Shown here piece after piece: positions 1 through 64,000 of a stretch of 64,000 nt of DNA. The position numbers and the translations under genes were made by a program. Position 1 is the stretch's first letter, and each line of letters begins with the position of its first letter. Under the pieces are notes generated by a model that made no database searches, was not told the DNA's origin, and saw only the letters and a list, made by a program, of their open reading frames with translations. This DNA is from Pseudooceanicola algae (GTDB lineage: Bacteria > Pseudomonadota > Alphaproteobacteria > Rhodobacterales > Rhodobacteraceae), in the NCBI RefSeq assembly GCF_003590145.2, contig NZ_CP060436.1, positions 3,426,501-3,490,500 of the forward strand. The letters run 5' to 3'.

Positions 1-1
1 A

Positions 2-916
2 GAAGAGCTGGGGCTGGATGGGGCTTATTTCCGGGTGCACCATTTCGCCCGGCAACTGGCGTCTCCCTTTCCGCTGCTGGCAGCGGTGGGCGCGCGGACC
101 TCGACGATCGAGATCGGGACCGGCGTGATCGACATGCGCTATGAAAACCCGCTGTATATGGTTGAGGATTCCGGTGCGGCGGATCTTATTGCCGGGGGGC
201 GGCTGCAACTGGGCATTTCACGCGGCTCGCCTGAGCAGGTGATCGATGGCTGGCGCCATTTCGGCTATGGCCCGGACAAGGAGGCGGGCGAGGATGAGGC
301 GGCTTTCGCGCGCCGCCACGCCGAGATCTATCTGGCGCATCTTGAGGGCAAGGGCTTTGCCGAGCCGAACCCGCAGCCGATGTTCCCCAACCCGCCGGGC
401 CTGTTGCGGCTGGAACCTCATGCGTCTGGGTTGCGCGACCGGATCTGGTGGGGGGCCGCGTCGAACGCGACCGCCGAATGGGCGGCGCAACTGGGCATGA
501 ACCTGCAAAGCTCCACCCTGAAGGTGGACGAGACGGGCGAGCCGTTCCATGTGCAGCAGGCCAAGCAGATTCGGGCCTATCGCGCCGCCTGGAAAGCCGC
601 CGGGCACACGCGGCAACCGCGCGTTTCGGTCAGTCGGTCGATCTTTGGCATCGTGAACGACCAGGATCGGATGTATTTCGGCCAGGGCGGGAAGGAGAGC
701 GACAGCATTGGCATCATCCATGACACGCGGGCCGTCTTCGGGCGTGGCTATGCGGATGAACCGGACCGCCTGATCGAACAACTGAAGGCCGACGAGGCGA
801 TTGCCGAGGCCGATACCCTGTTGCTGACCGTGCCGAACACGCTGGGGGTGGATTACAACGCCCATGTGATCGGGACGATCCTGACCCACGTGGCCCCGGG
901 GCTCGGCTGGCGCTGA
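2..916 (+). CDS. LLM-class flavin-dependent oxidoreductase, 5' end outside window
   Basis: The reading frame is open from base 2 and has no start codon in the window, so this is the C-terminal ~304 residues of a longer protein. The segments LGLDGAYFRVHHFA, RTSTIEIGTGVIDMRYENP and GGRLQLGISRGSPEQVI match the beta strands and loops of the bacterial luciferase-like TIM-barrel monooxygenases, which use FMNH2 and O2 on small organic substrates. A GTG at 35 could be mistaken for a start, but conserved family sequence runs upstream of it. It is convergent with lldD, with an 8-bp gap. The substrate cannot be told from the sequence. Confidence 0.85.
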   Translation, partial: EELGLDGAYFRVHHFARQLASPFPLLAAVGARTSTIEIGTGVIDMRYENPLYMVEDSGAADLIAGGRLQLGISRGSPEQVIDGWRHFGYGPDKEAGEDEAAFARRHAEIYLAHLEGKGFAEPNPQPMFPNPPGLLRLEPHASGLRDRIWWGAASNATAEWAAQLGMNLQSSTLKVDETGEPFHVQQAKQIRAYRAAWKAAGHTRQPRVSVSRSIFGIVNDQDRMYFGQGGKESDSIGIIHDTRAVFGRGYADEPDRLIEQLKADEAIAEADTLLLTVPNTLGVDYNAHVIGTILTHVAPGLGWR

Positions 917-923
917 GGGAAGC

Positions 924-2099
924 TCAGGGCGCCTGCCAGCGCCCTGAGAAATCTTCGGGCACCATCAGGATGTCGCGGCTCACGTCGCGGATATCGCGTT
1001 TGCCGCAAAGCGCCATGGAGGTATCCATCTCCTTGGCGATCACCTCGAGCGCGGCGGTCACGCCGGCTTCGCCAAGCGCGCCGAGGCCATAGACGAAGGC
1101 CCGGCCGATCATCGTGCCATCGGCTCCCATGGCCAGAGCCTTCAGCACGTCCTGGCCCGAGCGGATGCCGCTGTCGAGGTAGACCTCGGTTTGCCCGCCG
1201 ACCGCCTGCAGGATCGGGTCCAGCATCCGGATCGAGCTGAGCGCGCCGTCCAGTTGTCGGCCGCCGTGGTTCGACACCACGATGGCGTCGCAGCCCATTT
1301 TTGCGGCCATCTTCGCATCCTCGGGGTCCAGCACGCCCTTCAGAATGACCTTGCCGCCCCACATTTCCTTGATCTGGGCAATCTTGGACCAGTCGAGACG
1401 CGGGTCGAACTGCTCGGCTGTCCAGCTCATCAGCGAGGCCGGGTCCCCGACGTCGGTGACATGGCCGACGATATTGCCGAAGCCGCGCCGTTTGGTGCCA
1501 AGCATTTCGAGCCCCCAGGACCAGCGAGTGGCGAGGTCGGCAAGTGTCTTGGGCGTCAGCTTGGGCGGGGCTGAGAGGCCGTTTTTCAGGTCCTTGTGGC
1601 GCTGTCCGAGGATTTGCAGGTCAAGTGTGATGACCAGGGCCGAGCAATTGGCCGCCCGCGCCCGTTCGATCAGGCGGCGCAGATAATCCTGGTCCTTCAT
1701 CGTGTAGAGCTGGAACCAGAAGGGCGCCGAGGTGTGTTCGGCCACGTCCTCGATCGAACAGATCGACATGGTCGAGAGGGTGAAGGGCACGCCGAATTTC
1801 TCGGCGGCACGGGCGGCCTTGATCTCTCCGTCGGCGCGCTGCATGCCGGTCAGCCCGACCGGGGCAAGGGCGACCGGCATGGCTACGTCCTGACCGATCA
1901 TGGTTGAGCGCAGCGAGCGGTCGGACATGTCGACCGCGACACGCTGACGGAGGCGAATGTCGCTGAAATCCGAGGTGTTCTCGCGGAAGGTCTGTTCCGT
2001 CCAGGCGCCGCTTTCACAGTAATCGTAGAACATGCGCGGCGCGCGGCGCCGGTAGAGGCGTTTGAGATCGTCGATGGAGGTAATGACGGGCCGGGACAT
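924..2099 (-). CDS. lldD: FMN-dependent L-lactate dehydrogenase (alpha-hydroxy acid oxidase family)
   Basis: A 391-residue protein of the FMN-dependent alpha-hydroxy acid dehydrogenase family, which oxidises L-lactate to pyruvate and passes electrons to the respiratory chain. Visible family features are RRAPRMFYDYCESGAWTE near the N-terminus, the FMN-binding PVALAPVGLTGM stretch, the FWFQLY strand, and SNHGGRQLDGA, which carries the catalytic His and Arg. The ATG at 2099 is chosen because GAGGAG lies 5 bases upstream; an upstream ATG would add 18 residues that do not look like the family. The length is normal. Close relatives act on other 2-hydroxy acids such as mandelate or glycolate, so the exact substrate is likely rather than proven. 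Confidence 0.88.
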   Translation of the reverse strand: MSRPVITSIDDLKRLYRRRAPRMFYDYCESGAWTEQTFRENTSDFSDIRLRQRVAVDMSDRSLRSTMIGQDVAMPVALAPVGLTGMQRADGEIKAARAAEKFGVPFTLSTMSICSIEDVAEHTSAPFWFQLYTMKDQDYLRRLIERARAANCSALVITLDLQILGQRHKDLKNGLSAPPKLTPKTLADLATRWSWGLEMLGTKRRGFGNIVGHVTDVGDPASLMSWTAEQFDPRLDWSKIAQIKEMWGGKVILKGVLDPEDAKMAAKMGCDAIVVSNHGGRQLDGALSSIRMLDPILQAVGGQTEVYLDSGIRSGQDVLKALAMGADGTMIGRAFVYGLGALGEAGVTAALEVIAKEMDTSMALCGKRDIRDVSRDILMVPEDFSGRWQAP

Positions 2100-2164
2100 G
2101 GGCGCTCCTCTTCGCTGATATGCTTGGGTAGCAATGCGCAAGGGGCAGGGCAAGGCGCAGGTGA

Positions 2165-2199
2165 AGGGGGCTCTGCCCCCTCTTGAGCCGGTGGCTCAA
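2165..2199 (-). terminator. Two adjacent hairpins between trpA and lldD
   Basis: AGGGGG/CCCCCT (2165-2181) and TTGAGCC/GGCTCAA with a 3-base loop (2183-2199) lie in the 174-bp gap downstream of trpA and upstream of lldD. No T-run follows on the minus strand, so this may be a Rho-type or processing signal rather than an intrinsic terminator. Confidence 0.4.
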
Positions 2200-2273
2200 T
2201 TCATCCCCGGGATATTTGGCACAGGGAAACGGGTGGAAGGGGCTTTGCGAGCGGGCCGTTTTCGCCGTGGGCG

Positions 2274-3065
2274 TCAGGCGGAATGGGCGCCGTCGGCGAG
2301 GCCCTTGACGAAGGCGAGGACCTCGGCCGGGGATTTTCCGGAGCCGATCAGGTCGACGATGGCAGAGCCGACGACGCAGCCATCGGCGACGGAGGCGATG
2401 GCCTGAGCGCGTTCTGGCGTCTTGATGCCGAAGCCGACGATGACGGGCAGGTCGGTGGCGGATTTGATGCGGGTGACCTCGGGCGCGACGTCGGTGGCGT
2501 TGGCCTCACCCGCGCCGGTGATGCCAGTGATCGAGACGTAGTAGACGAAGCCGGAGGTGTTCTGCAGGACCTTCGGCAGGCGCTTGTCGTCGGTGGTCGG
2601 CGTGGCGAGGCGGATGAAGTTCAACCCGGCGGCCTGGGCGGGGATGCAGAGTTCGTCATCTTCTTCGGGGGGCAGGTCGACGATGATCAACCCGTCGATG
2701 CCAGCCTCCTGCGCCTGGGTCAGGAAGGTGTCGACGCCGCGGGAATAGATCGGGTTGTAATAGCCCATCAGGACGATCGGGGTGCTGTCGTCCCCGGCGC
2801 GGAAGGCGCGGGCCATGGCAAGGGTCCGGTCGAGGGTCATGCCCGCGTCCAGCGCCCTTTGACCGGCGAGCTGGATGGTCGGGCCGTCTGCCATCGGGTC
2901 GGTGAAGGGCAGGCCGAGTTCGATCACGTCGACACCGGCGGCCGGGAGGCCCTTCATGATCTCGAGCGAGGTGGAATCGTCCGGGTCGCCCGCCATGATA
3001 TAGGTGACGAAAGCCTTGCGCCCCGTGGTGGCGAGTTCGGCAAATTTGGCGTCGATGCGGCTCAT
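2274..3065 (-). CDS. trpA: Tryptophan synthase alpha subunit
   Basis: A 263-residue TrpA, which cleaves indole-3-glycerol phosphate to indole and glyceraldehyde-3-phosphate and channels indole to TrpB. The catalytic Glu is in [18 protein letters not shown] and the second acid is the Asp of FTDP. Phosphate-binding segments [13 protein letters not shown] and [11 protein letters not shown] are intact. The ATG at 3065 ([11 protein letters not shown]) is the family start; a longer frame upstream would add 34 low-complexity residues. trpB is not adjacent, so trpA is separated from the rest of the pathway here, or trpB lies elsewhere. Confidence 0.95.
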
Positions 3066-3218
3066 GAGGCTGACCTGTCCCGTTCCTGTCCCGTTTGGCC
3101 AAGGGTTTGGCCGAAAAGGGGGAGCGAGGCAAGGGGCAGAGGCTGTGCAAGCGAGGATGGGGCGCACAAGGGTAGGCGGTGCAAAGTCGGGGCGGCGAAG
3201 GGATCGCCGCCCGGCTCG

Positions 3219-5351
3219 TTACTTGCCGCGCTTGGGGGCGCTGCCCTGAGGTTTGCCACCCTTGCCGGCCGGTTTGCCGAAGCTCGGCTTGCCGCCTGCG
3301 GGTTTGCCACCGCGGGGTTTACCGTCACGGGGCGGCTCGAACCGCTTGGAGGTATCGGATGCGCGACCTGCGGGCGGGCCGGAAGGTTTGCCACCCTTGC
3401 CGCCAGCCGCAGGTTTGCCACCTTTGCTGAAGCTCGAGGGTTTGCCGCCCTTGTTGAAGGCGGGTTTGCCTCCTTTGCCGGCTGCGGGCTTGTCGCTTTT
3501 CCATTTGGGTTTCGCGTCGGCGCCGCGGGCGACATGCTTGGGCGCGTGGCCTTCGCGCAGACCGGCGGGTTTTTCGCTGCGGTCACGCGGGGACGCGGGT
3601 CGGGGGGTCTCCTCGGCGGGTGCCGGCTGAGTGGCCTCGGCCGCGTCCTGCTGCGGGGCCGGACGCGGGGCGGGGCGTTCGCCGCGATCGGGGCCGCGAT
3701 CCTGGTCGCGCGGTTTCTGGAACTTGCCGGGCTTGGGGCTGCGGGCGCCTTCAGGTGGGCCATCGGCGCGGCGCACGGTGACGCCGTCTTCCAGTGTGCC
3801 GCCATCCCCTACGGTGGCAAGGAAGCCATCGACGCTGGAATTGGCCAGCTCGACATAGGTTTCGTCCTGCTGGACACGGATGGCACCGATGGCTTCTTTC
3901 GGCAGGTTGCCGGCGCGGCAGAGCAGGGGCAGCAGCCAGCGGGCCTCGGCACGGTCATCGCGACCGACGGACAGGGCGAACCAACTGCTGGGACCGAAGG
4001 GCGCGCGTTCGGCGCGCTCGGGGCGTTCACCGCGTTCGGGACGGGCCGGGCGGGCATCGGGGGGCGACAGGTCCTCGGGTGCGGAGTTGCGCGAGCGGAA
4101 CAGGCGCAGGTAGGCGGCCGCTACGGTTTCGGGCGACTTGTCGGCCAGCAGGCGGGCGGCGAAGGCCGCGTCGTCTTCCGAGATCTCCTCGCTCCAGGTC
4201 GGGTCGTTCAGAAGCCGTTCCTCGTCACGGCGCAGGATGTCGTCGGCGCCGGGGGCGGCGATCCATTCGGCGGTGACCTTGGCGGTCTTCAGCAGGCGGT
4301 CGGCCTTGCGCGCGGATTTCGGCGGCACGATCAGTGCCGAGATCCCCTTGCGACCGGCGCGGCCCGTCCGGCCCGAGCGGTGCAGCAGGCCTTCGACGTT
4401 CGAGGGCAGCTCGGCGTGGATGACCAGTTCGAGGTTTGGCAGGTCGATGCCGCGGGCGGCCACATCGGTGGCGACGCAGACGCGGGCGCGGCCATCGCGC
4501 ATGGCTTGCAGCGCATGGGACCGCTCCGCCTGGCTCAGCTCACCCGACAGGCAGACCACGGCGAAGCCCCGGTTGGCAAAGCGGGCGGTCAGGCGGTTCA
4601 CCGTCGCGCGGGTATTGGCGAAGACGATGGCGTTCTGGGCTTCGTGGTAGCGCAGCACGTTGATGATCGCGTTTTCGGCGTCATGCTGGGCGACCTGCAC
4701 CGCCTGGTAGGCGATGTCGGCGTGCTGGCCCTTGCCGGTGATCGTCGTCACCCGGACGGCGTCGCGCTGGTACTTCTTGGCCAGCGTCGCGATGGTGGCC
4801 GGAACGGTGGCCGAGAACATCAGCGTGCGGCGATCCTTCGGCGCTTCGCCGAGCATGAATTCCAGATCCTCGCGGAAGCCGAGGTCGAGCATCTCGTCCG
4901 CTTCGTCCAGCACCACGGCGCGCAGGCCCGACATGTCGAGCGATCCGCGCTGGATGTGGTCACGCAGGCGGCCTGGCGTGCCGACGACGATATGGGCGCC
5001 GCGATCAAGGGCACGGCGTTCGTCGCGCATGTCCATGCCGCCGACGCAGGACACCACGCGGGCGCCGGCCTTCTTGTAGAGCCAGTCGAGTTCCCGCATC
5101 ACCTGGAAGGCCAGTTCGCGGGTCGGCGCGATGACCAGTGCCATGGGCACGCCCGGCGGGCCAAGGCGGTCATCTTCGCCAAGCAGCGTCTTGCCGATGG
5201 CAAGGCCGAAACCGACGGTCTTGCCGGACCCGGTCTGGGCCGAGACCAGAAGGTCGGCGTCTTGCAGTTCGGGGTTGGTGACAGCCTCCTGGACGGGGGT
5301 CAACGTTTCATAGCCGCGCTCGGTCAGCGCATCGGTAAGGGTCTGGATCAT
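3219..5351 (-). CDS. deaD: DEAD-box RNA helicase with basic Gly/Lys-rich tail
   Basis: A 710-residue ATP-dependent RNA helicase. Core motifs are in order: AQTGSGKT (38-45), APTREL (75-80), TPGR (125-128), DEAD (149-152), SAT (180-182), then ATDVAARGID and HRSGRTGR in the second RecA domain. A DbpA/CsdA-type RNA-binding module follows (FALSVGRDDRAEARWLLPLL region). The last ~150 residues are a low-complexity tail with repeated KGGKP units, expected to be disordered and RNA-binding. This architecture is typical of the DeaD/CsdA helicases of alphaproteobacteria that act in ribosome assembly and cold adaptation. It stands alone, divergent from ychF. Confidence 0.92.
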   Translation of the reverse strand: MIQTLTDALTERGYETLTPVQEAVTNPELQDADLLVSAQTGSGKTVGFGLAIGKTLLGEDDRLGPPGVPMALVIAPTRELAFQVMRELDWLYKKAGARVVSCVGGMDMRDERRALDRGAHIVVGTPGRLRDHIQRGSLDMSGLRAVVLDEADEMLDLGFREDLEFMLGEAPKDRRTLMFSATVPATIATLAKKYQRDAVRVTTITGKGQHADIAYQAVQVAQHDAENAIINVLRYHEAQNAIVFANTRATVNRLTARFANRGFAVVCLSGELSQAERSHALQAMRDGRARVCVATDVAARGIDLPNLELVIHAELPSNVEGLLHRSGRTGRAGRKGISALIVPPKSARKADRLLKTAKVTAEWIAAPGADDILRRDEERLLNDPTWSEEISEDDAAFAARLLADKSPETVAAAYLRLFRSRNSAPEDLSPPDARPARPERGERPERAERAPFGPSSWFALSVGRDDRAEARWLLPLLCRAGNLPKEAIGAIRVQQDETYVELANSSVDGFLATVGDGGTLEDGVTVRRADGPPEGARSPKPGKFQKPRDQDRGPDRGERPAPRPAPQQDAAEATQPAPAEETPRPASPRDRSEKPAGLREGHAPKHVARGADAKPKWKSDKPAAGKGGKPAFNKGGKPSSFSKGGKPAAGGKGGKPSGPPAGRASDTSKRFEPPRDGKPRGGKPAGGKPSFGKPAGKGGKPQGSAPKRGK

Positions 5352-5692
5352 CTGGAAGCCGTTCTGAAAGGGTAGGCGACGGGGCAGGTGCCGGTCGCAT
5401 CGCCCGCGTCAGGACGACAGGGCGGAAAAAAGGTCCTCTAACGCAAAGGATGAGAAGTGTATACCGCATTTTTCGCGGAAAGGGGAGAGAGTTGCTGTCG
5501 CCCTGGTTTCCGAGCTGTGAAAACCTGGCCGTGACCGGGGCTGTTTTCCTTTTTCGCAGGCCCAGGCGGTGGCAAAACCTGCCAATTGCCCTGAAATACA
5601 TGACCTCGGGCCGTCTTGCGCGGTTTGCGGCGGCTTGCGGCAGGGGCCCGGGCGCTTTATGAGGCGCGCAACAGCTGAAAAGGAGCGTGGCA
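5352..5692. promoter_or_regulatory. Divergent intergenic region between helicase and ychF
   Basis: A 341-bp non-coding stretch that must hold the promoters of both the helicase (leftward) and ychF (rightward). AGGAG at 5681-5685 is the ychF ribosome-binding site, 7 bases before the ATG. Long helicase leaders are often cold-regulated, but no diagnostic element could be assigned by eye. Confidence 0.4.
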
Positions 5693-6790
5693 ATGGGATT
5701 CAAGATGGGCATCGTGGGGCTGCCGAATGTCGGCAAGTCGACCCTGTTCAACGCCCTGACCCGGACCGCCGCCGCGCAGGCGGCGAACTTCCCCTTCTGC
5801 ACCATCGAACCCAACGTGGGCGAGGTCAACGTGCCCGACGCGCGGCTTGACGCACTGGCCAGGATCGCCAGTTCGAAGCAGATCATCCCGACCCGCATGA
5901 CCTTCGTCGATATTGCCGGTCTGGTGAAGGGTGCTTCCAAGGGCGAAGGGCTGGGCAATCAGTTCCTGGCCAATATCCGCGAAACCGACGCCATCGCCCA
6001 TGTGCTGCGCTGTTTCGAAGACGGCGATGTGACCCATGTCGATGGTCGCGTCGATCCGGTAGCCGATGCCGAGACCATCGAGACCGAGCTGATGCTGGCC
6101 GATCTTGAAAGCATCGAAAAGCGCCGCGCCGGTCTGGTGCGCAAGCTGAAGGGCAACGACAAGGAAGCCCAGCAGCAGGACCGTCTTCTGGCCGACGCCC
6201 AGGCCGCGATCGAGGATGGCCGCCCGGCCCGTACCGTGGACGTGGACGCCGAAGACCGCCGCGCCTGGAAACTGCTGCAATTGCTGACCTCGAAGCCGGT
6301 GCTCTACGTCTGCAATGTCTCTGAAGAAGAGGCCGCCACCGGCAATGCCCATTCCGAAGCTGTCGCGGCAATGGCTGCCGCCCAGGGCAACGCCCATGTG
6401 CTGATCTCGGCCCGCATCGAAGAAGAAATCTCGCAGCTCGACGCCGAGGAATCCGAGATGTTCCTGTCCGAAATGGGCCTTGAGGAGCCGGGGTTGGATC
6501 GCCTGATCCGCGCCGGCTACGCCTTGCTGCACCTGGAAACCTATTTCACCGTCGGCCCGAAAGAGGCCCGGGCCTGGACCATCCGCGAAGGCACCAGCGC
6601 CCCGCAGGCCGCCGGGGTCATCCATGGGGATTTCGAAAAGGGCTTCATCCGCGCCGAGACCATCGCCTTTGACGATTTCGTCGCCTGCAAGGGCGAGGCG
6701 GGGGCCAAGGAAGCCGGCAAGATGCGCGCCGAAGGCAAGGCCTATATCGTCAAGGACGGCGATGTGCTGCATTTCCTGTTCAACACCTGA
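5693..6790 (+). CDS. ychF: Redox-regulated ATPase YchF (Obg-family)
   Basis: A 365-residue YchF/OLA1 protein, a translation-associated P-loop ATPase that binds ribosomes. The G1 motif GLPNVGKST is at 9-17, the G3 region is [16 protein letters not shown], and the G4 position reads NVSE, the NxxE form that gives ATP instead of GTP preference in this family. The C-terminal TGS-like domain ends in the conserved [11 protein letters not shown]. The ATG at 5693 fits AGGAG at 5681; a GTG six bases upstream is in frame but badly spaced. Length and domains are complete. Confidence 0.96.
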
Positions 6791-6817
6791 TCGCGGCATT
6801 TCCCTCGCATTTCAAGC

Positions 6818-6851
6818 ACGGCCCGCCCCGGAACAAGGGCGGGCCGTTTTC
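6818..6851 (+). terminator. Rho-independent terminator of ychF
   Basis: An 11-bp perfect stem (ACGGCCCGCCC / GGGCGGGCCGT) with an 8-base loop is followed at once by a T-run. It lies 28 bases after the ychF stop codon and is the clearest intrinsic terminator in the window. Confidence 0.9.
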
Positions 6852-7132
6852 GGTTTCGGGCAAGGGACGCCGGTCTCGCCGAGGGCGGCATCGCGAGGCG
6901 GTGGTGCCTCTGCCGCGCCGGATGGCCCCCATGACGCGTACTGCGAAGTCCTTGCAGGGCGCTGAATTCCGCGTGGACATGAACGAATTGATTTGAAGGC
7001 CGGGTCGCAAACAGGCCTCGTTCCGGTGAGCTTTCGGCGATTTTTCAAGGGCTTGGCCGTCCCGCCCCGAATTGTCGCATCCCGGAGATTCCGCCTTGTA
7101 TTTCCTCGGCTTGCGCGGTTATACCCGTCAGC

Positions 7133-7222
7133 GGAGATGTGGCCGAGTGGTCGAAGGCGCTCCCCTGCTAAGGGAGTAGGCCCGGAAGGGTCTCGTGGGT
7201 TCGAATCCCATCGTCTCCGCCA
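7133..7222 (+). tRNA. tRNA-Ser (anticodon GCT)
   Basis: A 90-base class II tRNA. The acceptor stem pairs GGAGATG with CGTCTCC (one G-T pair), the anticodon loop is flanked by a CUCCC/GGGAG stem around CTGCTAA (anticodon GCT, reading AGC/AGT), a long variable arm follows, the T-loop is GGTTCGAATCC, and CCA is encoded (7220-7222). It is read in the same direction as ychF but after that gene's terminator. Confidence 0.97.
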
Positions 7223-7318
7223 CCACCCCCTGATTACATGATGAAATGCCCGAGAGGCGAAGCAGCCTTGCGTGATGCGGGGGCGCGGACCTGCGTCCAC
7301 CCGCACGCCGCTGTATGT

Positions 7319-7648
7319 TTATCGTATGGCTTCAGCCAGTATCACGTCCCGGGAATCAAAAGCCCCGACGTGATGGCCGGGGCTGCTAGAATCGGAGCCG
7401 CCCATGATCTTCCTGGTGTCCTCTGCGGCCAAGTAGCTTTCGCCATCCGGATAGTGGTGGACGAAATCCTCAGTCTGGAGGGTGCCTCCGATGCCGTCGA
7501 AGACGATCCCGAATTCGGAGGTGTGGCTGCCCTCGAACTTGATCTCGGTGCTGTCCGGCAGTTGCTTGTTGTAGCGACGAGAGAGGATCAACAGGTGCAG
7601 TGCGCCCCTGGAGCCCCTGTTGGGATGCTCATGGCCAGGGTCTTCGGC
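7319..7648 (-). pseudogene. Open frame lacking a start: possible 3' remnant of an unrecognised gene
   Basis: A minus-strand frame is open for about 110 codons and ends in ..DSRDVILAEAIR. The only start candidate is a TTG at 7591 without a clear ribosome-binding site. The composition (SRRYNKQLPDSTEIKFEGSH, FGIVFDGIGGTLQTEDF) looks like a folded protein rather than a shadow frame, and no real gene overlaps it. I do not recognise the family. A plus-strand frame at 7238-7879 covers the same DNA but is Pro/Gly/Cys-rich and unconvincing. The rest of the 700-bp gap between tRNA-Ser and the TAXI gene shows nothing I can name. Confidence 0.3.
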
Positions 7649-7922
7649 TCACGGGTGCCTGTGCTTCACCGCGGCACGCCACGGCTGCATGTTCCCGTTT
7701 CACCTGCACCTGAAGGCATCAATCGCCGGTGCATCTGTGCCCAAGGTGCCTGTCTTGCCAAACCAGGCCCGGATCATTTCCGGGACGCCCCGCCTGACAG
7801 GGGGCCGGACGGCCGCTGTCTTGCCAAAATGGAAGGGGGCGCCAAGGCAACCTTGTCGGAAGGGCGGAAAAGACACTAGAGTTCCTCATCTTAAAGACGA
7901 TTTCCAAAAGGGAGAGCTCTCG

Positions 7923-8930
7923 ATGAAACATCTGACACTTCTGGCCGGTATGGCCGTCGCTGCCACGCTGACGGCCGGGTCCGCCAGCGCGCAGGACATG
8001 TCCTTCTTCCGCATCGGTACCGGCGGCACCGCTGGCACCTATTACCCCATCGGCGGCCTGCTCGCGAACGCGATCTCCAGCCCTCCCGGATCGCGCGCCT
8101 GCGACGAAGGCGGCTCCTGCGGCGTGCCGGGTCTGGTGGCCTCGGCGCTGTCGGCCAACGGCTCGGTCGCGAACATCAACGCGATTGCAGGCGGCACGCT
8201 GGAATCGGGCTTTTCGCAGTCCGATGTGGCGACCTGGGCCTATACCGGCACCGGCATCTGGGAAGGCAAGGAGCCGGTCGAAAGCCTGCGTGCCATCGCC
8301 AACCTCTATCCTGAGTCGATCCACCTGATCGCCCGCGCCGATGCCGGGATCTCCGGCGTCGCAGACCTGAAGGGCAAGCGCGTCTCGATGGACGAACCCG
8401 GCTCGGGCACGCTTGTCGACGCCCGCATCATCCTGGACGGCTATGGCCTGACCGAGGATGACATCGATGCCGAGTTCCTCAAGCCCGACCAGGCGGCAGA
8501 CCGGATGCGTGACGGCGCCATGGACGCCTTCTTCTTTGTCGGTGGCTACCCTGCCGGTGCGATCGCGGAACTGGCCAGCCAGCATGACGTGACCATCGTG
8601 CCGATCTCCTGTGACGAGGCCCCGATGATCTGCGAGAACTTCGGCTACTTCTCGAACGACACGATCCCGGGCGGCACCTATGAAGGCGTGGCAGACGACA
8701 CCGAGACCCTGTCGGTCGGCGCACAGTGGATCACCTCGGCCGATCAACCCGAAGAGCTGATCTATGGCATCACCAAGGCGCTGTGGAACGAGAACACCCG
8801 CAAGCAGCTGGACGCGGGCCATTCCAAGGGCAAGATGATCACCGCCGATACGGCGCTGGACGGTGTCGGCATCCCTCTGCACCCGGGTGCCGAGCGTTTC
8901 TACAAGGAAGCCGGTCTGCTGGCCGAGTAA
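7923..8930 (+). CDS. TAXI-family TRAP transporter solute-binding protein
   Basis: A 335-residue periplasmic binding protein of a TRAP-type secondary transporter. It has a Sec signal peptide ending in AGSASA before QDMSFF, then the family hallmark FRIGTGGTAGTYYPIGG. Ligands of characterised TAXI proteins include dicarboxylates and glutamate; this ligand is unknown. Two cysteine pairs (near ACDEGGSCG and ISCDEAPMIC) may form disulphides. The ATG at 7923 follows GGGAGAG. The fused TRAP permease lies 139 bp downstream, so the two form one system. Confidence 0.93.
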   Translation: MKHLTLLAGMAVAATLTAGSASAQDMSFFRIGTGGTAGTYYPIGGLLANAISSPPGSRACDEGGSCGVPGLVASALSANGSVANINAIAGGTLESGFSQSDVATWAYTGTGIWEGKEPVESLRAIANLYPESIHLIARADAGISGVADLKGKRVSMDEPGSGTLVDARIILDGYGLTEDDIDAEFLKPDQAADRMRDGAMDAFFFVGGYPAGAIAELASQHDVTIVPISCDEAPMICENFGYFSNDTIPGGTYEGVADDTETLSVGAQWITSADQPEELIYGITKALWNENTRKQLDAGHSKGKMITADTALDGVGIPLHPGAERFYKEAGLLAE

Positions 8931-8954
8931 GCCGGCCCGACCTGACACACCCCG

Positions 8955-8982
8955 GGGGGGGCGCGTCGCCGCGCGCCCCCCC
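8955..8982 (+). terminator. GC hairpin between TAXI binding protein and TRAP permease
   Basis: A perfect 11-bp stem (GGGGGGGCGCG / CGCGCCCCCCC) with a 6-base loop lies 24 bases after the stop of the binding-protein gene, without a T-run. It probably protects the upstream mRNA end or gives partial termination. Confidence 0.6.
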
Positions 8983-9069
8983 ACCAGGCCGCGCAAAACC
9001 GGGGCCTGGCACGACCTTCCCCCCTTTGCTAATTCTCTTTTCCCTGTTCTCAGCCAGTCCGGACGCCAG

Positions 9070-11151
9070 ATGACCCAAGACCGCCAGAAATCGCCGGAAG
9101 GCGAGGATATCCACACCCTCAGCGCTGAAGAGCTTCAGGCGCTGGAAGAGAAGTTCGATCCCGAACTGCGTTTCAGGGTGCTGGCCCCGCCGCTGGCGAT
9201 GGTCGCCGGGGTGCTGCTGTTCCTGCTGGCCTGCTATCACTTCTACACTGCCGGTTTCGGCATCCCGCAGGCAACGACCCACCGCGGTTTGCACATGGGC
9301 ACGACCCTGGCGCTGGTGTTCCTGAGCTTCTCGGCCTTTGGCCGCAAGGAAATTCCCCCCTCGGCCACGGCGCCGCTTGGCCTGCCGCTGTTCGACTGGG
9401 TCCTGATGTTCGCCGGGGCCGTCGCCGCCTTCTACGTGCCCTGGATCTATGCCGACCTGGCGTTCCGCGTCGGCAACCCGCTGCCCATCGACGTGGCCAT
9501 GGGGACCGTGCTGATCGTCGTGCTGCTGGAGGCCGTGCGCCGCTCCATGGGCTGGCCGCTGCCGGTGATCGCGATCATCTTCATCAGCTATGCCTACTTC
9601 GGCCAGAACATGCCCGGCATCCTGGTCCATCCCGGCGCCAGCTGGTCCAACATCGTCAATCACCTCTACCTGACGTCGCAAGGTATCTACGGCACCGCGC
9701 TTGGCGTGATCGCGACCTACGTCTTCCACTTCGTGCTGTTCGGCGTCATGGCGACGCGTATCGGGTTGGGGCAGCTGTTCATCGACATCGCTTCGGCGCT
9801 TGCGGGGCGCTATGCCGGCGGGCCGGCCAAGGTGTCGGTCGTGTCCTCGGCAATGCTCGGCTCGATCTCGGGTTCGTCGATTGCCAACACGGTCACTACC
9901 GGGTCGCTGACCATTCCGGCGATGATCCGCATCGGCTATCCCCGCCACTTTGCCGCGGCGGTCGAGGCCGCCTCGTCCACCGGCGGGCAGATCACGCCGC
10001 CGGTCATGGGGGCCGTGGCCTTCCTGATGATCGAATACCTCGGCGTGCCGCTGACAACGATCCTGACGGCGGCGTTGGTGCCTGCGTTCATGCACTTCTT
10101 CGGCGTGTTGGTGCAGGTTCACCTGGAAGCCCGCCGCCTTGGCCTGCGCGGCCTGTCGGCGGCAGAGCTGCCCAATGCCTGGAAGGTCTTCAAGGCCGGG
10201 TGGCTGTCGGTTCTGCCGCTGGTGATCCTTGTCGCCATCCTGCTGTCGGGGCGTACGCCGTTCTTTGCTGCCTTCTGGTCGATCTCGGCCTGTATCGCGG
10301 TGATGGCCATCCAGCAGGTCATGGCCTCGGGCCTGATGGGCGGGATCAAGGGCACGGTGCAGGGCGTCTGGGAAGGCTTCATCCTTGGTGCGCGCCAGTC
10401 GCTGGCGGTGACGGCCGCCGCCGCGCTGGTCGGCGTGGTGATCGGTGTGGTGACGCTGACCGGGGTCGGCTTCAAGATCGCCTACATGGTCACCGGCGTG
10501 GCTGCCGACTGGGCCACCAACGTCTCGGGCTGGCTGGCCGTCCTGCCGTTCGAGATCATGGGCGTGCAGACGCTGACGCTTCTGTTCACGCTGATGCTGA
10601 CGGCTGTCGTGTGCATCCTGATGGGTTGCGGCATCCCGACCACGGCGAACTACATCATCATGGTCGCCGTGGCCGCCCCGGTACTGGGCCTGCTGCAGGT
10701 CGAGCCGCTGGTCGCGCACTTCTTCGTCTTCTACTACGGCGTGCTGGCGGATGTGACGCCGCCTGTCGCCATGGCCGCCTACGCGGGCGCCGGGATCGCG
10801 GGATCGAATGCCTTCAAGACCGGCAACACGGCCTTCCGCCTGAGCATGGGCAAGGCGCTTGTGCCCTTCATCTTCGTGTTCCAGCCCGCGCTGTTGCTGG
10901 TCACCGAAGACTTCACCTGGTCGGCCTTCGCCCTGGCCTTCGGGGGCGCAGTGCTGGGCATCTGGGCCTTGTCGGCGGCGGTCTCGAACTGGCTGTTCGC
11001 CCCGCTGCACTGGATCGAGCGTCTGGTGCTGACACTGGCGGCGGTCCTGCTGGTCGCGCCGGACCTGACGGCGACGGTGATCGGTGTCGTGCTGATCCTG
11101 CCAACAGCGATCCGCCAGTTGATCGGGAACCGGCAGGCGACCTCCACCTGA
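9070..11151 (+). CDS. TRAP transporter permease, fused DctQM-type (TAXI partner)
   Basis: A 693-residue inner-membrane protein with the small (4-helix) and large (12-helix) TRAP subunits fused, the usual form for TAXI systems. Family segments are SVVSSAMLGSISGSSIANTV, EAASSTGGQITPPVMGA and GCGIPTTANYII. Hydrophobic helices run from about residue 40 to the C-terminus. It would use the sodium gradient to import the ligand delivered by the upstream binding protein. The ATG at 9070 begins MTQDRQKSPEGEDIH; longer upstream frames run back into the binding-protein gene. It ends at a GC hairpin (11159-11189). Confidence 0.93.
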   Translation: MTQDRQKSPEGEDIHTLSAEELQALEEKFDPELRFRVLAPPLAMVAGVLLFLLACYHFYTAGFGIPQATTHRGLHMGTTLALVFLSFSAFGRKEIPPSATAPLGLPLFDWVLMFAGAVAAFYVPWIYADLAFRVGNPLPIDVAMGTVLIVVLLEAVRRSMGWPLPVIAIIFISYAYFGQNMPGILVHPGASWSNIVNHLYLTSQGIYGTALGVIATYVFHFVLFGVMATRIGLGQLFIDIASALAGRYAGGPAKVSVVSSAMLGSISGSSIANTVTTGSLTIPAMIRIGYPRHFAAAVEAASSTGGQITPPVMGAVAFLMIEYLGVPLTTILTAALVPAFMHFFGVLVQVHLEARRLGLRGLSAAELPNAWKVFKAGWLSVLPLVILVAILLSGRTPFFAAFWSISACIAVMAIQQVMASGLMGGIKGTVQGVWEGFILGARQSLAVTAAAALVGVVIGVVTLTGVGFKIAYMVTGVAADWATNVSGWLAVLPFEIMGVQTLTLLFTLMLTAVVCILMGCGIPTTANYIIMVAVAAPVLGLLQVEPLVAHFFVFYYGVLADVTPPVAMAAYAGAGIAGSNAFKTGNTAFRLSMGKALVPFIFVFQPALLLVTEDFTWSAFALAFGGAVLGIWALSAAVSNWLFAPLHWIERLVLTLAAVLLVAPDLTATVIGVVLILPTAIRQLIGNRQATST

Positions 11152-11158
11152 ACGACCG

Positions 11159-11189
11159 GCGCCGGGGGGCTCTCCCCCCCCCCCGGCGC
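11159..11189 (+). terminator. GC hairpin after the TRAP permease
   Basis: An 11-bp stem (GCGCCGGGGGG / CCCCCCGGCGC) begins 8 bases after the permease stop codon. There is no T-run, so termination efficiency is uncertain. Confidence 0.55.
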
Positions 11190-11359
11190 GCCCCTGACCT
11201 GCCACGGTATTTGCCTCCATCGCCGATAAGAGCCCGGCCCCACCTGAGGACAGACAACGCAGCGACCAAGATTTGTGGGCGAACAGATCAGCGGCACCCT
11301 TTCGAAGCGTGTGGCAGGCGGGAAGTGCGCGTACCTGTGTCGCATGCAAGGGATGTCGG

Positions 11360-11492
11360 ATCGCCGGAGCGGATCGCAAGATGGTCCGCTACCTGACAGC
11401 ACGCCGGACAGCGACCGGCATGGACGTGAAAAAGAGGGGTATGGGCGCCTGACCGGGCGCATCAAAGGCGGCATGAACACCAAGCTGCACTC
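11360..11492 (+). pseudogene. IS5-family (IS427-like) transposase fragment
   Basis: The DNA encodes RLTGRIKGGMNTKLH, the conserved GRTKGGMNTKLHAV block of IS427-type transposases. The preceding codons (RRTATG.DVKK) match the region just before it but in another frame. It is a short, frameshifted remnant without ends. The rest of the 593-bp gap before the histidine kinase (11152-11744) holds only this fragment and the hairpin at 11159. Confidence 0.6.
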
Positions 11493-11744
11493 GTCATCTA
11501 CTGGCTGTGAAACTCGATGAGTTCAGACCCCAGACTGGCCTACACCCCGTTCCCTTGGTGGGCAGTCGCTTTGAATACCTGCGAAACGCTGGAAAAGACT
11601 TGCTTCCTGGCAAGCTTGAATTGCAGTCCGACAGAAAATTTCCTATTCGTCGCAGGTCCGAAAGTGGTACCTCGACGGGGCGCCGTATTCCCTCCCCAGA
11701 TCACACGCGCGTCTTGCTTAAGGGCCAACCGCGAGGAAACCGGA

Positions 11745-12971
11745 ATGAGTGATAAGGCCGTGAAGCAAGCTGTCATCCAGGATCATGCCGCCTTCCTGGA
11801 CGGAACACACAAGTTCCAGGCTGATATCGAGATGCTGGCGAACAGTCCCTTGATCGGCACCATTCTCGAAACAGTGATGCTGGCGACGAACATGCGTTTT
11901 GCGGCTGTCGCACGGGTCACGGCGGATCACTGGGTGGCGTGCCGCACGGTGGATGAGGTCAATTTCGGCCTCAAGGCAGGCGACGAGATCGAGATCCAGT
12001 CGACCTTCTGCCAGACCGTTCGCGATACGTCGCGCAAGGTCATGTTCAGCGATGTAGCGACCGATGATGTCTATCAGGGTCATCCGATCGCGGCCAGGTT
12101 CGGCATCGTAAGCTATGCCTCGATCCCCATCCATCGCGGTGACGGGACCTTCTTTGGCACGCTGTGTGCGATCGACACGGAGCCGCGTGATGTAAAACAC
12201 CCGCGTTCCGTGGCAATGCTGGAAATGTTTGCCGATATCATCGGGCAAAGCCTTGAAACAGAAGAACGCCTGGAAGCCCATGAAGAGATGATTGCTCACG
12301 AGCGCAAGCTGAGCCGCATTCAAGAGGAGTTTGTCGCCGTTCTGGGGCACGACCTGCGAAATCCTGTCGCTGCGATGGACGCCGGCTTCCGGATGCTGAG
12401 CAGGGAGCCGATGACGGATAAGGCGCAGAAGATCCTGCCGATGATGCGCTCCTCGCTGCACCGCATGAACGATCTGATCGAAAACATCATGCTGCATGCC
12501 AAGGCGCGTCTGGGCGGCGGCATTCGCATCTCGGATCAGCCCGACGCCCCTTTGGCCGAGGCGATAACGCATGTCGTCGAGGAAGCCCGCGCCGCCGCTC
12601 CCGAACACGATATCAACCTTGATTTGAAGTTTGACCGCCCCGTTCGCTGCGATGCCGCGCGCGTCGCGCAGGCGATTTCCAATCTCTTGTCCAATGCCGT
12701 CCGATACAGCACAGCCGGTTCGCGCATAGCCGTCCGGGGCTTGATCATCCCGGACGGCATCGAAATCAGTGTCGCAAACGAAGGCGCCGCCGTTCCCGAA
12801 GATCTGCGTCAGGATTTGTTCAACCCGTTCCAGCGCGGCGCGCATGCCGCCGGAGAAGGGCTGGGGCTTGGCCTTTATATCGCGTCGTCCATCGCCACCG
12901 CCCACAATGGCCGGATCGACGTCACATGCGAACAGGGCGTCACCACCTTCAGCTTCCGGATGCCTGTGTAG
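11745..12971 (+). CDS. GAF-domain sensor histidine kinase (orphan)
   Basis: A 408-residue cytoplasmic kinase without membrane helices. A GAF domain spans about 25-170 (FCQTVRDTSRKVMFSDV, YASIPIHRGDGTFFGTLCAID), a short coiled linker follows, then HisKA with the phospho-acceptor His202 in LGHDLRNP. The HATPase domain has the N-box AISNLLSNAVRYS and the G-box GEGLGLGLYIASSIA. The ATG at 11745 has GAGGAAA upstream; a longer frame would include unrelated sequence. No response regulator is nearby, so its partner must be elsewhere. The signal sensed by the GAF domain is unknown. Confidence 0.9.
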   Translation: MSDKAVKQAVIQDHAAFLDGTHKFQADIEMLANSPLIGTILETVMLATNMRFAAVARVTADHWVACRTVDEVNFGLKAGDEIEIQSTFCQTVRDTSRKVMFSDVATDDVYQGHPIAARFGIVSYASIPIHRGDGTFFGTLCAIDTEPRDVKHPRSVAMLEMFADIIGQSLETEERLEAHEEMIAHERKLSRIQEEFVAVLGHDLRNPVAAMDAGFRMLSREPMTDKAQKILPMMRSSLHRMNDLIENIMLHAKARLGGGIRISDQPDAPLAEAITHVVEEARAAAPEHDINLDLKFDRPVRCDAARVAQAISNLLSNAVRYSTAGSRIAVRGLIIPDGIEISVANEGAAVPEDLRQDLFNPFQRGAHAAGEGLGLGLYIASSIATAHNGRIDVTCEQGVTTFSFRMPV

Positions 12972-13084
12972 AAGACTTTATAGCCCCGATGGACGGCCCA
13001 ATAGACGGCGAGGACCAGGCGCATGGAGAAAACCCCGTAGGGCGGCCAGCCTTGAGCATTCCCGAAGGCATTCAGAGATTTCAT
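12875..13084 (-). CDS. Possible small membrane protein overlapping the kinase 3' end
   Basis: A 69-residue frame on the minus strand. Its ATG has an excellent ribosome-binding site (AAAGGA, 6 bases upstream) and it contains a hydrophobic stretch FSMRLVLAVYWAVHRGYKVF. The last ~32 codons are antisense to the end of the histidine kinase gene, so part of the frame could be a shadow. The N-terminal half is outside the kinase gene and looks protein-like. I do not recognise a family. The remaining 200 bp up to the GntR gene show nothing clear. Confidence 0.35.
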   Translation of the reverse strand: MKSLNAFGNAQGWPPYGVFSMRLVLAVYWAVHRGYKVFYTGIRKLKVVTPCSHVTSIRPLWAVAMDDAI

Positions 13085-13285
13085 GTGTTTTCCTTTGTTT
13101 CAGCGTTCCATTGAGCGCGCTGAGATGGGCAGCCGGTACATGGCTGCAGGCCTGTGGCCGGCACGCAAAGGGTAGTTTTTTCTGAAATGCCAAGGCTCCG
13201 GCTGAACAAGTCGCTTCCGTCCGGGCGGCGGTCTGATCGTCAGCCCTTCGGCGTCTCTGGCTTGATCTTGCAATGCATGGGGACG

Positions 13286-13993
13286 TCAGTCCTCTTGCGT
13301 GCCCACGAACATCCGGTCCTTCGCGGCGGTGATGTGGTGGCGCATTGTTGCTTGTGCCACCTCGGGCTGCTTCAGGCGGATCGCCTCAAGCACCGCGCGA
13401 TGCTCTGACAACACCAGCTCCTGGCGCACGGGGGCGTCAAGCAGGGTCAGCGACCGCGACAGCTTGACACCATAGGCAATCTGATCGCTCAGGGATTCCA
13501 GCACTGACGAGAAAAACGCGTTCTTCGTCGCGCGGGCGACGGCCAAATGCAGACTTTGATCCGCTTCCACACCAAGTGCGTTCTGCTGATAGCTTTGCTC
13601 CATCACTTCATAGGCTGCATCCATCGCCGCCAGGTCCTCGTCGTCACGCCGCCGGGCCGCCCAGGCGGCGGCAGCGCCTTCGACATCTATCCGAAATTCA
13701 TAGCAGCGCTGAACATCCGAGACGGTTTCAAGCGGCACCAGGCTGATCAGCTCGCGGTCGGGACGGCGCAGCACATAGCTGCCGGACCCACGACGCGATT
13801 GCACGATGCCATCGTCCCGCAGCCGGGACAGGGCCCCACGCACAATGGGTCGCGAAACACCGAAGCTTTCCGCCAGCATCTCTTCGGTGGGTAGCCGGCC
13901 GTGGACTGGGTATTCCTCTTCGAGGATCTTGGTCAGCAGCTGATCGTAGACCTGATCGGCCAGTGAAGGTCGCCTTGCCTCTGACAACGTCAT
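13286..13993 (-). CDS. GntR/FadR-family regulator of the tricarboxylate transporter operon
   Basis: A 235-residue regulator. The N-terminal winged helix (LADQVYDQLLTKILEEEYPV, LPTEEMLAESFGVSRPIVR, RRGSGSYVLRRP) is of the GntR type. The C-terminal helical FCD domain (YEFRIDVEGAAAAWAAR, ADQSLHLAVARATKN, SEHRAVLEAI) usually binds a carboxylic acid through a metal ion. It is the last gene of the tctC-tctB-tctA run, which suggests it controls that operon in response to the transported acid. The ATG at 13993 sits directly after AAGGAG, unusually close; a TTG at 14026 is the alternative. Confidence 0.9.
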   Translation of the reverse strand: MTLSEARRPSLADQVYDQLLTKILEEEYPVHGRLPTEEMLAESFGVSRPIVRGALSRLRDDGIVQSRRGSGSYVLRRPDRELISLVPLETVSDVQRCYEFRIDVEGAAAAWAARRRDDEDLAAMDAAYEVMEQSYQQNALGVEADQSLHLAVARATKNAFFSSVLESLSDQIAYGVKLSRSLTLLDAPVRQELVLSEHRAVLEAIRLKQPEVAQATMRHHITAAKDRMFVGTQED

Positions 13994-14071
13994 CTCCTTG
14001 CTTGGGGGCGGTGCGCGGCGCTGCAATATGCGCGGCCGCCCCTCGGAAAGGGACGGCCAGAGATCCGGGGC

Positions 14072-15598
14072 CTACTCGGTCTTGGCGACTTCGGGCGTCT
14101 TTGCCGGTTTGCGGATCACCAGGAAGTAGATGAACACCAGCGTCAGCGCGACAAAGAACAGGCTGTCGGGGTTGGTGAAGAAGGTCGTCGGATCACCGTT
14201 CGACAAGGCCAGGGACCGCCGCAGGAACTCTTCCAGGTTTGGCCCCAGGATATAGCCCAGAAGCATGGTGATCACCGGAAAACCGTTGCGCCGCAGGTAG
14301 AAGGCCAGGATCCCCATGCCAAGCGCCATGAACATCTGGAAGGTCGAATAGGTCGAGACGAAGCTTCCGACGACGGCCAGGAGCGCGATAACGGCATAAA
14401 GCACATCCTTGCGCACCGAGACGATCTTGATGAAATACGGCCCGATCAGCCAAAGCGTCAGCGGGATCAGCACCACGGCGCTGAACAGCAGGGCAGCCAG
14501 CATCGGGGCGATCAGCCCGGCCTGATCGGCCATCAGCTGCGGTCCCGGCTGGATGCCGTTGATCACAAGAACGCCCAGCATGATCGCGGTAATCGGATCG
14601 CCGGGAATGCCAAAGGTCAGCATCGGCACCATGGCGCCGCCACAGACCGCGTTGTTGGCGCTTTCCGAAGCGGCGATGCCCTGCGGGTTGCCCTTGCCAA
14701 AGGTTTCGGGCTCGGACGAAGTGCGCACCGTCTCGGTATAGGCCAGGAACGACCCCATCGAGCCGCCTGCGCCCGGCAATGTGCCGACGAAATAGCCGAT
14801 CAGAGAAGACTTGAGGTAGCAGCGAAGGCCGATCTTGCGGATATCAGACCAGGCCGGCAGGAAGTCACGGCGGCGGATCTTGACCTTGCTGGCCGCAGCG
14901 GCCGCAGCGGTGATATCCGTGCGCGAGCTTGCCTGGGTCAGAACCTCGGCAATGGCAAAGGTGCCGATGATCACGGGCATCAGGTCGATCCCGGCGGTCA
15001 GGCTGGAATAGCCATAGGTGAAGCGGGTGATCGGCTCCATCGCATCAAGCCCGACAGTCGCCAGCATCAGGCCGATACACGCGGCCAGCCCGGCCTGCGG
15101 AATGCGACCGCGTTGCGCGATCACCACGACGATCAGCGCGAAGGCCAGCAAAGAGAACTTGCCCGTGGTCTTCACCAAAAGCGACAGTTCGGCCACGAAG
15201 GGGGCGAGCGCGATCAACAAGAGCGCCCCAAGTGCCCCACCGAACATGGACCCCAGTGCAGCATGGCCTAGCGCCAGCGCGCCCTTGCCCTGTTGTTGCA
15301 GCGGGTAGCCGTCAAGGGCGGTCATCATGGAGGACGGTGCGCCGGGAATGTTGATCGTGGTGGCCGTGATCGATCCGCCGCACATGCCGGCCATATAGAT
15401 ACTGGCACAGGCCATCAGCGCGGTTTCGACGCTCAGCGAATAGGTCAGGGGCAGCAAAAGTGCCATTGCCAGCGTCGCAGTCAGGCCCGGAATGGCGGCG
15501 AAAATCGTGCCGATCACGAAACCAAGGATCACATAAGTGAAATTGACCGGGTCGGCCAGCAGGGAAAAGCTGCTGAAAACTAGGAAGATGAAATCCAC
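14072..15598 (-). CDS. tctA: Tripartite tricarboxylate transporter, large permease subunit
   Basis: A 508-residue TctA-type membrane protein, about 12 helices. It carries the family segments GLTATLAMALLLPLTY, GSITATTINIPGAPSS and GDPITAIMLGVLVINGIQPG. With TctB and the binding protein TctC it imports tri- or dicarboxylic acids using an ion gradient. The start is a GTG three bases after the tctB stop codon, so translation is likely coupled. Length is normal. Confidence 0.95.
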   Translation of the reverse strand: MDFIFLVFSSFSLLADPVNFTYVILGFVIGTIFAAIPGLTATLAMALLLPLTYSLSVETALMACASIYMAGMCGGSITATTINIPGAPSSMMTALDGYPLQQQGKGALALGHAALGSMFGGALGALLLIALAPFVAELSLLVKTTGKFSLLAFALIVVVIAQRGRIPQAGLAACIGLMLATVGLDAMEPITRFTYGYSSLTAGIDLMPVIIGTFAIAEVLTQASSRTDITAAAAAASKVKIRRRDFLPAWSDIRKIGLRCYLKSSLIGYFVGTLPGAGGSMGSFLAYTETVRTSSEPETFGKGNPQGIAASESANNAVCGGAMVPMLTFGIPGDPITAIMLGVLVINGIQPGPQLMADQAGLIAPMLAALLFSAVVLIPLTLWLIGPYFIKIVSVRKDVLYAVIALLAVVGSFVSTYSTFQMFMALGMGILAFYLRRNGFPVITMLLGYILGPNLEEFLRRSLALSNGDPTTFFTNPDSLFFVALTLVFIYFLVIRKPAKTPEVAKTE

Positions 15599-15601
15599 GA
15601 C

Positions 15602-16054
15602 TTAACCCCACAGTGTCGGGAGTCGAACCCCGAACAATTGTTGGAACATGATGAAGGCGACAACGACGATTGCGGCCGAGATGAGGGCCTTTTGCAGCAG
15701 CTTCTCAAACTTCGAAAACAGAAGGATCAGCGCAAAGACGAAAAGGCCGGAAGACAGGAAATACCCCAGCGGCTGGAATGCCACGATGTAAAAGAAGATC
15801 GCGACAACGACCCAGACGTGGGTGTAGTTTCGACCCTCTTCCACTGGGTCGGCCTCGGGTCCGGATCGCAGCGCCTGCAGGATGAGGATGCAGCAAAAGA
15901 CGATTGCCAGACCGCCGATCAGGGTCGGAAAGAAGGCAGGGGTCAGCCCGCTTTCAGCAATCGGCGCGCCCAGGCTGAGGGCGGTAACCAAATAGCCAAC
16001 AGACGCCGCAAGAGTGAAATACAGAAATATCAATTGCCTGTTAAAGAGCATCAT
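15602..16054 (-). CDS. tctB: Tripartite tricarboxylate transporter, small permease subunit
   Basis: A 150-residue protein with four predicted membrane helices (LIFLYFTLAASVGYLV, FFPTLIGGLAIVFCCILI, WVVVAIFFYIVAFQPLGYF, ISAAIVVVAFIMFQQLFG), as expected for TctB. Two ATGs in tandem follow GGGAG; the first is used here. It ends 3 bases before tctA. Confidence 0.92.
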   Translation of the reverse strand: MMLFNRQLIFLYFTLAASVGYLVTALSLGAPIAESGLTPAFFPTLIGGLAIVFCCILILQALRSGPEADPVEEGRNYTHVWVVVAIFFYIVAFQPLGYFLSSGLFVFALILLFSKFEKLLQKALISAAIVVVAFIMFQQLFGVRLPTLWG

Positions 16055-16170
16055 CTTCTCCCGAGATGTCTGTGATGGGGCCGTCAACGCATGGCGGCGG
16101 TTGGGACCTCAGGGTCCCGTGGCCACGGCTGACCGGGCATCTGGCTTCAATGTAAAAAGGTCAGCGGTCG

Positions 16171-16200
16171 GCCAGCGGCAGCCTTGGCTGCGTCGCTGGC
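16171..16200 (-). terminator. Hairpin between tctC and tctB
   Basis: GCCAGCG-GCAGCC pairs with GGCTGC-GT-CGCTGGC around a 2-base loop, a 13-bp stem with one 2-base bulge. On the minus strand a T5 run follows about 15 bases later. This could be a weak terminator or stabiliser that lets tctC mRNA accumulate over tctBA mRNA. Confidence 0.5.
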
Positions 16201-16256
16201 CCCGCCGAAGTCATGCCTCCGGCTTTTTGGGCCGAAGACATGAAAGGCGCAAAGGC

Positions 16257-17222
16257 TTACAGGTTCAGTTCGTCCATCAGCGAGAACGTCTTGGTTTGCA
16301 GTTCGTCAACCCAGACGTCAACGTCACCGGAGCCGAGCCAATCGGCGGTCACGCCGATCTGCGCCAGCCAGTCCTGGAACTCGGCACTGTCGTAGGCCGT
16401 CTTGAAGCTGGTCTCCAGCGTCTCGACCGCGTCATCGGGGGTGTTTGCAGGCGCCGCCAGAACGATAAAGCTGCCGGTCTGCAGGTCATGCCCCTTGGAT
16501 TTCAGCGTCGGCACATCGGTGTAAGTGGCGTTTTGCACAGAGGTCAGCTCGACCACGCCCTTGGCATCGCCGGATGCCAGAAGACCGCTGAAGTCACCAA
16601 GGCTGGAAATTGCCGCATCCAGTTCGCCCGAAAGCAGTGCTTCGGCTTCGGCACTGGACGAGCCGGCATAGGTGATGACGTTGAAGTCCACGTCGAGCAG
16701 TTGTTCCAGCTGCATTGCCGAGAGGTAGGGGCCAGAGCCTTTGGGCGCCACGCCGATACGCACTTCGCCGGGGTTTTCCTTGGCGCGGGCAATCAGATCC
16801 TCGTAGCTTTCGATGCCGGAATGCTTGGACACGACGATAGCGTCGGCCTCACTGGTGATGCGTGCGATCAGCTTCATGTTGTCGAGCGAATAGCCCGGCA
16901 CCATCTGGCCGCGCGGCAGGGTGATGATGCTGTCATAGGTCAGCACGCCAACGGTGTGGCCATCCGGACGTGCGTTGGCCATCTGGATCAAACCGGTGGC
17001 GGTCACCGCACCTGCGATGTTTTCCACATAGATGGATTTCGGCAGATCCTGCTCGGCGATGTTGCTGATCTTGCGCGAAATCGCGTCTGCGCCGCCACCT
17101 GCGGGCCATGGCACGATCAGGCGAACATCACGGGTCGGAAAATCCGCCGCGGCAACAGATGTGCCGAGGATTGCCACGCCAAGCGCAGCGCCAAGTGCCG
17201 TTTTCAAGCTTTTGTAAAACAT
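16257..17222 (-). CDS. tctC: Tripartite tricarboxylate transporter substrate-binding protein
   Basis: A 321-residue periplasmic binding protein (Bug/TctC family). A signal peptide ends in GTSVAAA; the mature part begins ADFPTRDVRLIVPWPAGGGAD, the classic Bug signature. Conserved positions around GVAPKGSGPYLSA and YAGSSSAEAEALLSGELD are present. The ATG at 17222 has a perfect GAGGAGG ribosome-binding site. It is first in the operon, followed by a hairpin and then tctB and tctA. The ligand is probably a carboxylic acid but is not predictable. Confidence 0.94.
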   Translation of the reverse strand: MFYKSLKTALGAALGVAILGTSVAAADFPTRDVRLIVPWPAGGGADAISRKISNIAEQDLPKSIYVENIAGAVTATGLIQMANARPDGHTVGVLTYDSIITLPRGQMVPGYSLDNMKLIARITSEADAIVVSKHSGIESYEDLIARAKENPGEVRIGVAPKGSGPYLSAMQLEQLLDVDFNVITYAGSSSAEAEALLSGELDAAISSLGDFSGLLASGDAKGVVELTSVQNATYTDVPTLKSKGHDLQTGSFIVLAAPANTPDDAVETLETSFKTAYDSAEFQDWLAQIGVTADWLGSGDVDVWVDELQTKTFSLMDELNL

Positions 17223-17919
17223 AGATCTGTTCCTCCTCTACAGATGTCGTGTGCCAGACAGGTCTGACGTCTTGCGTGCAACGAACGGTTCGGAAAAGCA
17301 GTGCTTTTCCGGTTCGGCATCATGAATGTGGGGCGGTATTGTCGTAAACGAATTGCGCGATGAGGCCAGATAGGCTGGCTAGCCCATGGCCGTGGCAGCT
17401 CCGAGAGAGCGAGTGCGCACTGTGCGCTTACTGCTACGGTCTTGTGCTTTGCGCATGGAAGCACATGTGACTGTGCTTGCGATGCAGCTGATACGATCCT
17501 CCCCTATCGTCTCTGCGTACGGCTTCAGCATATATCTGCCATCTTGGCGGAGTCGTTGAAGCTTGGGTGAGCTTAGGCAGGGAATATTTACAAATCAACA
17601 CAAATATATCCGTTGATCACATTTATTCGCACGGAATGTTCGATTATTTGTTCAGTATATATACATATTTCAGACAATGTCGAAGCAAGCGCCTCTGGGC
17701 GGTGCGCCCCTTGGCGCAAGCCCATCAACCTATTCCGGCCAGCGTCTCTTGCGGGTGGGGCAGGCTAGGCGATGTTGCACACGTCGGTGTGGCGAGGATT
17801 CACATCTTGCGTCCATGCGGATTGACAGACCGCATGGACGCAAGACATCTCCCGCCCGCTAGGGGCCGAAAGCGCGGTACGGCGGAGCCGCGTGCTGGCG
17901 GATGTCCGGCCCCGCCTTG
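17223..17919. other. Non-coding gap with AT-rich segment and palindromic site upstream of tctC
   Basis: This 697-bp stretch has no convincing gene. Near tctC, CAGAC-AG-GTCTG (17255-17266) is a 12-bp palindrome 33 bases before the start codon and is a possible site for the GntR regulator. Bases 17575-17685 are clearly AT-rich compared with the surroundings and could include the tctC promoter or be foreign. The right part holds an IS-end-like sequence and a long inverted repeat, listed separately. Confidence 0.45.
17774..17845. repeat. IS5-type terminal remnant with 16-bp perfect inverted repeat
   Basis: TCTTGCGTCCATGCGG (17805-17820) is repeated inverted at 17830-17845 with a 9-base spacer. 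The sequence to its left (GTTGCA... at 17774, then GAGGATTCACATC and TCCATGCGG) resembles the transposon end at 31107-31060, read on the minus strand. So this is probably a leftover terminus of the same IS type. In RNA it would form a very stable hairpin just downstream of the SDR gene and may serve as its terminator. Confidence 0.5.
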
Positions 17920-18717
17920 TCACATGGCGATCGCTGCGACCGAACCACCATCGACGCGGTAGTTTGCACCAACGACGAAGCTTGCCTGCTGCGAACACAG
18001 GAAGGCGATGGTATGGGCGGCTTCCTCCGGCTTGCCACGCCGTTCCAGCGCCAGCCAGGGGCGCTCGGTCTTCAGGAACTGCCGGATCGCCGCGTCGCGG
18101 TCGGTGCCGTCCGCCTGAGCCTTCTTGTCCATCATCGCATCGGTCATCGGCGTCTCTATGAAGGCCGGGGAGACGCAGTTGACCAGCACGCCACGCTGCG
18201 CCGCGGGGCCGCTGAGGCCCTTGGCGAAATTCAGCAGGCCCGCCTTGGCGACATTGTAGACGGCTTCGTCCGCGTAAGGCTGCACTGCGTTTTCAGAGCA
18301 CAGGATGACAATCCTGCCCCAGCCACGGCTTTCCATCGCGGGCTCGAATGCGCGAACGGTGCGCACGACCGACATGAAGTCCGTCTCCCAGGCCTCGTGC
18401 CAGTCTGCGTCGCTCATCTCCAGCGGGTGACCCTTGGCGCCGGTCACGCCGGCCGCGCAGATCAGGATGTCCGGCATGGAGATGCGCTCCTCGGTAGTGG
18501 CGGCCAGCCCCCTGATCTGCGCCGGGTCGCGCAGATCGGCCTGAAGGGCCGTCGCGTTGTCGCCCAGGTCCTGCGCGGCGCGAGCGACGTCATCGCCCTT
18601 GAGGTCGACGAGGATGACCTGAGCGCCCTCCGCAAGAAGAAGCTTGGCTGTTGCCTTGCCGATGCCGGAGGCGCCTCCAGTGATCAGCGCGGTCTTTCCC
18701 TTCAATCCGTAGTCCAT
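17920..18717 (-). CDS. SDR-family NAD(P)-dependent dehydrogenase
   Basis: A 265-residue classical short-chain dehydrogenase. The Rossmann motif TGGASGIG is at 12-19, DLKG after beta-2 suggests NAD preference, the active site has Ser in LCSENAV and Tyr/Lys in VYNVAKAG, and the C-terminus has VNCVSPAFIETPM and YRVDGGSVA. The ATG follows AAAGGAACGG. Substrate unknown; it may act on a sugar or hydroxy acid. It is upstream of, and in the same direction as, the TTT operon but 700 bp away. Confidence 0.92.
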   Translation of the reverse strand: MDYGLKGKTALITGGASGIGKATAKLLLAEGAQVILVDLKGDDVARAAQDLGDNATALQADLRDPAQIRGLAATTEERISMPDILICAAGVTGAKGHPLEMSDADWHEAWETDFMSVVRTVRAFEPAMESRGWGRIVILCSENAVQPYADEAVYNVAKAGLLNFAKGLSGPAAQRGVLVNCVSPAFIETPMTDAMMDKKAQADGTDRDAAIRQFLKTERPWLALERRGKPEEAAHTIAFLCSQQASFVVGANYRVDGGSVAAIAM

Positions 18718-18733
18718 CGGTCCGTTCCTTTCG

Positions 18734-19012
18734 TCAGATCAGTTGCAGGTTCAGTTCGTCCGCCACAGCATTCACGCGGGCCGCATCGTTTGGGGGGGGC
18801 GCGAGCCCCGGGGCTATGTGGACGTCGGGGCGCGAGAGGAAGAACGGAATGCCGGTCCCCGCGTCCAGAGCCGCGCAGGGCCTGCGCCGCCGGAGCGGGT
18901 CACGGTCGAAGACGTGGCTCTCCGCGAACCCGGCCGCGATCCGGGTCAGGTGATCCGGAAGATGCAGATGGGCACCGCCCGATGGGAAAAGTGATTGGGA
19001 TGGTCCTAGCAT
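18734..19012 (-). pseudogene. Unrecognised frame between MscS and SDR genes
   Basis: A 92-codon frame fills the 316-bp gap, ending in AARVNAVADELNLQLI 16 bases before the SDR start. The C-terminal third looks protein-like while the N-terminal part is Arg/Pro-rich and doubtful. It may be the decayed 3' end of an enzyme gene that once preceded the SDR gene. No family can be named. Confidence 0.25.
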
Positions 19013-19033
19013 GTTCGTTTATTCTTCTGACAG

Positions 19034-20134
19034 TCAGCCCGGCGTGCTCTCTGCCTTGGCAGGCAGCAGTTCTCCGCGCAGGCGGGGCAGGGCCTCCGGA
19101 TGCTCGGCCCGGATCCATGTGATGACCTTCTCGCGGACCTCGCAACGCAGGTCCCAGGCCTGGGGCGATGTGCGGGCGCTCATCAGGCCGCGCAGGGCGA
19201 TCGTGTCCTTGTCCGCATCGGTGACCTGAAGGTTGATGACGTTGCCGTCCCAGTAGGGCGACGCGCGCACGATCTCCTCCAGCTTTCCGCGCAGTTCTTC
19301 CACGGGGACGGTGTAGTCGAGATGCCAGTGAACCGCGCCGATGATCGAGGCGCTTTCGCGTGTCCAGTTCTGGAAGGGTTGTTCGATGAAATAGCTCAGA
19401 GGGACCACCATGCGGCGCCAGTCCCAGATCCTCACCACGACATATGTGGCGAAGATCTCTTCGACCCAGCCCCATTCCCCGTCGACGATGACCACGTCTT
19501 CCAGTCGGATCGGCTGGGTGATGGCGATCTGGATGCCCGCAATCAGGTTGGCCAGCACCGGCCGTGCCGCAAGGCCGAGGATCAGGCCTGCCGCCCCTGC
19601 CGAGGCGAACAGACTGACGCCATATTGCTGCACAGTCTCAAAGGTCAGAAGGACGGCGGCCGTCGTGAAGATCGTGAGCAGGATCGTGGCTGTACGCCGC
19701 AACACCCGGAACTGGGTTACCAGCTTTCGCGCTGCAAGGTTGTCGTCGATATCCATTCTCTGGTGCCGGATGACCCGGTCGCTCAGATGGCGGGTCACCA
19801 GGATGGTGGTCCAGCCTACCAGGATGATCAGAAGGATCAGGAACATGTGGCCCAATCCGTCCTGCAATCGCCACGGCAGATCCAGGCGTGGGACGATGAT
19901 CGCCATGGCGCCCAGTACAAAGGCCAGGCGCGTGGGACGTCTGGCGTGGCGCAGGGAGGACCCGGCCATGCCGCTGTCGGTATCCAGCCAGCGCCGTAGA
20001 ATGCGGAACAGCAGCGCATGCAGCAACAGGGAAAGGATCAGCGCCCCGGACAGGACAGCAGCCGACCCGAGCCATTCAGGCCAGTCGGCCACCCTGCGCC
20101 AGGCAGCGTCGAGTATGCGGGTCGCCGTCTCCAT
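19034..20134 (-). CDS. Small mechanosensitive channel, MscS family
   Basis: A 366-residue membrane protein with about four N-terminal helices and a pore-lining helix rich in Gly/Ala (SLFASAGAAGLILGLAARPVLANLIAGIQIA), then the beta domain DVVIVDGEWGWVEEIFATYVVVRIWDWRR. The C-terminal alpha/beta region is shorter than in E. coli MscS. Such channels open on osmotic downshock and release solutes. It starts 3 bases after the SSS symporter stop codon, so the two are co-transcribed and probably translationally coupled. Confidence 0.92.
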   Translation of the reverse strand: METATRILDAAWRRVADWPEWLGSAAVLSGALILSLLLHALLFRILRRWLDTDSGMAGSSLRHARRPTRLAFVLGAMAIIVPRLDLPWRLQDGLGHMFLILLIILVGWTTILVTRHLSDRVIRHQRMDIDDNLAARKLVTQFRVLRRTATILLTIFTTAAVLLTFETVQQYGVSLFASAGAAGLILGLAARPVLANLIAGIQIAITQPIRLEDVVIVDGEWGWVEEIFATYVVVRIWDWRRMVVPLSYFIEQPFQNWTRESASIIGAVHWHLDYTVPVEELRGKLEEIVRASPYWDGNVINLQVTDADKDTIALRGLMSARTSPQAWDLRCEVREKVITWIRAEHPEALPRLRGELLPAKAESTPG

Positions 20135-20137
20135 CTT

Positions 20138-21739
20138 TCAGGCGAACCAGATCACGAAGCCGGCAAGGCAGAGAATGAGCAGACCCGCCCAGATCGACTG
20201 GTTCTTCCACAGTGGCTTTTCCCAGCGGGTGAAGATCTCTGCCGTTCCGCTCCTGGACCATACGAGGTTGTCGATGTCTTCCTTGCGGTCCTGCCGGGTC
20301 ATCGCGGAGATGCCGAAGTGCGTGACGATCCCCAGGCCCATCATGATCGAGGACATGACCGTGTAGTGGATCTCCGGCATGCCCCATGCCTCCCACATGC
20401 CGGTCACTTCCTTGGCAATGAACAGCGGCACGCCGACGAGCAGGCCGATCACGATCGTCCAGAAGGCACCGTTCCCGTTCAGCCACGGAACGAAAAGGCC
20501 AAGAATGAACACGACGACCATGGACGGTATCACGTAGGACAGCGAGGATTGGAAATACTCGAACAGGCTTTCGAAACTGGCGATCGAGGGGGCGTAGATC
20601 GCCCCGAAGACCATCACAAGTCCGGTGACGACGCGCCCCAGCCAGACTTGGCGATCCTCGCCGATCTTCCATTTCGGTTCGATGAAATCCTTCACCACGA
20701 GGGTGGAGGCCGAGTTGAGCGCAGAGTCCAGCGAGGACATGATCGCCGCGATCAATGCCGCCATGATCAGCCCGCGCAACCCGATGGGCATCAGTTCGAA
20801 TGCCAGCGTGGGGAAGGCAAGGTCGGGGGTTTCCAGATCGGGATAGAGTTTCAGCGCGATCAACCCCGGCAGAATCATCAGGAAAAGGTTGGGCAGTTTC
20901 AGGAAGCCGGCGAAGAGGGCGCCCACCTGACCCTCCTTCAGGTTCTCGGCCCCCAGGGTGCGCTGAACCACGAACTGGTTGATCGTCCAGTAATAGAAAC
21001 CCAGCAGGACGACGCCCCAAAGCCCGGTCCATGGCAGGAAGTCGTCGTTTGCCGGCAGGATCAGTTTGGTCTTCTCTTCCGGGACGTCGACAAAGAGCTG
21101 TTGCCAGCCGCCGATCTCGTCGAGGCCGAGCCAGAACAGCGCCGCGGCCGCCACGATCAGCAGGATGGCCTGAACAGTATCGGTCACGACCACCGCGGAA
21201 AGGCCACCGAGAATCGTGTAGACGCCTGCGACGAGGGCGAGCAAGGCCACTGCCGTCCAGAGGTTCAGCACTCCTGTCACGTTGGAGATCACCAGACCGC
21301 CAGCATACAGGGCGCCTGCCGTGTCGATGAACATGATGGCAAGGATGGTGAACAGTGAAAACGCCCGCCGGGAGCGGACGTCATAGCGTTCCTCAAGGAA
21401 CATCGGCACCGTTCCGATCTTGGCACGCAGGAAAGACGGCAGGATGAAGATCGCGAAGATGATCAGCACCAGCGCGGCAGTCCATTCGTAGTTGAATATG
21501 ACCAAGCCATTGTCATAGGCGCCGCCCATCAGGCCGACAAAGCTGGAGCCGGACATGTTGGAGGCGAAGAGTGAGAAGCCGATCAGATACCAGGGAAGGC
21601 TGCGGCCGGCGAGAAAATAGTCGTCCGCGCCGCCCTTCATCTTTCGCGAAATATAGAGGCCGTGGCCAATCACCGCCGCGAAGTAGACCAGGACGATGGC
21701 ATAATCTACCCAGTGCAGGTCAAATGATGCGTTTTCCAT
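20138..21739 (-). CDS. Sodium/solute symporter (SSS family, SGLT-like)
   Basis: A 533-residue, 14-helix transporter. The family signature is present in YFLAGRSLPWYLIGFSLFAS and the following NMSGSSFVGLMGGAY, with DTVQAILLIVAAAALFW further on and the helix-9 segment ALIAAIMSSLDSALNSAST (sodium-site serines). Closest in pattern to bacterial sodium/sugar symporters (vSGLT-type). The ATG at 21739 follows GAGAGG. The neighbouring MscS channel hints at solute uptake linked to osmotic control, which is inference only. Confidence 0.92.
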   Translation of the reverse strand: MENASFDLHWVDYAIVLVYFAAVIGHGLYISRKMKGGADDYFLAGRSLPWYLIGFSLFASNMSGSSFVGLMGGAYDNGLVIFNYEWTAALVLIIFAIFILPSFLRAKIGTVPMFLEERYDVRSRRAFSLFTILAIMFIDTAGALYAGGLVISNVTGVLNLWTAVALLALVAGVYTILGGLSAVVVTDTVQAILLIVAAAALFWLGLDEIGGWQQLFVDVPEEKTKLILPANDDFLPWTGLWGVVLLGFYYWTINQFVVQRTLGAENLKEGQVGALFAGFLKLPNLFLMILPGLIALKLYPDLETPDLAFPTLAFELMPIGLRGLIMAALIAAIMSSLDSALNSASTLVVKDFIEPKWKIGEDRQVWLGRVVTGLVMVFGAIYAPSIASFESLFEYFQSSLSYVIPSMVVVFILGLFVPWLNGNGAFWTIVIGLLVGVPLFIAKEVTGMWEAWGMPEIHYTVMSSIMMGLGIVTHFGISAMTRQDRKEDIDNLVWSRSGTAEIFTRWEKPLWKNQSIWAGLLILCLAGFVIWFA

Positions 21740-21906
21740 TTTGCCTCTCTTATATTCTGGCGCTTGGACGCCCAGGGCCGCGACCCGATCTGAGACAGGG
21801 AAAAGCGCAGGGCTATGCCGAGCCAACCCAGTTGGTCCCGGCCCAGTTCAATTTTAGCCAAAAAAAAGCGATGGAACTGCGCCGCCCCCTGCGCGTTTGT
21901 GCGCCT

Positions 21907-22185
21907 TGGGGTCCAGACTCATTGATTCAGAGCCAGAAAAACGGTCGCGGCGAGCGCGATTGCTGAGAGGAATACGGTGAGGGATCTGTCGTAGCGAGTG
22001 GCAACCCGCCGCCAGTCCTCAGGCGTCCGAACATGATCTCGATCCGGTTGCGCCTCTTGTATCTCCGCTTGTCGCATTTGATCGGTTTGTCGCGCGTCCT
22101 ACGTCCCGGGATGCAGGGCTTGATCCCCTTTCCTGTCAATGCCTCACGGAACCAGTCCGCATCATAGTTATTGTACCTGTGCGGT
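21907..22185 (-). pseudogene. IS427-like IS5-family transposase, C-terminal fragment with frameshift
   Basis: Minus-strand DNA encodes DADWFREALTGKGIKPCIPG, then RRYKRRNRIEIMFGRL, the end of IS427-type transposases including the YREK-like region. After FGRL the frame shifts by one: the correct continuation RRVATRYDRSLTVFLSAI is found in the next frame and ends at a stop next to the GGTCCAGAC end sequence. The N-terminal two thirds are missing. The junction at about 22185 abuts the flavin monooxygenase remnant. Confidence 0.8.
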
Positions 22186-22488
22186 CGAAAACCCAGCCAA
22201 TCTGGAGTAGCCGTTGACGATGGCATCTCGCGCCTCGAAGGGCAGGATACCCCCAAGATCATTGAACTTTTGGCCTGGAAGATCGGCAATGCGCGCCTCG
22301 ACCTCGTCGATCACCCGCTTGGGCCCGCCAGAGCGGGTGCCCGCGACAATCTCGTTCACCGGGCGCAACCGCTCGGCCTCATAGGCTTGCATCCGATGTT
22401 CGTCTCGCAATTGCGATGTTGCACCGCTGCCAATATGACGCTGCGGGACGGAAAAAAGTCCGGCGAACCGGCTTTCGGAGAACTGCAA
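22186..22488 (-). pseudogene. C-terminal remnant of an FAD-dependent aromatic monooxygenase
   Basis: The frame contains QAYEAERLRPVNEIVAGTR, GGPKRVIDEVEARIADL and LPFEARDAIVNGYSRLAGF, which match the last ~90 residues of salicylate-hydroxylase/UbiH-like flavoprotein monooxygenases. The FAD-binding N-terminal part is absent and the 3' end runs into the IS fragment. The call rests on pattern recognition of the C-terminal helices. Confidence 0.5.
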
Positions 22489-22661
22489 TTTTCATTGCAG
22501 GTACGGGGGGTTCGCCATCATCGCCGCTGCAATAACAACCCGCCGGGTAACGACCATCCAGTCCTCGCGGCCCCCGGAAAACGGCGTAACCGTCAAGAAA
22601 ACTTAACATATCGTTGGGTTTTGCGTCACACACCGCGTCTATCCCGACCACCGATACAACG

Positions 22662-22677
22662 TGCAACCTGAATTGCA
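22662..22677 (+). promoter_or_regulatory. Palindrome upstream of the ugpB-like gene, candidate RpiR operator
   Basis: TGCAA-N6-TTGCA is a perfect interrupted palindrome 15 bases before the ATG of the first gene of the operon whose last gene is an RpiR regulator. Overlap with the leader and ribosome-binding region would suit repression. Confidence 0.35.
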
Positions 22678-22692
22678 AAAAAGGTGGTCCTC

Positions 22693-23952
22693 ATGGACAG
22701 AAAACTTATCCGTATCGCCGTGCTGGGCCTTGCTGGCCTGCTTGGCTCGACCTCTCTTGCGGCTGCAGAGGTCTCCGTCGAATTCTGGCACAGCTTCAGC
22801 GGCTCGTCCGGCGACGCGCTGACCGAGATCATCGCCAACTTCGAAGAAGCCAACCCCGGCATCACCATCGAAGCCGAACATGTCGGCAACTACAACGACA
22901 TCGTTGCCCGCCTGCAGGCCGCCATCCCCGCTGGCCGTGGCCCCGATGCCGTGATCATGGAAGTCACCCGCTACGGCCTGTTCGCCGACCGTGGCGTGCT
23001 GATGGACCTGACCGATTACCTTGAAGCCGATCCGCTGAAGGACGAACTGTTCGACTTCGCCCGCGAGGTCGGCGTCTACGAGGGCAAGAACTATATCGTG
23101 CCCTTCAACAGCTCGACCCCGGTGACCTATGTCAACAAGGACATCTTCGAGCGGGCCGGTCTTTCGGAAGACACGCCGCTGACCACCTATGACGAGATCC
23201 TTGGCGCCGCACAGCAGATCCAGAACGAACTGGGCGACGAAGGCATCTACGGCATCGCGGCGCCCGGGCAGTTTGCGCGCTGGGGCCTGATCATGGACAA
23301 CGACAGCGACCTGATCGACAGCGTGTCGGGCGAGATCCTGATCGATGCGCCGAACACCATCGAGGCCTATGAATGGATGGCATCGCTGGTGCATGACCAC
23401 GGCGTCGCTTCGGCCGACAACGTCACCGAAGAAAACACCGGCCGGGACGCGTTCTTCGCGGGCAATGTCGGGATCATGATGAACTCGACAGGAAACTACC
23501 GCCAGTCCAAAGCATCGCTGGGCGATGACCTGATGGTGCGCCCGCTGCCCTGCAACAAGGTCTGCGCCGCACCAATCGGCGGCGCAGGCATCGGCATCCT
23601 GTCCACGGCGGAGGCCGAGGTGCAGGACGCGGCCTACCAGTTCATCAGCTTCGCGGCTTCGGCGGAATCGAACGCGATCTGGTTTGCCGGCACCGGCTAC
23701 ATGCCGATCAACCGCAACACCGCCGACCAACCGCTGGCCGCCGAAACGCTTGAAAACGAGCCTGGCATCCGCGTGTCGATCGAACAGCTCGAGGTCGCCC
23801 GTGGCCGCCCGCGTCCGCCGGTCGTGACGTGGATGCGCGCCACCGAGTACGGCATGTGGCAGGCGATGGCCCTTGGCCAGCGTGACGTCGAAGAGACGCT
23901 AGTCGACTTCGCCGACCGGACCCGCAACGAAGCGGGCCGCCTGGGCCAGTAG
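22693..23952 (+). CDS. ugpB: ABC transporter sugar/glycerol-phosphate binding protein
   Basis: A 419-residue periplasmic binding protein of the extracellular solute-binding family 1. The signal peptide ends STSLAAA before EVSVEFWHSFSG. UgpB-like blocks are ITIEAEHVGNYNDIVARLQAA, FNSSTPVTYVNKDIF and TGYMPINRNTAD. The operon order binding protein, two permeases, phosphodiesterase, ATPase matches glycerol-3-phosphate (Ugp) uptake, so sn-glycerol-3-phosphate or glycerophosphodiesters are the likely ligands. The ATG at 22693 is preferred over a GTG nine bases upstream. Confidence 0.85.
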   Translation: MDRKLIRIAVLGLAGLLGSTSLAAAEVSVEFWHSFSGSSGDALTEIIANFEEANPGITIEAEHVGNYNDIVARLQAAIPAGRGPDAVIMEVTRYGLFADRGVLMDLTDYLEADPLKDELFDFAREVGVYEGKNYIVPFNSSTPVTYVNKDIFERAGLSEDTPLTTYDEILGAAQQIQNELGDEGIYGIAAPGQFARWGLIMDNDSDLIDSVSGEILIDAPNTIEAYEWMASLVHDHGVASADNVTEENTGRDAFFAGNVGIMMNSTGNYRQSKASLGDDLMVRPLPCNKVCAAPIGGAGIGILSTAEAEVQDAAYQFISFAASAESNAIWFAGTGYMPINRNTADQPLAAETLENEPGIRVSIEQLEVARGRPRPPVVTWMRATEYGMWQAMALGQRDVEETLVDFADRTRNEAGRLGQ

Positions 23953-23972
23953 GCCGCCCGAACCATCCGCAG

Positions 23973-23994
23973 GGGGCCCCGAACCCGGGGCCCC
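23973..23994 (+). terminator. GC hairpin between binding-protein and permease genes
   Basis: A 9-bp stem GGGGCCCCG/CGGGGCCCC with loop AACC lies 20 bases after the ugpB-like stop codon and is followed only by TTGT. It fits an mRNA-stabilising intercistronic element. Confidence 0.6.
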
Positions 23995-24041
23995 TTGTCT
24001 GTCCGGTCCCGTGGACCCGCGCCCAAGGCACATTTCCCGAC

Positions 24042-24911
24042 ATGCTTCGCAAACTGACCCCTTACCTGTTCGTGCTGCCGCTTCTCGGCTTCATGGCGGT
24101 CTTCACCTACATCCCGATCCTGCAAAGCGTGAACCTGTCGTTCCGCGTGTGGGATTTCATGTCGCCGACCAAGCCCTGGGTGGGGCTCGACAACTATCGG
24201 CTGCTGCTGACCTCGCGCGATTTCTGGAACTCGCTGAAGATCACCGCGGTCTTTGCGCTGATCTCGGTGCCGCTGCGGCTGGCGCTGGCACTGGCGGTGG
24301 CATCCTTCCTGATCCGCGAGACGGCGGTGTCGCGCATCACGCGCGGCGCGATCTTCCTGCCCGCCGTCACCTCGACCGTGTCGATCGCGGTGGTGTTCAG
24401 CTGGGTGTTCTCGACCGATTACGGCGCGATCAACGGCTTCCTGCAGATGCTGGGCTTCGACAAGGTATCATGGATGCAGGACCCGCAACTGGCACTGTAC
24501 GTGATCATCTTCGTGAACACGTGGAAGCAGCTGGGCTACGACGTGATCATCTACACAGCCGGGCTGCAGGCGATTTCCATGGAATACTACGACGCGGCGG
24601 CGGTGGACGGCGGGGGCCGGTTCCATGTGTTCCGGCGCGTGACCTTCCCGCTGGTGATGCCGACCACGTATTTCCTGCTGGTGATCTCGGTGATCGACGC
24701 ATTCCAGGTGTTCACCATCGTCGACGTGATGACGCGCGGCGGGCCCGCGGGCGCCACCGACATGATCGTCAACATGCTGTACCGCGTCGGCTTTACCCTG
24801 TTCGACATCGGCACCGGGTCCGCGCTGGCCGTGCTGCTGTTCATTTTCCTGATCGCGCTGGCCCTGGTGAAGGCCCGCGTGATCGGCCGGAGGGTCCACT
24901 ATGACTCGTGA
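24042..24911 (+). CDS. ugpA: ABC transporter permease, UgpA type
   Basis: A 289-residue permease with six helices and the ATPase-contact (EAA) loop EYYDAAAVDGGGRFHVFRRV near residue 185. Starts MLRKLTPYLFVLPLLGFMAV. It overlaps the next permease gene by 11 bases. Confidence 0.9.
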   Translation: MLRKLTPYLFVLPLLGFMAVFTYIPILQSVNLSFRVWDFMSPTKPWVGLDNYRLLLTSRDFWNSLKITAVFALISVPLRLALALAVASFLIRETAVSRITRGAIFLPAVTSTVSIAVVFSWVFSTDYGAINGFLQMLGFDKVSWMQDPQLALYVIIFVNTWKQLGYDVIIYTAGLQAISMEYYDAAAVDGGGRFHVFRRVTFPLVMPTTYFLLVISVIDAFQVFTIVDVMTRGGPAGATDMIVNMLYRVGFTLFDIGTGSALAVLLFIFLIALALVKARVIGRRVHYDS

Positions 24912-25725
24912 AACGTCCGCCCGCGCCCTCTGGATCATCAACGGCCTCACGTTGCTGGCCGCCGTCATCTTCCTGTCGCCGGTGCTGTATTCCATCTGGA
25001 TGAGCTTCCAGACATCGGATGCCTATTACTCCGGCGGGGTCGACTTCACCCTACGCAACTACGATGTGGCGATCGGACAGTACAACTTCGCCCGCTACCT
25101 GCTGAACTCGGTGATCGTGTCGGGCATCGTGACGCTGCTGGGCATCTCGTTCGCCACGATGGCCGCCTTCGCCTTTGCCCGGTTCGAATTTCGGGGTGGC
25201 AACCTGATGTTCGGTGCGGTGGTGGCGACGCTGATGATCCCCAGCCACATCACGCTGATCCCGAACTACCTGACGCTGGCGCGGGCCGGGATGCTGGACA
25301 GCTACGCGGGCCTGATCCTGCCGGCGATCTCGTCGGGCTTCGCCGCCTTCTTCCTGCGCCAGTACATCCGCGGGATCCCCCGCGCGCTGGACGAGGCGGC
25401 CTACATGGATGGCGCGACCCCACTGAAAGTGCTGTGGCGGGTGATCGTGCCGATCTCGAAGCCGGCGATCTTCTCGATGGGGCTGCAGTTGTTCATTGCC
25501 GAGTGGAACAACTACATCTGGCCGCTGGTCGCGATCAGCAAAAGCGACCTTTTCACCCTGCAAATCGGGTTGGCGCGGCTGTACCGTGTGAATCCGGGCG
25601 AGGACGTAATCGACTGGCCGCTGGTAATGGCGGCGTCGACGATCACCATCCTGCCGGTCCTGCTGGGCTTCGTCCTTGTCGAACGCCACCTCGTGCGCGG
25701 CATCACGATGGGGGCGGTGAAATGA
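24901..25725 (+). CDS. ugpE: ABC transporter permease, UgpE type
   Basis: A 274-residue permease, six helices, EAA loop DEAAYMDGATPLKVLWRVI, ending LVERHLVRGITMGAVK. That C-terminal ending (G-x-x-x-G-A-V-K) is typical of sugar ABC permeases of the MalG/UgpE class. Its stop overlaps the next gene's ATG (ATGA). Confidence 0.9.
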   Translation: MTRETSARALWIINGLTLLAAVIFLSPVLYSIWMSFQTSDAYYSGGVDFTLRNYDVAIGQYNFARYLLNSVIVSGIVTLLGISFATMAAFAFARFEFRGGNLMFGAVVATLMIPSHITLIPNYLTLARAGMLDSYAGLILPAISSGFAAFFLRQYIRGIPRALDEAAYMDGATPLKVLWRVIVPISKPAIFSMGLQLFIAEWNNYIWPLVAISKSDLFTLQIGLARLYRVNPGEDVIDWPLVMAASTITILPVLLGFVLVERHLVRGITMGAVK

Positions 25726-26524
25726 CCACGGCCCCGGAACACCAAAAAGAAGACACCGCAATGACGCATCTTTCCCCTTTCACCCGTATCGCCTCGCACC
25801 GGGGCGGCACGCTGGAATTCGGCGACAGCACGCCGCGCGGCTTCCGCACCACCGCTGCGATGCCCGTGGACGAGGTCGAGTTCGACGTCCATCCCACCGC
25901 CGACGGCGCGATCATGGTACACCATGATGCCACGCTGGATCGCACCACCGACGGCACGGGCGCGATCCGAGATCTGCCCGAGGCAGCGGTGCGCTCAGTC
26001 GTCATCGACTATTCCGGCGGGCAGCACCCGATCTCGCTGGCCGAGCTGTGCGATATCTACAAGGATAGCCAGGTCACCCTGCGCTGCGAGTTCAAGCCGG
26101 GACCGGGCGGCCTGGCCTATGCCGATTTCGCCCACCGCGTCGTGGCCGAGATCGAACGCTGCGGGATGCTTGCGAAAACCGGCTTCACCTCGTTCCTCGT
26201 GCCCACACTGGACGAACTGCGTGATGTCACCGACCGGCCTTTGCTTTGGCTGGTCAGCCCGCCGGTCCTGACCCAGCTTGGCGCGCGCGCCGTGGCGGAC
26301 CTGGCGAAGGCGCATGGCATCCCCGAGATCGGCGTCAACGTCGACACCGCCACGGAAACACTGCGCGATCACATACGTGGCGAGGGGCTGGAATTCGGCT
26401 GCTGGGCCGCCCACAGCGCGGCGCAGATCGACCATGCCCTGCGGCTGGGCGCCAAGGTGTTCACAACCGACCGCCCCAGCCTTGCCATCGCCCGCCGCGA
26501 CGCGTTCCACCAGGAGACGACAGC

Positions 26525-26528
<4 letters not shown>
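25722..26528 (+). CDS. ugpQ: Glycerophosphodiester phosphodiesterase
   Basis: A 268-residue GDPD-family enzyme. The catalytic pair is in ASHRGG and in EFDVHPTADGAIMVHHDATL (E-x-D metal ligands and His); KVFTTDRP is the usual C-terminal strand. The common PENT after the first His is GDST here. No signal peptide is seen, so it would act in the cytoplasm on imported glycerophosphodiesters, giving glycerol-3-phosphate and an alcohol. The ATG at 25722 overlaps the ugpE stop; a second ATG at 25761 is possible. Confidence 0.88.
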
Positions 26529-27547
<1,019 letters not shown>

Positions 27548-27597
27548 CGCCGTGCGCCGCTGGACTATGCGGCCCGATCAAGAGACCATAAATCCCC

Positions 27598-28467
27598 ATG
27601 CAAAGCGACGACACAACGTTCCTCGGCGACCTCATCACCCGCCACTCGGACCAGTTGACCGAGGCGGACACCCGTATCCTTGACGTGATGGTCCGCGACC
27701 CGATCCGCGCGGCGATGGAAAACGGCAAGGAGGTCAGCTTTCGCGCGGGGGTGCATCCCGCCTCGGCGGTGCGGCTGGCGCGGCGATTGGGGTTCAAGGG
27801 CTACCCGGAGTTCCGGGCCTTCCTTCAGCAGCGGCTGGTCGAGGGCAAGGGCGAGTTCGAGGACCCCACCGCCCGCATCGCCGCCCGGCTGGCCAAGGCG
27901 GGGGAAGGCGGGCTTTTGGCCTCGGTTCTGGACAGCGAGATCACCGCGTTGCAAACCCTGCGCGCCAGCGTGACCGATGCCGACATCCGCGGCTTTTCCG
28001 AGGCGCTGCTGGGCGCGCGGCGGATCTTCCTGTTCGGGCAAAGCCACGCTGCCACGCTTTGCCACCTTGTCGCGCTGCGCTTGCGCCGGTCGGGCTATGA
28101 CGCGGTCGACCTGTCGCTGATGCAGCACCAGTGGCTGGAACAGGTCGCAGGCATGACCGGCGACGACGTGCTGTGGCTGATCAACTTCCGCAAACTGCCG
28201 GCGGCGGTTGCGCGGATCATGCAGGTCGCCGCCACGCGCGGCGCGACGACCCTGGCGCTGACCGACAAACGGGGCGCCGCGCTGGACCCGTCCCCCGACC
28301 GGCATATCGCGGTGTCGCGCGGCGATGCAGGCGAGTCGCAAAGCCTTGTGGTGCCGATGACGGTGGCAAACACGGTGATCCTCGACCTGGCGACCATCGA
28401 CGACGGCCGCACGATGCGCGCGCTGGCCGAGTTCAGCGACATGCGCGAGCGATTGGCGCCTTACTGA
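27598..28467 (+). CDS. MurR/RpiR-family transcriptional regulator
   Basis: A 289-residue regulator with an N-terminal HTH_6 domain (about 1-85, VSFRAGVHPASAVRLARRLGFKGYPEFRAFLQQ) and a C-terminal SIS sugar-phosphate binding domain (RRIFLFGQSHAATLCHLVALRLRRSG, TTLALTDKRGAALDP). It is the last gene of the Ugp-like operon, 50 bp after ugpC, and probably senses a phosphorylated product such as glycerol-3-phosphate. The target may be the palindrome at 22662. Confidence 0.9.
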   Translation: MQSDDTTFLGDLITRHSDQLTEADTRILDVMVRDPIRAAMENGKEVSFRAGVHPASAVRLARRLGFKGYPEFRAFLQQRLVEGKGEFEDPTARIAARLAKAGEGGLLASVLDSEITALQTLRASVTDADIRGFSEALLGARRIFLFGQSHAATLCHLVALRLRRSGYDAVDLSLMQHQWLEQVAGMTGDDVLWLINFRKLPAAVARIMQVAATRGATTLALTDKRGAALDPSPDRHIAVSRGDAGESQSLVVPMTVANTVILDLATIDDGRTMRALAEFSDMRERLAPY

Positions 28468-28781
28468 TCGGCGGTTTCGCGGCCGGACAGTTCAACGATA
28501 TTGCGGTTTTCAAGCGCAAGCGCCGCGATTTACAGGAATACGGATACCCGCCCCGCGACAGCAGTCAGCCTCGCTGCGACGCACCAAAAGCTGCCGTTTT
28601 GACACAGAGTGTCGGACAATTTCGGCCCTTGGCGGACTTTCGTCATGGCCACCGATTGCTGCAACCACAGCCCACCTTGCGGTCACTCGCCGCGCCTCCG
28701 AATTTCGCCCAAGGCTCAAGGGCTGCAGTTCAGCCACTGAACTCGGGCTCACTTCAATTGCCGTGATTTTGCAGGTAGCGA
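28468..28781. other. Gap between rpiR and IS cluster
   Basis: A 314-bp stretch without a convincing gene. I see no terminator with a T-run. It ends exactly where the IS5 left end (GGCTCTGT) begins at 28782. Confidence 0.4.
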
Positions 28782-29265
28782 GGCTCTGTCGCATAAACCC
28801 CATGAGGGATTCATCTCGTGACTCCAGCATGGTAGATGGGATGCATGAGCAGACCTACACCCCCAACCTACAAGACCAGAAACTGACGGGCCTATAACGA
28901 AGCGCTCAGGCGCCGTGGCTCGCTCACAATCCATTGCCCGGCAGTCGCCGCTTGCAGTTATGAGAGGGTGGTTTGATCCTGAGATGACTTGGGTGGCGGC
29001 GCCAACGGGTCGGCGTGGCCACCAGCCGACCTACAGCGATGCCGCCATCCAGACATGCCTTGCCATGAAAGTGCTGTTCGGCATGGCGTTGAGGCAGGCG
29101 ACGGGGGGCGTCGAAAGCCCGCTGCGCCTGGTTGGCCTGTACTGGGCGGCGCCCGACCTCGGCACACTATCACGCTGTCAGAAAACGCTGGCCGTGAACG
29201 TCCCCTATCGGGGCTTCAATGGCCCGCTGCACCTTCTTCTGATCGATAGTACTGGTAGGCTTTGA
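28782..29265 (+). pseudogene. IS5-family insertion sequence, broken copy 1
   Basis: The left end GGCTCTGTCGCATAAA begins at 28782. The transposase ATG is at 28845 (MSRPTPPTYKTRN). Codon 14, which is Trp in related copies, is TGA. A 37-bp insert (28932-28968) splits RGSLTI from WFDPEMTW. The frame then continues through FGMALRQATGGVESPLRLVG and LAVNVPYRGFNGP to LLIDSTG, where the IS110 element starts. The catalytic DDE C-terminal part is missing, so it is dead. Confidence 0.85.
28932..28968 (+). repeat. Palindromic insert A (37 bp) in IS5 transposase
   Basis: Begins CATTGCCCGGCAG and ends GAGAGGG. It lies between the codons for Ile and Trp of RGSLTI|WFDPEM. Insert B at 30924-30960 has the same length, the same site and the same end sequences. 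Confidence 0.65.
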
Positions 29266-29336
29266 TGATGTAACCGCCCCCCGACGACATCTGTGTGCCA
29301 AGGTGTGTCTGCGAGGATCCACAAAGAGGAGCGGTC

Positions 29337-30365
29337 ATGTCGGAGATTATCACGGTCGGACTCGATCTGGCAAAGAATGTGTTTCAAGTCCATGGAGCGG
29401 ACGGCGCGGGTCGTGCAGTGCTGCGTAAGAAGCTGAGGCGAATGCAGGTGTTGGCGTTCTTCAGCCAGCTGCCGCCTTGCGTTGTCGCGATGGAAGCATG
29501 CGGCGGCGCTCACTTCTGGGCGCGCGAGATCGGCAAATTGGGGCATGACGTTCGGCTCATCCCACCGGCCTACGTCAAGCCCTACGTCAAACGCCAGAAG
29601 AATGATGCGGCAGATGCCGAAGCAATCTGTGAAGCGGCTGTGCGTCCGACAATGCGCTTCGTTCCGGTCAAGAGCGAAGAGGTTCAGGGTGCGGCGATGG
29701 TTTTCCGCGTGCGGGAATTGCTGATCCGGCAGCGGACACAGGCGATCAACGCTCTGCGCGGTCATCTGACAGAATTCGGCCAGATTGTGCCGCAAGGGGC
29801 GGCCAACGCCTCGAAGCTGATCGCCATCGTCGAGGACCCGGACAGCGGCATACACGCCGATGCCATTGCCACTTTGAAGGTGCTGGTTCTGGCACTCGCT
29901 CACCTCGAGGCGGAGATCGGGAAACTGAACGCAGAGATTGCCCGCCGGGCCAAAGAGAATGACGTGGCCCGACGACTGATGACGATCCCAGGCATTGGGC
30001 CCCTGATTGCCACGGCCATCGCAGTGCTGGCGCCACCGCCTGAGACCTTCCGCAAAGCACGAGACTTTGCGGCGTGGCTTGGTCTGGTGCCGCGACAGCA
30101 TTCGACCGGGGGCAAGCAGCGGCTCGGGGCCACGACCAGGATGGGTGAGCGATCCCTGAGACGGTTGCTCATCATCGGGGCCAACAGCGTCATCATCAAG
30201 CGGCATGTCCATGCTACGGCCAAGCCCGGCACTTGGCTGGGCGGGATGCTGACGCGCAAGCCACCGATGCTGGTGCGGGTGGCGCTCGCAAATAAAATGG
30301 CGCGGATCGTCTGGGCCCTAATGGCCCGAGGTGGCGTCTACAAAGCTCCGGCCGCGGCGGCGTAA
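29337..30365 (+). CDS. IS110-family DEDD transposase
   Basis: A 342-residue recombinase. The RuvC-like DEDD residues are visible in VGLDLAKNVFQVHG (D), VAMEACGGAHFW (E) and KNDAADAEAI (D, D). The C-terminal Tnp20 domain has RRLMTIPGIGPLIATAIAVL and the catalytic serine region RQHSTGGKQRLG. The ATG at 29337 follows AGAGGAGCGG. The gene is full length without stops, so the element may be active. Confidence 0.93.
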   Translation: MSEIITVGLDLAKNVFQVHGADGAGRAVLRKKLRRMQVLAFFSQLPPCVVAMEACGGAHFWAREIGKLGHDVRLIPPAYVKPYVKRQKNDAADAEAICEAAVRPTMRFVPVKSEEVQGAAMVFRVRELLIRQRTQAINALRGHLTEFGQIVPQGAANASKLIAIVEDPDSGIHADAIATLKVLVLALAHLEAEIGKLNAEIARRAKENDVARRLMTIPGIGPLIATAIAVLAPPPETFRKARDFAAWLGLVPRQHSTGGKQRLGATTRMGERSLRRLLIIGANSVIIKRHVHATAKPGTWLGGMLTRKPPMLVRVALANKMARIVWALMARGGVYKAPAAAA

Positions 30366-30603
30366 GCCCGCTGTAGGTCGCGAGGACGTCGGAGCGGAAG
30401 GAGCAGTTTGGCGCAATCGTCGTGAGACGGGATCGGGAGAACCAGTGTGCAACAGAGTGCCTTCGAGCACGCGGCTTTGATCTGGACCCGACCCTCGAAC
30501 ACCATACGGGCCCGCGGCATGTGTGACGCCGCATCGTGAGGCCGGATACATGTCAGCACCCGATGACGCGCTAAAATCAGCTCTGGAAATATCTCTTGCG
30601 CAA
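30366..30603 (+). ncRNA. Putative bridge RNA region of the IS110 element
   Basis: The ~238-bp non-coding 3' end lies between the transposase stop and the right subterminal repeat. In IS1111-type elements this end encodes a structured guide (bridge) RNA that pairs with donor and target DNA. The RNA boundaries and loops cannot be fixed by eye; the call is by position and family knowledge only. Confidence 0.4.
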
Positions 30604-30786
30604 GGGGCGGTTATACATGTTGCACAAAGCACTTGCTGACCGGAGTGCCCCTTTTCCCCGGACGCAGTTATCCGATAGTTTTCGCGACGGGCAGTCCGGA
30701 ACGGGACAGGCCAGTTCCGCGAGTCGCAGCAGACTGGCGACCATCCCGGCGGTCTGTCTGCGCGGCAGCTTGAACAGCACTTTGAT

Positions 30787-30827
30787 CCCCTCTCGGGACA
30801 TTGCTTCGCAATGCCCTGCCGGGCCGT
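30787..30827 (-). repeat. Palindromic insert C (41 bp) in IS5 transposase copy 2
   Basis: On the minus strand it starts ACGGCCCGGCAGGGCATTGC and ends GAGAGGGG. GGGCATTGC/GCAATGTCCC forms a hairpin with a GAA loop and a one-base bulge. The ends match inserts A, B and D. Confidence 0.6.
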
Positions 30828-30923
30828 GGACAGGCAGAATTGGATAGCCGTATTCGAGAACACCGGCGGGCGCCCAGGGCGGCCCTCATCCGGCGCGTGC
30901 AAGGCCATCTCCTTGTCCAGCCA

Positions 30924-30960
30924 CCCTGTCACACATGCAAGCATGTGCTGCCGGGCAATG
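30924..30960 (-). repeat. Palindromic insert B (37 bp) in IS5 transposase copy 2
   Basis: On the minus strand it begins CATTGCCCGGCAG and ends ACAGGG. The core CACATGC-TT-GCATGTG is a perfect palindrome. It lies after the Ile codon of RGSLLI, the same codon boundary as insert A in a different IS copy. Confidence 0.65.
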
Positions 30961-31115
30961 GATCAGCAAAGACCCGCGTTTGCGGAGCGCAGCGTTATAG
31001 GCGGACCAATTCGTCGTGCGGTAGCGGGCGGGTTTGGGCTTGCTCATGTCATTCGTCCAACCGCATGGATCCGTGATGTGAATCCTCCGCCGCGAGAGTT
31101 CTGCAACAATGCCCA

Positions 31116-32315
31116 TCACGACTGAAATAGCAACAGGATGAAGGCCATGAACAGGAGCAGGTGGACCGCGCCTTGCATTAGGTTTGTCCGCTTGCTTGAG
31201 AAGGTGATGATGCTGGTGGCCAGCATCGTGACCAGAAGCAGCATCTGTGTCGGTGGAAGGCCGAGGTTCAGTTCCAGACCGAGGATGCTTGCAACGACAA
31301 GCATGACGGGCACGGTCAGACCTATGGTGGCCAGGACAGACCCGAGGAAGATGTTGATGGAGCGCTGGAGGCGGTTGGAGAGCGCCGATTTGACGCCGCC
31401 AACCGCTTCAGGCGTGGCGACCAGGACGGCCATGAGCACGCCGCCCAATGCCTGTGGCGCATGCAGGGTCTCGATCACGTAATCGATCGGGTGCGCCAAC
31501 TGCTCCACTAGGTAGACCACCGGGACAATGTAAACGAGCAGCAAAAGTATGTGGCGAATCATGGACGGTTGGTCGTGCGATGTACCATGCTCACCGCTTT
31601 CCCCATTGTCTTCCGGCGTCGAAAAGTACGCCCGGTGGCGGCCGGTCTGGAGCGCAAGAAACACCACGAAGAGGCCCGCCGACATCGCGCCAACCATCAC
31701 CTTCTGCATGGTCGAAAGGGTCGGCCCGGCGGTCGTGTTGGTGACGTCCGGCAGGATCAGCGTGAAGACCGCTAGCGGGACGATGACGCCAAGGTAGGCA
31801 TTCGCGCCCTGCAGGTTGTACTCCTGCTCCTTGTACCGGAGCGCGCCGACCAAAAGCGCGGTGCCAATCATCCCACCGAGTACGATCATGACGACGGAGA
31901 AGAGCGTGTCACGAACGAGATCGGGATTGCTTTCACCGTGCATCATCACGGCGGTGATGCTGCAGACCTCGATCCCAGTGATCGAAAGCGTCAGGACAAG
32001 GGTGCCGAACGGCTCGCCTAGGCGCTCTGCTATGGCCTCTGCATGACGCACGACCCCCATTGCCGTGCCCATGACCACGAAGAAGAGCCCGGAGAGAAGC
32101 CCGACGAGGCCGAGGGGCACATGTACCAGCGGCAAGATGGCCTCGCCGAAGAAGACGAAGACCAGAACGGTCGCAAGGGTGACGGCCAGAAACCACTCCT
32201 GTGCCCAGGGACTGCGCCGGACTTTCTTCAAGGAGCTGGATGAGGGCGGCGTCTGCGTGGCTGACAAGGGGGTCTCCTCAGGGGCTGCGATAGGCTCAGC
32301 TTGGCGCGGCCTCAC
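31116..32315 (-). CDS. chaA: Calcium/proton (sodium/proton) antiporter, ChaA-like
   Basis: A CaCA-family antiporter with about 11 helices. Family repeats include GEPFGTLVLTLSITGIEV and ATPEAVGGVKSALSNRLQRSIN (alpha-repeats with the acidic ion-binding residues), separated by an acidic His-containing loop (STPEDNGESGEHG). It would expel Ca2+ or Na+ in exchange for protons. The GTG at 32315 overlaps the end of the MscS gene by 20 bases; a TTG at 32267 has a much better ribosome-binding site (GAGGAG) and gives 383 residues, so the start is uncertain. Confidence 0.88.
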   Translation of the reverse strand: MRPRQAEPIAAPEETPLSATQTPPSSSSLKKVRRSPWAQEWFLAVTLATVLVFVFFGEAILPLVHVPLGLVGLLSGLFFVVMGTAMGVVRHAEAIAERLGEPFGTLVLTLSITGIEVCSITAVMMHGESNPDLVRDTLFSVVMIVLGGMIGTALLVGALRYKEQEYNLQGANAYLGVIVPLAVFTLILPDVTNTTAGPTLSTMQKVMVGAMSAGLFVVFLALQTGRHRAYFSTPEDNGESGEHGTSHDQPSMIRHILLLLVYIVPVVYLVEQLAHPIDYVIETLHAPQALGGVLMAVLVATPEAVGGVKSALSNRLQRSINIFLGSVLATIGLTVPVMLVVASILGLELNLGLPPTQMLLLVTMLATSIITFSSKRTNLMQGAVHLLLFMAFILLLFQS

Positions 32316-34050
32316 GGTCGTTCCGCAGGACGTTGCGCGTCTTTAGCATGTCAATCAGCGCGAGCAGAAGCTTTTGCCGCATGTCGAGGAAATCCGTCCA
32401 GTCCGCAATTAGGGACTGCGCCTGTATTTCCAGTTTCAGGGCATCCTCGGGCATTTCGCGCACCAGCACGCGAACGCTGTCCTGCTGAATGCGATGATCC
32501 TCGCGGAGTTTCGCGGCCACCTCGTTGATCGTTTTGATCACCTGCGATCCATCGGCATCAGGCCACACGTCGAATTCGAATTGAAGCTGGTTGCCGTCGC
32601 GCCTTGAGAAGTTGGTGATCGACATCTCGGCAAAATCGGAATTCTGCACGGTGATCAGGGTCCGGTCGACCGCCCGGATCTTTGTCGAGCGCAAACCGAT
32701 CGCTTCCACGGTGCCCTGGACCCCGCCAAACTTGCACATTTCACCGACTGCGACGGGTCGGTCCGCATAGAGGATCAATCCGCCGATGAAGTTCTCGAGG
32801 GTGGGGCGGACGGCGAGTGCCAGTGCCAGGCCACCAACCCCCAGGCTGGCGACCACCCCGTAGAGAGGCATACCCAGCCGCGTGGCGACCGTGGCCAGAA
32901 TGAAGGCGGCCAAGATGATCCCCACCACACGTATCGCCAGCCTCAGCAGGCTAGCGTCCAGACCTTCGCGCCGGTCGCCGGGCAAGGTATGCACCATCCG
33001 CGCCAAGCCGTAAAAGACGAGCACGACCAGAGCGGCCAGCGTCGCCCCCTGCAGGACGAGCACCGTCACCTCGATCGCGGCCTGCAGCTCGCCGGTCGTA
33101 TTGATGATCTCGTCATTCAGCCAGCCATAGATCCCCAGAAGAAGCGCCACGACCAGAAGCACGATAGCGCGGGGCACATGCGAGCCCTGTGTCGAACGCC
33201 CGAAGACCCGCACGAGGAGGGTCGCGCTTGTCCCGAGAAGGAGAACTGTAAGGACGCCAAAGGCCATCCACTGCCAGGCTGCCTGTCCCCCGTAATCCCG
33301 CAGGAACGCGGGCGGCAGGCGTGTCAGATAGCTGTAGAGTTCGATGGGGGCCGAAAGCCCCGGGCCGAGGGTGAATGTCCTGTAAAAGTCGATCTCGCTG
33401 CCGGTCTTCTGAGGCAGGTCACGCACACGAGCATAGAACTCCGGCAAACGCTCGACGGTGTCCGACGAAAACTTGTAGCGTAGGGTTCCGTTTGCATCCG
33501 GCAAGCCGACCATGCGGATCTCGGTGCCCGGAAGGCTCCAACTCGGCTGGTCCTTGTTGGGCGCGACTTCGCCGCTCAGCGGCGCCTGAGAGATGTCGGG
33601 CACATCAATGCGCTCCAATATCTCTTTCAGAAGCAGAACGGCATTCAACCCCATAGACCGACGGCTTTCAGGCGCGACGGAGGACAGATCCAGAGTCTGA
33701 GTCGCCGCCACCAGTTCGCTCATGCCCTTGGCCTTGAGCGCCTTGACCTCTGCCGTGTCAAAAAAGGCGTTGTTGTTCGAGGCGACATCGATTGCCTCCA
33801 GAATAGTGTCGACCGCGTTTTGCGAAAGGGTCTGAAAACTGCCGAACGTGGCGCGTGGGCTGTTGAGCGGGAGCGGTGCCAAGGGCGAACTGGTCAGGGG
33901 GGACGGCATATCGGCTTCCGCTTCCATCTGTGCCGATTGAGCATTCGCGAAACCCGCGCCGCACATTCCCATCATTGTCACAAGAAGAAGCTGGCAGAAC
34001 CACTGGCTCAGAGATCGGGGGAAAAAACGGGTCCGCGATAATGCATTCAT
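32296..34050 (-). CDS. Large MscS-family mechanosensitive channel with periplasmic domain
   Basis: A 584-residue protein. A signal peptide ends GAGFANA; residues ~35-240 form a periplasmic domain, then several helices (WQWMAFGVLTVLLLGTSATL, AIVLLVVALLLGIYGWL, LVVLVFYGLARM) and the MscS pore/beta domain (YGVVASLGVGGLALALAVRPTLENFIGGLILYADRPVAVGE). GVQGTVEAIGLRSTKIR is the MscS beta-domain signature. The ATG at 34050 has AAAGAG upstream; the longer frame is extra. It forms an operon with the ChaA-like antiporter, suggesting a joint osmotic/ionic stress role. Confidence 0.9.
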   Translation of the reverse strand: MNALSRTRFFPRSLSQWFCQLLLVTMMGMCGAGFANAQSAQMEAEADMPSPLTSSPLAPLPLNSPRATFGSFQTLSQNAVDTILEAIDVASNNNAFFDTAEVKALKAKGMSELVAATQTLDLSSVAPESRRSMGLNAVLLLKEILERIDVPDISQAPLSGEVAPNKDQPSWSLPGTEIRMVGLPDANGTLRYKFSSDTVERLPEFYARVRDLPQKTGSEIDFYRTFTLGPGLSAPIELYSYLTRLPPAFLRDYGGQAAWQWMAFGVLTVLLLGTSATLLVRVFGRSTQGSHVPRAIVLLVVALLLGIYGWLNDEIINTTGELQAAIEVTVLVLQGATLAALVVLVFYGLARMVHTLPGDRREGLDASLLRLAIRVVGIILAAFILATVATRLGMPLYGVVASLGVGGLALALAVRPTLENFIGGLILYADRPVAVGEMCKFGGVQGTVEAIGLRSTKIRAVDRTLITVQNSDFAEMSITNFSRRDGNQLQFEFDVWPDADGSQVIKTINEVAAKLREDHRIQQDSVRVLVREMPEDALKLEIQAQSLIADWTDFLDMRQKLLLALIDMLKTRNVLRNDREAAPS

Positions 34051-34389
34051 TTTAAGCTCTTTCTGAATCAATCGCGCGCGATCGAGTTTAAAGTATCCGC
34101 GAGGAAGGTCCAAAGTGCAGTGCCTTTCAAGTATGAATACGCGCCGGTCGTTTCCGGGAAAATGGTGTGGAACCCTGAGTCGCTGACGGTCGCGATCAAA
34201 GGGCTTTGTATTTCTGACCTGCCACGGGATTTTTCCTTCACTGTCGATTGGAGTCCAGCCCAAACAGCTGTCCGGTGCCACTTACCTCGTTTGCCGAACC
34301 GGCCGGCAAGGGAAAGGGCGATGCCTTGTTCGAGCCGGCAGATGAGCGCCCACCTAGGTTTGCAGGACTCTGAATTCCGGACTGGACCA

Positions 34390-34590
34390 ATAGCCGAACG
34401 CTCAAGGGTGGCGGGGCCACCGATGATCTCTACGGGCTCCTCGCCACCGAGCCGAATGCGGAAATCGCCGAGATCCACTCCAAGGCCACGCCCGTGATCC
34501 TCACGGATCCGTCGGACCGGGAGACCTGGATGACAGCGGGCTGGGCAGTGGCGCAGGTGTTGCAGCGACGGCTGGCCGAAGGGAATTTTT
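34390..34590 (+). pseudogene. Fragment of an SOS response-associated (SRAP/YedK) peptidase
   Basis: The plus-strand frame reads YGLLATEPNAEIAEIHSKAT, then PVILTDPSDRETWMTAGW and ALQR-like AQVLQRRLAEG, matching the C-terminal third of SRAP proteins, which crosslink to abasic DNA. The catalytic N-terminal Cys region is absent. The His of AEIHSKATPV corresponds to the conserved active-site His. The remaining DNA of the 34051-34654 gap shows no gene. Confidence 0.65.
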
Positions 34591-34654
34591 ACGGGATCCT
34601 TGAGTTCGGCGGTGTCCATCACCGTCTGTATCCAGCTCGGCCGGCGGCGGTGTT

Positions 34655-35293
34655 TCAGGCGCTCCTTTTCCCGTTCCAGATGTGTCTGTCGGTGAGGCCT
34701 GCGATGCGTTCGATGAGGGTTGAGAGGGCCTGCCCTTCGGCGGCGATGCTCAGGGCCTGTATGCTGGCGGTGCACAGGGCCCAGTGGGCCTGGGGATCCG
34801 TGCGGATATCAAGCGCGCGCCAGCGCATCACGCGCCAGAAAGCCGCCGTTCCGGCGGCGCGGATGACCTGATCGGGGACGTCCTCGACGATCACCATGTG
34901 GACGCGGGTCATCAACCTGACGTAGTCGTCCGCCGTCCCGTCTTCAGCGCCGTTTACCATAGTCAGGATGCCGCTCAGCTCGATCCGGGTTCTGGCTTGC
35001 AGGGGGATGCCGTCGCAGTGCCGCGCCGCGATCAGCATGAGGTCCCGGTAGAGCGCCAGGCAGCTTTGACGCGAATCTACGGCAAGCTGGACGACGCCGG
35101 CCCCGACGCTGGGCTTCACTTCGACCAGCCCTTCGCGGACCAGCAGCTGGACGATCTGACGGACCGGAGTCCGCGACACTCCGAACTCCTGCGCCAACCT
35201 GTTTTCGGACAGCGCAAAGCTCTCCGTGGGCGGCGTCAGGCAGATCCGCATGCGCAGCGCATCCAGGATGGAGTGATGTGACTCTGTTTCCAT
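34655..35293 (-). CDS. GntR-family transcriptional regulator
   Basis: A 212-residue regulator with a winged helix at ~1-75 (SFALSENRLAQEFGVSRTPV is the HTH, EGLVEVKPSVGAGVV the wing) and a FCD-like helical C-terminus (ALYRDLMLIAARHCDGI, LMTRVHMVIVEDVPDQVI). It is a little short for FadR-type proteins (usually 220-250). The ATG at 35293 is used; the frame extends upstream into unrelated DNA. No intact target operon is next to it, only an epimerase fragment on the other strand. Confidence 0.85.
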   Translation of the reverse strand: METESHHSILDALRMRICLTPPTESFALSENRLAQEFGVSRTPVRQIVQLLVREGLVEVKPSVGAGVVQLAVDSRQSCLALYRDLMLIAARHCDGIPLQARTRIELSGILTMVNGAEDGTADDYVRLMTRVHMVIVEDVPDQVIRAAGTAAFWRVMRWRALDIRTDPQAHWALCTASIQALSIAAEGQALSTLIERIAGLTDRHIWNGKRSA

Positions 35294-35319
35294 GTCATGT
35301 GCCGATTTCCCACGTATTC

Positions 35320-35333
35320 GTATACCGGTATAC
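35320..35333. promoter_or_regulatory. 14-bp perfect palindrome, candidate GntR operator
   Basis: GTATACCGGTATAC lies 27 bases upstream of the GntR start and between it and the divergent epimerase fragment. The spacing and symmetry suit an autoregulatory operator of a GntR-type dimer. Confidence 0.5.
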
Positions 35334-35364
35334 TGGAACTCTTCCCCGGGCAAGGCCACTTCCC

Positions 35365-35600
35365 CCTGCTGGCCGACCTGCGTCCCGACGCCATCATCCA
35401 GTTCGCCGAACACCGCGCCGCGCCCTATTCCATGAAGGACGCCGCCGGCAAGATCTACACCGTCAACAACAACATCAACGCCACCCACAACCTGCTGGTC
35501 GCCACCACCGAGCTGGGCCTGGACGCGCATATCGTCCACCTCGGCACCATGGGCGTCTACGGCTATGACGGCGACGGCCTGAAGATCCCAGAACCCGATT
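35365..35600 (+). pseudogene. Internal fragment of an NAD-dependent epimerase (SQD1-like)
   Basis: The frame reads DLRPDAIIQFAEHRAAPYSM, then NNINATHNLLVATTELGLDA and IVHLGTMGVYGYDGDGLKIP. This matches residues after the Rossmann fold of UDP-sulfoquinovose synthase-like epimerases (N-N-x-x-x-T-x-N-L and the T/S-x-x-x-V-Y-G active-site region). The NAD-binding GGxGxxG start and the C-terminal half are missing. It stops at TAA 35600. Confidence 0.7.
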
Positions 35601-35656
35601 AATGCGTCCTGAGCCTAGCTGCTGCCATATGCCCGACTTCGTGCTCTTCGTGAATT

Positions 35657-36682
35657 TCACCCCCGTTTCGTCGACCCGCGCTTCATCAGCTGCACGCCTA
35701 GACGGATTTGAGGCGTGCCGATGGCCGCGCGGTCAGCGATTGCGTCCCGCAGCAAGGTCATTGCACCGGCGCCAACCTCATAGCGCGGGGTCGCGACTGA
35801 GGTGATGGCCGGGTTTAGGTGCCGCGACATTTCGAGGTCGTTAAATCCGCAAATTCCCAGGTCCCTGGGGACGTTGATTCCACGGCGTTCGGCCTCGAAC
35901 AGCGCGCCGGCGGCGAGGTCGTCGTTGTTGCAAAACACCGCGTCGGTGTCTGGTGCCTGGGCAAGAAGGTCGCTTAGCAGCTGCCCCCCTATGCCGACCG
36001 AAGACGGGTGTGTCGTCGTGATTACCCGGTTCGGATCGTAAACGCCGCGGGCCTGCGCTTCTGCGGTAAAGCCAGCAAGTCGCGCCTGCGAGCGCGGGTC
36101 CATTCGCGCGCCAAGAAATCCCGGCCGTTCATAACCTTCCTCGATCAAGTGCTGCGTGCCTTCGACAGCGCCATCATAGTGCGAAAACCCGATCATGAGA
36201 TCAATCGGGGCATCCGACACATCCATGATCTGCACAACCGGACAGGGCGCGCTTTTAAGCAGGGCGTGCGCCGCCTCGGTCTGGTCGATCCCGGCTACAA
36301 TCAGGCCCGCAGGACGCTGACGCAGGAAGGTGCGCAACAGATTTTCTTCCTTGCTGGGGCTATAGCGAAAATTACCGATTTGCACCGATAGGCCTGACCC
36401 CTCGATCACATCGTAAACACCGCGCAAGACGTCAGAAAATACCGAATTGGCGAGCGATGGGACCAGCAACCCCACCACATTTGTCCGCTCGGACGCGAGC
36501 GCGGATGCTGCTTGATCCGGCACATAACCCAGCAAGTCGATCGCGGCCTGAACTTTCTTTCGCACGCCAGCCGAGACCATGGTGGGCGCGCGAATCGTCC
36601 GCGAAACCGTGATAGCGCTGACACCGGCCTCTGCCGCGACATCGTTAAGCGTAACCCGTTTGTATATATATTTCTTTTCCAT
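35657..36682 (-). CDS. LacI-family regulator of the adjacent TRAP/dehydratase operon
   Basis: A 341-residue LacI/GntR (GntR of the gluconate type) repressor. The HTH is VTLNDVAAEAGVSAITVSRTI with hinge GYVPDQAASALASERTNVVG, followed by a periplasmic-binding-like sugar domain (FCNNDDLAAGALFEAERRG, DLGICGFNDLEMSRHLNPAITSV). It is divergent from dctP, with 118 bp between. Its likely site is the palindrome at 36730. Effector is presumably the sugar acid or a breakdown product. Confidence 0.92.
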   Translation of the reverse strand: MEKKYIYKRVTLNDVAAEAGVSAITVSRTIRAPTMVSAGVRKKVQAAIDLLGYVPDQAASALASERTNVVGLLVPSLANSVFSDVLRGVYDVIEGSGLSVQIGNFRYSPSKEENLLRTFLRQRPAGLIVAGIDQTEAAHALLKSAPCPVVQIMDVSDAPIDLMIGFSHYDGAVEGTQHLIEEGYERPGFLGARMDPRSQARLAGFTAEAQARGVYDPNRVITTTHPSSVGIGGQLLSDLLAQAPDTDAVFCNNDDLAAGALFEAERRGINVPRDLGICGFNDLEMSRHLNPAITSVATPRYEVGAGAMTLLRDAIADRAAIGTPQIRLGVQLMKRGSTKRG

Positions 36683-36721
36683 TCAATGAAGCGTATCACG
36701 CAGGCATGTCTTTGTGAATAT

Positions 36722-36750
36722 TTGACAGATGACAGCGCTGTCAATAGCGT
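36722..36750 (+). promoter_or_regulatory. dctP promoter with LacI-type operator between -35 and -10
   Basis: TTGACA at 36722-36727 is followed 17 bases later by TAGCGT as a weak -10. The perfect 14-bp palindrome TGACAGCGCTGTCA (36730-36743), typical of LacI-family gluconate-type regulators, lies between them, so bound repressor would block RNA polymerase. Confidence 0.55.
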
Positions 36751-36800
36751 TCACCCATCGCCATCGTTCTACGGTTGCGACGTTTTAGGGAGGATAAAAC

Positions 36801-37823
36801 ATGCGCTTTACTGTCAGGCTTCTGGCCGCAACCGCACTTGTCAGCGCCGGGCTGACCGGTGCTGCCGCCGCACAGGATTTTTCGCTCAAGTTCCAGTCAT
36901 CCGATCCGGCGGGCAACGCCAACTTCCTGCTTCAGCAAGAGTGGGCCAAAGACGTTGCCGCCAAGACCGATGGTCGCGTCGAGGTCGATCTGCTGCCCGT
37001 CGAGACAATTGTCGCACATACCGAATCTCAGGACGCAGTGGCGGCTGGGATCATTGATGGCCACGTGACCGACACCTCGTATTTCGCGGGCAAGGAACCG
37101 GCCTTCGGCCTGATTGCCAACCCCGTCGGGGCCTGGTCCGACCCGCAACAGATGTTCGACTTCATGGAGAATGGGGGCGGCAACGAGCTGATGAACGAAA
37201 TGCTTGAACCCTACGGCTTGCACTTCATCGGCGCGACGACGCCCGGTCTTGAGGCGCTTTTGTCGAAGGTGCCGCTTGACGGCGTGGATGACCTGAAGGG
37301 ACTAAAGATGCGTGCGCCTGAAGGTATGGTGCAAAAAGTCTTTGCCGCGGCCGGGGCGTCTCCGGTCAACCTGCCTGGCTCCGAGGTTTTCACCTCGCTC
37401 GACAAGGGTGTGATCGACGCGGCGGATTATACCGTCTTCTCGACCAATCACGCGCAAGGCATGCATGACGTGGCGAACCACCCGGTCTATCCCGGCTTCC
37501 ATTCCATGCCGCTGGTCGAGGTTTCGATCAACAAAGGTGTTTGGGATTCGATGCCCGAGGATATCCAGTCCGCATTGGTGGAATCCGTGAAAGACTTCCG
37601 GCAGCTACAGGTATCGACCCTGGCGGAAAGTGACCTGGCCGCGGTCGAAGAAGCCAAGGCCAACGCCGACATCACCGTGCATAATTGGTCCGAAGCAGAG
37701 CGCGCCAAGTTCCGAGCCTTTGCCAAGACCGAATGGGAAGAGGCGGCCGAAGCTTCCGACGCGTCCCGCAAGGTCTATGACACGCTGATCGCCTATCTCA
37801 AAGAAAACGGGCTGCTTCAGTAA
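36801..37823 (+). CDS. dctP: TRAP transporter substrate-binding protein, DctP family
   Basis: A 340-residue periplasmic binding protein. The signal peptide ends GAAAAQ before DFSLKFQSSDPAGN. The DctP hallmark Arg is in LKGLKMRAPEGMVQKVFAAAG, and VIDAADYTVFSTNHAQGMHD follows. GGGAGGA is the ribosome-binding site. Operon context (dehydratase, truncated kdgK) points to a sugar acid such as gluconate, galactonate or xylonate as ligand. Confidence 0.93.
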   Translation: MRFTVRLLAATALVSAGLTGAAAAQDFSLKFQSSDPAGNANFLLQQEWAKDVAAKTDGRVEVDLLPVETIVAHTESQDAVAAGIIDGHVTDTSYFAGKEPAFGLIANPVGAWSDPQQMFDFMENGGGNELMNEMLEPYGLHFIGATTPGLEALLSKVPLDGVDDLKGLKMRAPEGMVQKVFAAAGASPVNLPGSEVFTSLDKGVIDAADYTVFSTNHAQGMHDVANHPVYPGFHSMPLVEVSINKGVWDSMPEDIQSALVESVKDFRQLQVSTLAESDLAAVEEAKANADITVHNWSEAERAKFRAFAKTEWEEAAEASDASRKVYDTLIAYLKENGLLQ

Positions 37824-37838
37824 GCGGCCTTTTCATTC

Positions 37839-37865
37839 ACCCTTCCGGAGAGTCCGGAGGGGTGT
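37839..37865 (+). terminator. Hairpin between dctP and dctQ
   Basis: CACCCTTCCGGA/TCCGGAGGGGTG, a 12-bp stem with one G-T pair and a GAG loop, starts 15 bases after the dctP stop. It is followed by GTTCGCTC, not a T-run. Confidence 0.6.
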
Positions 37866-37883
37866 TCGCTCGGGGAGGGGCAA

Positions 37884-38459
37884 ATGCAGGACAGTATCGA
37901 TCTCAATGGCACGGCAAGCGCACCCGTGGATATCGACGCACCCAAAGGGGCGATCTCCGAGGCAGGGCTGCTGGGGCGCGGCATCGACTGGGTCGGCATC
38001 CTCTTCGCCTTTGCCATTCTCGCTTCTGCCGCGATCCTCGGGATCGAGGTGGTCTTGCGCTACGTTTTCAATGCGCCGACGATCTGGGCGCATGAGACGG
38101 TGATTTTTCTGAACGCCACCGCTTTTGTTTACGGTGGGCTTTATGTGGTGTCGCGGGACGCGCATATCCGCGTGGTCCTGATCTACGACTATCTGTCCCG
38201 ACCATGGCGACGGGTGTTTGATGTGGTGATTTCGCTGATCTGCCTCGTGGCGACGGCCTTCTTCGGCTGGGCCGCCTGGCAAAGCCTTGTCCGTGCGGTC
38301 TGGACGCCGACCGGCGCGATCCGGCTGGAAAGCAGCGGCAGCGCATGGGACCCACCTACGCCCGGGATGCTGAAGATCTTTCTCTTTACAATTCTCGTGG
38401 TCATGGCTGTGCAGTTTGCCGTGCTGACTTGGAACTACATGACAAGGCCGGACCGGTGA
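37884..38459 (+). CDS. dctQ: TRAP transporter small permease, DctQ
   Basis: A 191-residue protein with four helices (ILFAFAILASAAILGIEVVL, FLNATAFVYGGLYVV, VFDVVISLICLVATAFFGWA, IFLFTILVVMAVQFAVL). The loop WAHETVIFLN and SRDAHIRV fit the DctQ family. Its stop overlaps the dctM start (TGATG). Confidence 0.92.
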   Translation: MQDSIDLNGTASAPVDIDAPKGAISEAGLLGRGIDWVGILFAFAILASAAILGIEVVLRYVFNAPTIWAHETVIFLNATAFVYGGLYVVSRDAHIRVVLIYDYLSRPWRRVFDVVISLICLVATAFFGWAAWQSLVRAVWTPTGAIRLESSGSAWDPPTPGMLKIFLFTILVVMAVQFAVLTWNYMTRPDR

Positions 38460-39784
38460 TGGACCTTCTCACAGTGCTGTTCGACTTCAAGGCGATGGGG
38501 ATCGAAGTGGCGACAGGGGCGATGTTCGTCGCCTTGTTCCTCCTGCTGATCACCGGCATGCCGCTGGCTTTCGTGACCCTGCTCGTGGCGCTGATTTTCG
38601 CGCTTGGATGGTTCGGCCCGATGGCCGTGCCACTGATCACCAGCCGGATCTTCAGCTTCGTCAACTCCTTCGTTTTCGTGTCGGTGCCGATGTTCGTCTT
38701 GATGGCAGCGATCCTGGACCGGTCGGGCATTGCGCGCGATCTGTTTGACGCGATGCGGGTCGTCGGCGGCCGTCTGCGGGGCGGCATCGCGATCCAGACC
38801 CTGCTGGTCGCCGTGGTACTGGCCGCGATGTCCGGCATCATCGGGGGCGAGGTCGTGCTGCTGGGGCTCCTGGCGCTGCCGCAAATGCTGCGGCTTGGCT
38901 ATGACAGGCGCCTGGCCATCGGCGTCTGTTGCGCGGGCGGCGCATTGGGCACGATGGTCCCGCCGTCGATCGTCTTGATTATCTATGGGCTGACGGCGTC
39001 GGTCTCTATCGGTGATCTGTTCACCGCTTCGTTCCTGCCCGGTCTGATGCTGGCAAGCTTCTATATCACCTACGTATTGGTGCGGGCCTATATCAACCCC
39101 GACATCGCGCCTATCCCAGAGCCGGACGAGACATCGGCTGCCGAAAAAATGCGTCTTCTCAAGGGGTTGATTCTGCCGATCATGGTTGTGATCTTTGTGC
39201 TGGGGTCGATCTATGGCGGCATTGCCTCTGTGACCGAAGCCTCTGCCATCGGGGTCATCGGCGTCACGCTGTCCACGATGATCCGCGGCGAATTCACCTT
39301 CGAACTGATGGTCGGCGCGGCCAAGCGTACCCTGGCGACCGTCGGGATGATCGTCTGGATCGGGATCGGCGCCTCGGCGCTGGTCGGGGTCTTCAATCTG
39401 ATGGGCGGCATCACCTTCGTGTCCAACCTGATCACCGGTGTGTCCGACAACCCCACCGTGATCGTATTGTTCATGATGGCCATCCTCTTTGTGCTGGGCA
39501 TGTTCCTCGACTGGGTCGGGATCGCATTGCTGACCATGCCGATCTTTGTCCCGATCATCCGCGATCTTGGCCTTGATCCTGTGTGGTTCGGTGTTGTCTT
39601 CGCGATGAACATGCAGGTCAGCTTTCTGTCGCCGCCCTTTGGTCCCGCCGCCTTCTATTTGAAGTCGGTCACGCCGCCCGATATCTCTTTGGGTGAGATC
39701 TTCCGCTCCCTTCTTCCCTTCATTGCCCTTCAAATCCTCGCGCTTGGTATTCTCATTGCCTTCCCAGGCGTGACCGGCCGCTGA
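38459..39784 (+). CDS. dctM: TRAP transporter large permease, DctM
   Basis: A 441-residue membrane protein, about 12 helices, with [20 protein letters not shown] and [14 protein letters not shown], the conserved DctM segments, and [14 protein letters not shown] near the end. The start ATG shares one base with the dctQ stop. It is 10 bp ahead of the dehydratase gene. Confidence 0.94.
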
Positions 39785-39794
39785 AAGACAGAAC

Positions 39795-41579
39795 ATGACC
39801 GACACCAAATCTTTGCGCTCCCGTAAGTGGTTCGACAATCTGGACGATCCGGAGATGACCGCGCTTTATATCGAGCGATACCTGAACTACGGGCTCACGC
39901 TTGAGGAACTGCGCTCGGGCAAGCCGGTGATTGGTATCGCGCAAACCGGCAGCGACCTGAGCCCTTGCAACCGGCACCATATCGAGCTGGCAAAAAGAAC
40001 ACGCGACGGGATCATCGCCGCCGGGGGTATCCCGATGGAAATCCCGGTGCATCCGATACAGGAAACCGGCAAGCGCCCTACGGCGATGCTGGACCGCAAC
40101 CTTGCCTATCTCAGCCTGGTCGAAAGCCTCTATGGCTATCCGATCGACGGCGTCGTCCTGACCATCGGCTGTGACAAGACCACGCCTGCGCTGCTGATGG
40201 CGGCGGCGACGGTGGGGATGCCTGCCCTGGCCTTCTCTGTCGGGCCGATGCTGAACGGCTGGCATCGCGGTGAACGTGCGGGTTCGGGATCGGTGATCTG
40301 GCAGGCGCGGCAAGAGCTCGCGGCAGGCGCGATCGACGCTGAAGAATTTCTTGAGATCGCCGCCTCTTCCGCCCCTTCGGTCGGCTTCTGCAACACGATG
40401 GGCACCGCGTCGACGATGAACTCGCTGTCCGAAGCATTGGGCATGCAGTTGCCCGGCGTCGCATCGATCCCGGCACCCTACCGCGAACGCGGGCAGGCCG
40501 CCTGGTATACCGGACAGCGGATCGTTGATATGGTTCGCGAAGACCTGCGTCCGGCTAAGATCATGACCCGTGAAGCCTTCAAGAACGCAATCGTCGTCAA
40601 TTCCGCGCTTGGCGGGTCGACCAACGCCCCAATCCACCTGAACGCCATCGCGGCGCATCTGGGGATTGCGCTGAGCAATGGCGATTGGGAGGAAATCGGC
40701 CACGCCGTGCCATTGCTGGTCAACATGCAGCCGGTCGGCACCTATCTGGGCGAAGACTTCCACCGGGCAGGCGGCACCGCCGCTGTGATCGGGGAATTGT
40801 TGCGGGCAGGCCTTCTGCCACATCCTGATGCGTTGAGCGTGACCGGACAGACGATCGCCGACCTTTACGCCGACATGCCGATCCTGGATGACGATGTGAT
40901 CCGCCGTGCGGCGGCACCGCTGAAACCCAATGCGGGTTTTCTGAACATGAGCGGCAACCTGTTCGACAGCGCCCTGATGAAAACCTCGGCGATTGATGAG
41001 GGCTTTCGGGCGCGTTACTTCTCGAACGCGGAAGAGACCTTTGAGGGCCGTGTCGCGGTGTTCGACGGGCCAGAGGATTTTCACGCCCGCATTGATGACC
41101 CGGCCTTGGGTCTGACCGACGACAGCGTACTGGTGATGCGCGGCGCAGGGCCAAAGGGCTACCCCGGCGGGGCCGAGGTCGTGAACATGCGCCCTCCAAG
41201 TTACCTGATCAAACAGGGTATCCGGGCCTTGCCCTGCATTGGGGATGGCCGGCAATCGGGGACCTCCGGCTCGGCGTCGATCCTCAATGCCTCGCCCGAA
41301 GCTGCGGATGGCGGCGGGCTCGCGATCCTGAAAGACGGTGACCCGATCCGCATCGACCTTAAACAGCGCCGCGTCGACGTGTTGCTGGAGGAAGCCGAGA
41401 TTGCCGCGCGCCGCGCAGCCCTCGATGCCGCAGGAGGCTATGCGCAACCAGACAGCCAGTCCCCCTGGCAAGAGATCTTCCGCGAGAAAGTACGCCCATT
41501 CTCGGAAGGTATGGTTTTTGAAGGTGCCACCGAATACCGCGACATCACAAACCGCAGCTTGCCGCGCAACAATCACTGA
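39795..41579 (+). CDS. IlvD/Edd-family sugar-acid dehydratase
   Basis: A 594-residue Fe-S dehydratase of the IlvD/Edd family. Iron-sulphur cysteines lie in [18 protein letters not shown] and [30 protein letters not shown] and [16 protein letters not shown] are further family motifs. The pattern is closest to pentonate/hexonate dehydratases (D-xylonate, L-arabonate, D-fuconate types) rather than to biosynthetic IlvD. It would dehydrate the acid imported by DctPQM to a 2-keto-3-deoxy acid. The following kdgK-like kinase is truncated. Confidence 0.92.
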
Positions 41580-41583
41580 CCCC

Positions 41584-41640
41584 ATGCGCGAATGCGGTAT
41601 CATCTGCATAGGGGAACCGCTGATCGAGCTCAACGAGGGG
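41584..41640 (+). pseudogene. kdgK: Start of a 2-keto-3-deoxygluconate kinase gene, cut off
   Basis: Four bases after the dehydratase stop an ATG begins MRECGIICIGEPLIELNEG, the N-terminus of PfkB-type KDG kinases (I-C-I-G-E-P/x-L-x-E). After about 19 codons similarity ends (around 41638) and the sequence changes into an unrelated scar. The pathway enzyme expected after the dehydratase has therefore been lost here. Confidence 0.65.
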
Positions 41641-41735
41641 TGCAATGATATCAGGGGGGTGGCGGTGACCTGCCTTGCTGCGCAATGTAGCGGGGACCGG
41701 ACTTCCCCTGTCTTCAGGCTCGTTTAACCCACGGC

Positions 41736-41779
41736 CTTCATGATCGGGTATGCCGCGTGCGGTATATCCGATCATGAAG
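41736..41779. repeat. 21-bp near-perfect inverted repeat
   Basis: CTTCATGATCGGGTATGCCGC (41736-41756) is followed, after 2 bases, by its inverse with two transitions (41759-41779). In RNA both mismatches become G-U pairs, so a 21-bp hairpin can form. It lies in the scar after the truncated kdgK and may now terminate the operon or be a transposon end. Confidence 0.6.
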
Positions 41780-41865
41780 ACAATGCGGAGTTGAACCCCG
41801 GCATTCAAGGGCCCCGTTACAGGCTGGCCAGTTCGTCGTTTTGTCGGTTGCGGGGGGGGGGTGCC

Positions 41866-41912
41866 CATGCCTGCCAGCTACAATGCTGAATTCACGAGAT
41901 GAATCCGTCACG
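41866..41912 (-). pseudogene. IS5 end remnant at the 3' end of the Hint gene
   Basis: CAGCTACAATGCTGAATTC and the following ACGAGATGAATCC are nearly identical to the left end of IS5 copy 3 (56995-57030). Only about 45 bp remain. The stop codon of the neighbouring Hint gene lies inside it, so the last few codons of that gene come from the remnant. Confidence 0.6.
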
Positions 41913-43275
41913 TGCTTTGTAAAGCAGGCTCCTTTGATGCCTCAAATCCCGTCGTTTTCTCTGCGTTCATCACGCGCTTTTGGTGTTGCCGGATCTTTCC
42001 AGGCGCGAAAAACTCATTGCGCTTGGCACCCGCATTTTTCAGGATTGCAAAGGCATCCTTCTTTTTGAGCAAGGAATACTTCGTATCCGCTCCCGATTTG
42101 AACCGGCGCGCGTACTCCGGAATCAATTGCTCAATTTCAGACCGCGTTCCAGGGTTCAAGCTTCGGGCGGTATAGGGACCGATATACATGCTCTCGGTTG
42201 GGAGGTTCTCGGCCCAGATCACCTCATGATTTTCCAGCAGGATATGGTAGTAGGTCACCTCGGCGGGTTTCCTGACAACATCGATACCTGGAAGGTCCGT
42301 CATGTGTTTTGCTGCCAATAAACCGAACGGAGCCTCGGATACGCTGTGTATTGAATGCCCGTTGACGAAAATCCGGTGTTGCGGAGAAACTTCCAGATCT
42401 CGCTCGGGGAAACCTGTCCCAAGCGCGTCTCTCCCTATCCGGATAGGCCACATATTCGGCAATAGATCGAGAGCATACGCATCCAACGTGCTACAGCCGA
42501 CCCAAACAATTGGCGCCAGGCTGCCGTCATAAGTGCGCAACAACATCCCCTTCCGAAGGCTTTCTACCGGCAGATATCCATCTATGGTGAGAATGCGCGT
42601 TCCAGAGCCGAAGCAAACGATAATACCGGGGTAGGTGAAATCTCCCCCCGACAAGTAGGTGCCCTCACTGGCCGAGAAGATAGCATAGTCAGCTGGCGAC
42701 ATTTCAATATGCGCATAGACGTTTTGGTCAAGCGCCCCGCCGAAACCGGTGCCGTATTCCAACGTCAATACCTCGGTTACGGCATTGTAGCTGGAACCTG
42801 CCCAGGATTCACCACCAAGATCCAGCTCATCACCGGCCTGCATTCCAGTAACGTTGAAATTGATCGCGCCGAGCACGGAAAGACCCGGTGGGTCATACTC
42901 GAACCGTCCGACCGTCGCACCAGAGAAATCGACATGATAACTGCTCAGCAAATTCGTGATGCCGCTCCCGACACTCAATCCGGAGCCATCCAGAATGATT
43001 TCTCCATCGTCAACTATATTGAATGTAAAGGCGTCCAGCGCAGATATATTCAGGAGACCCTGGTCAAGCGTAAGGCTTCCACCATTCTGGGCCTGAAACG
43101 TTGGAGACGAAGCAAGTTCAACGCCCAGAATAGACTGAATGGAGACGTTCACATTGTCCACGATCAGAGTGTGATCCCCCAACGCGGTAATGTTCAGGAG
43201 ATCTCCATCATTCGCATCGGACTCGGATATGGTTGTTGTCCCACCGCCAGCAAGATTAACGTCAACGACAGCCAT
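41908..43275 (-). CDS. Hint-domain protein with beta-rich N-terminal region
   Basis: A 455-residue protein. Residues 1-215 are Ser/Thr/Gly/Asp-rich and beta-like (repeats of the type LNISALDAFTFNIVDDGEII), resembling secreted adhesin or glycan-type modules, with no signal peptide. A Hint (hedgehog/intein) domain follows: catalytic Cys221 in VCFGSGTRILT, block B VSPQHRIFVNG, and the later LLENHEVIWAENLPTESMY. Hint domains self-cleave or transfer their N-terminal partner. RBS AGAGGGG precedes ATG 43275. The C-terminus runs into an IS remnant, so the native end may be lost. Confidence 0.85.
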   Translation of the reverse strand: MAVVDVNLAGGGTTTISESDANDGDLLNITALGDHTLIVDNVNVSIQSILGVELASSPTFQAQNGGSLTLDQGLLNISALDAFTFNIVDDGEIILDGSGLSVGSGITNLLSSYHVDFSGATVGRFEYDPPGLSVLGAINFNVTGMQAGDELDLGGESWAGSSYNAVTEVLTLEYGTGFGGALDQNVYAHIEMSPADYAIFSASEGTYLSGGDFTYPGIIVCFGSGTRILTIDGYLPVESLRKGMLLRTYDGSLAPIVWVGCSTLDAYALDLLPNMWPIRIGRDALGTGFPERDLEVSPQHRIFVNGHSIHSVSEAPFGLLAAKHMTDLPGIDVVRKPAEVTYYHILLENHEVIWAENLPTESMYIGPYTARSLNPGTRSEIEQLIPEYARRFKSGADTKYSLLKKKDAFAILKNAGAKRNEFFAPGKIRQHQKRVMNAEKTTGFEASKEPALQST

Positions 43276-44064
43276 GGCGCCCCTCTTTCCCGACCTGATA
43301 CTCGGCAAGTCGATTACGAAAAAATCTCCGGTCCGATTGCTGGCACGCAAACGAATTGAGTTGGACGTTCAGGAACGTGGAGCCATTCCAGAACGGATTA
43401 CTTGGGGTTTCCTTTTTCAGCGTCAGTCAAACCCATTAACCAACAGTACCCAGATAGATTTTTTCATGTCAACATTTCTGCGCAACCGAAACGGCAGTCA
43501 GCCACCATATTTGTGGGTCTCCGGCCCTCGGTGGCGATGAGAAAAATGTTAGAAAAGTCAAATTTTTGGGCTGTGATACTGGTCATTTATTCTTTTAACT
43601 TAAGGGTTTGAGGCGGGGAGGGTCCCAGAATCCCGTGATCTCCAAGCACTTTGCCTAAGCACCCACCACCACCCATGGTGGTAGTTCAAGAAACCTTCCG
43701 AGAGACTTCCAAATTTAACAAATCGTTACTCATATCTATTTGGATCCTGCCAAATTATGACATCACTGACGCTCATAGGTGAATGGCTTAGACTGATATA
43801 TCACTGCTCATTACTCAGTGATTCTGAAAATCTGGGCCGATGACTGGTATTGCCTGTAGACTCCCCATTGGACTCGTGAAAGCATATCAGAGCTGAAGTA
43901 ATAAATTATGGTCCGACATGGCAGCCGGTAGAAGGTGGTGTCTAATAACGAAATTTTGCCTTCGAATACCTCAAGTCCAGAGGGGATTCACTGAGTTCGG
44001 CACCCGGCGGTATCCTTTTGTTGCATGTCTTGCAACGTCCACCTTTTAGTCGAGTGGAGTGGCG
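43276..44064. other. AT-rich non-coding island between the two Hint genes
   Basis: A 789-bp stretch of clearly lower GC than the window average, without a gene I can support. It includes promoters for the divergent Hint genes. A short CCACC-ACCCAT-GGTGG hairpin lies near 43665. It looks like acquired DNA or a long regulatory region. Confidence 0.5.
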
Positions 44065-44673
44065 ATGGCTTTTCATCCTAAAACATCTGTCAAAACATCT
44101 AGAGGAGAGGTGTCATTAGAAGATCTTCAGCGCGGAGATCTTGTGATGACCATGGATAGTGGCTATCAACCAGTACAATGGTGCGGGCCTTTAGACAGGA
44201 CATGCAGCGACTTCATATTCATTGGTAAGGACGCCTTTGCGAGGTCTCAACCGGAACGTGGGTTGTTGGTCACACGGAGCCATCGCCTGCATTGGAGTCT
44301 TTTGGGGTGTCCGAAATCTGTACTTGATAAGGAAATATTCATTCCAGCCTGGCGCTTATCAAGCTTCCCTGGCTGTGAGAGTATATCTTGCACGATGGGG
44401 CATCGGATTTACGACATATGCTTGCCCAGACATGAAGTGATCTTTGCGAACGGTCTTCCTGTCGAGCATTCCTATGTCGGGACCGAGATCACAGAGGCTG
44501 ACCAAGGTGCTGCCGGCCTGCCTGATCACCGCAAATTCATACTGAACCGGCCCTTGCCGGAGGAAACCGCCCGGAAATGCATGGCAGATTCCCTACCTCA
44601 GGTGACTGGTGCCCCATACGAATGGCGGAAGGGGGGGCAACTAACGGTTGCTGCTGTAGGTAAAGAATGGTGA
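44065..44673 (+). CDS. Stand-alone Hint-fold protein lacking the catalytic cysteine
   Basis: A 202-residue protein that aligns over its length with the Hint domain of the neighbour: AFHPKTSVKTSRGEVSLEDL and GDLVMTMDSGYQPVQWCG (block A), LLVTRSHRLHWSL (block B), ICLPRHEVIFANGLPVEHSY (C-terminal blocks). At the position of the catalytic Cys (C-F-x-P-G-T) it has Ala (A-F-H-P-K-T), directly after the start Met. So it should not self-splice by the usual route. RBS GGAG is 5 bases from ATG 44065. Base composition is lower in GC than flanking operons. Confidence 0.8.
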   Translation: MAFHPKTSVKTSRGEVSLEDLQRGDLVMTMDSGYQPVQWCGPLDRTCSDFIFIGKDAFARSQPERGLLVTRSHRLHWSLLGCPKSVLDKEIFIPAWRLSSFPGCESISCTMGHRIYDICLPRHEVIFANGLPVEHSYVGTEITEADQGAAGLPDHRKFILNRPLPEETARKCMADSLPQVTGAPYEWRKGGQLTVAAVGKEW

Positions 44674-44737
44674 TAGGTAAGCTTGGGTGCCGTATCGATA
44701 ATATCTGAGTAGGAACACTTGTGGAAAGGAAGCCATT

Positions 44738-45037
44738 ATGTCGTCCAAATTCTTGTGTGCCTGTACCCTTGCACTGACCTTTTCCCTGTCCCCAGGAACG
44801 ATGCTGGCTGAGACCGTCTATCCTGTACTCGCCTCTTGTTACCGAGGGCCGTGGGAAGACGTCATCTGGGATAAGGCAAACCCCGAATTCATGGAAACCC
44901 TTATGCAGAATGGTATTACGCCTGACGCCGCTGAAGAAATCGGCGAACGCGTTTGCCGGGATCCGGCATTGGTGGGAAAACCGGACCTTATCATCGATCG
45001 AACCCGTGAATTGATGCGGCTGGCCTCAGGCGCCTGA
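44738..45037 (+). CDS. Small secreted protein, unknown function
   Basis: A 99-residue protein with a signal peptide (MSSKFLCACTLALTFSLSPG, cleavage near TMLAE) and a mature part of about 75 residues with two Cys (ASCYRG, ERVCRD), likely a disulphide. AGGAAG lies 7 bases before the ATG. It lies 64 bp after the Hint-fold gene in the same direction and may be co-transcribed. No family recognised. Confidence 0.7.
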   Translation: MSSKFLCACTLALTFSLSPGTMLAETVYPVLASCYRGPWEDVIWDKANPEFMETLMQNGITPDAAEEIGERVCRDPALVGKPDLIIDRTRELMRLASGA

Positions 45038-45303
45038 GAGAAGAAACACCTGGGCCTTGCTGGATAGTATGAGCCATCGGGGTCATTGCGGCCTTCTGGT
45101 CAAGGCGGCGATCGTCATATGTGTCACCTACGACCAAGGCGAAGCCGCAGCGGCGGGGCTCGCAGTCTGCCTGTGCCTGGTCGCCTTCCGAAGGGGCCAG
45201 GCTCGCCAATCTCAGACGTGTCACCGCTCGTTTTCGTGCGATGAACTTCGCCGAAACGCGGAAAACGTTGGCTCCGGTGCCTGATCCGAGATTAAGGACA
45301 ATA
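45038..45303. other. Convergent gap after the secreted protein and M20 genes
   Basis: A 266-bp stretch between convergent genes. On the minus strand a frame reads DIVLNLGSGTGANVFRVSAK, which resembles the SAM-binding loop of a class I methyltransferase, but no start or further motif supports a gene. I treat it as a possible remnant. Confidence 0.25.
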
Positions 45304-46956
45304 TCATGGCCGATCAGCTTGGACGTCGCCGAGGCTTCCTCGGACAAGTTCGCAGAGCAATTCCGGCAGGACCGTGAATGCATAGTTGAAATTGGCCCGT
45401 TCAAGGCTTCGATGATAATCGCGGCCCCAAGGACCCGCGTTGATGGCTGGCATGCGGGGAAAACCGTCGACGTCCCATTCGATACCGCATCCCCATAATG
45501 GGTTGTTGTCTGCGGCGGCGTGGTACCCTTCGGCATCGTCCTGTCCGGCAAAGCTCATGTCCGTCACGATCGGAAGCCAGTTGAGGATACCGATTGGCGT
45601 GTCGTGAGCGGCGGACACCTTGGTGGTCGCTCGTGCGACCAAGGCCGCCAAGGCCTGTTCGCCACGTGAGGCGAGGGGGGGGACGGCGGGATATGACAGC
45701 CCGCCGAACCCGATAACCACGGCAGGGCCTGCAAGCTGCGCGTGATCCCAAGCCAGCTCGGTCAACAGGCGCGCCCGTGCCGGCATGGGCAGGTCCTCTC
45801 GCTCTCTCAACTGGGCAGCCAGCACCTGTTCTTGCGCCTCATAAGTTGGGGAAGCCGCCGCCTGTTCCTCCAGGTCCTTGAAGGTATAGATCGGGATTTC
45901 CCGGTCCGGGACCGCCGCTCCGGTCGCCCGGACGCGGGCGCCATGAAGCGCCACCGCTTCGTCCAGCGCCTTTGCGAAAATGGCGGTGCATTGCGACAGC
46001 ACCTCCCCGGCGGTGCGCGTCCGAGTGATCATGTTCCAGGCACACCAGGCCCTGGCGGGGGTGGTGATGTCGTAATGCGCGCGCAAGTCATTCTGAACCA
46101 GTGCCACAGGGGGCGCGGACGCATCCCCGTGGTCGCCTTCTGCAAGCGCCGGGTGGCATTCCATTTCCCGCACTAGGGACGAGGCGAGAAACAGCGCATT
46201 CAATCCATCCAGCGGATAGCAGGCATGGGCCTCGCGTCCGACGACAAGGGCCGTGACGAGGTGTTTGCCGATGCATCCCGTCCCGACGGCCTGGGCCCGG
46301 GCCACATCGCCTTCGTCCTGCAGGGCATCCATGTTGATCTGCAACACGTACTCCAGATCATGATCCTGCGCGACCTGGTTGAGAAGGCTGCCTGCGGCGC
46401 GCATTCCCGCCGACTGGTTTTCCTCGTCCGGTGAGGCAAGGAAGATCAGGTTGCCGTCAAAATCGGGATCGGCGGAAAAAGCTTCGAGGACGGCCAGCCC
46501 CGCGCCCAACCCCGACTTCATGTCCAGCATGCCGCGTCCGGGAATGAACGTACCTGACTGGATGTCCGCCAGAGCTTCGGGAGACCGGCCGCTGTCTTCA
46601 AGCTGCGCAATGATGCGTTCTGCAAGCACGGCCGGGTCGGTGGCCACGTCGCGCAAGGCACCGTAGTCGTCGACCCCCACCGTGTCGAAATGACCGGTCA
46701 AAACCACGGTCCGGGACCCATTGCCCTTGAGCAACGCGAGGATGTTGCGGCGTCCTTGAGGGGTTCCGGGCACATCGCTCTCATAGATGTGGTCCGGCCG
46801 GGCGGCGAAATACGCGATGCCCATGAGCATCGCACGCACCTCGTCGGGAAATCCTATCTCGCCGCTGGTGCCATTGACACTGCGGCAGGCCACCATTCTT
46901 TGGGTATGGGACAGCGCTCTTTGGCCGAGGGGTGTTTCGGGCAGGTTAGATTTCAT
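45304..46956 (-). CDS. M20-family amidohydrolase/peptidase (RocB-like)
   Basis: A 550-residue zinc hydrolase. Metal-site signatures are VVLTGHFDTVGVDDYG (His, Asp) and LIFLASPDEENQSAGMRAAG (Glu pair), with GMLDMKSGLGAGLAVLEAF between. The long C-terminal extension and total length of about 550 match the RocB-like arginine-utilisation group rather than typical 380-400 residue M20 enzymes. It probably cleaves an amide or peptide bond in the cytoplasm. It is the last gene of the Liv-amidase run and overlaps the hydrolase gene by 11 bases. Confidence 0.88.
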   Translation of the reverse strand: MKSNLPETPLGQRALSHTQRMVACRSVNGTSGEIGFPDEVRAMLMGIAYFAARPDHIYESDVPGTPQGRRNILALLKGNGSRTVVLTGHFDTVGVDDYGALRDVATDPAVLAERIIAQLEDSGRSPEALADIQSGTFIPGRGMLDMKSGLGAGLAVLEAFSADPDFDGNLIFLASPDEENQSAGMRAAGSLLNQVAQDHDLEYVLQINMDALQDEGDVARAQAVGTGCIGKHLVTALVVGREAHACYPLDGLNALFLASSLVREMECHPALAEGDHGDASAPPVALVQNDLRAHYDITTPARAWCAWNMITRTRTAGEVLSQCTAIFAKALDEAVALHGARVRATGAAVPDREIPIYTFKDLEEQAAASPTYEAQEQVLAAQLREREDLPMPARARLLTELAWDHAQLAGPAVVIGFGGLSYPAVPPLASRGEQALAALVARATTKVSAAHDTPIGILNWLPIVTDMSFAGQDDAEGYHAAADNNPLWGCGIEWDVDGFPRMPAINAGPWGRDYHRSLERANFNYAFTVLPELLCELVRGSLGDVQADRP

Positions 46957-47971
46957 CGGAATATTCCCAGGCCCTCAGGGCCGCTATGTCCTTGATCCAG
47001 CGGGCGGTGTCGTCGAGTGCCCGGACCGCGACCGGAGCGATGGACATGGCTTCAAGGAAGCTATGCACCGTGCCTTGGTAGACTTTCAGCTCAACAGAAA
47101 CGCCAGCGGCTTTCAGGGCGCGCGCCATGTCGAGGTTCTCGTCCAGCAGAATGTCGTGATCGGCAACCACCATCATGGCGGGCGGCAGGTGGGAAAGATC
47201 TGCGCTCAGCACCCGCAGGCGGGGATCAGTCAGATCCGCGTCCGAGCGAATGTATTGCCATGTGAACCACTGCATCAGGTGACTTGAGAGCGGCAGATCA
47301 CCAGCCCCGAAGCGCAGGCCCGATGCGCGCAGCGAATTTGGATCGAAGACGCCGTAATTCAGCACCATGCCGCGGTACGCATCCTGACCTTCGTCCCTGA
47401 GGTGCAACGAGACCGCAACGGCAAGGTTCGCCCCCGCAGAATCGCCTCCGATCAAAAGCGCATCGGGATTGATCCCGAGGGCGGCCCCCGCCGTGCCGAG
47501 CCACAAGGTGGCATCGCGGATTTCCTCGATGGCCTGCGGAAACTTCGCTTCGGGCGCGCGGCTGTAATCCAGCCCCAGCACGACCATGCCGGTACGCGCG
47601 GCGTATTCGCGCATCAGCCGGTCGTGGGTGTCGATGCTGAACAGGGTCCAGCCGCCGCCGGGCAGATAGACCAGCGCAGGCCCCGTCGCCCTGTCGTTCG
47701 GACGATAAAGCCGCATGGGCAGATCGCCGTGGCGGGTCGGCACGACGTGATCCGAGATCTCTGCCATGGCCGGGCCACCCGCCGTCCAACGCTTGCGCAC
47801 GCCTTCGGCAATCTCGCGGGCCTGTGTCACCGGCACCCTGTCACGGCGGGGATGCGCGGCGGCATCTTGCGTCATCTGCCGCACAAAGGTTGCGATATCG
47901 GGGTCCAGCGTCGCCAGCGGATCGAAGGACGCGGGTTCGTCCCGGGGGGGCTGCGCCCTGCGCTCTGTCAT
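46946..47971 (-). CDS. Alpha/beta hydrolase, hormone-sensitive lipase family
   Basis: A 341-residue esterase. The oxyanion-hole motif appears as YLPGGGWTLFS (GGGW in place of HGGG), the nucleophile elbow is GGDSAGANLAVAV, and the catalytic Asp and His are in VVADHDILLDEN and GTVHSFLEAM. HSL-type enzymes hydrolyse short acyl esters, and some act as arylformamidases. Its start shares ATGA with the aminotransferase stop, so the two are tightly coupled. Confidence 0.9.
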   Translation of the reverse strand: MTERRAQPPRDEPASFDPLATLDPDIATFVRQMTQDAAAHPRRDRVPVTQAREIAEGVRKRWTAGGPAMAEISDHVVPTRHGDLPMRLYRPNDRATGPALVYLPGGGWTLFSIDTHDRLMREYAARTGMVVLGLDYSRAPEAKFPQAIEEIRDATLWLGTAGAALGINPDALLIGGDSAGANLAVAVSLHLRDEGQDAYRGMVLNYGVFDPNSLRASGLRFGAGDLPLSSHLMQWFTWQYIRSDADLTDPRLRVLSADLSHLPPAMMVVADHDILLDENLDMARALKAAGVSVELKVYQGTVHSFLEAMSIAPVAVRALDDTARWIKDIAALRAWEYSDEI

Positions 47972-49095
47972 TCCGCTTCTCCGTCCAGAGCCTCGCGAAG
48001 CGCGGTCAGGAAGCTGTCGTTGTCTTCGGTGTTGCCGATCGTGACGCGGGCGTGGTTTTCATAGCCTGCTTCCGTCCAGGCCTTGATCAGCACTCCCTTC
48101 TGCCGCAATCGCTGCGCCAGGGTTCGTGCCGGGCGGCCGCAATCGAAGAACAGGAAGTTGCCGTCGGACGGGGCAGGGGGCAGCCCCATGTCGCGCAGGG
48201 CGCCGGCGACGCGCTGCCGTTCGCGCGAAACGAAGTCGCGGGTTGCCGCGACATGGTCCTGATCGCGATAGGCGGCCTCGGCACCGGCAAGCGCGGGCGC
48301 GCTGACGTTGAACGGCGAGCGGACCTTGTAGATGGCTTCGGCCAAGGCGGAATGGAACGCGATGCCGTATCCGATGCGCAGGCCCGCCAGCCCGTAGGCC
48401 TTTGAAAAGGTGCGAAGTGCGATCCACGGGCCGTCGTGCCGTTTCAGCCGTTCGAAAAGGCGCCCGCGTTCGGAATCTTTGACGAATTCGCCGTAGGCCT
48501 CATCCAGAACGATCAGGGTGTCCGGGTGCGCGGCGTTCAGCACCCGGTCGAAGTCTTCCAGCGCAATGGAGACGCCGACCGGGTTGCACGGCGAGCAGAG
48601 CACGAACACCCGTGGTCGCCCGGCAAGGGCGCTGACGATCTCTTCGACGGGAAAGCGCCAGTCTGCGGTGAAGGGGATCTTGCGGGTCACCGCCGACGCG
48701 TGCTGGGCGCAGATCTCGTAAAGCCCGAACGCCGGGACGACGGTCACGACCTCGTCATCCGGGCGCAGCACCATGCGGAACAGGATCGAGACAAGATCCT
48801 CGGACCCGGCGGTAAAGGCCAGCCGGTCGCCCGTGACGCCGAGATCCTTCGACAGCATCTCTCTTAGGCGCAGCTCTTCGCGATCGGGATACCGGAAGAT
48901 GCCCGGTTGCACCGCCGCGATGGCAGGTGCCACCCGAGGCGAGCAGGAGAGCGGGTTCTCGTTGCTGTCGAGCTTGATCACGCGCTCCAACCCCAGCTCG
49001 CTGCGCATCTTCTCAAGCGATACACCGGCGTTGTAATCGGCCAACGCCAGAAGTTCGGGGCGAACGAGGCCGTTCAGGGGATCTGTTTCTGTCAT
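47968..49095 (-). CDS. PLP-dependent aminotransferase, HisC-like
   Basis: A 375-residue class I/II aminotransferase. Fold-type I features: IKLDSNENPLSCSPRV at the N-terminus, AGSEDLVSILFRMVL, the strand VFVLCSPCNPVG, DEAYGEFV and the PLP lysine in RTFSKAYGLAGLRIGYG. The pattern is that of histidinol-phosphate aminotransferase homologues, but the operon is catabolic, so a different amino donor or substrate is likely. It overlaps both neighbours by 4 bases. Confidence 0.9.
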   Translation of the reverse strand: MTETDPLNGLVRPELLALADYNAGVSLEKMRSELGLERVIKLDSNENPLSCSPRVAPAIAAVQPGIFRYPDREELRLREMLSKDLGVTGDRLAFTAGSEDLVSILFRMVLRPDDEVVTVVPAFGLYEICAQHASAVTRKIPFTADWRFPVEEIVSALAGRPRVFVLCSPCNPVGVSIALEDFDRVLNAAHPDTLIVLDEAYGEFVKDSERGRLFERLKRHDGPWIALRTFSKAYGLAGLRIGYGIAFHSALAEAIYKVRSPFNVSAPALAGAEAAYRDQDHVAATRDFVSRERQRVAGALRDMGLPPAPSDGNFLFFDCGRPARTLAQRLRQKGVLIKAWTEAGYENHARVTIGNTEDNDSFLTALREALDGEAE

Positions 49096-50012
49096 TGAGC
49101 CGCTGCCAGATGTTTCGGGAATTCGACCCTGACGCTGATATCGATGAGCGAGTTGCAGGACTGGTTCACCCGCAGATCACCCGCCAGACCGATCAGCATG
49201 AAGGCATCGGCCTCATTCAGATCATGCCGGGCGGCGACCAGGCTGATCATCTCCTGCATGGCGATGGCGGCCGCGTCTTCGTATTCGGGCGCCGCGCCGT
49301 AGCTGATGATCTTGGTGTCGGATTCCATCCAAGGCCAGGTCCGCGCAGCCCCCTTCACCAGTTCGACCTTCACGGTCACCTTCGCGCCGATTTCGCACCC
49401 CGTGCCCACGGCTTCGGAATCGCTCATCACCGCGTGGACGTCGCCGATGAACAAGAGGCCGAGGTCGACGTTGACCGGCAGGTGGACGGTGGTCCCGACG
49501 CGCACGGCGTTGGAATCCATGTTCCCGCCGTGACGTCCGCAATGGATGCTGCTGACGCCCTCTCCGGCCGGGGCAGTGCCCATGGTGCCGATATTGGGCC
49601 TGAGCGGAATGCGCAGCGCATTGTCGAAGACAATCGCATCGCCATCGACCGGCAGCATCTTGGCAACCTGATGCGGCACGCTGTTCCGGACCACGCCCCA
49701 TTCGGGCCGGGCGATGATGAATCCCTCGGCGTCCAGCGCGATGTCGAGGATCGTGACCGCCAGCGCGTCGCCCGGCTCGGCGCCCTCAACAGCGATGGGG
49801 CCGGTCACGGGATTGGTCTTTGGGTGACCTGGCGCGTCGAAATCGGGGGCCGTGGGCATCACGTCTTCGGGCCGCTTCAACTTGCCGCTTCGCGCGTCAT
49901 GTGTCGCGACCGTGACCAGGCTGCCCGAAGGGACGGTGACGCGCGGCGCCACGTCCTTGCCGCAGTGGTAGGACACGACGTCCCGGTCGAGGAATATCGG
50001 AGTCTCAGGCAT
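49092..50012 (-). CDS. Acetamidase/formamidase family protein
   Basis: A 306-residue amidase of the FmdA/AmdA family, which hydrolyses formamide, acetamide or related short amides to ammonia and acid. Typical blocks are NPVTGPIAVEGAEPGDALAV, IGTMGTAPAGEGVSSIHCGRHGGNMD, and LLFIGDVHAVMSDSEAVGTG. It is about 100 residues shorter than well-known FmdA (about 410), matching the shorter subgroup in proteobacterial ABC operons. It overlaps paiB by 8 bases. Confidence 0.92.
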   Translation of the reverse strand: MPETPIFLDRDVVSYHCGKDVAPRVTVPSGSLVTVATHDARSGKLKRPEDVMPTAPDFDAPGHPKTNPVTGPIAVEGAEPGDALAVTILDIALDAEGFIIARPEWGVVRNSVPHQVAKMLPVDGDAIVFDNALRIPLRPNIGTMGTAPAGEGVSSIHCGRHGGNMDSNAVRVGTTVHLPVNVDLGLLFIGDVHAVMSDSEAVGTGCEIGAKVTVKVELVKGAARTWPWMESDTKIISYGAAPEYEDAAAIAMQEMISLVAARHDLNEADAFMLIGLAGDLRVNQSCNSLIDISVRVEFPKHLAAAQ

Positions 50013-50667
50013 TGGAATCCCTTTCTTGACTGTAGGCCGCCATCATCGTCGCGACGTCTTGTGTCGCATCGCGCCCAAGGCCGGAAAGACCGGCAATGAC
50101 GTTGCCGCGATCGGCTTGAGACTTGTTCTGGCTCATCTTGAAGATGGCTTCGTGCGAGGTGACGGTAAGCTGGTAGCCGACGACGCCGCGGATCAGGCTG
50201 TCGACCATTTTCTGGCGATCACCGTCCCGGTTCCAGGTCCCGCCGACGCCGGGCTCGTGGGCGCGCGCCGTGCGGTCGAACAGCGCGTGAAGGCGTTCGG
50301 GATCGGTGAAGGGCCGGACCTCGCAATGCAGGTGGACCGCCGCGTAGTTCCAGGTGGGGACGACGCCGGGCGTCTCATACCAGCTTGGCGTGATGTAGCT
50401 TGACGGCCCGAGGATCGCGACCGTCAGTTTTGGCAGCTGTTCAAGGCGGCGGCACATGGCATTGGCGCGGGCGAGATGCAGTTCCAGCGTCGCACCGTCG
50501 ACCTGCGTGGCGCTCGCTGCGTGCTCGGGGTCGCGCAGGAACACCGGAGCGTGGGTCAGCGAGACATCCGTTCCACCCGCATGGATAAGGGTGGCGAAAT
50601 CATACGCTTCGACGAGCCCGAGAATGCGATCGGGCCGCGTTTCGGAAAAGGGGGCGGGTGTGTACAT
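50005..50667 (-). CDS. paiB: PaiB-like FMN-binding protein
   Basis: A 220-residue protein of the FMN-binding negative regulator family (PaiB). It starts MYTPAPFSETRPDRILGLVE, with GPSSYITPSWYETPGVVPTWNY as the flavin-binding heart and KMSQNKSQADRGNVIAGL near the end, both diagnostic. PaiB of Bacillus is linked to polyamine and sporulation control, but most members are probably flavin enzymes. Its ATG follows the gntR stop directly (TGAATG). Confidence 0.92.
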   Translation of the reverse strand: MYTPAPFSETRPDRILGLVEAYDFATLIHAGGTDVSLTHAPVFLRDPEHAASATQVDGATLELHLARANAMCRRLEQLPKLTVAILGPSSYITPSWYETPGVVPTWNYAAVHLHCEVRPFTDPERLHALFDRTARAHEPGVGGTWNRDGDRQKMVDSLIRGVVGYQLTVTSHEAIFKMSQNKSQADRGNVIAGLSGLGRDATQDVATMMAAYSQERDSNA

Positions 50668-51480
50668 TCAGTTTCTCTCTGGCGCGGTCAGTGCAATGGC
50701 TTCGAGCGAAAGATCGCCATACATCAGCTTGAGATGACGATGTGCGATCTCCATGTGCTCGCGCATCAGGCGGGCTGCCGTTTCCGCATCCTCCCTGCGC
50801 AGGGCAGCGACGATATCGGCGTGATAGCGGCTGTTCTCGCGGGACCATTCACCGTGCAGTTCATGGGCAGCGCTTTCACGCGCCGTGGCATTGACGAGGA
50901 TCCCCACGATGACCTCGATCATCAGAAGCAACAGCCGGTTTGGAACGCAGCTGGCAATGATCGTGTGAAATTCGAACTCGGCTTCGCGCTGGCGGCGACG
51001 GCTGCGCTCGTCATGTGCGGGTATCGATGACAGCTCGATCTGGGCGTCGAGCCTATCAAAGGTCTCTTCGTCAATGTGCCCGACGACCGAGTACATCAGC
51101 TGAACCTCGATCGTGGAGCGCAGCTCGTAAATGTCGTCGATCGTCACTTTCTCGAAATAGCAGAAGTTCTGCACGGCCTGGATCGACTCGAGAACGCTGC
51201 TGCCGGTGACGATTGGACCGCCATTGGGCCCGGTCTTCATCCGCACCAGCCCCTGAACTTCCAGCTCTTTCAGGGCTTCGCGGATGGTGGCGCGACTGGC
51301 GCCGAAGGCGGTGATCATTTCCTTTTCGACGGGCAGGCTATCACCGGGTTCAAGCCCTTCGGTGATGATCCATGACCGGATTTCGCCCGCAATGACCGAC
51401 GACCGTTTGGGTGTCCGGGTAAGAAGGTGGCTCAATCGGCGTGAATTCTTGCGCCCCTCCCCGTCCTGCGTCGATGTCAT
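50668..51480 (-). CDS. GntR/FadR-family regulator of the Liv-amidase operon
   Basis: A 270-residue regulator. The HTH is SLPVEKEMITAFGASRATIR followed by EALKELEVQGLVRMKTGPNG; the FCD domain has YELRSTIEVQLMYSVVG, EFEFHTIIASCVPNR and HADIVAALRREDAETAARLM. It lies between livK and paiB within one run of genes and presumably responds to the substrate or a product. AGGAA precedes ATG 51480. Confidence 0.92.
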   Translation of the reverse strand: MTSTQDGEGRKNSRRLSHLLTRTPKRSSVIAGEIRSWIITEGLEPGDSLPVEKEMITAFGASRATIREALKELEVQGLVRMKTGPNGGPIVTGSSVLESIQAVQNFCYFEKVTIDDIYELRSTIEVQLMYSVVGHIDEETFDRLDAQIELSSIPAHDERSRRRQREAEFEFHTIIASCVPNRLLLLMIEVIVGILVNATARESAAHELHGEWSRENSRYHADIVAALRREDAETAARLMREHMEIAHRHLKLMYGDLSLEAIALTAPERN

Positions 51481-51510
51481 GAGATTCCTGTCCTTGATGG
51501 TTCGGATACA

Positions 51511-51535
51511 GCCGGGGGCCGGTCTGGCCCCCGGC
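51511..51535 (-). terminator. Perfect GC hairpin after livK
   Basis: GCCGGGGGCC/GGCCCCCGGC, a perfect 10-bp stem with a 5-base loop, starts 8 bases after the livK stop on the minus strand and precedes gntR. No T-run follows, so read-through into the catabolic genes is likely. Confidence 0.65.
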
Positions 51536-51542
51536 CCTGAGG

Positions 51543-52769
51543 TTATTTCGCGTCGGCGGTCGCGACGTTTTCGGGCCAGATGACCTGGTTCTGTCCGTCC
51601 TGCATCTGGGCGACAGGCACGGGAATCGCATCGGCGCCAGACCGCACCGTGTGATCTTCGCCGAACTGCATCCGTCCGATCAGGCACTCGTAATCCGTCT
51701 TGCCGATCTCTTCTGAAATGGCGGCCGCCTCGGTGGAGCCCGCCGCATCGACGGCCCGCAGGGCTACGAGCATGGTGCAATAGGCGTGCGCATGGCTGTA
51801 GTTGGCCGGGGTGTCGAATTCGGCCTCGATGCGGTCACTGAATTCCTGGTGGGCCGGCGTGATCTCGGGGCTGAACTGAAGGGCTGCCCAGATCAGACCG
51901 TCGGCGATTTCGGGGGCCACTTCCATGAACTCGGGTCGGGTCGGGTAGAAGATCGCAAGGTGCGAGGCTTCCAGCGCCTGCTCGTCCAACTGGCGCACGA
52001 AGGAGGTGCCCGAGTTGGCAAGGGTGAAGACCGAGATCAGGACATCGGGATCAAGGCCGCGCAGTTTCGAAAGCTGCGGGTAGAAGTCGGTCGTGCCGGT
52101 GGGCGTGGTTTCGGTGGCGATCACCTCCCAGCCATCTTCCTCGAACAGCTTTCCGATCTGTTCCGCATTGGCGAGGCCATAGTCGGTATCCTCGACCACG
52201 AAGGCGATCTGCTTGTTGCCTTCCTCGATCACGTCGTTTTCGAAGGCCCACTTGTAGAACCCGTGGACCGCCTGGCCGTAACCGTCGCTGTTGTAGTTGC
52301 CCTTCCAGTAATATTCATACCGCTCCGGGTCGGAGAGGACCTTGTCCGCGATGGCCGAGGACACCGGCTCGGCGCTCAGGATCGGCACACCGTATTGCGG
52401 AGCCATCTCCATCAGCGCCATGGTGACGTGGCTGTGCAGCGTGTCGCCGATGATCATGTCGACGGAATCCTGCGTCATCAGACGCTGGGCCGCACTGATG
52501 CCAACCTCGGGCTTGGAGTTGGAATCCTCGAAGACGAGGGTGGCGGTCGGCGGGGTGTCGGACACCGTTTCCACCATGCCGGCATTCCATTCCTTCACCG
52601 CAAGCTCCATGCCCTGACGATGGGCGGCACCGGTATTCGCGGCAGGGCCCGTCATCGGTCCGATGACGCCGATCGTGACCTCCTGGGCGGAGGCGAGGGA
52701 CGCCGCTCCGCTGGCAAGCGCGGCAGAGAGGATTCCTGCGGTCAGTATTTTCCTGGTCGTGGTGGTCAT
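51543..52769 (-). CDS. livK: Branched-chain amino acid type ABC binding protein
   Basis: A 408-residue periplasmic binding protein (Peripla_BP_6). The signal peptide ends AASLASA before QEVTIGVIGPMTGPAAN. IGDTLHSHVTMALMEMAPQYGVP and FVVEDTDYGLANAEQIGKLF are family segments. Members bind amino acids, amides, urea or aromatic acids; the amidase-rich operon suggests an amide-containing ligand. Unusually, it is the fifth and last transporter gene in the operon. Confidence 0.9.
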   Translation of the reverse strand: MTTTTRKILTAGILSAALASGAASLASAQEVTIGVIGPMTGPAANTGAAHRQGMELAVKEWNAGMVETVSDTPPTATLVFEDSNSKPEVGISAAQRLMTQDSVDMIIGDTLHSHVTMALMEMAPQYGVPILSAEPVSSAIADKVLSDPERYEYYWKGNYNSDGYGQAVHGFYKWAFENDVIEEGNKQIAFVVEDTDYGLANAEQIGKLFEEDGWEVIATETTPTGTTDFYPQLSKLRGLDPDVLISVFTLANSGTSFVRQLDEQALEASHLAIFYPTRPEFMEVAPEIADGLIWAALQFSPEITPAHQEFSDRIEAEFDTPANYSHAHAYCTMLVALRAVDAAGSTEAAAISEEIGKTDYECLIGRMQFGEDHTVRSGADAIPVPVAQMQDGQNQVIWPENVATADAK

Positions 52770-52838
52770 GTTCTATCTCCAGTTGGAAGGACTAGGTGAA
52801 TTGGCCAGGACGGCGGACTTCTTTTGAATTTGGTCCGT

Positions 52839-53822
52839 TCATGTCCGGGACGTGGTGCCACGTCGCTGTCTGAGCTTCAGGGCGGCCAGTCCCTGAGGCG
52901 CGACGAAGACGAAGAAGATGATGCCCGTACCGTAAAGAAGCATGCGGAAATCGCCGAATTCCCGCAGCATCTCGGACGCTACGGTAAGAAGAAGGGCCCC
53001 GTAGACCGGCCCGAAGAAGCGTCCGACGCCGCCGACGATGATCATCGCCAGAAGCGTGATCAGCATTTCGGGTCCGGCAACCGAGATTGGCGTCAGGATC
53101 ATGACGTAATGCGCATAGATCGCCCCGCTCAGGCCAACCACGCCCGCGCTCAGCGCGAAGGCGAAGATCTTCCACCGGGACAGATGCACGCCCAGGCTTT
53201 CCGCCGCAGCTTCGGCATCGCGAATGGCAAAGAAGGTCAGACCGGTCCGCGAGGTCAGCAGCGCCAGCAACGCAATATGAACCGTGACGAAGAAGACGGC
53301 CGCCAGCGCATAGGAACCGACCGCGTTGCCGACGCCGAACCGTAGCGTCATGTCACCGATGTGGATGGGGTCGAACGTCGGAATGCCCCAGAACCCCAGT
53401 TCGCCGCGCGTGATTTCCTTGAGATTCGAAAAGATCAGCCGCACGATTTCGGCAAAGGCGAGGGTGACGATCGCGACGTGGGGCATCGACCGAATCCGCA
53501 GGATCGGAAAGCCGATGATGACCCCCGCAATGGCAGCGGTCAGTGCCCCGACCCAGATCGTCAGCCAGGGGCTGATACCACCGTAATAGGCGACGATGGC
53601 CGAGATATAGGCGCCGATCGCAAAGAAGGCATGATGCCCCAGTGTCTTCAGGCCAAGCATTCCCAGCGTCAGGTTCCAGCCGCTGGCGAAGATCGCAAAG
53701 ATCAGAAAGATCGTAAGGATGTGAAGGATATAGTCATTCAGCGGCAGGAACGGCACGACAAGCAGACAGGCCGCGATCCCGAGCAGCACCAGATAGGGGC
53801 GGCGTCCAAATACTTCGAGCAT
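52839..53822 (-). CDS. livM: Branched-chain amino acid type ABC permease LivM
   Basis: A 327-residue permease with about nine helices, LGHHAFFAIGAYISAIVAYY near the start and RDAEAAAESLGVHLSRWKIFAFALSAGVVG as the ATPase-contact loop. It starts 3 bases after the livH stop. Confidence 0.92.
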   Translation of the reverse strand: MLEVFGRRPYLVLLGIAACLLVVPFLPLNDYILHILTIFLIFAIFASGWNLTLGMLGLKTLGHHAFFAIGAYISAIVAYYGGISPWLTIWVGALTAAIAGVIIGFPILRIRSMPHVAIVTLAFAEIVRLIFSNLKEITRGELGFWGIPTFDPIHIGDMTLRFGVGNAVGSYALAAVFFVTVHIALLALLTSRTGLTFFAIRDAEAAAESLGVHLSRWKIFAFALSAGVVGLSGAIYAHYVMILTPISVAGPEMLITLLAMIIVGGVGRFFGPVYGALLLTVASEMLREFGDFRMLLYGTGIIFFVFVAPQGLAALKLRQRRGTTSRT

Positions 53823-53825
53823 GGA

Positions 53826-54695
53826 TCAGCCCTCCCTTCCGGCAAAGAGACCGTTCGGCCGGAACCAGATGACAATGATAAGGAACGTGAAGGCGATGAC
53901 GTCCCGCCATTCGGTCGGCGCAAAGGCGACGCCCACGGATTCGATCATGCCCAGCAGGAAGCCCGCCGCGACAGCGCCGCCGAAGGATCCCAGCCCGCCA
54001 AGGATCACCACCGCGAACCCCTTCAGCAGATAGGCGACGCCCATCCACGGGTTCACGGTCACGAGCGGCGAAAGCAGGATCGCGCCGGCTCCGGCCAGGA
54101 CGGCGGAAATCGCGAAGACCGCAGTATGGACCAGCCCCGAAGGAATGCCCACCGCCAGCGCCGCCTCTGCATCCTGGGCCGTGGCCCGGACCATCCGGCC
54201 AAGGGGGGTGCGATACAGAACGAAGGCGCACAGGCTCATGATCAGCACAGCAAAAACAAGGATCGCGATCCGCTGCCATGGCATCCGAATGTCGCCGATG
54301 ACCGCGACACCGCTGAAAAAGTAGGGCAGGGTGCGGAACTGCTCACCCCAGACTAGCTGCGCGGCGCTTTGCAGTGCGATCGACAGGCCTATGGTGGCGG
54401 CGATGACCTGAAAGGCCCAGTCGTTGCGCGCCAGCAGCGGCGCAATCGTGGCCCGCTGGATCAGCGCCCCGGCCCCGCCGACAAGCACCAGAGTCAGGAA
54501 CGAGGCGAGGGCCACGTTTAGCTCGAGCGTCACGGCGAAGAACAGAACGAGGTAACCGGCGATCATCATCAATTCGCCATGGGCGAAGTTCAGAACGCGG
54601 GTCGTGCCGTAGACCAGCGCGATGCCGGATCCCACGAGGGCATAGATCGACCCCGTTATCAGTCCGTTCAGGATAATTTCGATCACGCTGCTCAT
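53826..54695 (-). CDS. livH: Branched-chain amino acid type ABC permease LivH
   Basis: A 289-residue permease. NGLITGSIYALVGSGIALVYG and TRVLNFAHGELMMIAGYLV at the N-terminus are the LivH signature, and RATAQDAEAALAVGIP is the coupling loop. It shares ATGA with the livF stop. Confidence 0.93.
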   Translation of the reverse strand: MSSVIEIILNGLITGSIYALVGSGIALVYGTTRVLNFAHGELMMIAGYLVLFFAVTLELNVALASFLTLVLVGGAGALIQRATIAPLLARNDWAFQVIAATIGLSIALQSAAQLVWGEQFRTLPYFFSGVAVIGDIRMPWQRIAILVFAVLIMSLCAFVLYRTPLGRMVRATAQDAEAALAVGIPSGLVHTAVFAISAVLAGAGAILLSPLVTVNPWMGVAYLLKGFAVVILGGLGSFGGAVAAGFLLGMIESVGVAFAPTEWRDVIAFTFLIIVIWFRPNGLFAGREG

Positions 54696-55408
54696 TTCGC
54701 TGCTGCTCCGACACCCAGGTAGACGCGTTTCACTTCGGGGTGATCCAGCATCTCTTCGCCCGATCCGCTCAGCACCACGCGGCCACTTTCCAGCAGGTAT
54801 CCCCTGTGGCTCAGCGCGAAGGAGAGCTTGGCGTTCTGTTCATTGAAGAGAATGGCGACCCCTCTTTCGTTGATTGATTTCATGATGCCCGACACGGTTT
54901 TAACCATGATCGGCGACAGGCCGAGGAACGGCTCGTCCATCAGCAGCACACGCGGATCGGCCATCAGGCCGCGGGCGATCGCCACCATCTGCTGCTGCCC
55001 GCCGCTCAGCTTTCCGGCGGTTGCGTTCAGGTGGGGTTTGAGATCCGGAAGCGTGTCCAGAACCTCGTCGAAGGCCCGGCGCGCGTCCTTTTGCGGCCGT
55101 GTAAAGGCGCCAAGAAGGATGTTCTCACGAACGCTCATCCGCGGGAAAAGCCGGCGGCGCTCCAGCACGATGCTCATGCCCTGACGCGGCCGCGTGGTCG
55201 CCGATTTGCCCTGCAGGTCGGTGCCGTTCAGGATGACCGCGCCCGATGATGCCTTCTTCAGCCCCATGGCCGCTTTCAGGACCGTGCTCTTGCCCGATCC
55301 GTTTGGCCCCATGACCGAAACGATCTCGCCGCGCCCGACAGACATCGACACGTCCCAAAGGACCTGCGTCGAGCCGTAATGCACATTGATACCCTTCAGC
55401 TCAAGCAT
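54692..55408 (-). CDS. livF: ABC ATP-binding protein LivF
   Basis: A 238-residue ATPase. Walker A GPNGSGKST, signature LSGGQQQMVAIARGL, Walker B VLLMDEPFLGLSP, and FNEQNAK at the H-loop position, where LivF proteins characteristically carry Gln instead of His. It overlaps livG by 8 bases. Confidence 0.94.
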   Translation of the reverse strand: MLELKGINVHYGSTQVLWDVSMSVGRGEIVSVMGPNGSGKSTVLKAAMGLKKASSGAVILNGTDLQGKSATTRPRQGMSIVLERRRLFPRMSVRENILLGAFTRPQKDARRAFDEVLDTLPDLKPHLNATAGKLSGGQQQMVAIARGLMADPRVLLMDEPFLGLSPIMVKTVSGIMKSINERGVAILFNEQNAKLSFALSHRGYLLESGRVVLSGSGEEMLDHPEVKRVYLGVGAAAK

Positions 55409-56129
55409 CGCTATCTCCCAGATAGATACTGCGGACGGCCGCGTGTTCGGCGACCTCCTGCATGGTGCCTGTCACGAGGACCTTTCCGCGATTGAGGAAG
55501 ATCGCCTCGTCGGCGAGGCCGAAGAGCACCTCCATGTTGTGCTCAACGACCAGGACAGTGATCCCACGCTCTTCGCGCAGCCGTCTGATCAGGTCGAGGA
55601 TCTGCGGAATGCTGGGCCGATCGACGCCGCCGGTGACCTCGTCGAGAAGAAGCAGACGGGGTTTTGTCGCCAGGGCGCGGGCCAGTTCCAGTCGCTTTCG
55701 CTGCCCGGTGCTGAGCGTGCGCGCGGGTTCGTCAAGCTTGGCGCTCAGGCCAACAAACTCGACGTACTCGGCAGCCTCGTCGCGGGCGGCAGCCATGCTT
55801 TGCCCGCGCGACACGATGGCGACCATCACGTTCTCGATCACCGTCAGCCCGCTGAAGGGCTGCGTGATCTGGAATGTCCGCGCGATTCCCTTCGCGCTTC
55901 GAAGGCTGGAGGTCGCCTTCGTCACGTCCGTATCACCCAGGCGGATAGATCCCTGCGACGGAGGCACCACCCCGGCCACCACATTGAAAAGGGTGGTCTT
56001 TCCGGCGCCGTTCGGGCCGAGGATGGCCATGGTTTGACCTTCCCTTACGGTAAGGTCGACACGGTCAAGCGCGACAACGCCGCCAAACTGGACGGTCGCT
56101 TGACTGACTTCCAACAAGTTTGCTGTCAT
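55401..56129 (-). CDS. livG: ABC ATP-binding protein LivG
   Basis: A 242-residue ATPase: Walker A GPNGAGKTT, signature LSTGQRKRLELARALA, Walker B LLLLDEVTGGVD and H-loop VVEHNMEVLF. ATG 56129 has GGAG upstream. It is the first gene of the long minus-strand operon ending with the M20 hydrolase at 45304. Confidence 0.94.
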   Translation of the reverse strand: MTANLLEVSQATVQFGGVVALDRVDLTVREGQTMAILGPNGAGKTTLFNVVAGVVPPSQGSIRLGDTDVTKATSSLRSAKGIARTFQITQPFSGLTVIENVMVAIVSRGQSMAAARDEAAEYVEFVGLSAKLDEPARTLSTGQRKRLELARALATKPRLLLLDEVTGGVDRPSIPQILDLIRRLREERGITVLVVEHNMEVLFGLADEAIFLNRGKVLVTGTMQEVAEHAAVRSIYLGDSDA

Positions 56130-56540
56130 TGGCACTCCAGACTTTGCTTGCGGCCAAGCCTGCATGGTCGGGGTCCAGTGACGCAACAATTAATGATAAT
56201 AAATATAAGAAATGGTATTTTTTCGGGCAAACACGGCGGCAGTTGGTCATATTTTCTTCACGTTTTAGATGATCTGCCGCCCTTCCTGCCGGCCGCCGGA
56301 CTGTTTGAAGCTGGAGTCTTGAGACGTGTTTTGCCGGCTGCGAGGCCGGGGGCTGGCCTGCTAACCGTTGAGCGGTTTCTTCGGCATCAACGGGTAGGTT
56401 GAAGTCCCGCAATCATCGAAACGAGGGGCGGATTCTGTTGAAAAGCCCTATGCTTGATCTGGACTGTGGCGTCTGGTTCCCTTGATTTTTGGGGATCTGA
56501 AGGGTTTGCGATGCTTGGAAATCAGAAGGTCCATGCCCGG

Positions 56541-57053
56541 CTATTCTGCGGATTTGATCCGGAGGACAACCTTGATGCCCGTGCTGTCGATTGGCAGGTG
56601 CAACGGCCCTTTGGAGCCACGATAAGGGATGTTGACGGCGAGGGTCTTCTGGCCCCTCTCGGCAGATTGCTTTGCAATCGCCTGCCGGGCAATGGGACGG
56701 CTCAGCGTGCTGAAGTCGGGCACCGACCAGTCAAGGCCGACCAGGCGCAACAAGCTTTCGACGAACCCGGTCGTCTGCCGCAGCGCCATGCCGAACAACA
56801 CCTTCATTGTCAGGCAAGTCTGAATGGCAGAATTGCTGTAAGTCTGCTGGCGACCACGCTTGCCTGTCGGCGCGGCCTCCCAGATCATCTCGGGATCGAA
56901 CCAGATAGTCAGCGAGCCCCGGCGCCTGAGCGCTTCACTGTAGGCTGGCCAGTTTTTTGTCTTGTAGGTCGGGGATGTAGGTCTGCTCATGCATACCAGC
57001 TACCATGCTGAATTCACGAGATGAATCCCTCACAGGATTCGTGCAACAGAGCC
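56541..57053 (-). pseudogene. IS5-family insertion sequence, truncated copy 3
   Basis: The end GGCTCTGTTGCAC begins at 57053; the transposase starts at 56990 (MSRPTSPTYKTKNWPAYSEA) and is open to 56541. RGSLTIWFDPEMIW is intact here, so this copy lacks the insert found in copies 1 and 2. A 45-bp in-frame insert (56652-56696) adds PIARQAIAKQSAERG between TLSR and QKTLAVN. After IDSTGIKV the sequence diverges, so the DDE catalytic end is missing. Confidence 0.85.
56652..56696 (-). repeat. Palindromic insert D (45 bp, in frame) in IS5 transposase copy 3
   Basis: On the minus strand it begins CCCATTGCCCGGCAGGCG and ends GAGAGGGGC. GATTGC-AAA-GCAATC forms a 6-bp hairpin, extended after a bulge by GGCA/TGCC. 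It adds exactly 15 codons and keeps the frame open. Confidence 0.65.
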
Positions 57054-57089
57054 ATTTGGGTCTCGGTCTCTGACAGTATTCGGGAGAAA

Positions 57090-57344
57090 ATGGAGGCCCG
57101 GGATGTTTTGACCCATAACCCGATGCGCAAAATCCGCAAAGTGCGCATCGGCGTGGGTTATTCTTGGTATTACCTCCACAACCTAGGCTCAGGGCCCATT
57201 GATTTCAGAGGAAGGGCATGGTTCACCGCGCGAAAACTGAGCGGTGATATGTCTGATCTCTTCTGGCTGGGCGATGCGCTGATGGCGCGTCTAGGCTCTG
57301 GACTCAAAACCACGCGCCGCGAACGAGTTGGCAATCCCATCTAA
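57090..57344 (+). CDS. Possible small protein downstream of IS5 copy 3, unknown
   Basis: An 84-codon frame with GGGAGAAA directly before the ATG (MEARDVLTHNPMRKIRKVRI) and a protein-like middle part (YSWYYLHNLGSGPIDFRGRA). It ends 26 bases before the convergent TetR gene. No family is recognised. It may be a remnant of the element on whose edge it lies. Confidence 0.35.
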   Translation: MEARDVLTHNPMRKIRKVRIGVGYSWYYLHNLGSGPIDFRGRAWFTARKLSGDMSDLFWLGDALMARLGSGLKTTRRERVGNPI

Positions 57345-57370
57345 ACTCAACGCTTCGGCCAAGCCTCAGT

Positions 57371-58009
57371 TCAGCGTGCAGGCATGGACCTCAGCGCATT
57401 GAGCTGATCGCGGCCAATGACCCTTTCGATCGTCCAAAAGGTCAATGACAGGGCTTTGTCCCTCGACATGGTCTTGTCGGTCCCACGCCGCAGCCACAGG
57501 CCGTCGATCTGAGCCCCGATGGAATAGCTCAACTGGGCGGCTTCATCCTTTGATAGAATCGGAAGCACCGCCGACGCCACGTTCGACGACAGCCGCGCAT
57601 AGAACAGCTTCTGCAGCTTCGCGAACCTGGGGTCGCTCCCCGAGGCGGCGCAGATGGATAGCCAAGCGCAGGCGATCTTTTCTTCGAAATGGCTGTCGGG
57701 AAAATTGCCTTCGATGATACCGGCAAGCCGCTCCCACCGGGTCGTGGCGTGGCGCATGTTATCGACGACCTGCTCTACCAAAACCCTGTTGTTCTGGCGC
57801 ACCATGGCAAAGAGGACTTCGTCCTTACCGGAGAAATAGTAGGTCAGGATGCCCTGAGACATCCCAGCCTCCTTGCAGATGCGCGTGGTGGTCAGACCAG
57901 ACAGGCCATGCCGCAGGAAGACACGATGCGCCCCGTCGATCAGTTCCTGCCGCCGCAGGTCCTCGATGCGTGTCCGGCCGGGTTTTTTTGCGGCCCGTGT
58001 CTTCGCCAT
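57371..58009 (-). CDS. TetR-family regulator, BetI-like
   Basis: A 212-residue repressor. The HTH is RRQELIDGAHRVFLRHGLSG followed by TTTRICKEAGMSQGILTYYFSGKDEVLFA, close to BetI, the choline-responsive regulator. It is the last gene of the adh-proX-proV-proW run, 15 bp after proW, which fits control of betaine or choline use. ATG 58009 has GAGGT upstream. Confidence 0.88.
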   Translation of the reverse strand: MAKTRAAKKPGRTRIEDLRRQELIDGAHRVFLRHGLSGLTTTRICKEAGMSQGILTYYFSGKDEVLFAMVRQNNRVLVEQVVDNMRHATTRWERLAGIIEGNFPDSHFEEKIACAWLSICAASGSDPRFAKLQKLFYARLSSNVASAVLPILSKDEAAQLSYSIGAQIDGLWLRRGTDKTMSRDKALSLTFWTIERVIGRDQLNALRSMPAR

Positions 58010-58024
58010 TCTCGACCTCAAGGT

Positions 58025-60040
58025 TCAATTGCGCCTCAGCATGCGATCCGCGATCATGGCGAGCAAGGCAATCGACAGACCGGACACAAGGCCAAGACCG
58101 GCATTTGCGTTTCCGAGCGCGATATAGACTTGCTGCCCCAGATCACGCGTGCCGACAAGTGCCGCGATGACCAGCATCGAGATCGCATACATGATCGTCT
58201 GGTTCACGCCAAGTCGGATGGCGGGGCCGGCCAGCGGGATTTTTACGTCGGTCAGCATCTGCCAGCGGGTGACCCCCATCTGCCGGGCCGCCTCGACGAG
58301 GTGGGGTGGCACGCCGCGCAGCCCGTGTTCGACATAGCGGATCGGCGGGACAACCGCGTAGACCATGATCGCGATCAGCGCTGTGAACTCACCCACGCGG
58401 AAGAGCATGAGGGCGGGGATCAGAAAGACGAATTGCGGCAGCGTTTGCAACGCGTCGGCAATGGGGCGGACGATCTTCGAAATCATGTCGTTTTCGGCGG
58501 CGGCGACGCCTATGGCCCCGCCGATCAATATGCAGAGCATCACCGCGATCCCCGTCAAGTAGAGCGATTGCACGAAGGGTTGCCACATGCCCGACAGCAG
58601 GATCAGCGCCAGCGCGCCCAGCACCGTTGCCGCGAGGCCCGCACCGCGCTGCAGGCTGGCGGCCAGCAGAGCGATGATCACAATGCAGGGCCAGGGGAAG
58701 CGGGCAAGGCCGGAATATAGGACGAGGCCGGTGAAGAGGACCAGAAGGGCCAGGCCCAACTGGCGGCGGGCAACGATCCCGGCCAGCGCCAGCACCGTGA
58801 TGCCAATGGCCGGGATAAACCATGGTGGGGCCGTGAAGCCCCAAACCATCGGGCTGGCCGAGGCAATGACACCGATGCGCATCGGAAGGATTATTCCGTA
58901 ATTGAGGCCGTTGCGCAGGGCCGAGAAGAACGGATCGCTCCAGCCAACGAAGACAAGCAGCCAAGCGTCCAGCGTCTTGGCTGCGGCAAAGCCGAAGCCT
59001 CGGGGAAGGATGTCAAGCGAGGGGAAGGCGATGCGCACCAGTGCCCCGGCCGCGACGATGGCGATCATCACCGGCACCAGCCAGCGATCAGGGGCAAGGA
59101 CAACGCCCCGGGGCGACCCGGTGGCCAGCGCGCCGGTGATCCGGTCAAGCACGATGGCCATGGCCACGATAACGACACCGGACAGTAGGCTGCGGCCCAG
59201 TTCGGCCGAGCGCATGGCCGACAGGACCTCCCATCCGATATCGTTGAACCCACCGATGATGGCGACGATGATCACCATGCTCAGAGAGGCCATGGTTGTT
59301 TGGTTGACCCCGACCAAAAGCTGGCGCCGCGCGGCGGGTAGCTTGGCCGTCCAGAATAACTGAGCCGGGGTAGCGCCATTCATTCGCCCGGCTTCCAGGA
59401 TGACGGGCGGTACGCCGTGCAGGCCCACGATCGTGTTCCGCGCCATCGGCGGGATGGCAAAGATCACGCTGGCGATCATGCCCGCCGAGGGGCCGAAGCC
59501 GAAGACAATCAGAAGGGGGATCAGGTAGGCGAAGGCCGGGAAGGTTTGCATCAGGTCCAGGATGACCGTCAGTACACCTTCGATCCGCGCCCAGAGGTGG
59601 CCCGCCACGCCCAGGGCGAAGCCGATCAGGATTGCCGGGGGCAAGGACAGCAACACGATTGCGAAGGTGTTCATCGCCTGCGGCCAGTACCCGACGGTAA
59701 CGATGTACAGTTGCATGGCAACGCCAAAGAAGGCCAGCCCGCGTCCAGCGGTCCGCAGGGCCAGCAGAAACAGCACCAGGGTGAAGAACGGCCAAGGCAC
59801 GAAAAGCAGAACCTGGCGCAGCCACCTCAGCGGCACGGCGATCAGCGTGGCAAGGCCGCGGCCCAGCGGTTGCAAGGTCTCAAAGGCCGGGTCCAGTATG
59901 AGATTCAGCCAATCGGCCAGCGGGAGTTGCCATGACTGGGGGAAGGCTGAGACCCAGGGCAGATGCGGTGCGGCCAGGACCAGCAGGAAACAGGCGACAA
60001 AGGCGGCACCCCAGAGCGATAGGCGGGCAAGTCTGGTCAT
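58025..60040 (-). CDS. proW: Betaine-type ABC permease, tandem duplicated ProW
   Basis: A 671-residue membrane protein with two ProW-like halves. The first half has its coupling loop around ILEAGRMNGATPAQLFWTAKLP and VGVNQTTMASLSMVIIVAII; the second has LVEAARQMGVTRWQMLTDVKIP and LGVNQTIMYAISMLVIAALV. Each half therefore supplies one permease domain, so a single chain can form the membrane core. The ATG at 60040 lies one base after the proV stop codon. Confidence 0.9.
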   Translation of the reverse strand: MTRLARLSLWGAAFVACFLLVLAAPHLPWVSAFPQSWQLPLADWLNLILDPAFETLQPLGRGLATLIAVPLRWLRQVLLFVPWPFFTLVLFLLALRTAGRGLAFFGVAMQLYIVTVGYWPQAMNTFAIVLLSLPPAILIGFALGVAGHLWARIEGVLTVILDLMQTFPAFAYLIPLLIVFGFGPSAGMIASVIFAIPPMARNTIVGLHGVPPVILEAGRMNGATPAQLFWTAKLPAARRQLLVGVNQTTMASLSMVIIVAIIGGFNDIGWEVLSAMRSAELGRSLLSGVVIVAMAIVLDRITGALATGSPRGVVLAPDRWLVPVMIAIVAAGALVRIAFPSLDILPRGFGFAAAKTLDAWLLVFVGWSDPFFSALRNGLNYGIILPMRIGVIASASPMVWGFTAPPWFIPAIGITVLALAGIVARRQLGLALLVLFTGLVLYSGLARFPWPCIVIIALLAASLQRGAGLAATVLGALALILLSGMWQPFVQSLYLTGIAVMLCILIGGAIGVAAAENDMISKIVRPIADALQTLPQFVFLIPALMLFRVGEFTALIAIMVYAVVPPIRYVEHGLRGVPPHLVEAARQMGVTRWQMLTDVKIPLAGPAIRLGVNQTIMYAISMLVIAALVGTRDLGQQVYIALGNANAGLGLVSGLSIALLAMIADRMLRRN

Positions 60041-60041
60041 T

Positions 60042-61121
60042 TCAGCGCCCCGTGTCATTGTCCTGGCGGCCATGCTGCCCGAGGATACGCAGAACCCGCG
60101 CGGCCGAAAGTTGACCGCCGCCGTACTTGCCCTTGGGCCGCACGGTGAATCCCGTAGCGCCGGTCGCGATATCGTTGAGAAGGGACTCAACAGTCCGGTC
60201 GCCGTCCACCTCTCGAGCGCCCGCCTCGGCGTCGTCCGGCATGGCAATGTCCCCAAGGCGCAGGACCGCGGCCGGCGAGACATCGGCGGTAAAATCGGCG
60301 ACGTAATCGTCGGCGGGCCGAAGGATCAGATCCGCCGGGCTGCCAATCTGTACAACGCGGCCGTCGCGCAGGATGGCGATGCGATCGGCCAGCCGGCAAG
60401 CCTCGGCAATGTCGTGGGTAATGAAGACGATCGTCTTGTGCAGGCGCTGCTGAAGGTCGAGGAACTCGTCCTGCATCTGCCGGCGGATCATCGGATCGAG
60501 CGCCGAGAAGGGTTCGTCGAGGAACCACAAGTCGGGCTCCACCGCCAGGCTGCGGGCGATGCCCACCCGTTGCTGCTGACCGCCAGAGAGCTGATGCGGA
60601 AAGGCATTCTCGCGCCCGTCAAGGCTGACAAGCTCAATCATCTGCCGGGCTCGTGCTTCCCGTTCGGCCCTCGGCAAGCCTTGCAGTTTCAGAGGGTAGG
60701 CAACGTTTCCCAAGACGGTCAAATGCGGCATGAGCCCGAAGTTCTGAAAGACCATGCCCATCTTGTGGCGCCGGATCTCGATCAATTCGCGCGGAGAGAC
60801 GGACAGCAAATCCTTGCCATCCAGCCGGACCTCTCCGAACTCGGCGTCGATCAGCCGCGTCAGGCAGCGGATCAACGTAGATTTGCCTGACCCGGACAGG
60901 CCCATGATCACGAAGATCTCGCCCTCTTGTACCTCGAAACTGACATCGACCAGCGCCGGTATTCGACCGGACTCCCGAAGCTGCCGCGCAAACGCCTCAC
61001 TCCCTTTTGCCAGCCCCGGCGTCTGGACGCGACGGAGGGGAGATCCGTAGACCTTCCAGAGGTTCCGGCAGGAGATTTTGATCGGGCGTGGATTGGCTTG
61101 CGCGGCGCTTGATGGGGGCAT
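60042..61121 (-). CDS. proV: Betaine-type ABC ATP-binding protein ProV
   Basis: A 359-residue ATPase: CRNLWKVYG, Walker A GLSGSGKST, Q-loop FQNFGLMPHLTV, signature LSGGQQQRVGIARSLA, Walker B LWFLDEPFSALDP, H-loop ITHDIAEA. DGRVVQIGSPADLIL and VADFTADV are typical of ProV/OpuAA. After this only a short degenerate C-terminal stretch remains where longer homologues carry tandem CBS domains that sense ionic strength. Confidence 0.92.
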   Translation of the reverse strand: MPPSSAAQANPRPIKISCRNLWKVYGSPLRRVQTPGLAKGSEAFARQLRESGRIPALVDVSFEVQEGEIFVIMGLSGSGKSTLIRCLTRLIDAEFGEVRLDGKDLLSVSPRELIEIRRHKMGMVFQNFGLMPHLTVLGNVAYPLKLQGLPRAEREARARQMIELVSLDGRENAFPHQLSGGQQQRVGIARSLAVEPDLWFLDEPFSALDPMIRRQMQDEFLDLQQRLHKTIVFITHDIAEACRLADRIAILRDGRVVQIGSPADLILRPADDYVADFTADVSPAAVLRLGDIAMPDDAEAGAREVDGDRTVESLLNDIATGATGFTVRPKGKYGGGQLSAARVLRILGQHGRQDNDTGR

Positions 61122-61163
61122 GGGCTGTCCGTTTGTCGTGGCTGATGCGGCGGAACGGCGTCT

Positions 61164-62105
61164 TCAGTTGACGGCGGCGTCGATCCAAGGTTGCCAGACA
61201 TCGGGGTTGGCCTCGACCCAAGCTGCCACGACCTCCTCCAGGGGCTGTCCATCCTCGAGGATTGCGGACATCATCTGTTCCTGCGCCGAAGAGGAAACCT
61301 GAAGCAATTTCAGGATCTCGTAGCCGGCCGGCCACTTGTCGGCAAAGCCCGACCAAACCACCTTCTCGACCTGGGGAAGCTGCACGCATTTGTCGGGATC
61401 GTCGCTTGCGCAGGGGGGCATGTCGAGCCAACCGAGATCAATTTCGGCCAGCACATGATGCGGCGCCCAGAACATTAGCAGCAGAGGGCTTTCCGTGGCA
61501 ACCGAGGCGCGCAATTCGGCCAGCATTGCACCTTCGGATCCGCCGGGAATGGCCATCAAAGGCAGATCGTTGTCGGCGATAATCTCGCCACTGCGCGAGC
61601 CCCAGTCGGCGGGATAATCCAGCAGGCGGCCATTGGGCAGCGTATCCGTCGTCGCAAGCGCAGCGGCGCAGGCCGGATCCTTGAGCGCGGTCCAGTCTGG
61701 CAAGCCGGGACAGATCTCTTCCATGAATTTCGGGTAGGCCCAACCCTCGCGGGTCTCCAGGCCGAGCGATCCTATGTTCTCGATGTCGCCGGCTGCCAGC
61801 GCCTGGGGATAGATGTCGCCGACGTTGTTGCTCCAGATCTCGACCGTGGCGCTGAGGGTGCCGTCGGACAAGCCTGAATATTGCGGGAAGCTACCGGCGG
61901 TGATGTATTCGACGGTGTAGCCTGCCTTTCCCAGCACCATTCCAGCGATCTGTGTCGAAACCTGCGCGCCGGTCCATTCCAGAACGGCCAGTTTGATCGG
62001 GTCCTGCGTGTCGCCCAGCTCGGCCGCCATGGCGGCGCCCGTAGTCAACATGGCGCCGATGGCAAGGGCCGAGGCGGCGGTGTGGGGCGTGCGTTTCTTC
62101 ATCAT
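61164..62105 (-). CDS. proX: Glycine betaine/choline-type ABC substrate-binding protein
   Basis: A 313-residue periplasmic protein (OpuAC family). The signal peptide ends GAAMAA before ELGDTQDPIKLAVLEWTGAQ. YTVEYITAGSFPQYSGLSDG and SATVEIWSNNVG are family blocks, with several Trp (WTGAQ, EIWSNN, MFWAPHHV) of the kind that form the aromatic cage for quaternary ammonium. The cognate ATPase and permease follow. Two ATGs in tandem precede KKRTP. Confidence 0.9.
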   Translation of the reverse strand: MMKKRTPHTAASALAIGAMLTTGAAMAAELGDTQDPIKLAVLEWTGAQVSTQIAGMVLGKAGYTVEYITAGSFPQYSGLSDGTLSATVEIWSNNVGDIYPQALAAGDIENIGSLGLETREGWAYPKFMEEICPGLPDWTALKDPACAAALATTDTLPNGRLLDYPADWGSRSGEIIADNDLPLMAIPGGSEGAMLAELRASVATESPLLLMFWAPHHVLAEIDLGWLDMPPCASDDPDKCVQLPQVEKVVWSGFADKWPAGYEILKLLQVSSSAQEQMMSAILEDGQPLEEVVAAWVEANPDVWQPWIDAAVN

Positions 62106-62111
62106 TTATTT

Positions 62112-62140
62112 CCCTGTTCTTGTTCTTGTTCTTGTTCTTG
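62112..62140 (-). repeat. Hexanucleotide tandem repeat in the proX leader
   Basis: About four copies of TTCTTG (CAAGAA on the coding strand) lie 10-30 bases upstream of proX, just before its AGGGA ribosome-binding site, in the 59-bp gap after adh. Confidence 0.75.
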
Positions 62141-62164
62141 TTTGCGTTATCCGATCGGTCCGTT

Positions 62165-63166
62165 TCAGAACCGGATCGCGTAACGGGCTGGAGCCCGGCC
62201 TTCGGCCAGTTCGCGCAGTGCGCGCCCGGCGTCTTGGATAGGAATTTCGGTGACGGTGGAGGTTAGCGGATCTTTGACCTGTATCTGCATCAGCGCATCC
62301 ATCTGCTGCATGGTCCCCACCGATGTGCCAGTGATGGTGATGCCCGAGCCGGTCAGCCATTCCTGGTTCAGCGGCACCGGTTCGGACACCATGGCGGCGG
62401 CGACGACTCGACCCAGCGGGCGGACCATGTCGAGCATCGGCTGCCAGGTGCCCGTGGTGGGCGCGAAATTGATGCAGACATCGGCGCGTGCGCGGAGGGT
62501 CTCGATCTCCGTGGCATCGGCACCATTGACCGCGAGGCTGGCACCATTGGCCTGCGACAACGCCAGTTTCGATGGATCGCGGTCGACGGCGATGACATGG
62601 GCGCCGCGGCGCTTGGCGAACTGGATCGCATACTGTCCAAGGCCACCGCAACCGAACACGGCACAGCATTCGCCCGGCTCGAGCTGGGCCCGGTCGAGCG
62701 CGCCATACGCCGTCAGCCCCGCACACATCAGTGGCGCCAGCGCCGAGGCCTCGCCGCCCGGCACGCGGGCCGTGAAAGCAGCATTGGTTACGACGTATTC
62801 CGCGAAGGTGCCGGGCACATCCAAGCCGTGCGCCCGCTGGGACTGGCAGAAGTTGTGCAGCCCCGCGCGGCATTCGATACATGTGCCGCAGGTGTCATGC
62901 AGCCAAGCAGCGCCGGCGCGATCCCCGATTGCCCAGCCTTCCACACCCTCGCCTATAGCCGCGACGGTGCCTACCCCCTCATGGCCCAAGATGAAGGGGT
63001 CGGGCGTGTTGCCGGTGTGATAGCTACCTTCCCAGATGTGGACATCGGAATGGCAGACACCGGAAGCTTCGAGCTGGATCAGAAGTTGGCCGGGTCCCGG
63101 TTCGGGTCGGGGTATCCGCTTCACGACAAGCGGGGATCCATAGTTCACGAGGACGGCTGCCAACAT
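62165..63166 (-). CDS. Zinc-dependent alcohol dehydrogenase, AdhP type
   Basis: A 333-residue MDR-family dehydrogenase. Catalytic zinc ligands are in ASGVCHSDVH and ILGHEGVG; the structural zinc Cys set is TCGTCIECRAGLHNFC; the NAD fold is GCGGLGQYAIQFA with VIAVDRDP. It could oxidise an alcohol to an aldehyde, for example from a choline-like or amino-alcohol substrate brought in by the ABC system, but substrate is not predictable. ATG 63166 is used; in-frame TTGs at 63178 and 63184 are better spaced from GGAG and cannot be excluded. Confidence 0.9.
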   Translation of the reverse strand: MLAAVLVNYGSPLVVKRIPRPEPGPGQLLIQLEASGVCHSDVHIWEGSYHTGNTPDPFILGHEGVGTVAAIGEGVEGWAIGDRAGAAWLHDTCGTCIECRAGLHNFCQSQRAHGLDVPGTFAEYVVTNAAFTARVPGGEASALAPLMCAGLTAYGALDRAQLEPGECCAVFGCGGLGQYAIQFAKRRGAHVIAVDRDPSKLALSQANGASLAVNGADATEIETLRARADVCINFAPTTGTWQPMLDMVRPLGRVVAAAMVSEPVPLNQEWLTGSGITITGTSVGTMQQMDALMQIQVKDPLTSTVTEIPIQDAGRALRELAEGRAPARYAIRF

Positions 63167-63524
63167 CGTTTCGGTCAAGGACAAGTCTCCGTCGAATTGG
63201 GGGCCGTGAATTCGGCCAAGATTGGCTGTTGCACGCCATCTAGAGTTTCACACAGAAATTTGTTAGAGTGAACAATATTTTGTATAAACGGTAAATTTCG
63301 AGTAACTGCAAAAGCTTAGTTGAATGTCCGGCTGGTCGTTTCTTCAGATCTAGTTGCCAATTCTGCGTGCCGTTCCATAACTCGTCCCGGCCCAAAACGG
63401 CCGTCGCGAATCAGTTTAATAAGAGCCCGGAACAGGTCGTTTGGTGTTCTGGAGATCCGCACCGGCGAGGCGCGTCCAGCGCGGGATCTGCGCCTTGAGG
63501 TTCGGGGCTGCTCAGGAGGGCGTT

Positions 63525-63712
63525 GTTGCAGAACTTTGACTGCAGACGTTTCACAACAGGAATCTAGGCGGTTAGACGGGGCGTATGAGCAAGCCTCCTT
63601 CCACCCGCTACCGCACTAAGAATTGGTCCAGCTACAACGCTGCGCATGCGCGGCTCGATGTTGATCTGGGTCGACCGAGACATGGCTTGGCTGGCGCCGC
63701 ATGAAGGCCGCC
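63525..63712 (+). pseudogene. IS5-family transposase, N-terminal fragment (copy 4)
   Basis: The end GTTGCAGAACTTTG begins at 63525 and the ATG is at 63585 (MSKPPSTRYRTKNWSSYNAA). A small deletion at the LRKRG position shifts the frame; the continuation SMLIWVDRDMAWLAPHEGRR is readable in the next frame. Similarity stops near 63712, where the alpha/beta hydrolase sequence begins on the other strand. The gap 63167-63524 between it and adh shows no gene. Confidence 0.75.
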
Positions 63713-64000
63713 GTGCCGTCGTCCGGGCTTTCGATCGTGCGGTACTTCAGGACGAATGCCGTCACGCCAAGATCGGCAAGGCGGCGCGCGACCGCCATGC
63801 TTTGCTCATAGGCCAGTCCGACGAAACCGCCGCCGGGCGCGATGATCACCGCGGTGCCGTTCGCCGCCTCTTTCGTTGGCCGGATGACCTCCAGCGTCGG
63901 CGCGCTGATATTGAAGACGAATATCTGGCCCTCTACGAGGTCCTGGCTTTCGGGGCGGGGCAGAGGCACGACCGTGCCTGCCGGATAAAGCGATATGACT
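63705..64000 (-). pseudogene. Alpha/beta hydrolase truncated by the IS fragment and by the window edge
   Basis: The frame enters from the right edge (ISLYPAGTVVPLPRPESQ) and contains NGTAVIIAPGGGFVGLAYEQ, the oxyanion-hole region of acetyl-esterase/dienelactone-like hydrolases, then VARRLADLGVTAFVLKYRTI. After SPDDGTAAFM it runs into the IS5 fragment, so the nucleophile elbow and the rest are lost. The start lies outside the window. Confidence 0.8.

What the first reader, a model, noticed from the sequence alone, without database searches (positions are those of the whole stretch)
28932..56696. A family of 37-45 bp palindromic inserts that invade IS5-type transposase genes
Seen directly: four short inserts share the ends CATTGCCCGGCAG (or a close variant) and GAGAGGG, with a variable palindromic core. 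A (28932-28968, 37 bp) and B (30924-30960, 37 bp) lie at the same codon boundary (RGSLxI|W) of two different IS5 transposases. C (30787-30827, 41 bp) lies between AIQFCLS and IKVLF of the same gene as B. D (56652-56696, 45 bp) is in frame and adds 15 codons. Copy 3 lacks the A/B insert, so the uninterrupted reading is known. Established parallel: Rickettsia palindromic elements also insert in genes, but they are longer and unrelated in sequence. Inference: a non-autonomous mobile palindrome with site preference inside IS5 transposases, perhaps a REP/MITE-like parasite of transposons. I found no copy outside transposase genes in this window.
Basis: partly seen in the sequence, partly recalled or inferred. 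Interest (0 to 1): 0.72.

Follow-up and report, generated by a model that had tools for sequence, protein, structure and literature searches.

The report
Hairpin inserts specialised to transposase genes
In marine Rhodobacterales bacteria, a family of 41-base DNA hairpins, joined by at least two unrelated families, keeps landing inside the transposase genes of jumping genes of many kinds, so tiny mobile palindromes appear to live on transposons.

Summary
A-D are copies of one covarying hairpin family (F1: CAYTG-CCC-GGCA-[stem, bulged T, 3-base loop]-GAGA-GGG; 41 bp, with 37-39 bp variants). Insert-free IS5 homologs show net inserts of 42 (D) and 37+41 (B, C) bp. F1 occurs in 114 of 295 genomes sampled from the family and in 6 sampled genomes of other families of the class. 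It enters 3' of Y-C-R-T-C, in both orientations, without target duplication. It is not an IS5 peculiarity: 161 of 193 distinct copies have flanks matching transposases of IS5, IS3, IS66, IS21, IS110, IS256, Tn3 and related types. In one IS3 subfamily 15 of 24 copies carry 1-6 hairpins, recurring independently at the same sites; copies with four or six inserts have still multiplied. Two sequence-unrelated hairpin families (F2, 115/295 genomes; F3, 44/295) share the niche. Best reading: REP-like non-autonomous palindromes, probably moving through single-stranded DNA, that accumulate in transposase genes and usually break them. The enzyme is unknown (no Y1 transposase in this genome or in most carriers), and why transposases are hit is open. 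My literature searches found no description.

The parts
28932..28968 (+). F1 element A, 37-bp variant, between ATC and TGG of an IS5-type transposase gene (gene sense)
30924..30960 (-). F1 element B, 37-bp variant, same codon boundary as A in a second IS5-type gene (gene sense)
30788..30828 (-). F1 element C, 41 bp, in the same gene as B
56654..56695 (-). F1 element D: 41-bp element plus one extra C; net insertion 42 bp, in frame, in a third IS5-type gene
28845..29250 (+). IS5-type transposase gene fragment hosting A (approximate ends, by eye)
   Evidence: (PF13737, E 1e-27)
30690..31048 (-). IS5-type transposase gene fragment hosting B and C (approximate ends, by eye)
56541..56990 (-). IS5-type transposase open frame of 149 aa hosting D
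   Evidence: (PF13737, E 4.7e-39)
29295..30365 (+). IS110-type transposase open frame of 356 aa, between the hosts of A and of B/C; no F1 in it
   Evidence: local IS110 profile

Best explanation
F1 is a non-autonomous, REP-like mobile hairpin. Shown: it is a folded unit, mostly of 41 bp (stem kept by compensatory changes, bulged T, conserved CCC-GGCA and GAGA-GGG feet), that has entered many times, in either orientation, 3' of Y-C-R-T-C without duplicating target bases, and most copies found are in transposase genes of many kinds. Shown: at 41 (or 37) bp it shifts the reading frame; in one IS3 subfamily the carriers are more decayed than insert-free copies; yet carrier copies with four or six hairpins have multiplied. 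Inferred: insertion goes through single-stranded DNA by an HUH-type or similar enzyme supplied in trans, normally inactivating the transposase and leaving an IS that can still be moved by a helper. Not explained: what steers or confines it to transposase genes.
For: Covariation: 95.9% of cells paired, 123 cells changed on both sides vs 29.3 (sd 4.1) in shuffles, 0 of 500 (the alignment was fitted to the model, so it leans that way). Target motif and bulged T (96% T at position 31) in 191 non-redundant copies. Net insertion most often 41 bp for the 104 of 231 copies with an insert-free homolog among the held loci, and clean site by site against insert-free IS3 copies. Context: 161 of 193 labelled transposase (Pfam). 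Recurrent hits at the same sites, with different cores or families on unrelated branches. Carrier decay: a stop codon in 7 of 15 carriers vs 0 of 9 insert-free copies (p 0.022; three carriers are from one genome); N/S changes 283/495 on nine carrier branches vs 153/435 on eight insert-free branches (p 5e-5; branches picked by hand, sums made by hand). Carrier mobility: six copies, 98.6-99.2% identical over about 1385 bp, at six places, 3 of 6 with a 3-bp target duplication by eye.
Against: No enzyme identified: PF01797 (Y1) has 0 matches in this genome and matches in only 30 of 295 family genomes; comparing the two lists, 94 of the 114 F1 genomes have none. A single-stranded route is inferred only from the one-sided target, absence of duplication and the hairpin. 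Two carriers with four and six inserts have no other stop or indel, which fits tolerance better than death. Intergenic insertion should be common for a REP but seems rare here.
Confidence: 0.55

Rival explanations
1. Survivorship: F1 inserts anywhere next to YCRTC, but copies elsewhere are purged and only those in dispensable transposase genes last.
For: YCRTC is everywhere (931 sites in the window, both strands). A few copies do lie outside: one prophage-like site seen in L030, L062 and L178, and apparently intergenic copies in L082, L087, L123 (by eye).
Against: Intergenic DNA and dispensable genes far outweigh IS DNA in such genomes (general knowledge, not measured here), yet hold few copies. 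Up to six hairpins in one IS copy is not expected from genome-wide random insertion.
Confidence: 0.2
2. Tolerated insert: the hairpin is skipped by the ribosome or removed from the mRNA, so the transposase still works and IS act as long-term carriers.
For: IS3 carriers with four (L305) and six (L316) inserts have no stop and no other indel in about 1.1 kb of coding sequence, and their branch N/S (0.32, 0.67) stays well below what an unconstrained gene would give (the neutral value is general knowledge). Two different interrupted IS3 in one genome have multiplied, for one of them with no insert-free full copy found. In 85 same-site pairs at 75-90% flank identity the cores are more alike than in random pairs (0.82 vs 0.70), while substitutions on both sides stay codon-periodic.
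Against: Carriers are more decayed and less constrained than insert-free copies; in the IS3 tree most inserts sit on terminal branches, several next to insert-free sisters, so much of the purifying selection predates insertion; pairs with unlike cores have the same low dN/dS (0.13 vs 0.15); the same-site pairs are not independent. Both orientations and all three codon phases occur, and the triplet before the insert does not match its last triplet (sites printed, by inspection), unlike take-off/landing codons of known bypassing (recalled).
Confidence: 0.15
3. Host defence: a system that recognises IS or transposase genes drives hairpins into them to silence them.
For: Three sequence-unrelated hairpin families share the niche; multiple hits per IS copy; mostly frameshifting lengths.
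Against: No candidate machinery was found, nor searched for beyond PF01797; the commonest F1 form reads without stops in several frames (by eye), poor design for killing; hits continue in already interrupted copies; carrier IS still multiply.
Confidence: 0.1
4. Footprint: the hairpin is what remains after excision or internal deletion of a larger transposon with these ends that prefers to land in other IS.
For: Clean insertion at a short motif and preference for IS would follow from a nesting transposon.
Against: The stem changes on both arms together while the feet stay fixed, and several stem types coexist within one genome, which fits a hairpin acting as a unit. No longer element with these ends caught my eye, but I did not search for one.
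Confidence: 0.07

Closest known systems
CGTC-tagged REPs (Di Nocera et al. 2013, PMC3733652; seen: abstract, sections 6 and 15, passages)
   Same: Small hairpins, mostly alphaproteobacterial, no dedicated transposase known, CRTC beside the hairpin, some copies inside genes
   Different: Those are mostly intergenic, with stem 8-9 bp, loop 4-5 and a CCA-like tail; here CRTC belongs to the empty target, the loop is 3, the tail is GAGAGGG, and copies sit in transposase genes. The paper reports that only 'a few fortuitous associations' of CGTC elements with other transposase genes were detected.
GTAG REPs/REPINs with RAYT (search listing with starts of abstracts; passages of PMC3733652)
   Same: Non-autonomous hairpins proposed to be moved by tyrosine (HUH) transposases
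   Different: No GTAG tag; no Y1 gene in this genome; not extragenic
IS200/IS605-type ends and derived palindromes (recalled; start of the abstract of PMC6006769 seen)
   Same: One-sided short target, no target duplication, hairpin with a bulged T (the bulge is recalled)
   Different: Single 41-bp hairpin, no transposase of that type in most carriers
Rickettsia palindromic elements (as summarised in passages of PMC3733652)
   Same: Palindromes inside genes
   Different: Those are found in frame in host genes; F1 mostly shifts the frame and is concentrated in transposases
byp translational bypassing elements and T4 gene 60 (recalled; search listing only)
   Same: Short hairpin inserts, several per gene
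   Different: No matched take-off/landing triplets; both orientations

Membership tests
CGTC-tagged REP | unpaired CGTC/TGTC/CCTC tag that is part of the repeat | tested here: not met
   C-R-T-C precedes the element but the same or similar bases stand at insert-free copies of the site; G at its second place in only 31%
CGTC-tagged REP | stem 8-9 bp, loop 4-5, CCA-like tail | tested here: not met
   9-bp stem but 3-base loop and GAGAGGG tail in the 41-bp class
CGTC-tagged REP | mainly intergenic | tested here: not met
   161 of 193 have flanks matching transposases
GTAG REP / RAYT system | GTAG tag and a RAYT (Y1) gene in the genome | tested here: not met
   no GTAG in the consensus; PF01797: 0 in G000, 30 of 295 genomes
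IS200/IS605-derived palindrome | insertion 3' of a short motif, no target duplication | tested here: met
IS200/IS605-derived palindrome | Y1 transposase partner with matching ends | tested here: not met
   94 of 114 F1 genomes have no PF01797 match (lists compared); ends of the Y1 genes found were not compared
Classical MITE | terminal inverted repeats with target duplication | tested here: not met
   clean insertion, no duplication at the IS3 sites printed
Translational bypassing element (byp) | identical take-off and landing triplets | tested here: not met
   triplet before insert vs last triplet of insert at the sites printed, by inspection
Translational bypassing element (byp) | sequence skipped during translation | not testable with these tools
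   needs protein data
Known structured RNA | match to an Rfam family | tested here: not met
   only a tRNA in the window at gathering score

The most novel reading that the evidence does not exclude
Transposase genes are a specific ecological niche for several unrelated hairpin families: an unknown single-strand insertion process recognises mobile DNA as such (IS of many families) and loads it with hairpins, either as hyperparasites of transposons or as a bacterial anti-transposon system.
Probability: 0.3. Interest if true: 0.9.

Novelty: new variant of a known kind. Interest (0 to 1): 0.72.

Why it matters
REP-like palindromes are known mainly from between genes. Families whose copies are mostly inside transposase genes, of many IS kinds and across many Rhodobacterales genera, pose a clear question: what steers small hairpins to mobile DNA? 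If targeting is real, it would be a new layer of transposon parasitism or control. Practically, it may explain a class of broken or odd transposase annotations and gives natural markers of insertion order within IS copies. Records of cultured strains such as Dinoroseobacter shibae, Ruegeria pomeroyi and Phaeobacter hold F1, so it can be tested.

Tried and rejected
Rejected: IS5-specific preference. Rejected as a general partner: a resident Y1/RAYT gene. Y1 genomes do carry F1 more often (20 of 30, against 94 of the other 265; lists), which may only reflect IS load. Weakened: my own idea, raised, that low dN/dS between same-site pairs proves function after insertion. The script chose strand and frame by the lowest ratio, which biases dN/dS downwards; pairs with unlike cores gave the same low value; and the IS3 tree with insert-free sisters and the branch counts showed that much of the constraint predates insertion. 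Some inheritance of inserts over 10-25% divergence still looks likely, but pairs are not independent. Rejected: host-lineage similarity as the cause of same-site similarity (142 within-genome different-site pairs, mean core identity 0.664, against 0.696 between genomes). Inconclusive: reading-frame read-through counts (55 of 230 F1, 7 of 42 F2, 6 of 48 F3 with a transposase profile on both sides in one frame), because antisense and partial profile matches are mixed in; phase counts, where only 67 of 138 fit a clean 41-bp insert and other inserts lie within the 300-base flanks. The fixed-spacing pattern was mis-spaced, and its three matches are not elements. The IS5 subfamily alignment (14 copies) was too patchy for a branch test. 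No phage record matches the one F1 form tried. Literature: searches returned no paper; others (4 papers; 5) returned listings in which I saw nothing on hairpins in transposase genes of this group, and I opened none of those; only open-licence PMC text was searched.
Full report
WHAT IS IN THE WINDOW. A and B are 37 bp, C is 41 bp, and D is a 41-bp element plus one base. Insert-free homologs on plasmids give the net sizes: 488 vs 446 bases for D (42 bp; Thioclava, Paracoccus and others, part of them annotated IS5 or ISPko1), 398 vs 320 for B plus C (78 = 37+41; Sulfitobacter), and 467 vs 427 for A (40, i.e. 37 plus 3 bases of other gaps). The hosts of A and D match Pfam DDE_Tnp_1_5.

ONE HAIRPIN FAMILY (here called F1). 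Nine copies align with no internal gap except in the short A and B. A covariance model, R1, from seven of them (A and B left out) found nine places at E <= 0.01 in the whole genome and, run without filters on the window, also A and B (21.1 and 20.1 bits), which the genome search had missed: 11 copies. Nine are in IS5 genes by open frames and homology, four of them in a single IS5 copy at 835.8-836.6 kb; two (C1:1954667 and C1:1315592) I could not assign. On 64 distinct rows the stem pairs in 95.9% of cells, with 123 cells changed on both sides against 29.3 expected from shuffling, and no slid register comes near (the alignment was fitted to the model). Over 12 pairs in 230 copies, 47 positions are G-T and 25 are A-C, a slight lean to the element strand. 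In 191 non-redundant copies the feet CCC-GGCA and GAGA-GGG and a bulged T at position 31 (96%) are near-invariant, while the stem varies.

HOW WIDESPREAD. 114 of 295 sampled genomes of the same family have F1 at E <= 0.001. In 385 genomes drawn from the class, 11 have it at E <= 1e-4: five of the own family and six of other families. Four viral contigs and 92 plasmid records (one F1 form) hold it; no phage record matched that form.

WHERE IT SITS. From 153 loci (L028-L180) I took 193 copies, distinct in their flanking bases. Flanks of up to 600 bases on each side were translated apart from the element and clustered. I scanned 20 of 30 cluster representatives with Pfam: 16 matched transposase, IS-associated or integrase-core families (two of them below the curated cut-off) and four did not. 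Carrying 16 labels over by sequence similarity, one or two steps and either strand, assigned 161 of 193 copies: IS5 66, IS3 46 (+8 OrfA), IS481-like or other rve 13, IS66 9, IS21 11, IS110 4, IS256 2, Tn3 2. Of the 32 left, local profiles put nine inside a transposase frame (some weakly) and three within 138 bases. Of the other 20, about a dozen look like IS630, IS91, IS6, IS66, ISNCY or IS1182 parts by eye only; exceptions by eye are one prophage-like site seen three times (L030, L062, L178) and apparently intergenic copies in L082, L087 and L123. In the plasmid collection 45 of the 50 listed F1 places (of 92 records) have no listed gene, two lie under 'IS3 family transposase', one under 'hypothetical protein', and two records have no annotation. 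That collection omits pseudogenes, so this neither supports nor contradicts. Of four annotated regions opened, one has the match inside an IS3 transposase gene, and the other three show no transposase gene at the match; the copies on the Dinoroseobacter shibae plasmid lie in IS5 sequence by my own labels (L054), while the Ruegeria pomeroyi copy lies between genes for a hypothetical and a DUF1153 protein and its context is not established.

HOW IT ENTERS. For 104 of 231 copies an insert-free homolog was among the held loci; the net length is most often 41, with 40-43 in most of the rest and smaller values from broken gapped alignments. The five bases before the element are Y-C-R-T-C (0.2-1.2 bits each), the base after it is G in 70%, and little else is conserved. 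Printed next to insert-free IS3 copies, the target is not duplicated. Both orientations relative to the gene occur, in all codon phases. A one-sided short motif, no duplication and a hairpin with a bulged T are what single-strand (HUH-type) insertion would leave; that is inference, and the comparison with IS608-type hairpins is recalled. The Y1 transposase family is absent from this genome and present in 30 of 295; 20 of these 30 carry F1, but 94 of 114 F1 genomes have none (lists compared).

REPEATED HITS IN ONE IS. 24 distinct near-full-length copies of one IS3 subfamily (core 1231 bp) comprise nine without any hairpin and 15 with one to six; three of the 15 are from one genome, G075. Sites 312, 353, 592 and 644 are occupied on unrelated branches by hairpins with different cores or from different families: independent re-use of the same targets. 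Two G075 copies have six (five F1, one F2), that in G013 four. In G013 this IS3 exists six times at 98.6-99.2% identity over about 1385 bp in six different places, three with a 3-bp target duplication by eye and three without: the interrupted IS moved, by itself or helped. Whether G013 also holds an insert-free copy of it was not settled (one search scored only two candidates there). A second G013 IS3 with an F1 in orfA and an F3 at the orfA/orfB junction has three near-full copies; a fourth, truncated copy ends at the F3, and the search found no insert-free full copy in that genome.

ALIVE OR DEAD AFTER INSERTION. Results go both ways. For tolerance: L305 (four inserts) and L316 (six) have no stop and no other indel; same-site pairs at 75-90% flank identity have unusually similar cores (0.82 vs 0.70 for random pairs; 46% vs 17.5% at 0.9 or more), so some inserts were probably inherited; codon constraint looks strong on both sides (dN/dS 0.15 in the high-core class at 75-93% identity, but also 0.13 in the low-core class; frames were chosen by the lowest ratio, which biases these values down). 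For death: 7 of 15 carriers but 0 of 9 insert-free copies have a stop codon (p 0.022), and carriers have more replacement changes on their branches (283/495 on nine branches vs 153/435 on eight, p 5e-5; branches picked and summed by hand, pre-insertion time included); no single triple is significant on its own (lowest p 0.09). One clearly inherited pair (L056/L144) evolves with little constraint. I conclude that insertion usually breaks the gene, without excluding tolerance in some lines.

UNRELATED FAMILIES IN THE SAME NICHE. The IS3 copies also hold two other hairpins: F2 (GAGGAGGATCA, then a stem with a GGGG, GGTG or AGTG loop, then CCCGACGAA; 43 bp net at three IS3 insertions) and F3 (TCCGCCATTGGTCCGAGGACAATGG core; 34-38 bp net). 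Searched on their own, F2 is in 115 of 295 genomes (model R2) and F3 in 44 of 295 (up to two mismatches, no match for the reversed control pattern). Of the 30 F3 loci fetched, 26 lie within 300 bases of a local transposase profile match, some weak. Of the 30 F2 loci fetched, 20 do; in seven of the other ten my motif did not locate the element and the middle of the locus was used; five of the ten (L366, L372, L374, L381, L387) read as IS66, IS481, IS5, IS630 and IS1182 parts by eye. Neither family has a match above noise in this window. I did not label the unmatched loci further.

COMPARISON AND LIMITS. The nearest printed kind I found is the CGTC-tagged REP of alphaproteobacteria (PMC3733652: abstract, sections 6 and 15 and passages seen), which is mainly intergenic and also lacks a known enzyme. 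F1 fails its defining tag, loop, tail and location. I file F1 as a new variant of REP-like palindromes.

Noticed in passing
L316/L256 core site 302, L047 site 644, L365-L394: F2: a second hairpin family (GGAAA-stem-GGGG/GGTG/AGTG-stem-TTTCC, flanks GAGGAGGATC and CCGACGAA) in transposase genes; 115 of 295 genomes.
   Followed up: partly
L307, L323, L258, L335-L364: F3: a third hairpin family (TCCGCCATTGGTCCGAGGACAATGG) in transposase genes; 44 of 295 genomes.
   Followed up: partly
L104, site 204 of the IS5 alignment: A further 36-bp insert with a GAACGCCTTGCGTTC hairpin, possibly a fourth family.
   Followed up: no
G013 loci L239-L241: IS3 with F1 in orfA and F3 at the orfA/orfB junction; in L240 F3 lies in one open frame with the rest of orfA and orfB; no insert-free full copy was found in that genome.
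   Followed up: partly
L030, L062, L178: What looks like the same inherited F1 copy in three prophage-like loci between a portal-like gene and small genes that look like a toxin-antitoxin pair (by eye): a rare copy outside IS.
   Followed up: no
L128, L132: F1-bearing contigs filed under Enemella evansiae (an actinobacterium, from general knowledge); probably contamination by a Rhodobacterales genome.
   Followed up: no
L023 (G000:C1:1314092-1317135): An F2-like hairpin and an F1 copy about 240 bases apart in unassigned DNA next to a transporter-like gene of the window's own genome; perhaps a decayed IS.
   Followed up: no
L257 and L258, core site 312: Two IS3 copies of one genome (G055), sisters of different insert-free copies, carry at the same site an F1 with the same unusual start TATTACCCGACAG; hints at transfer between IS copies.
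   Followed up: no
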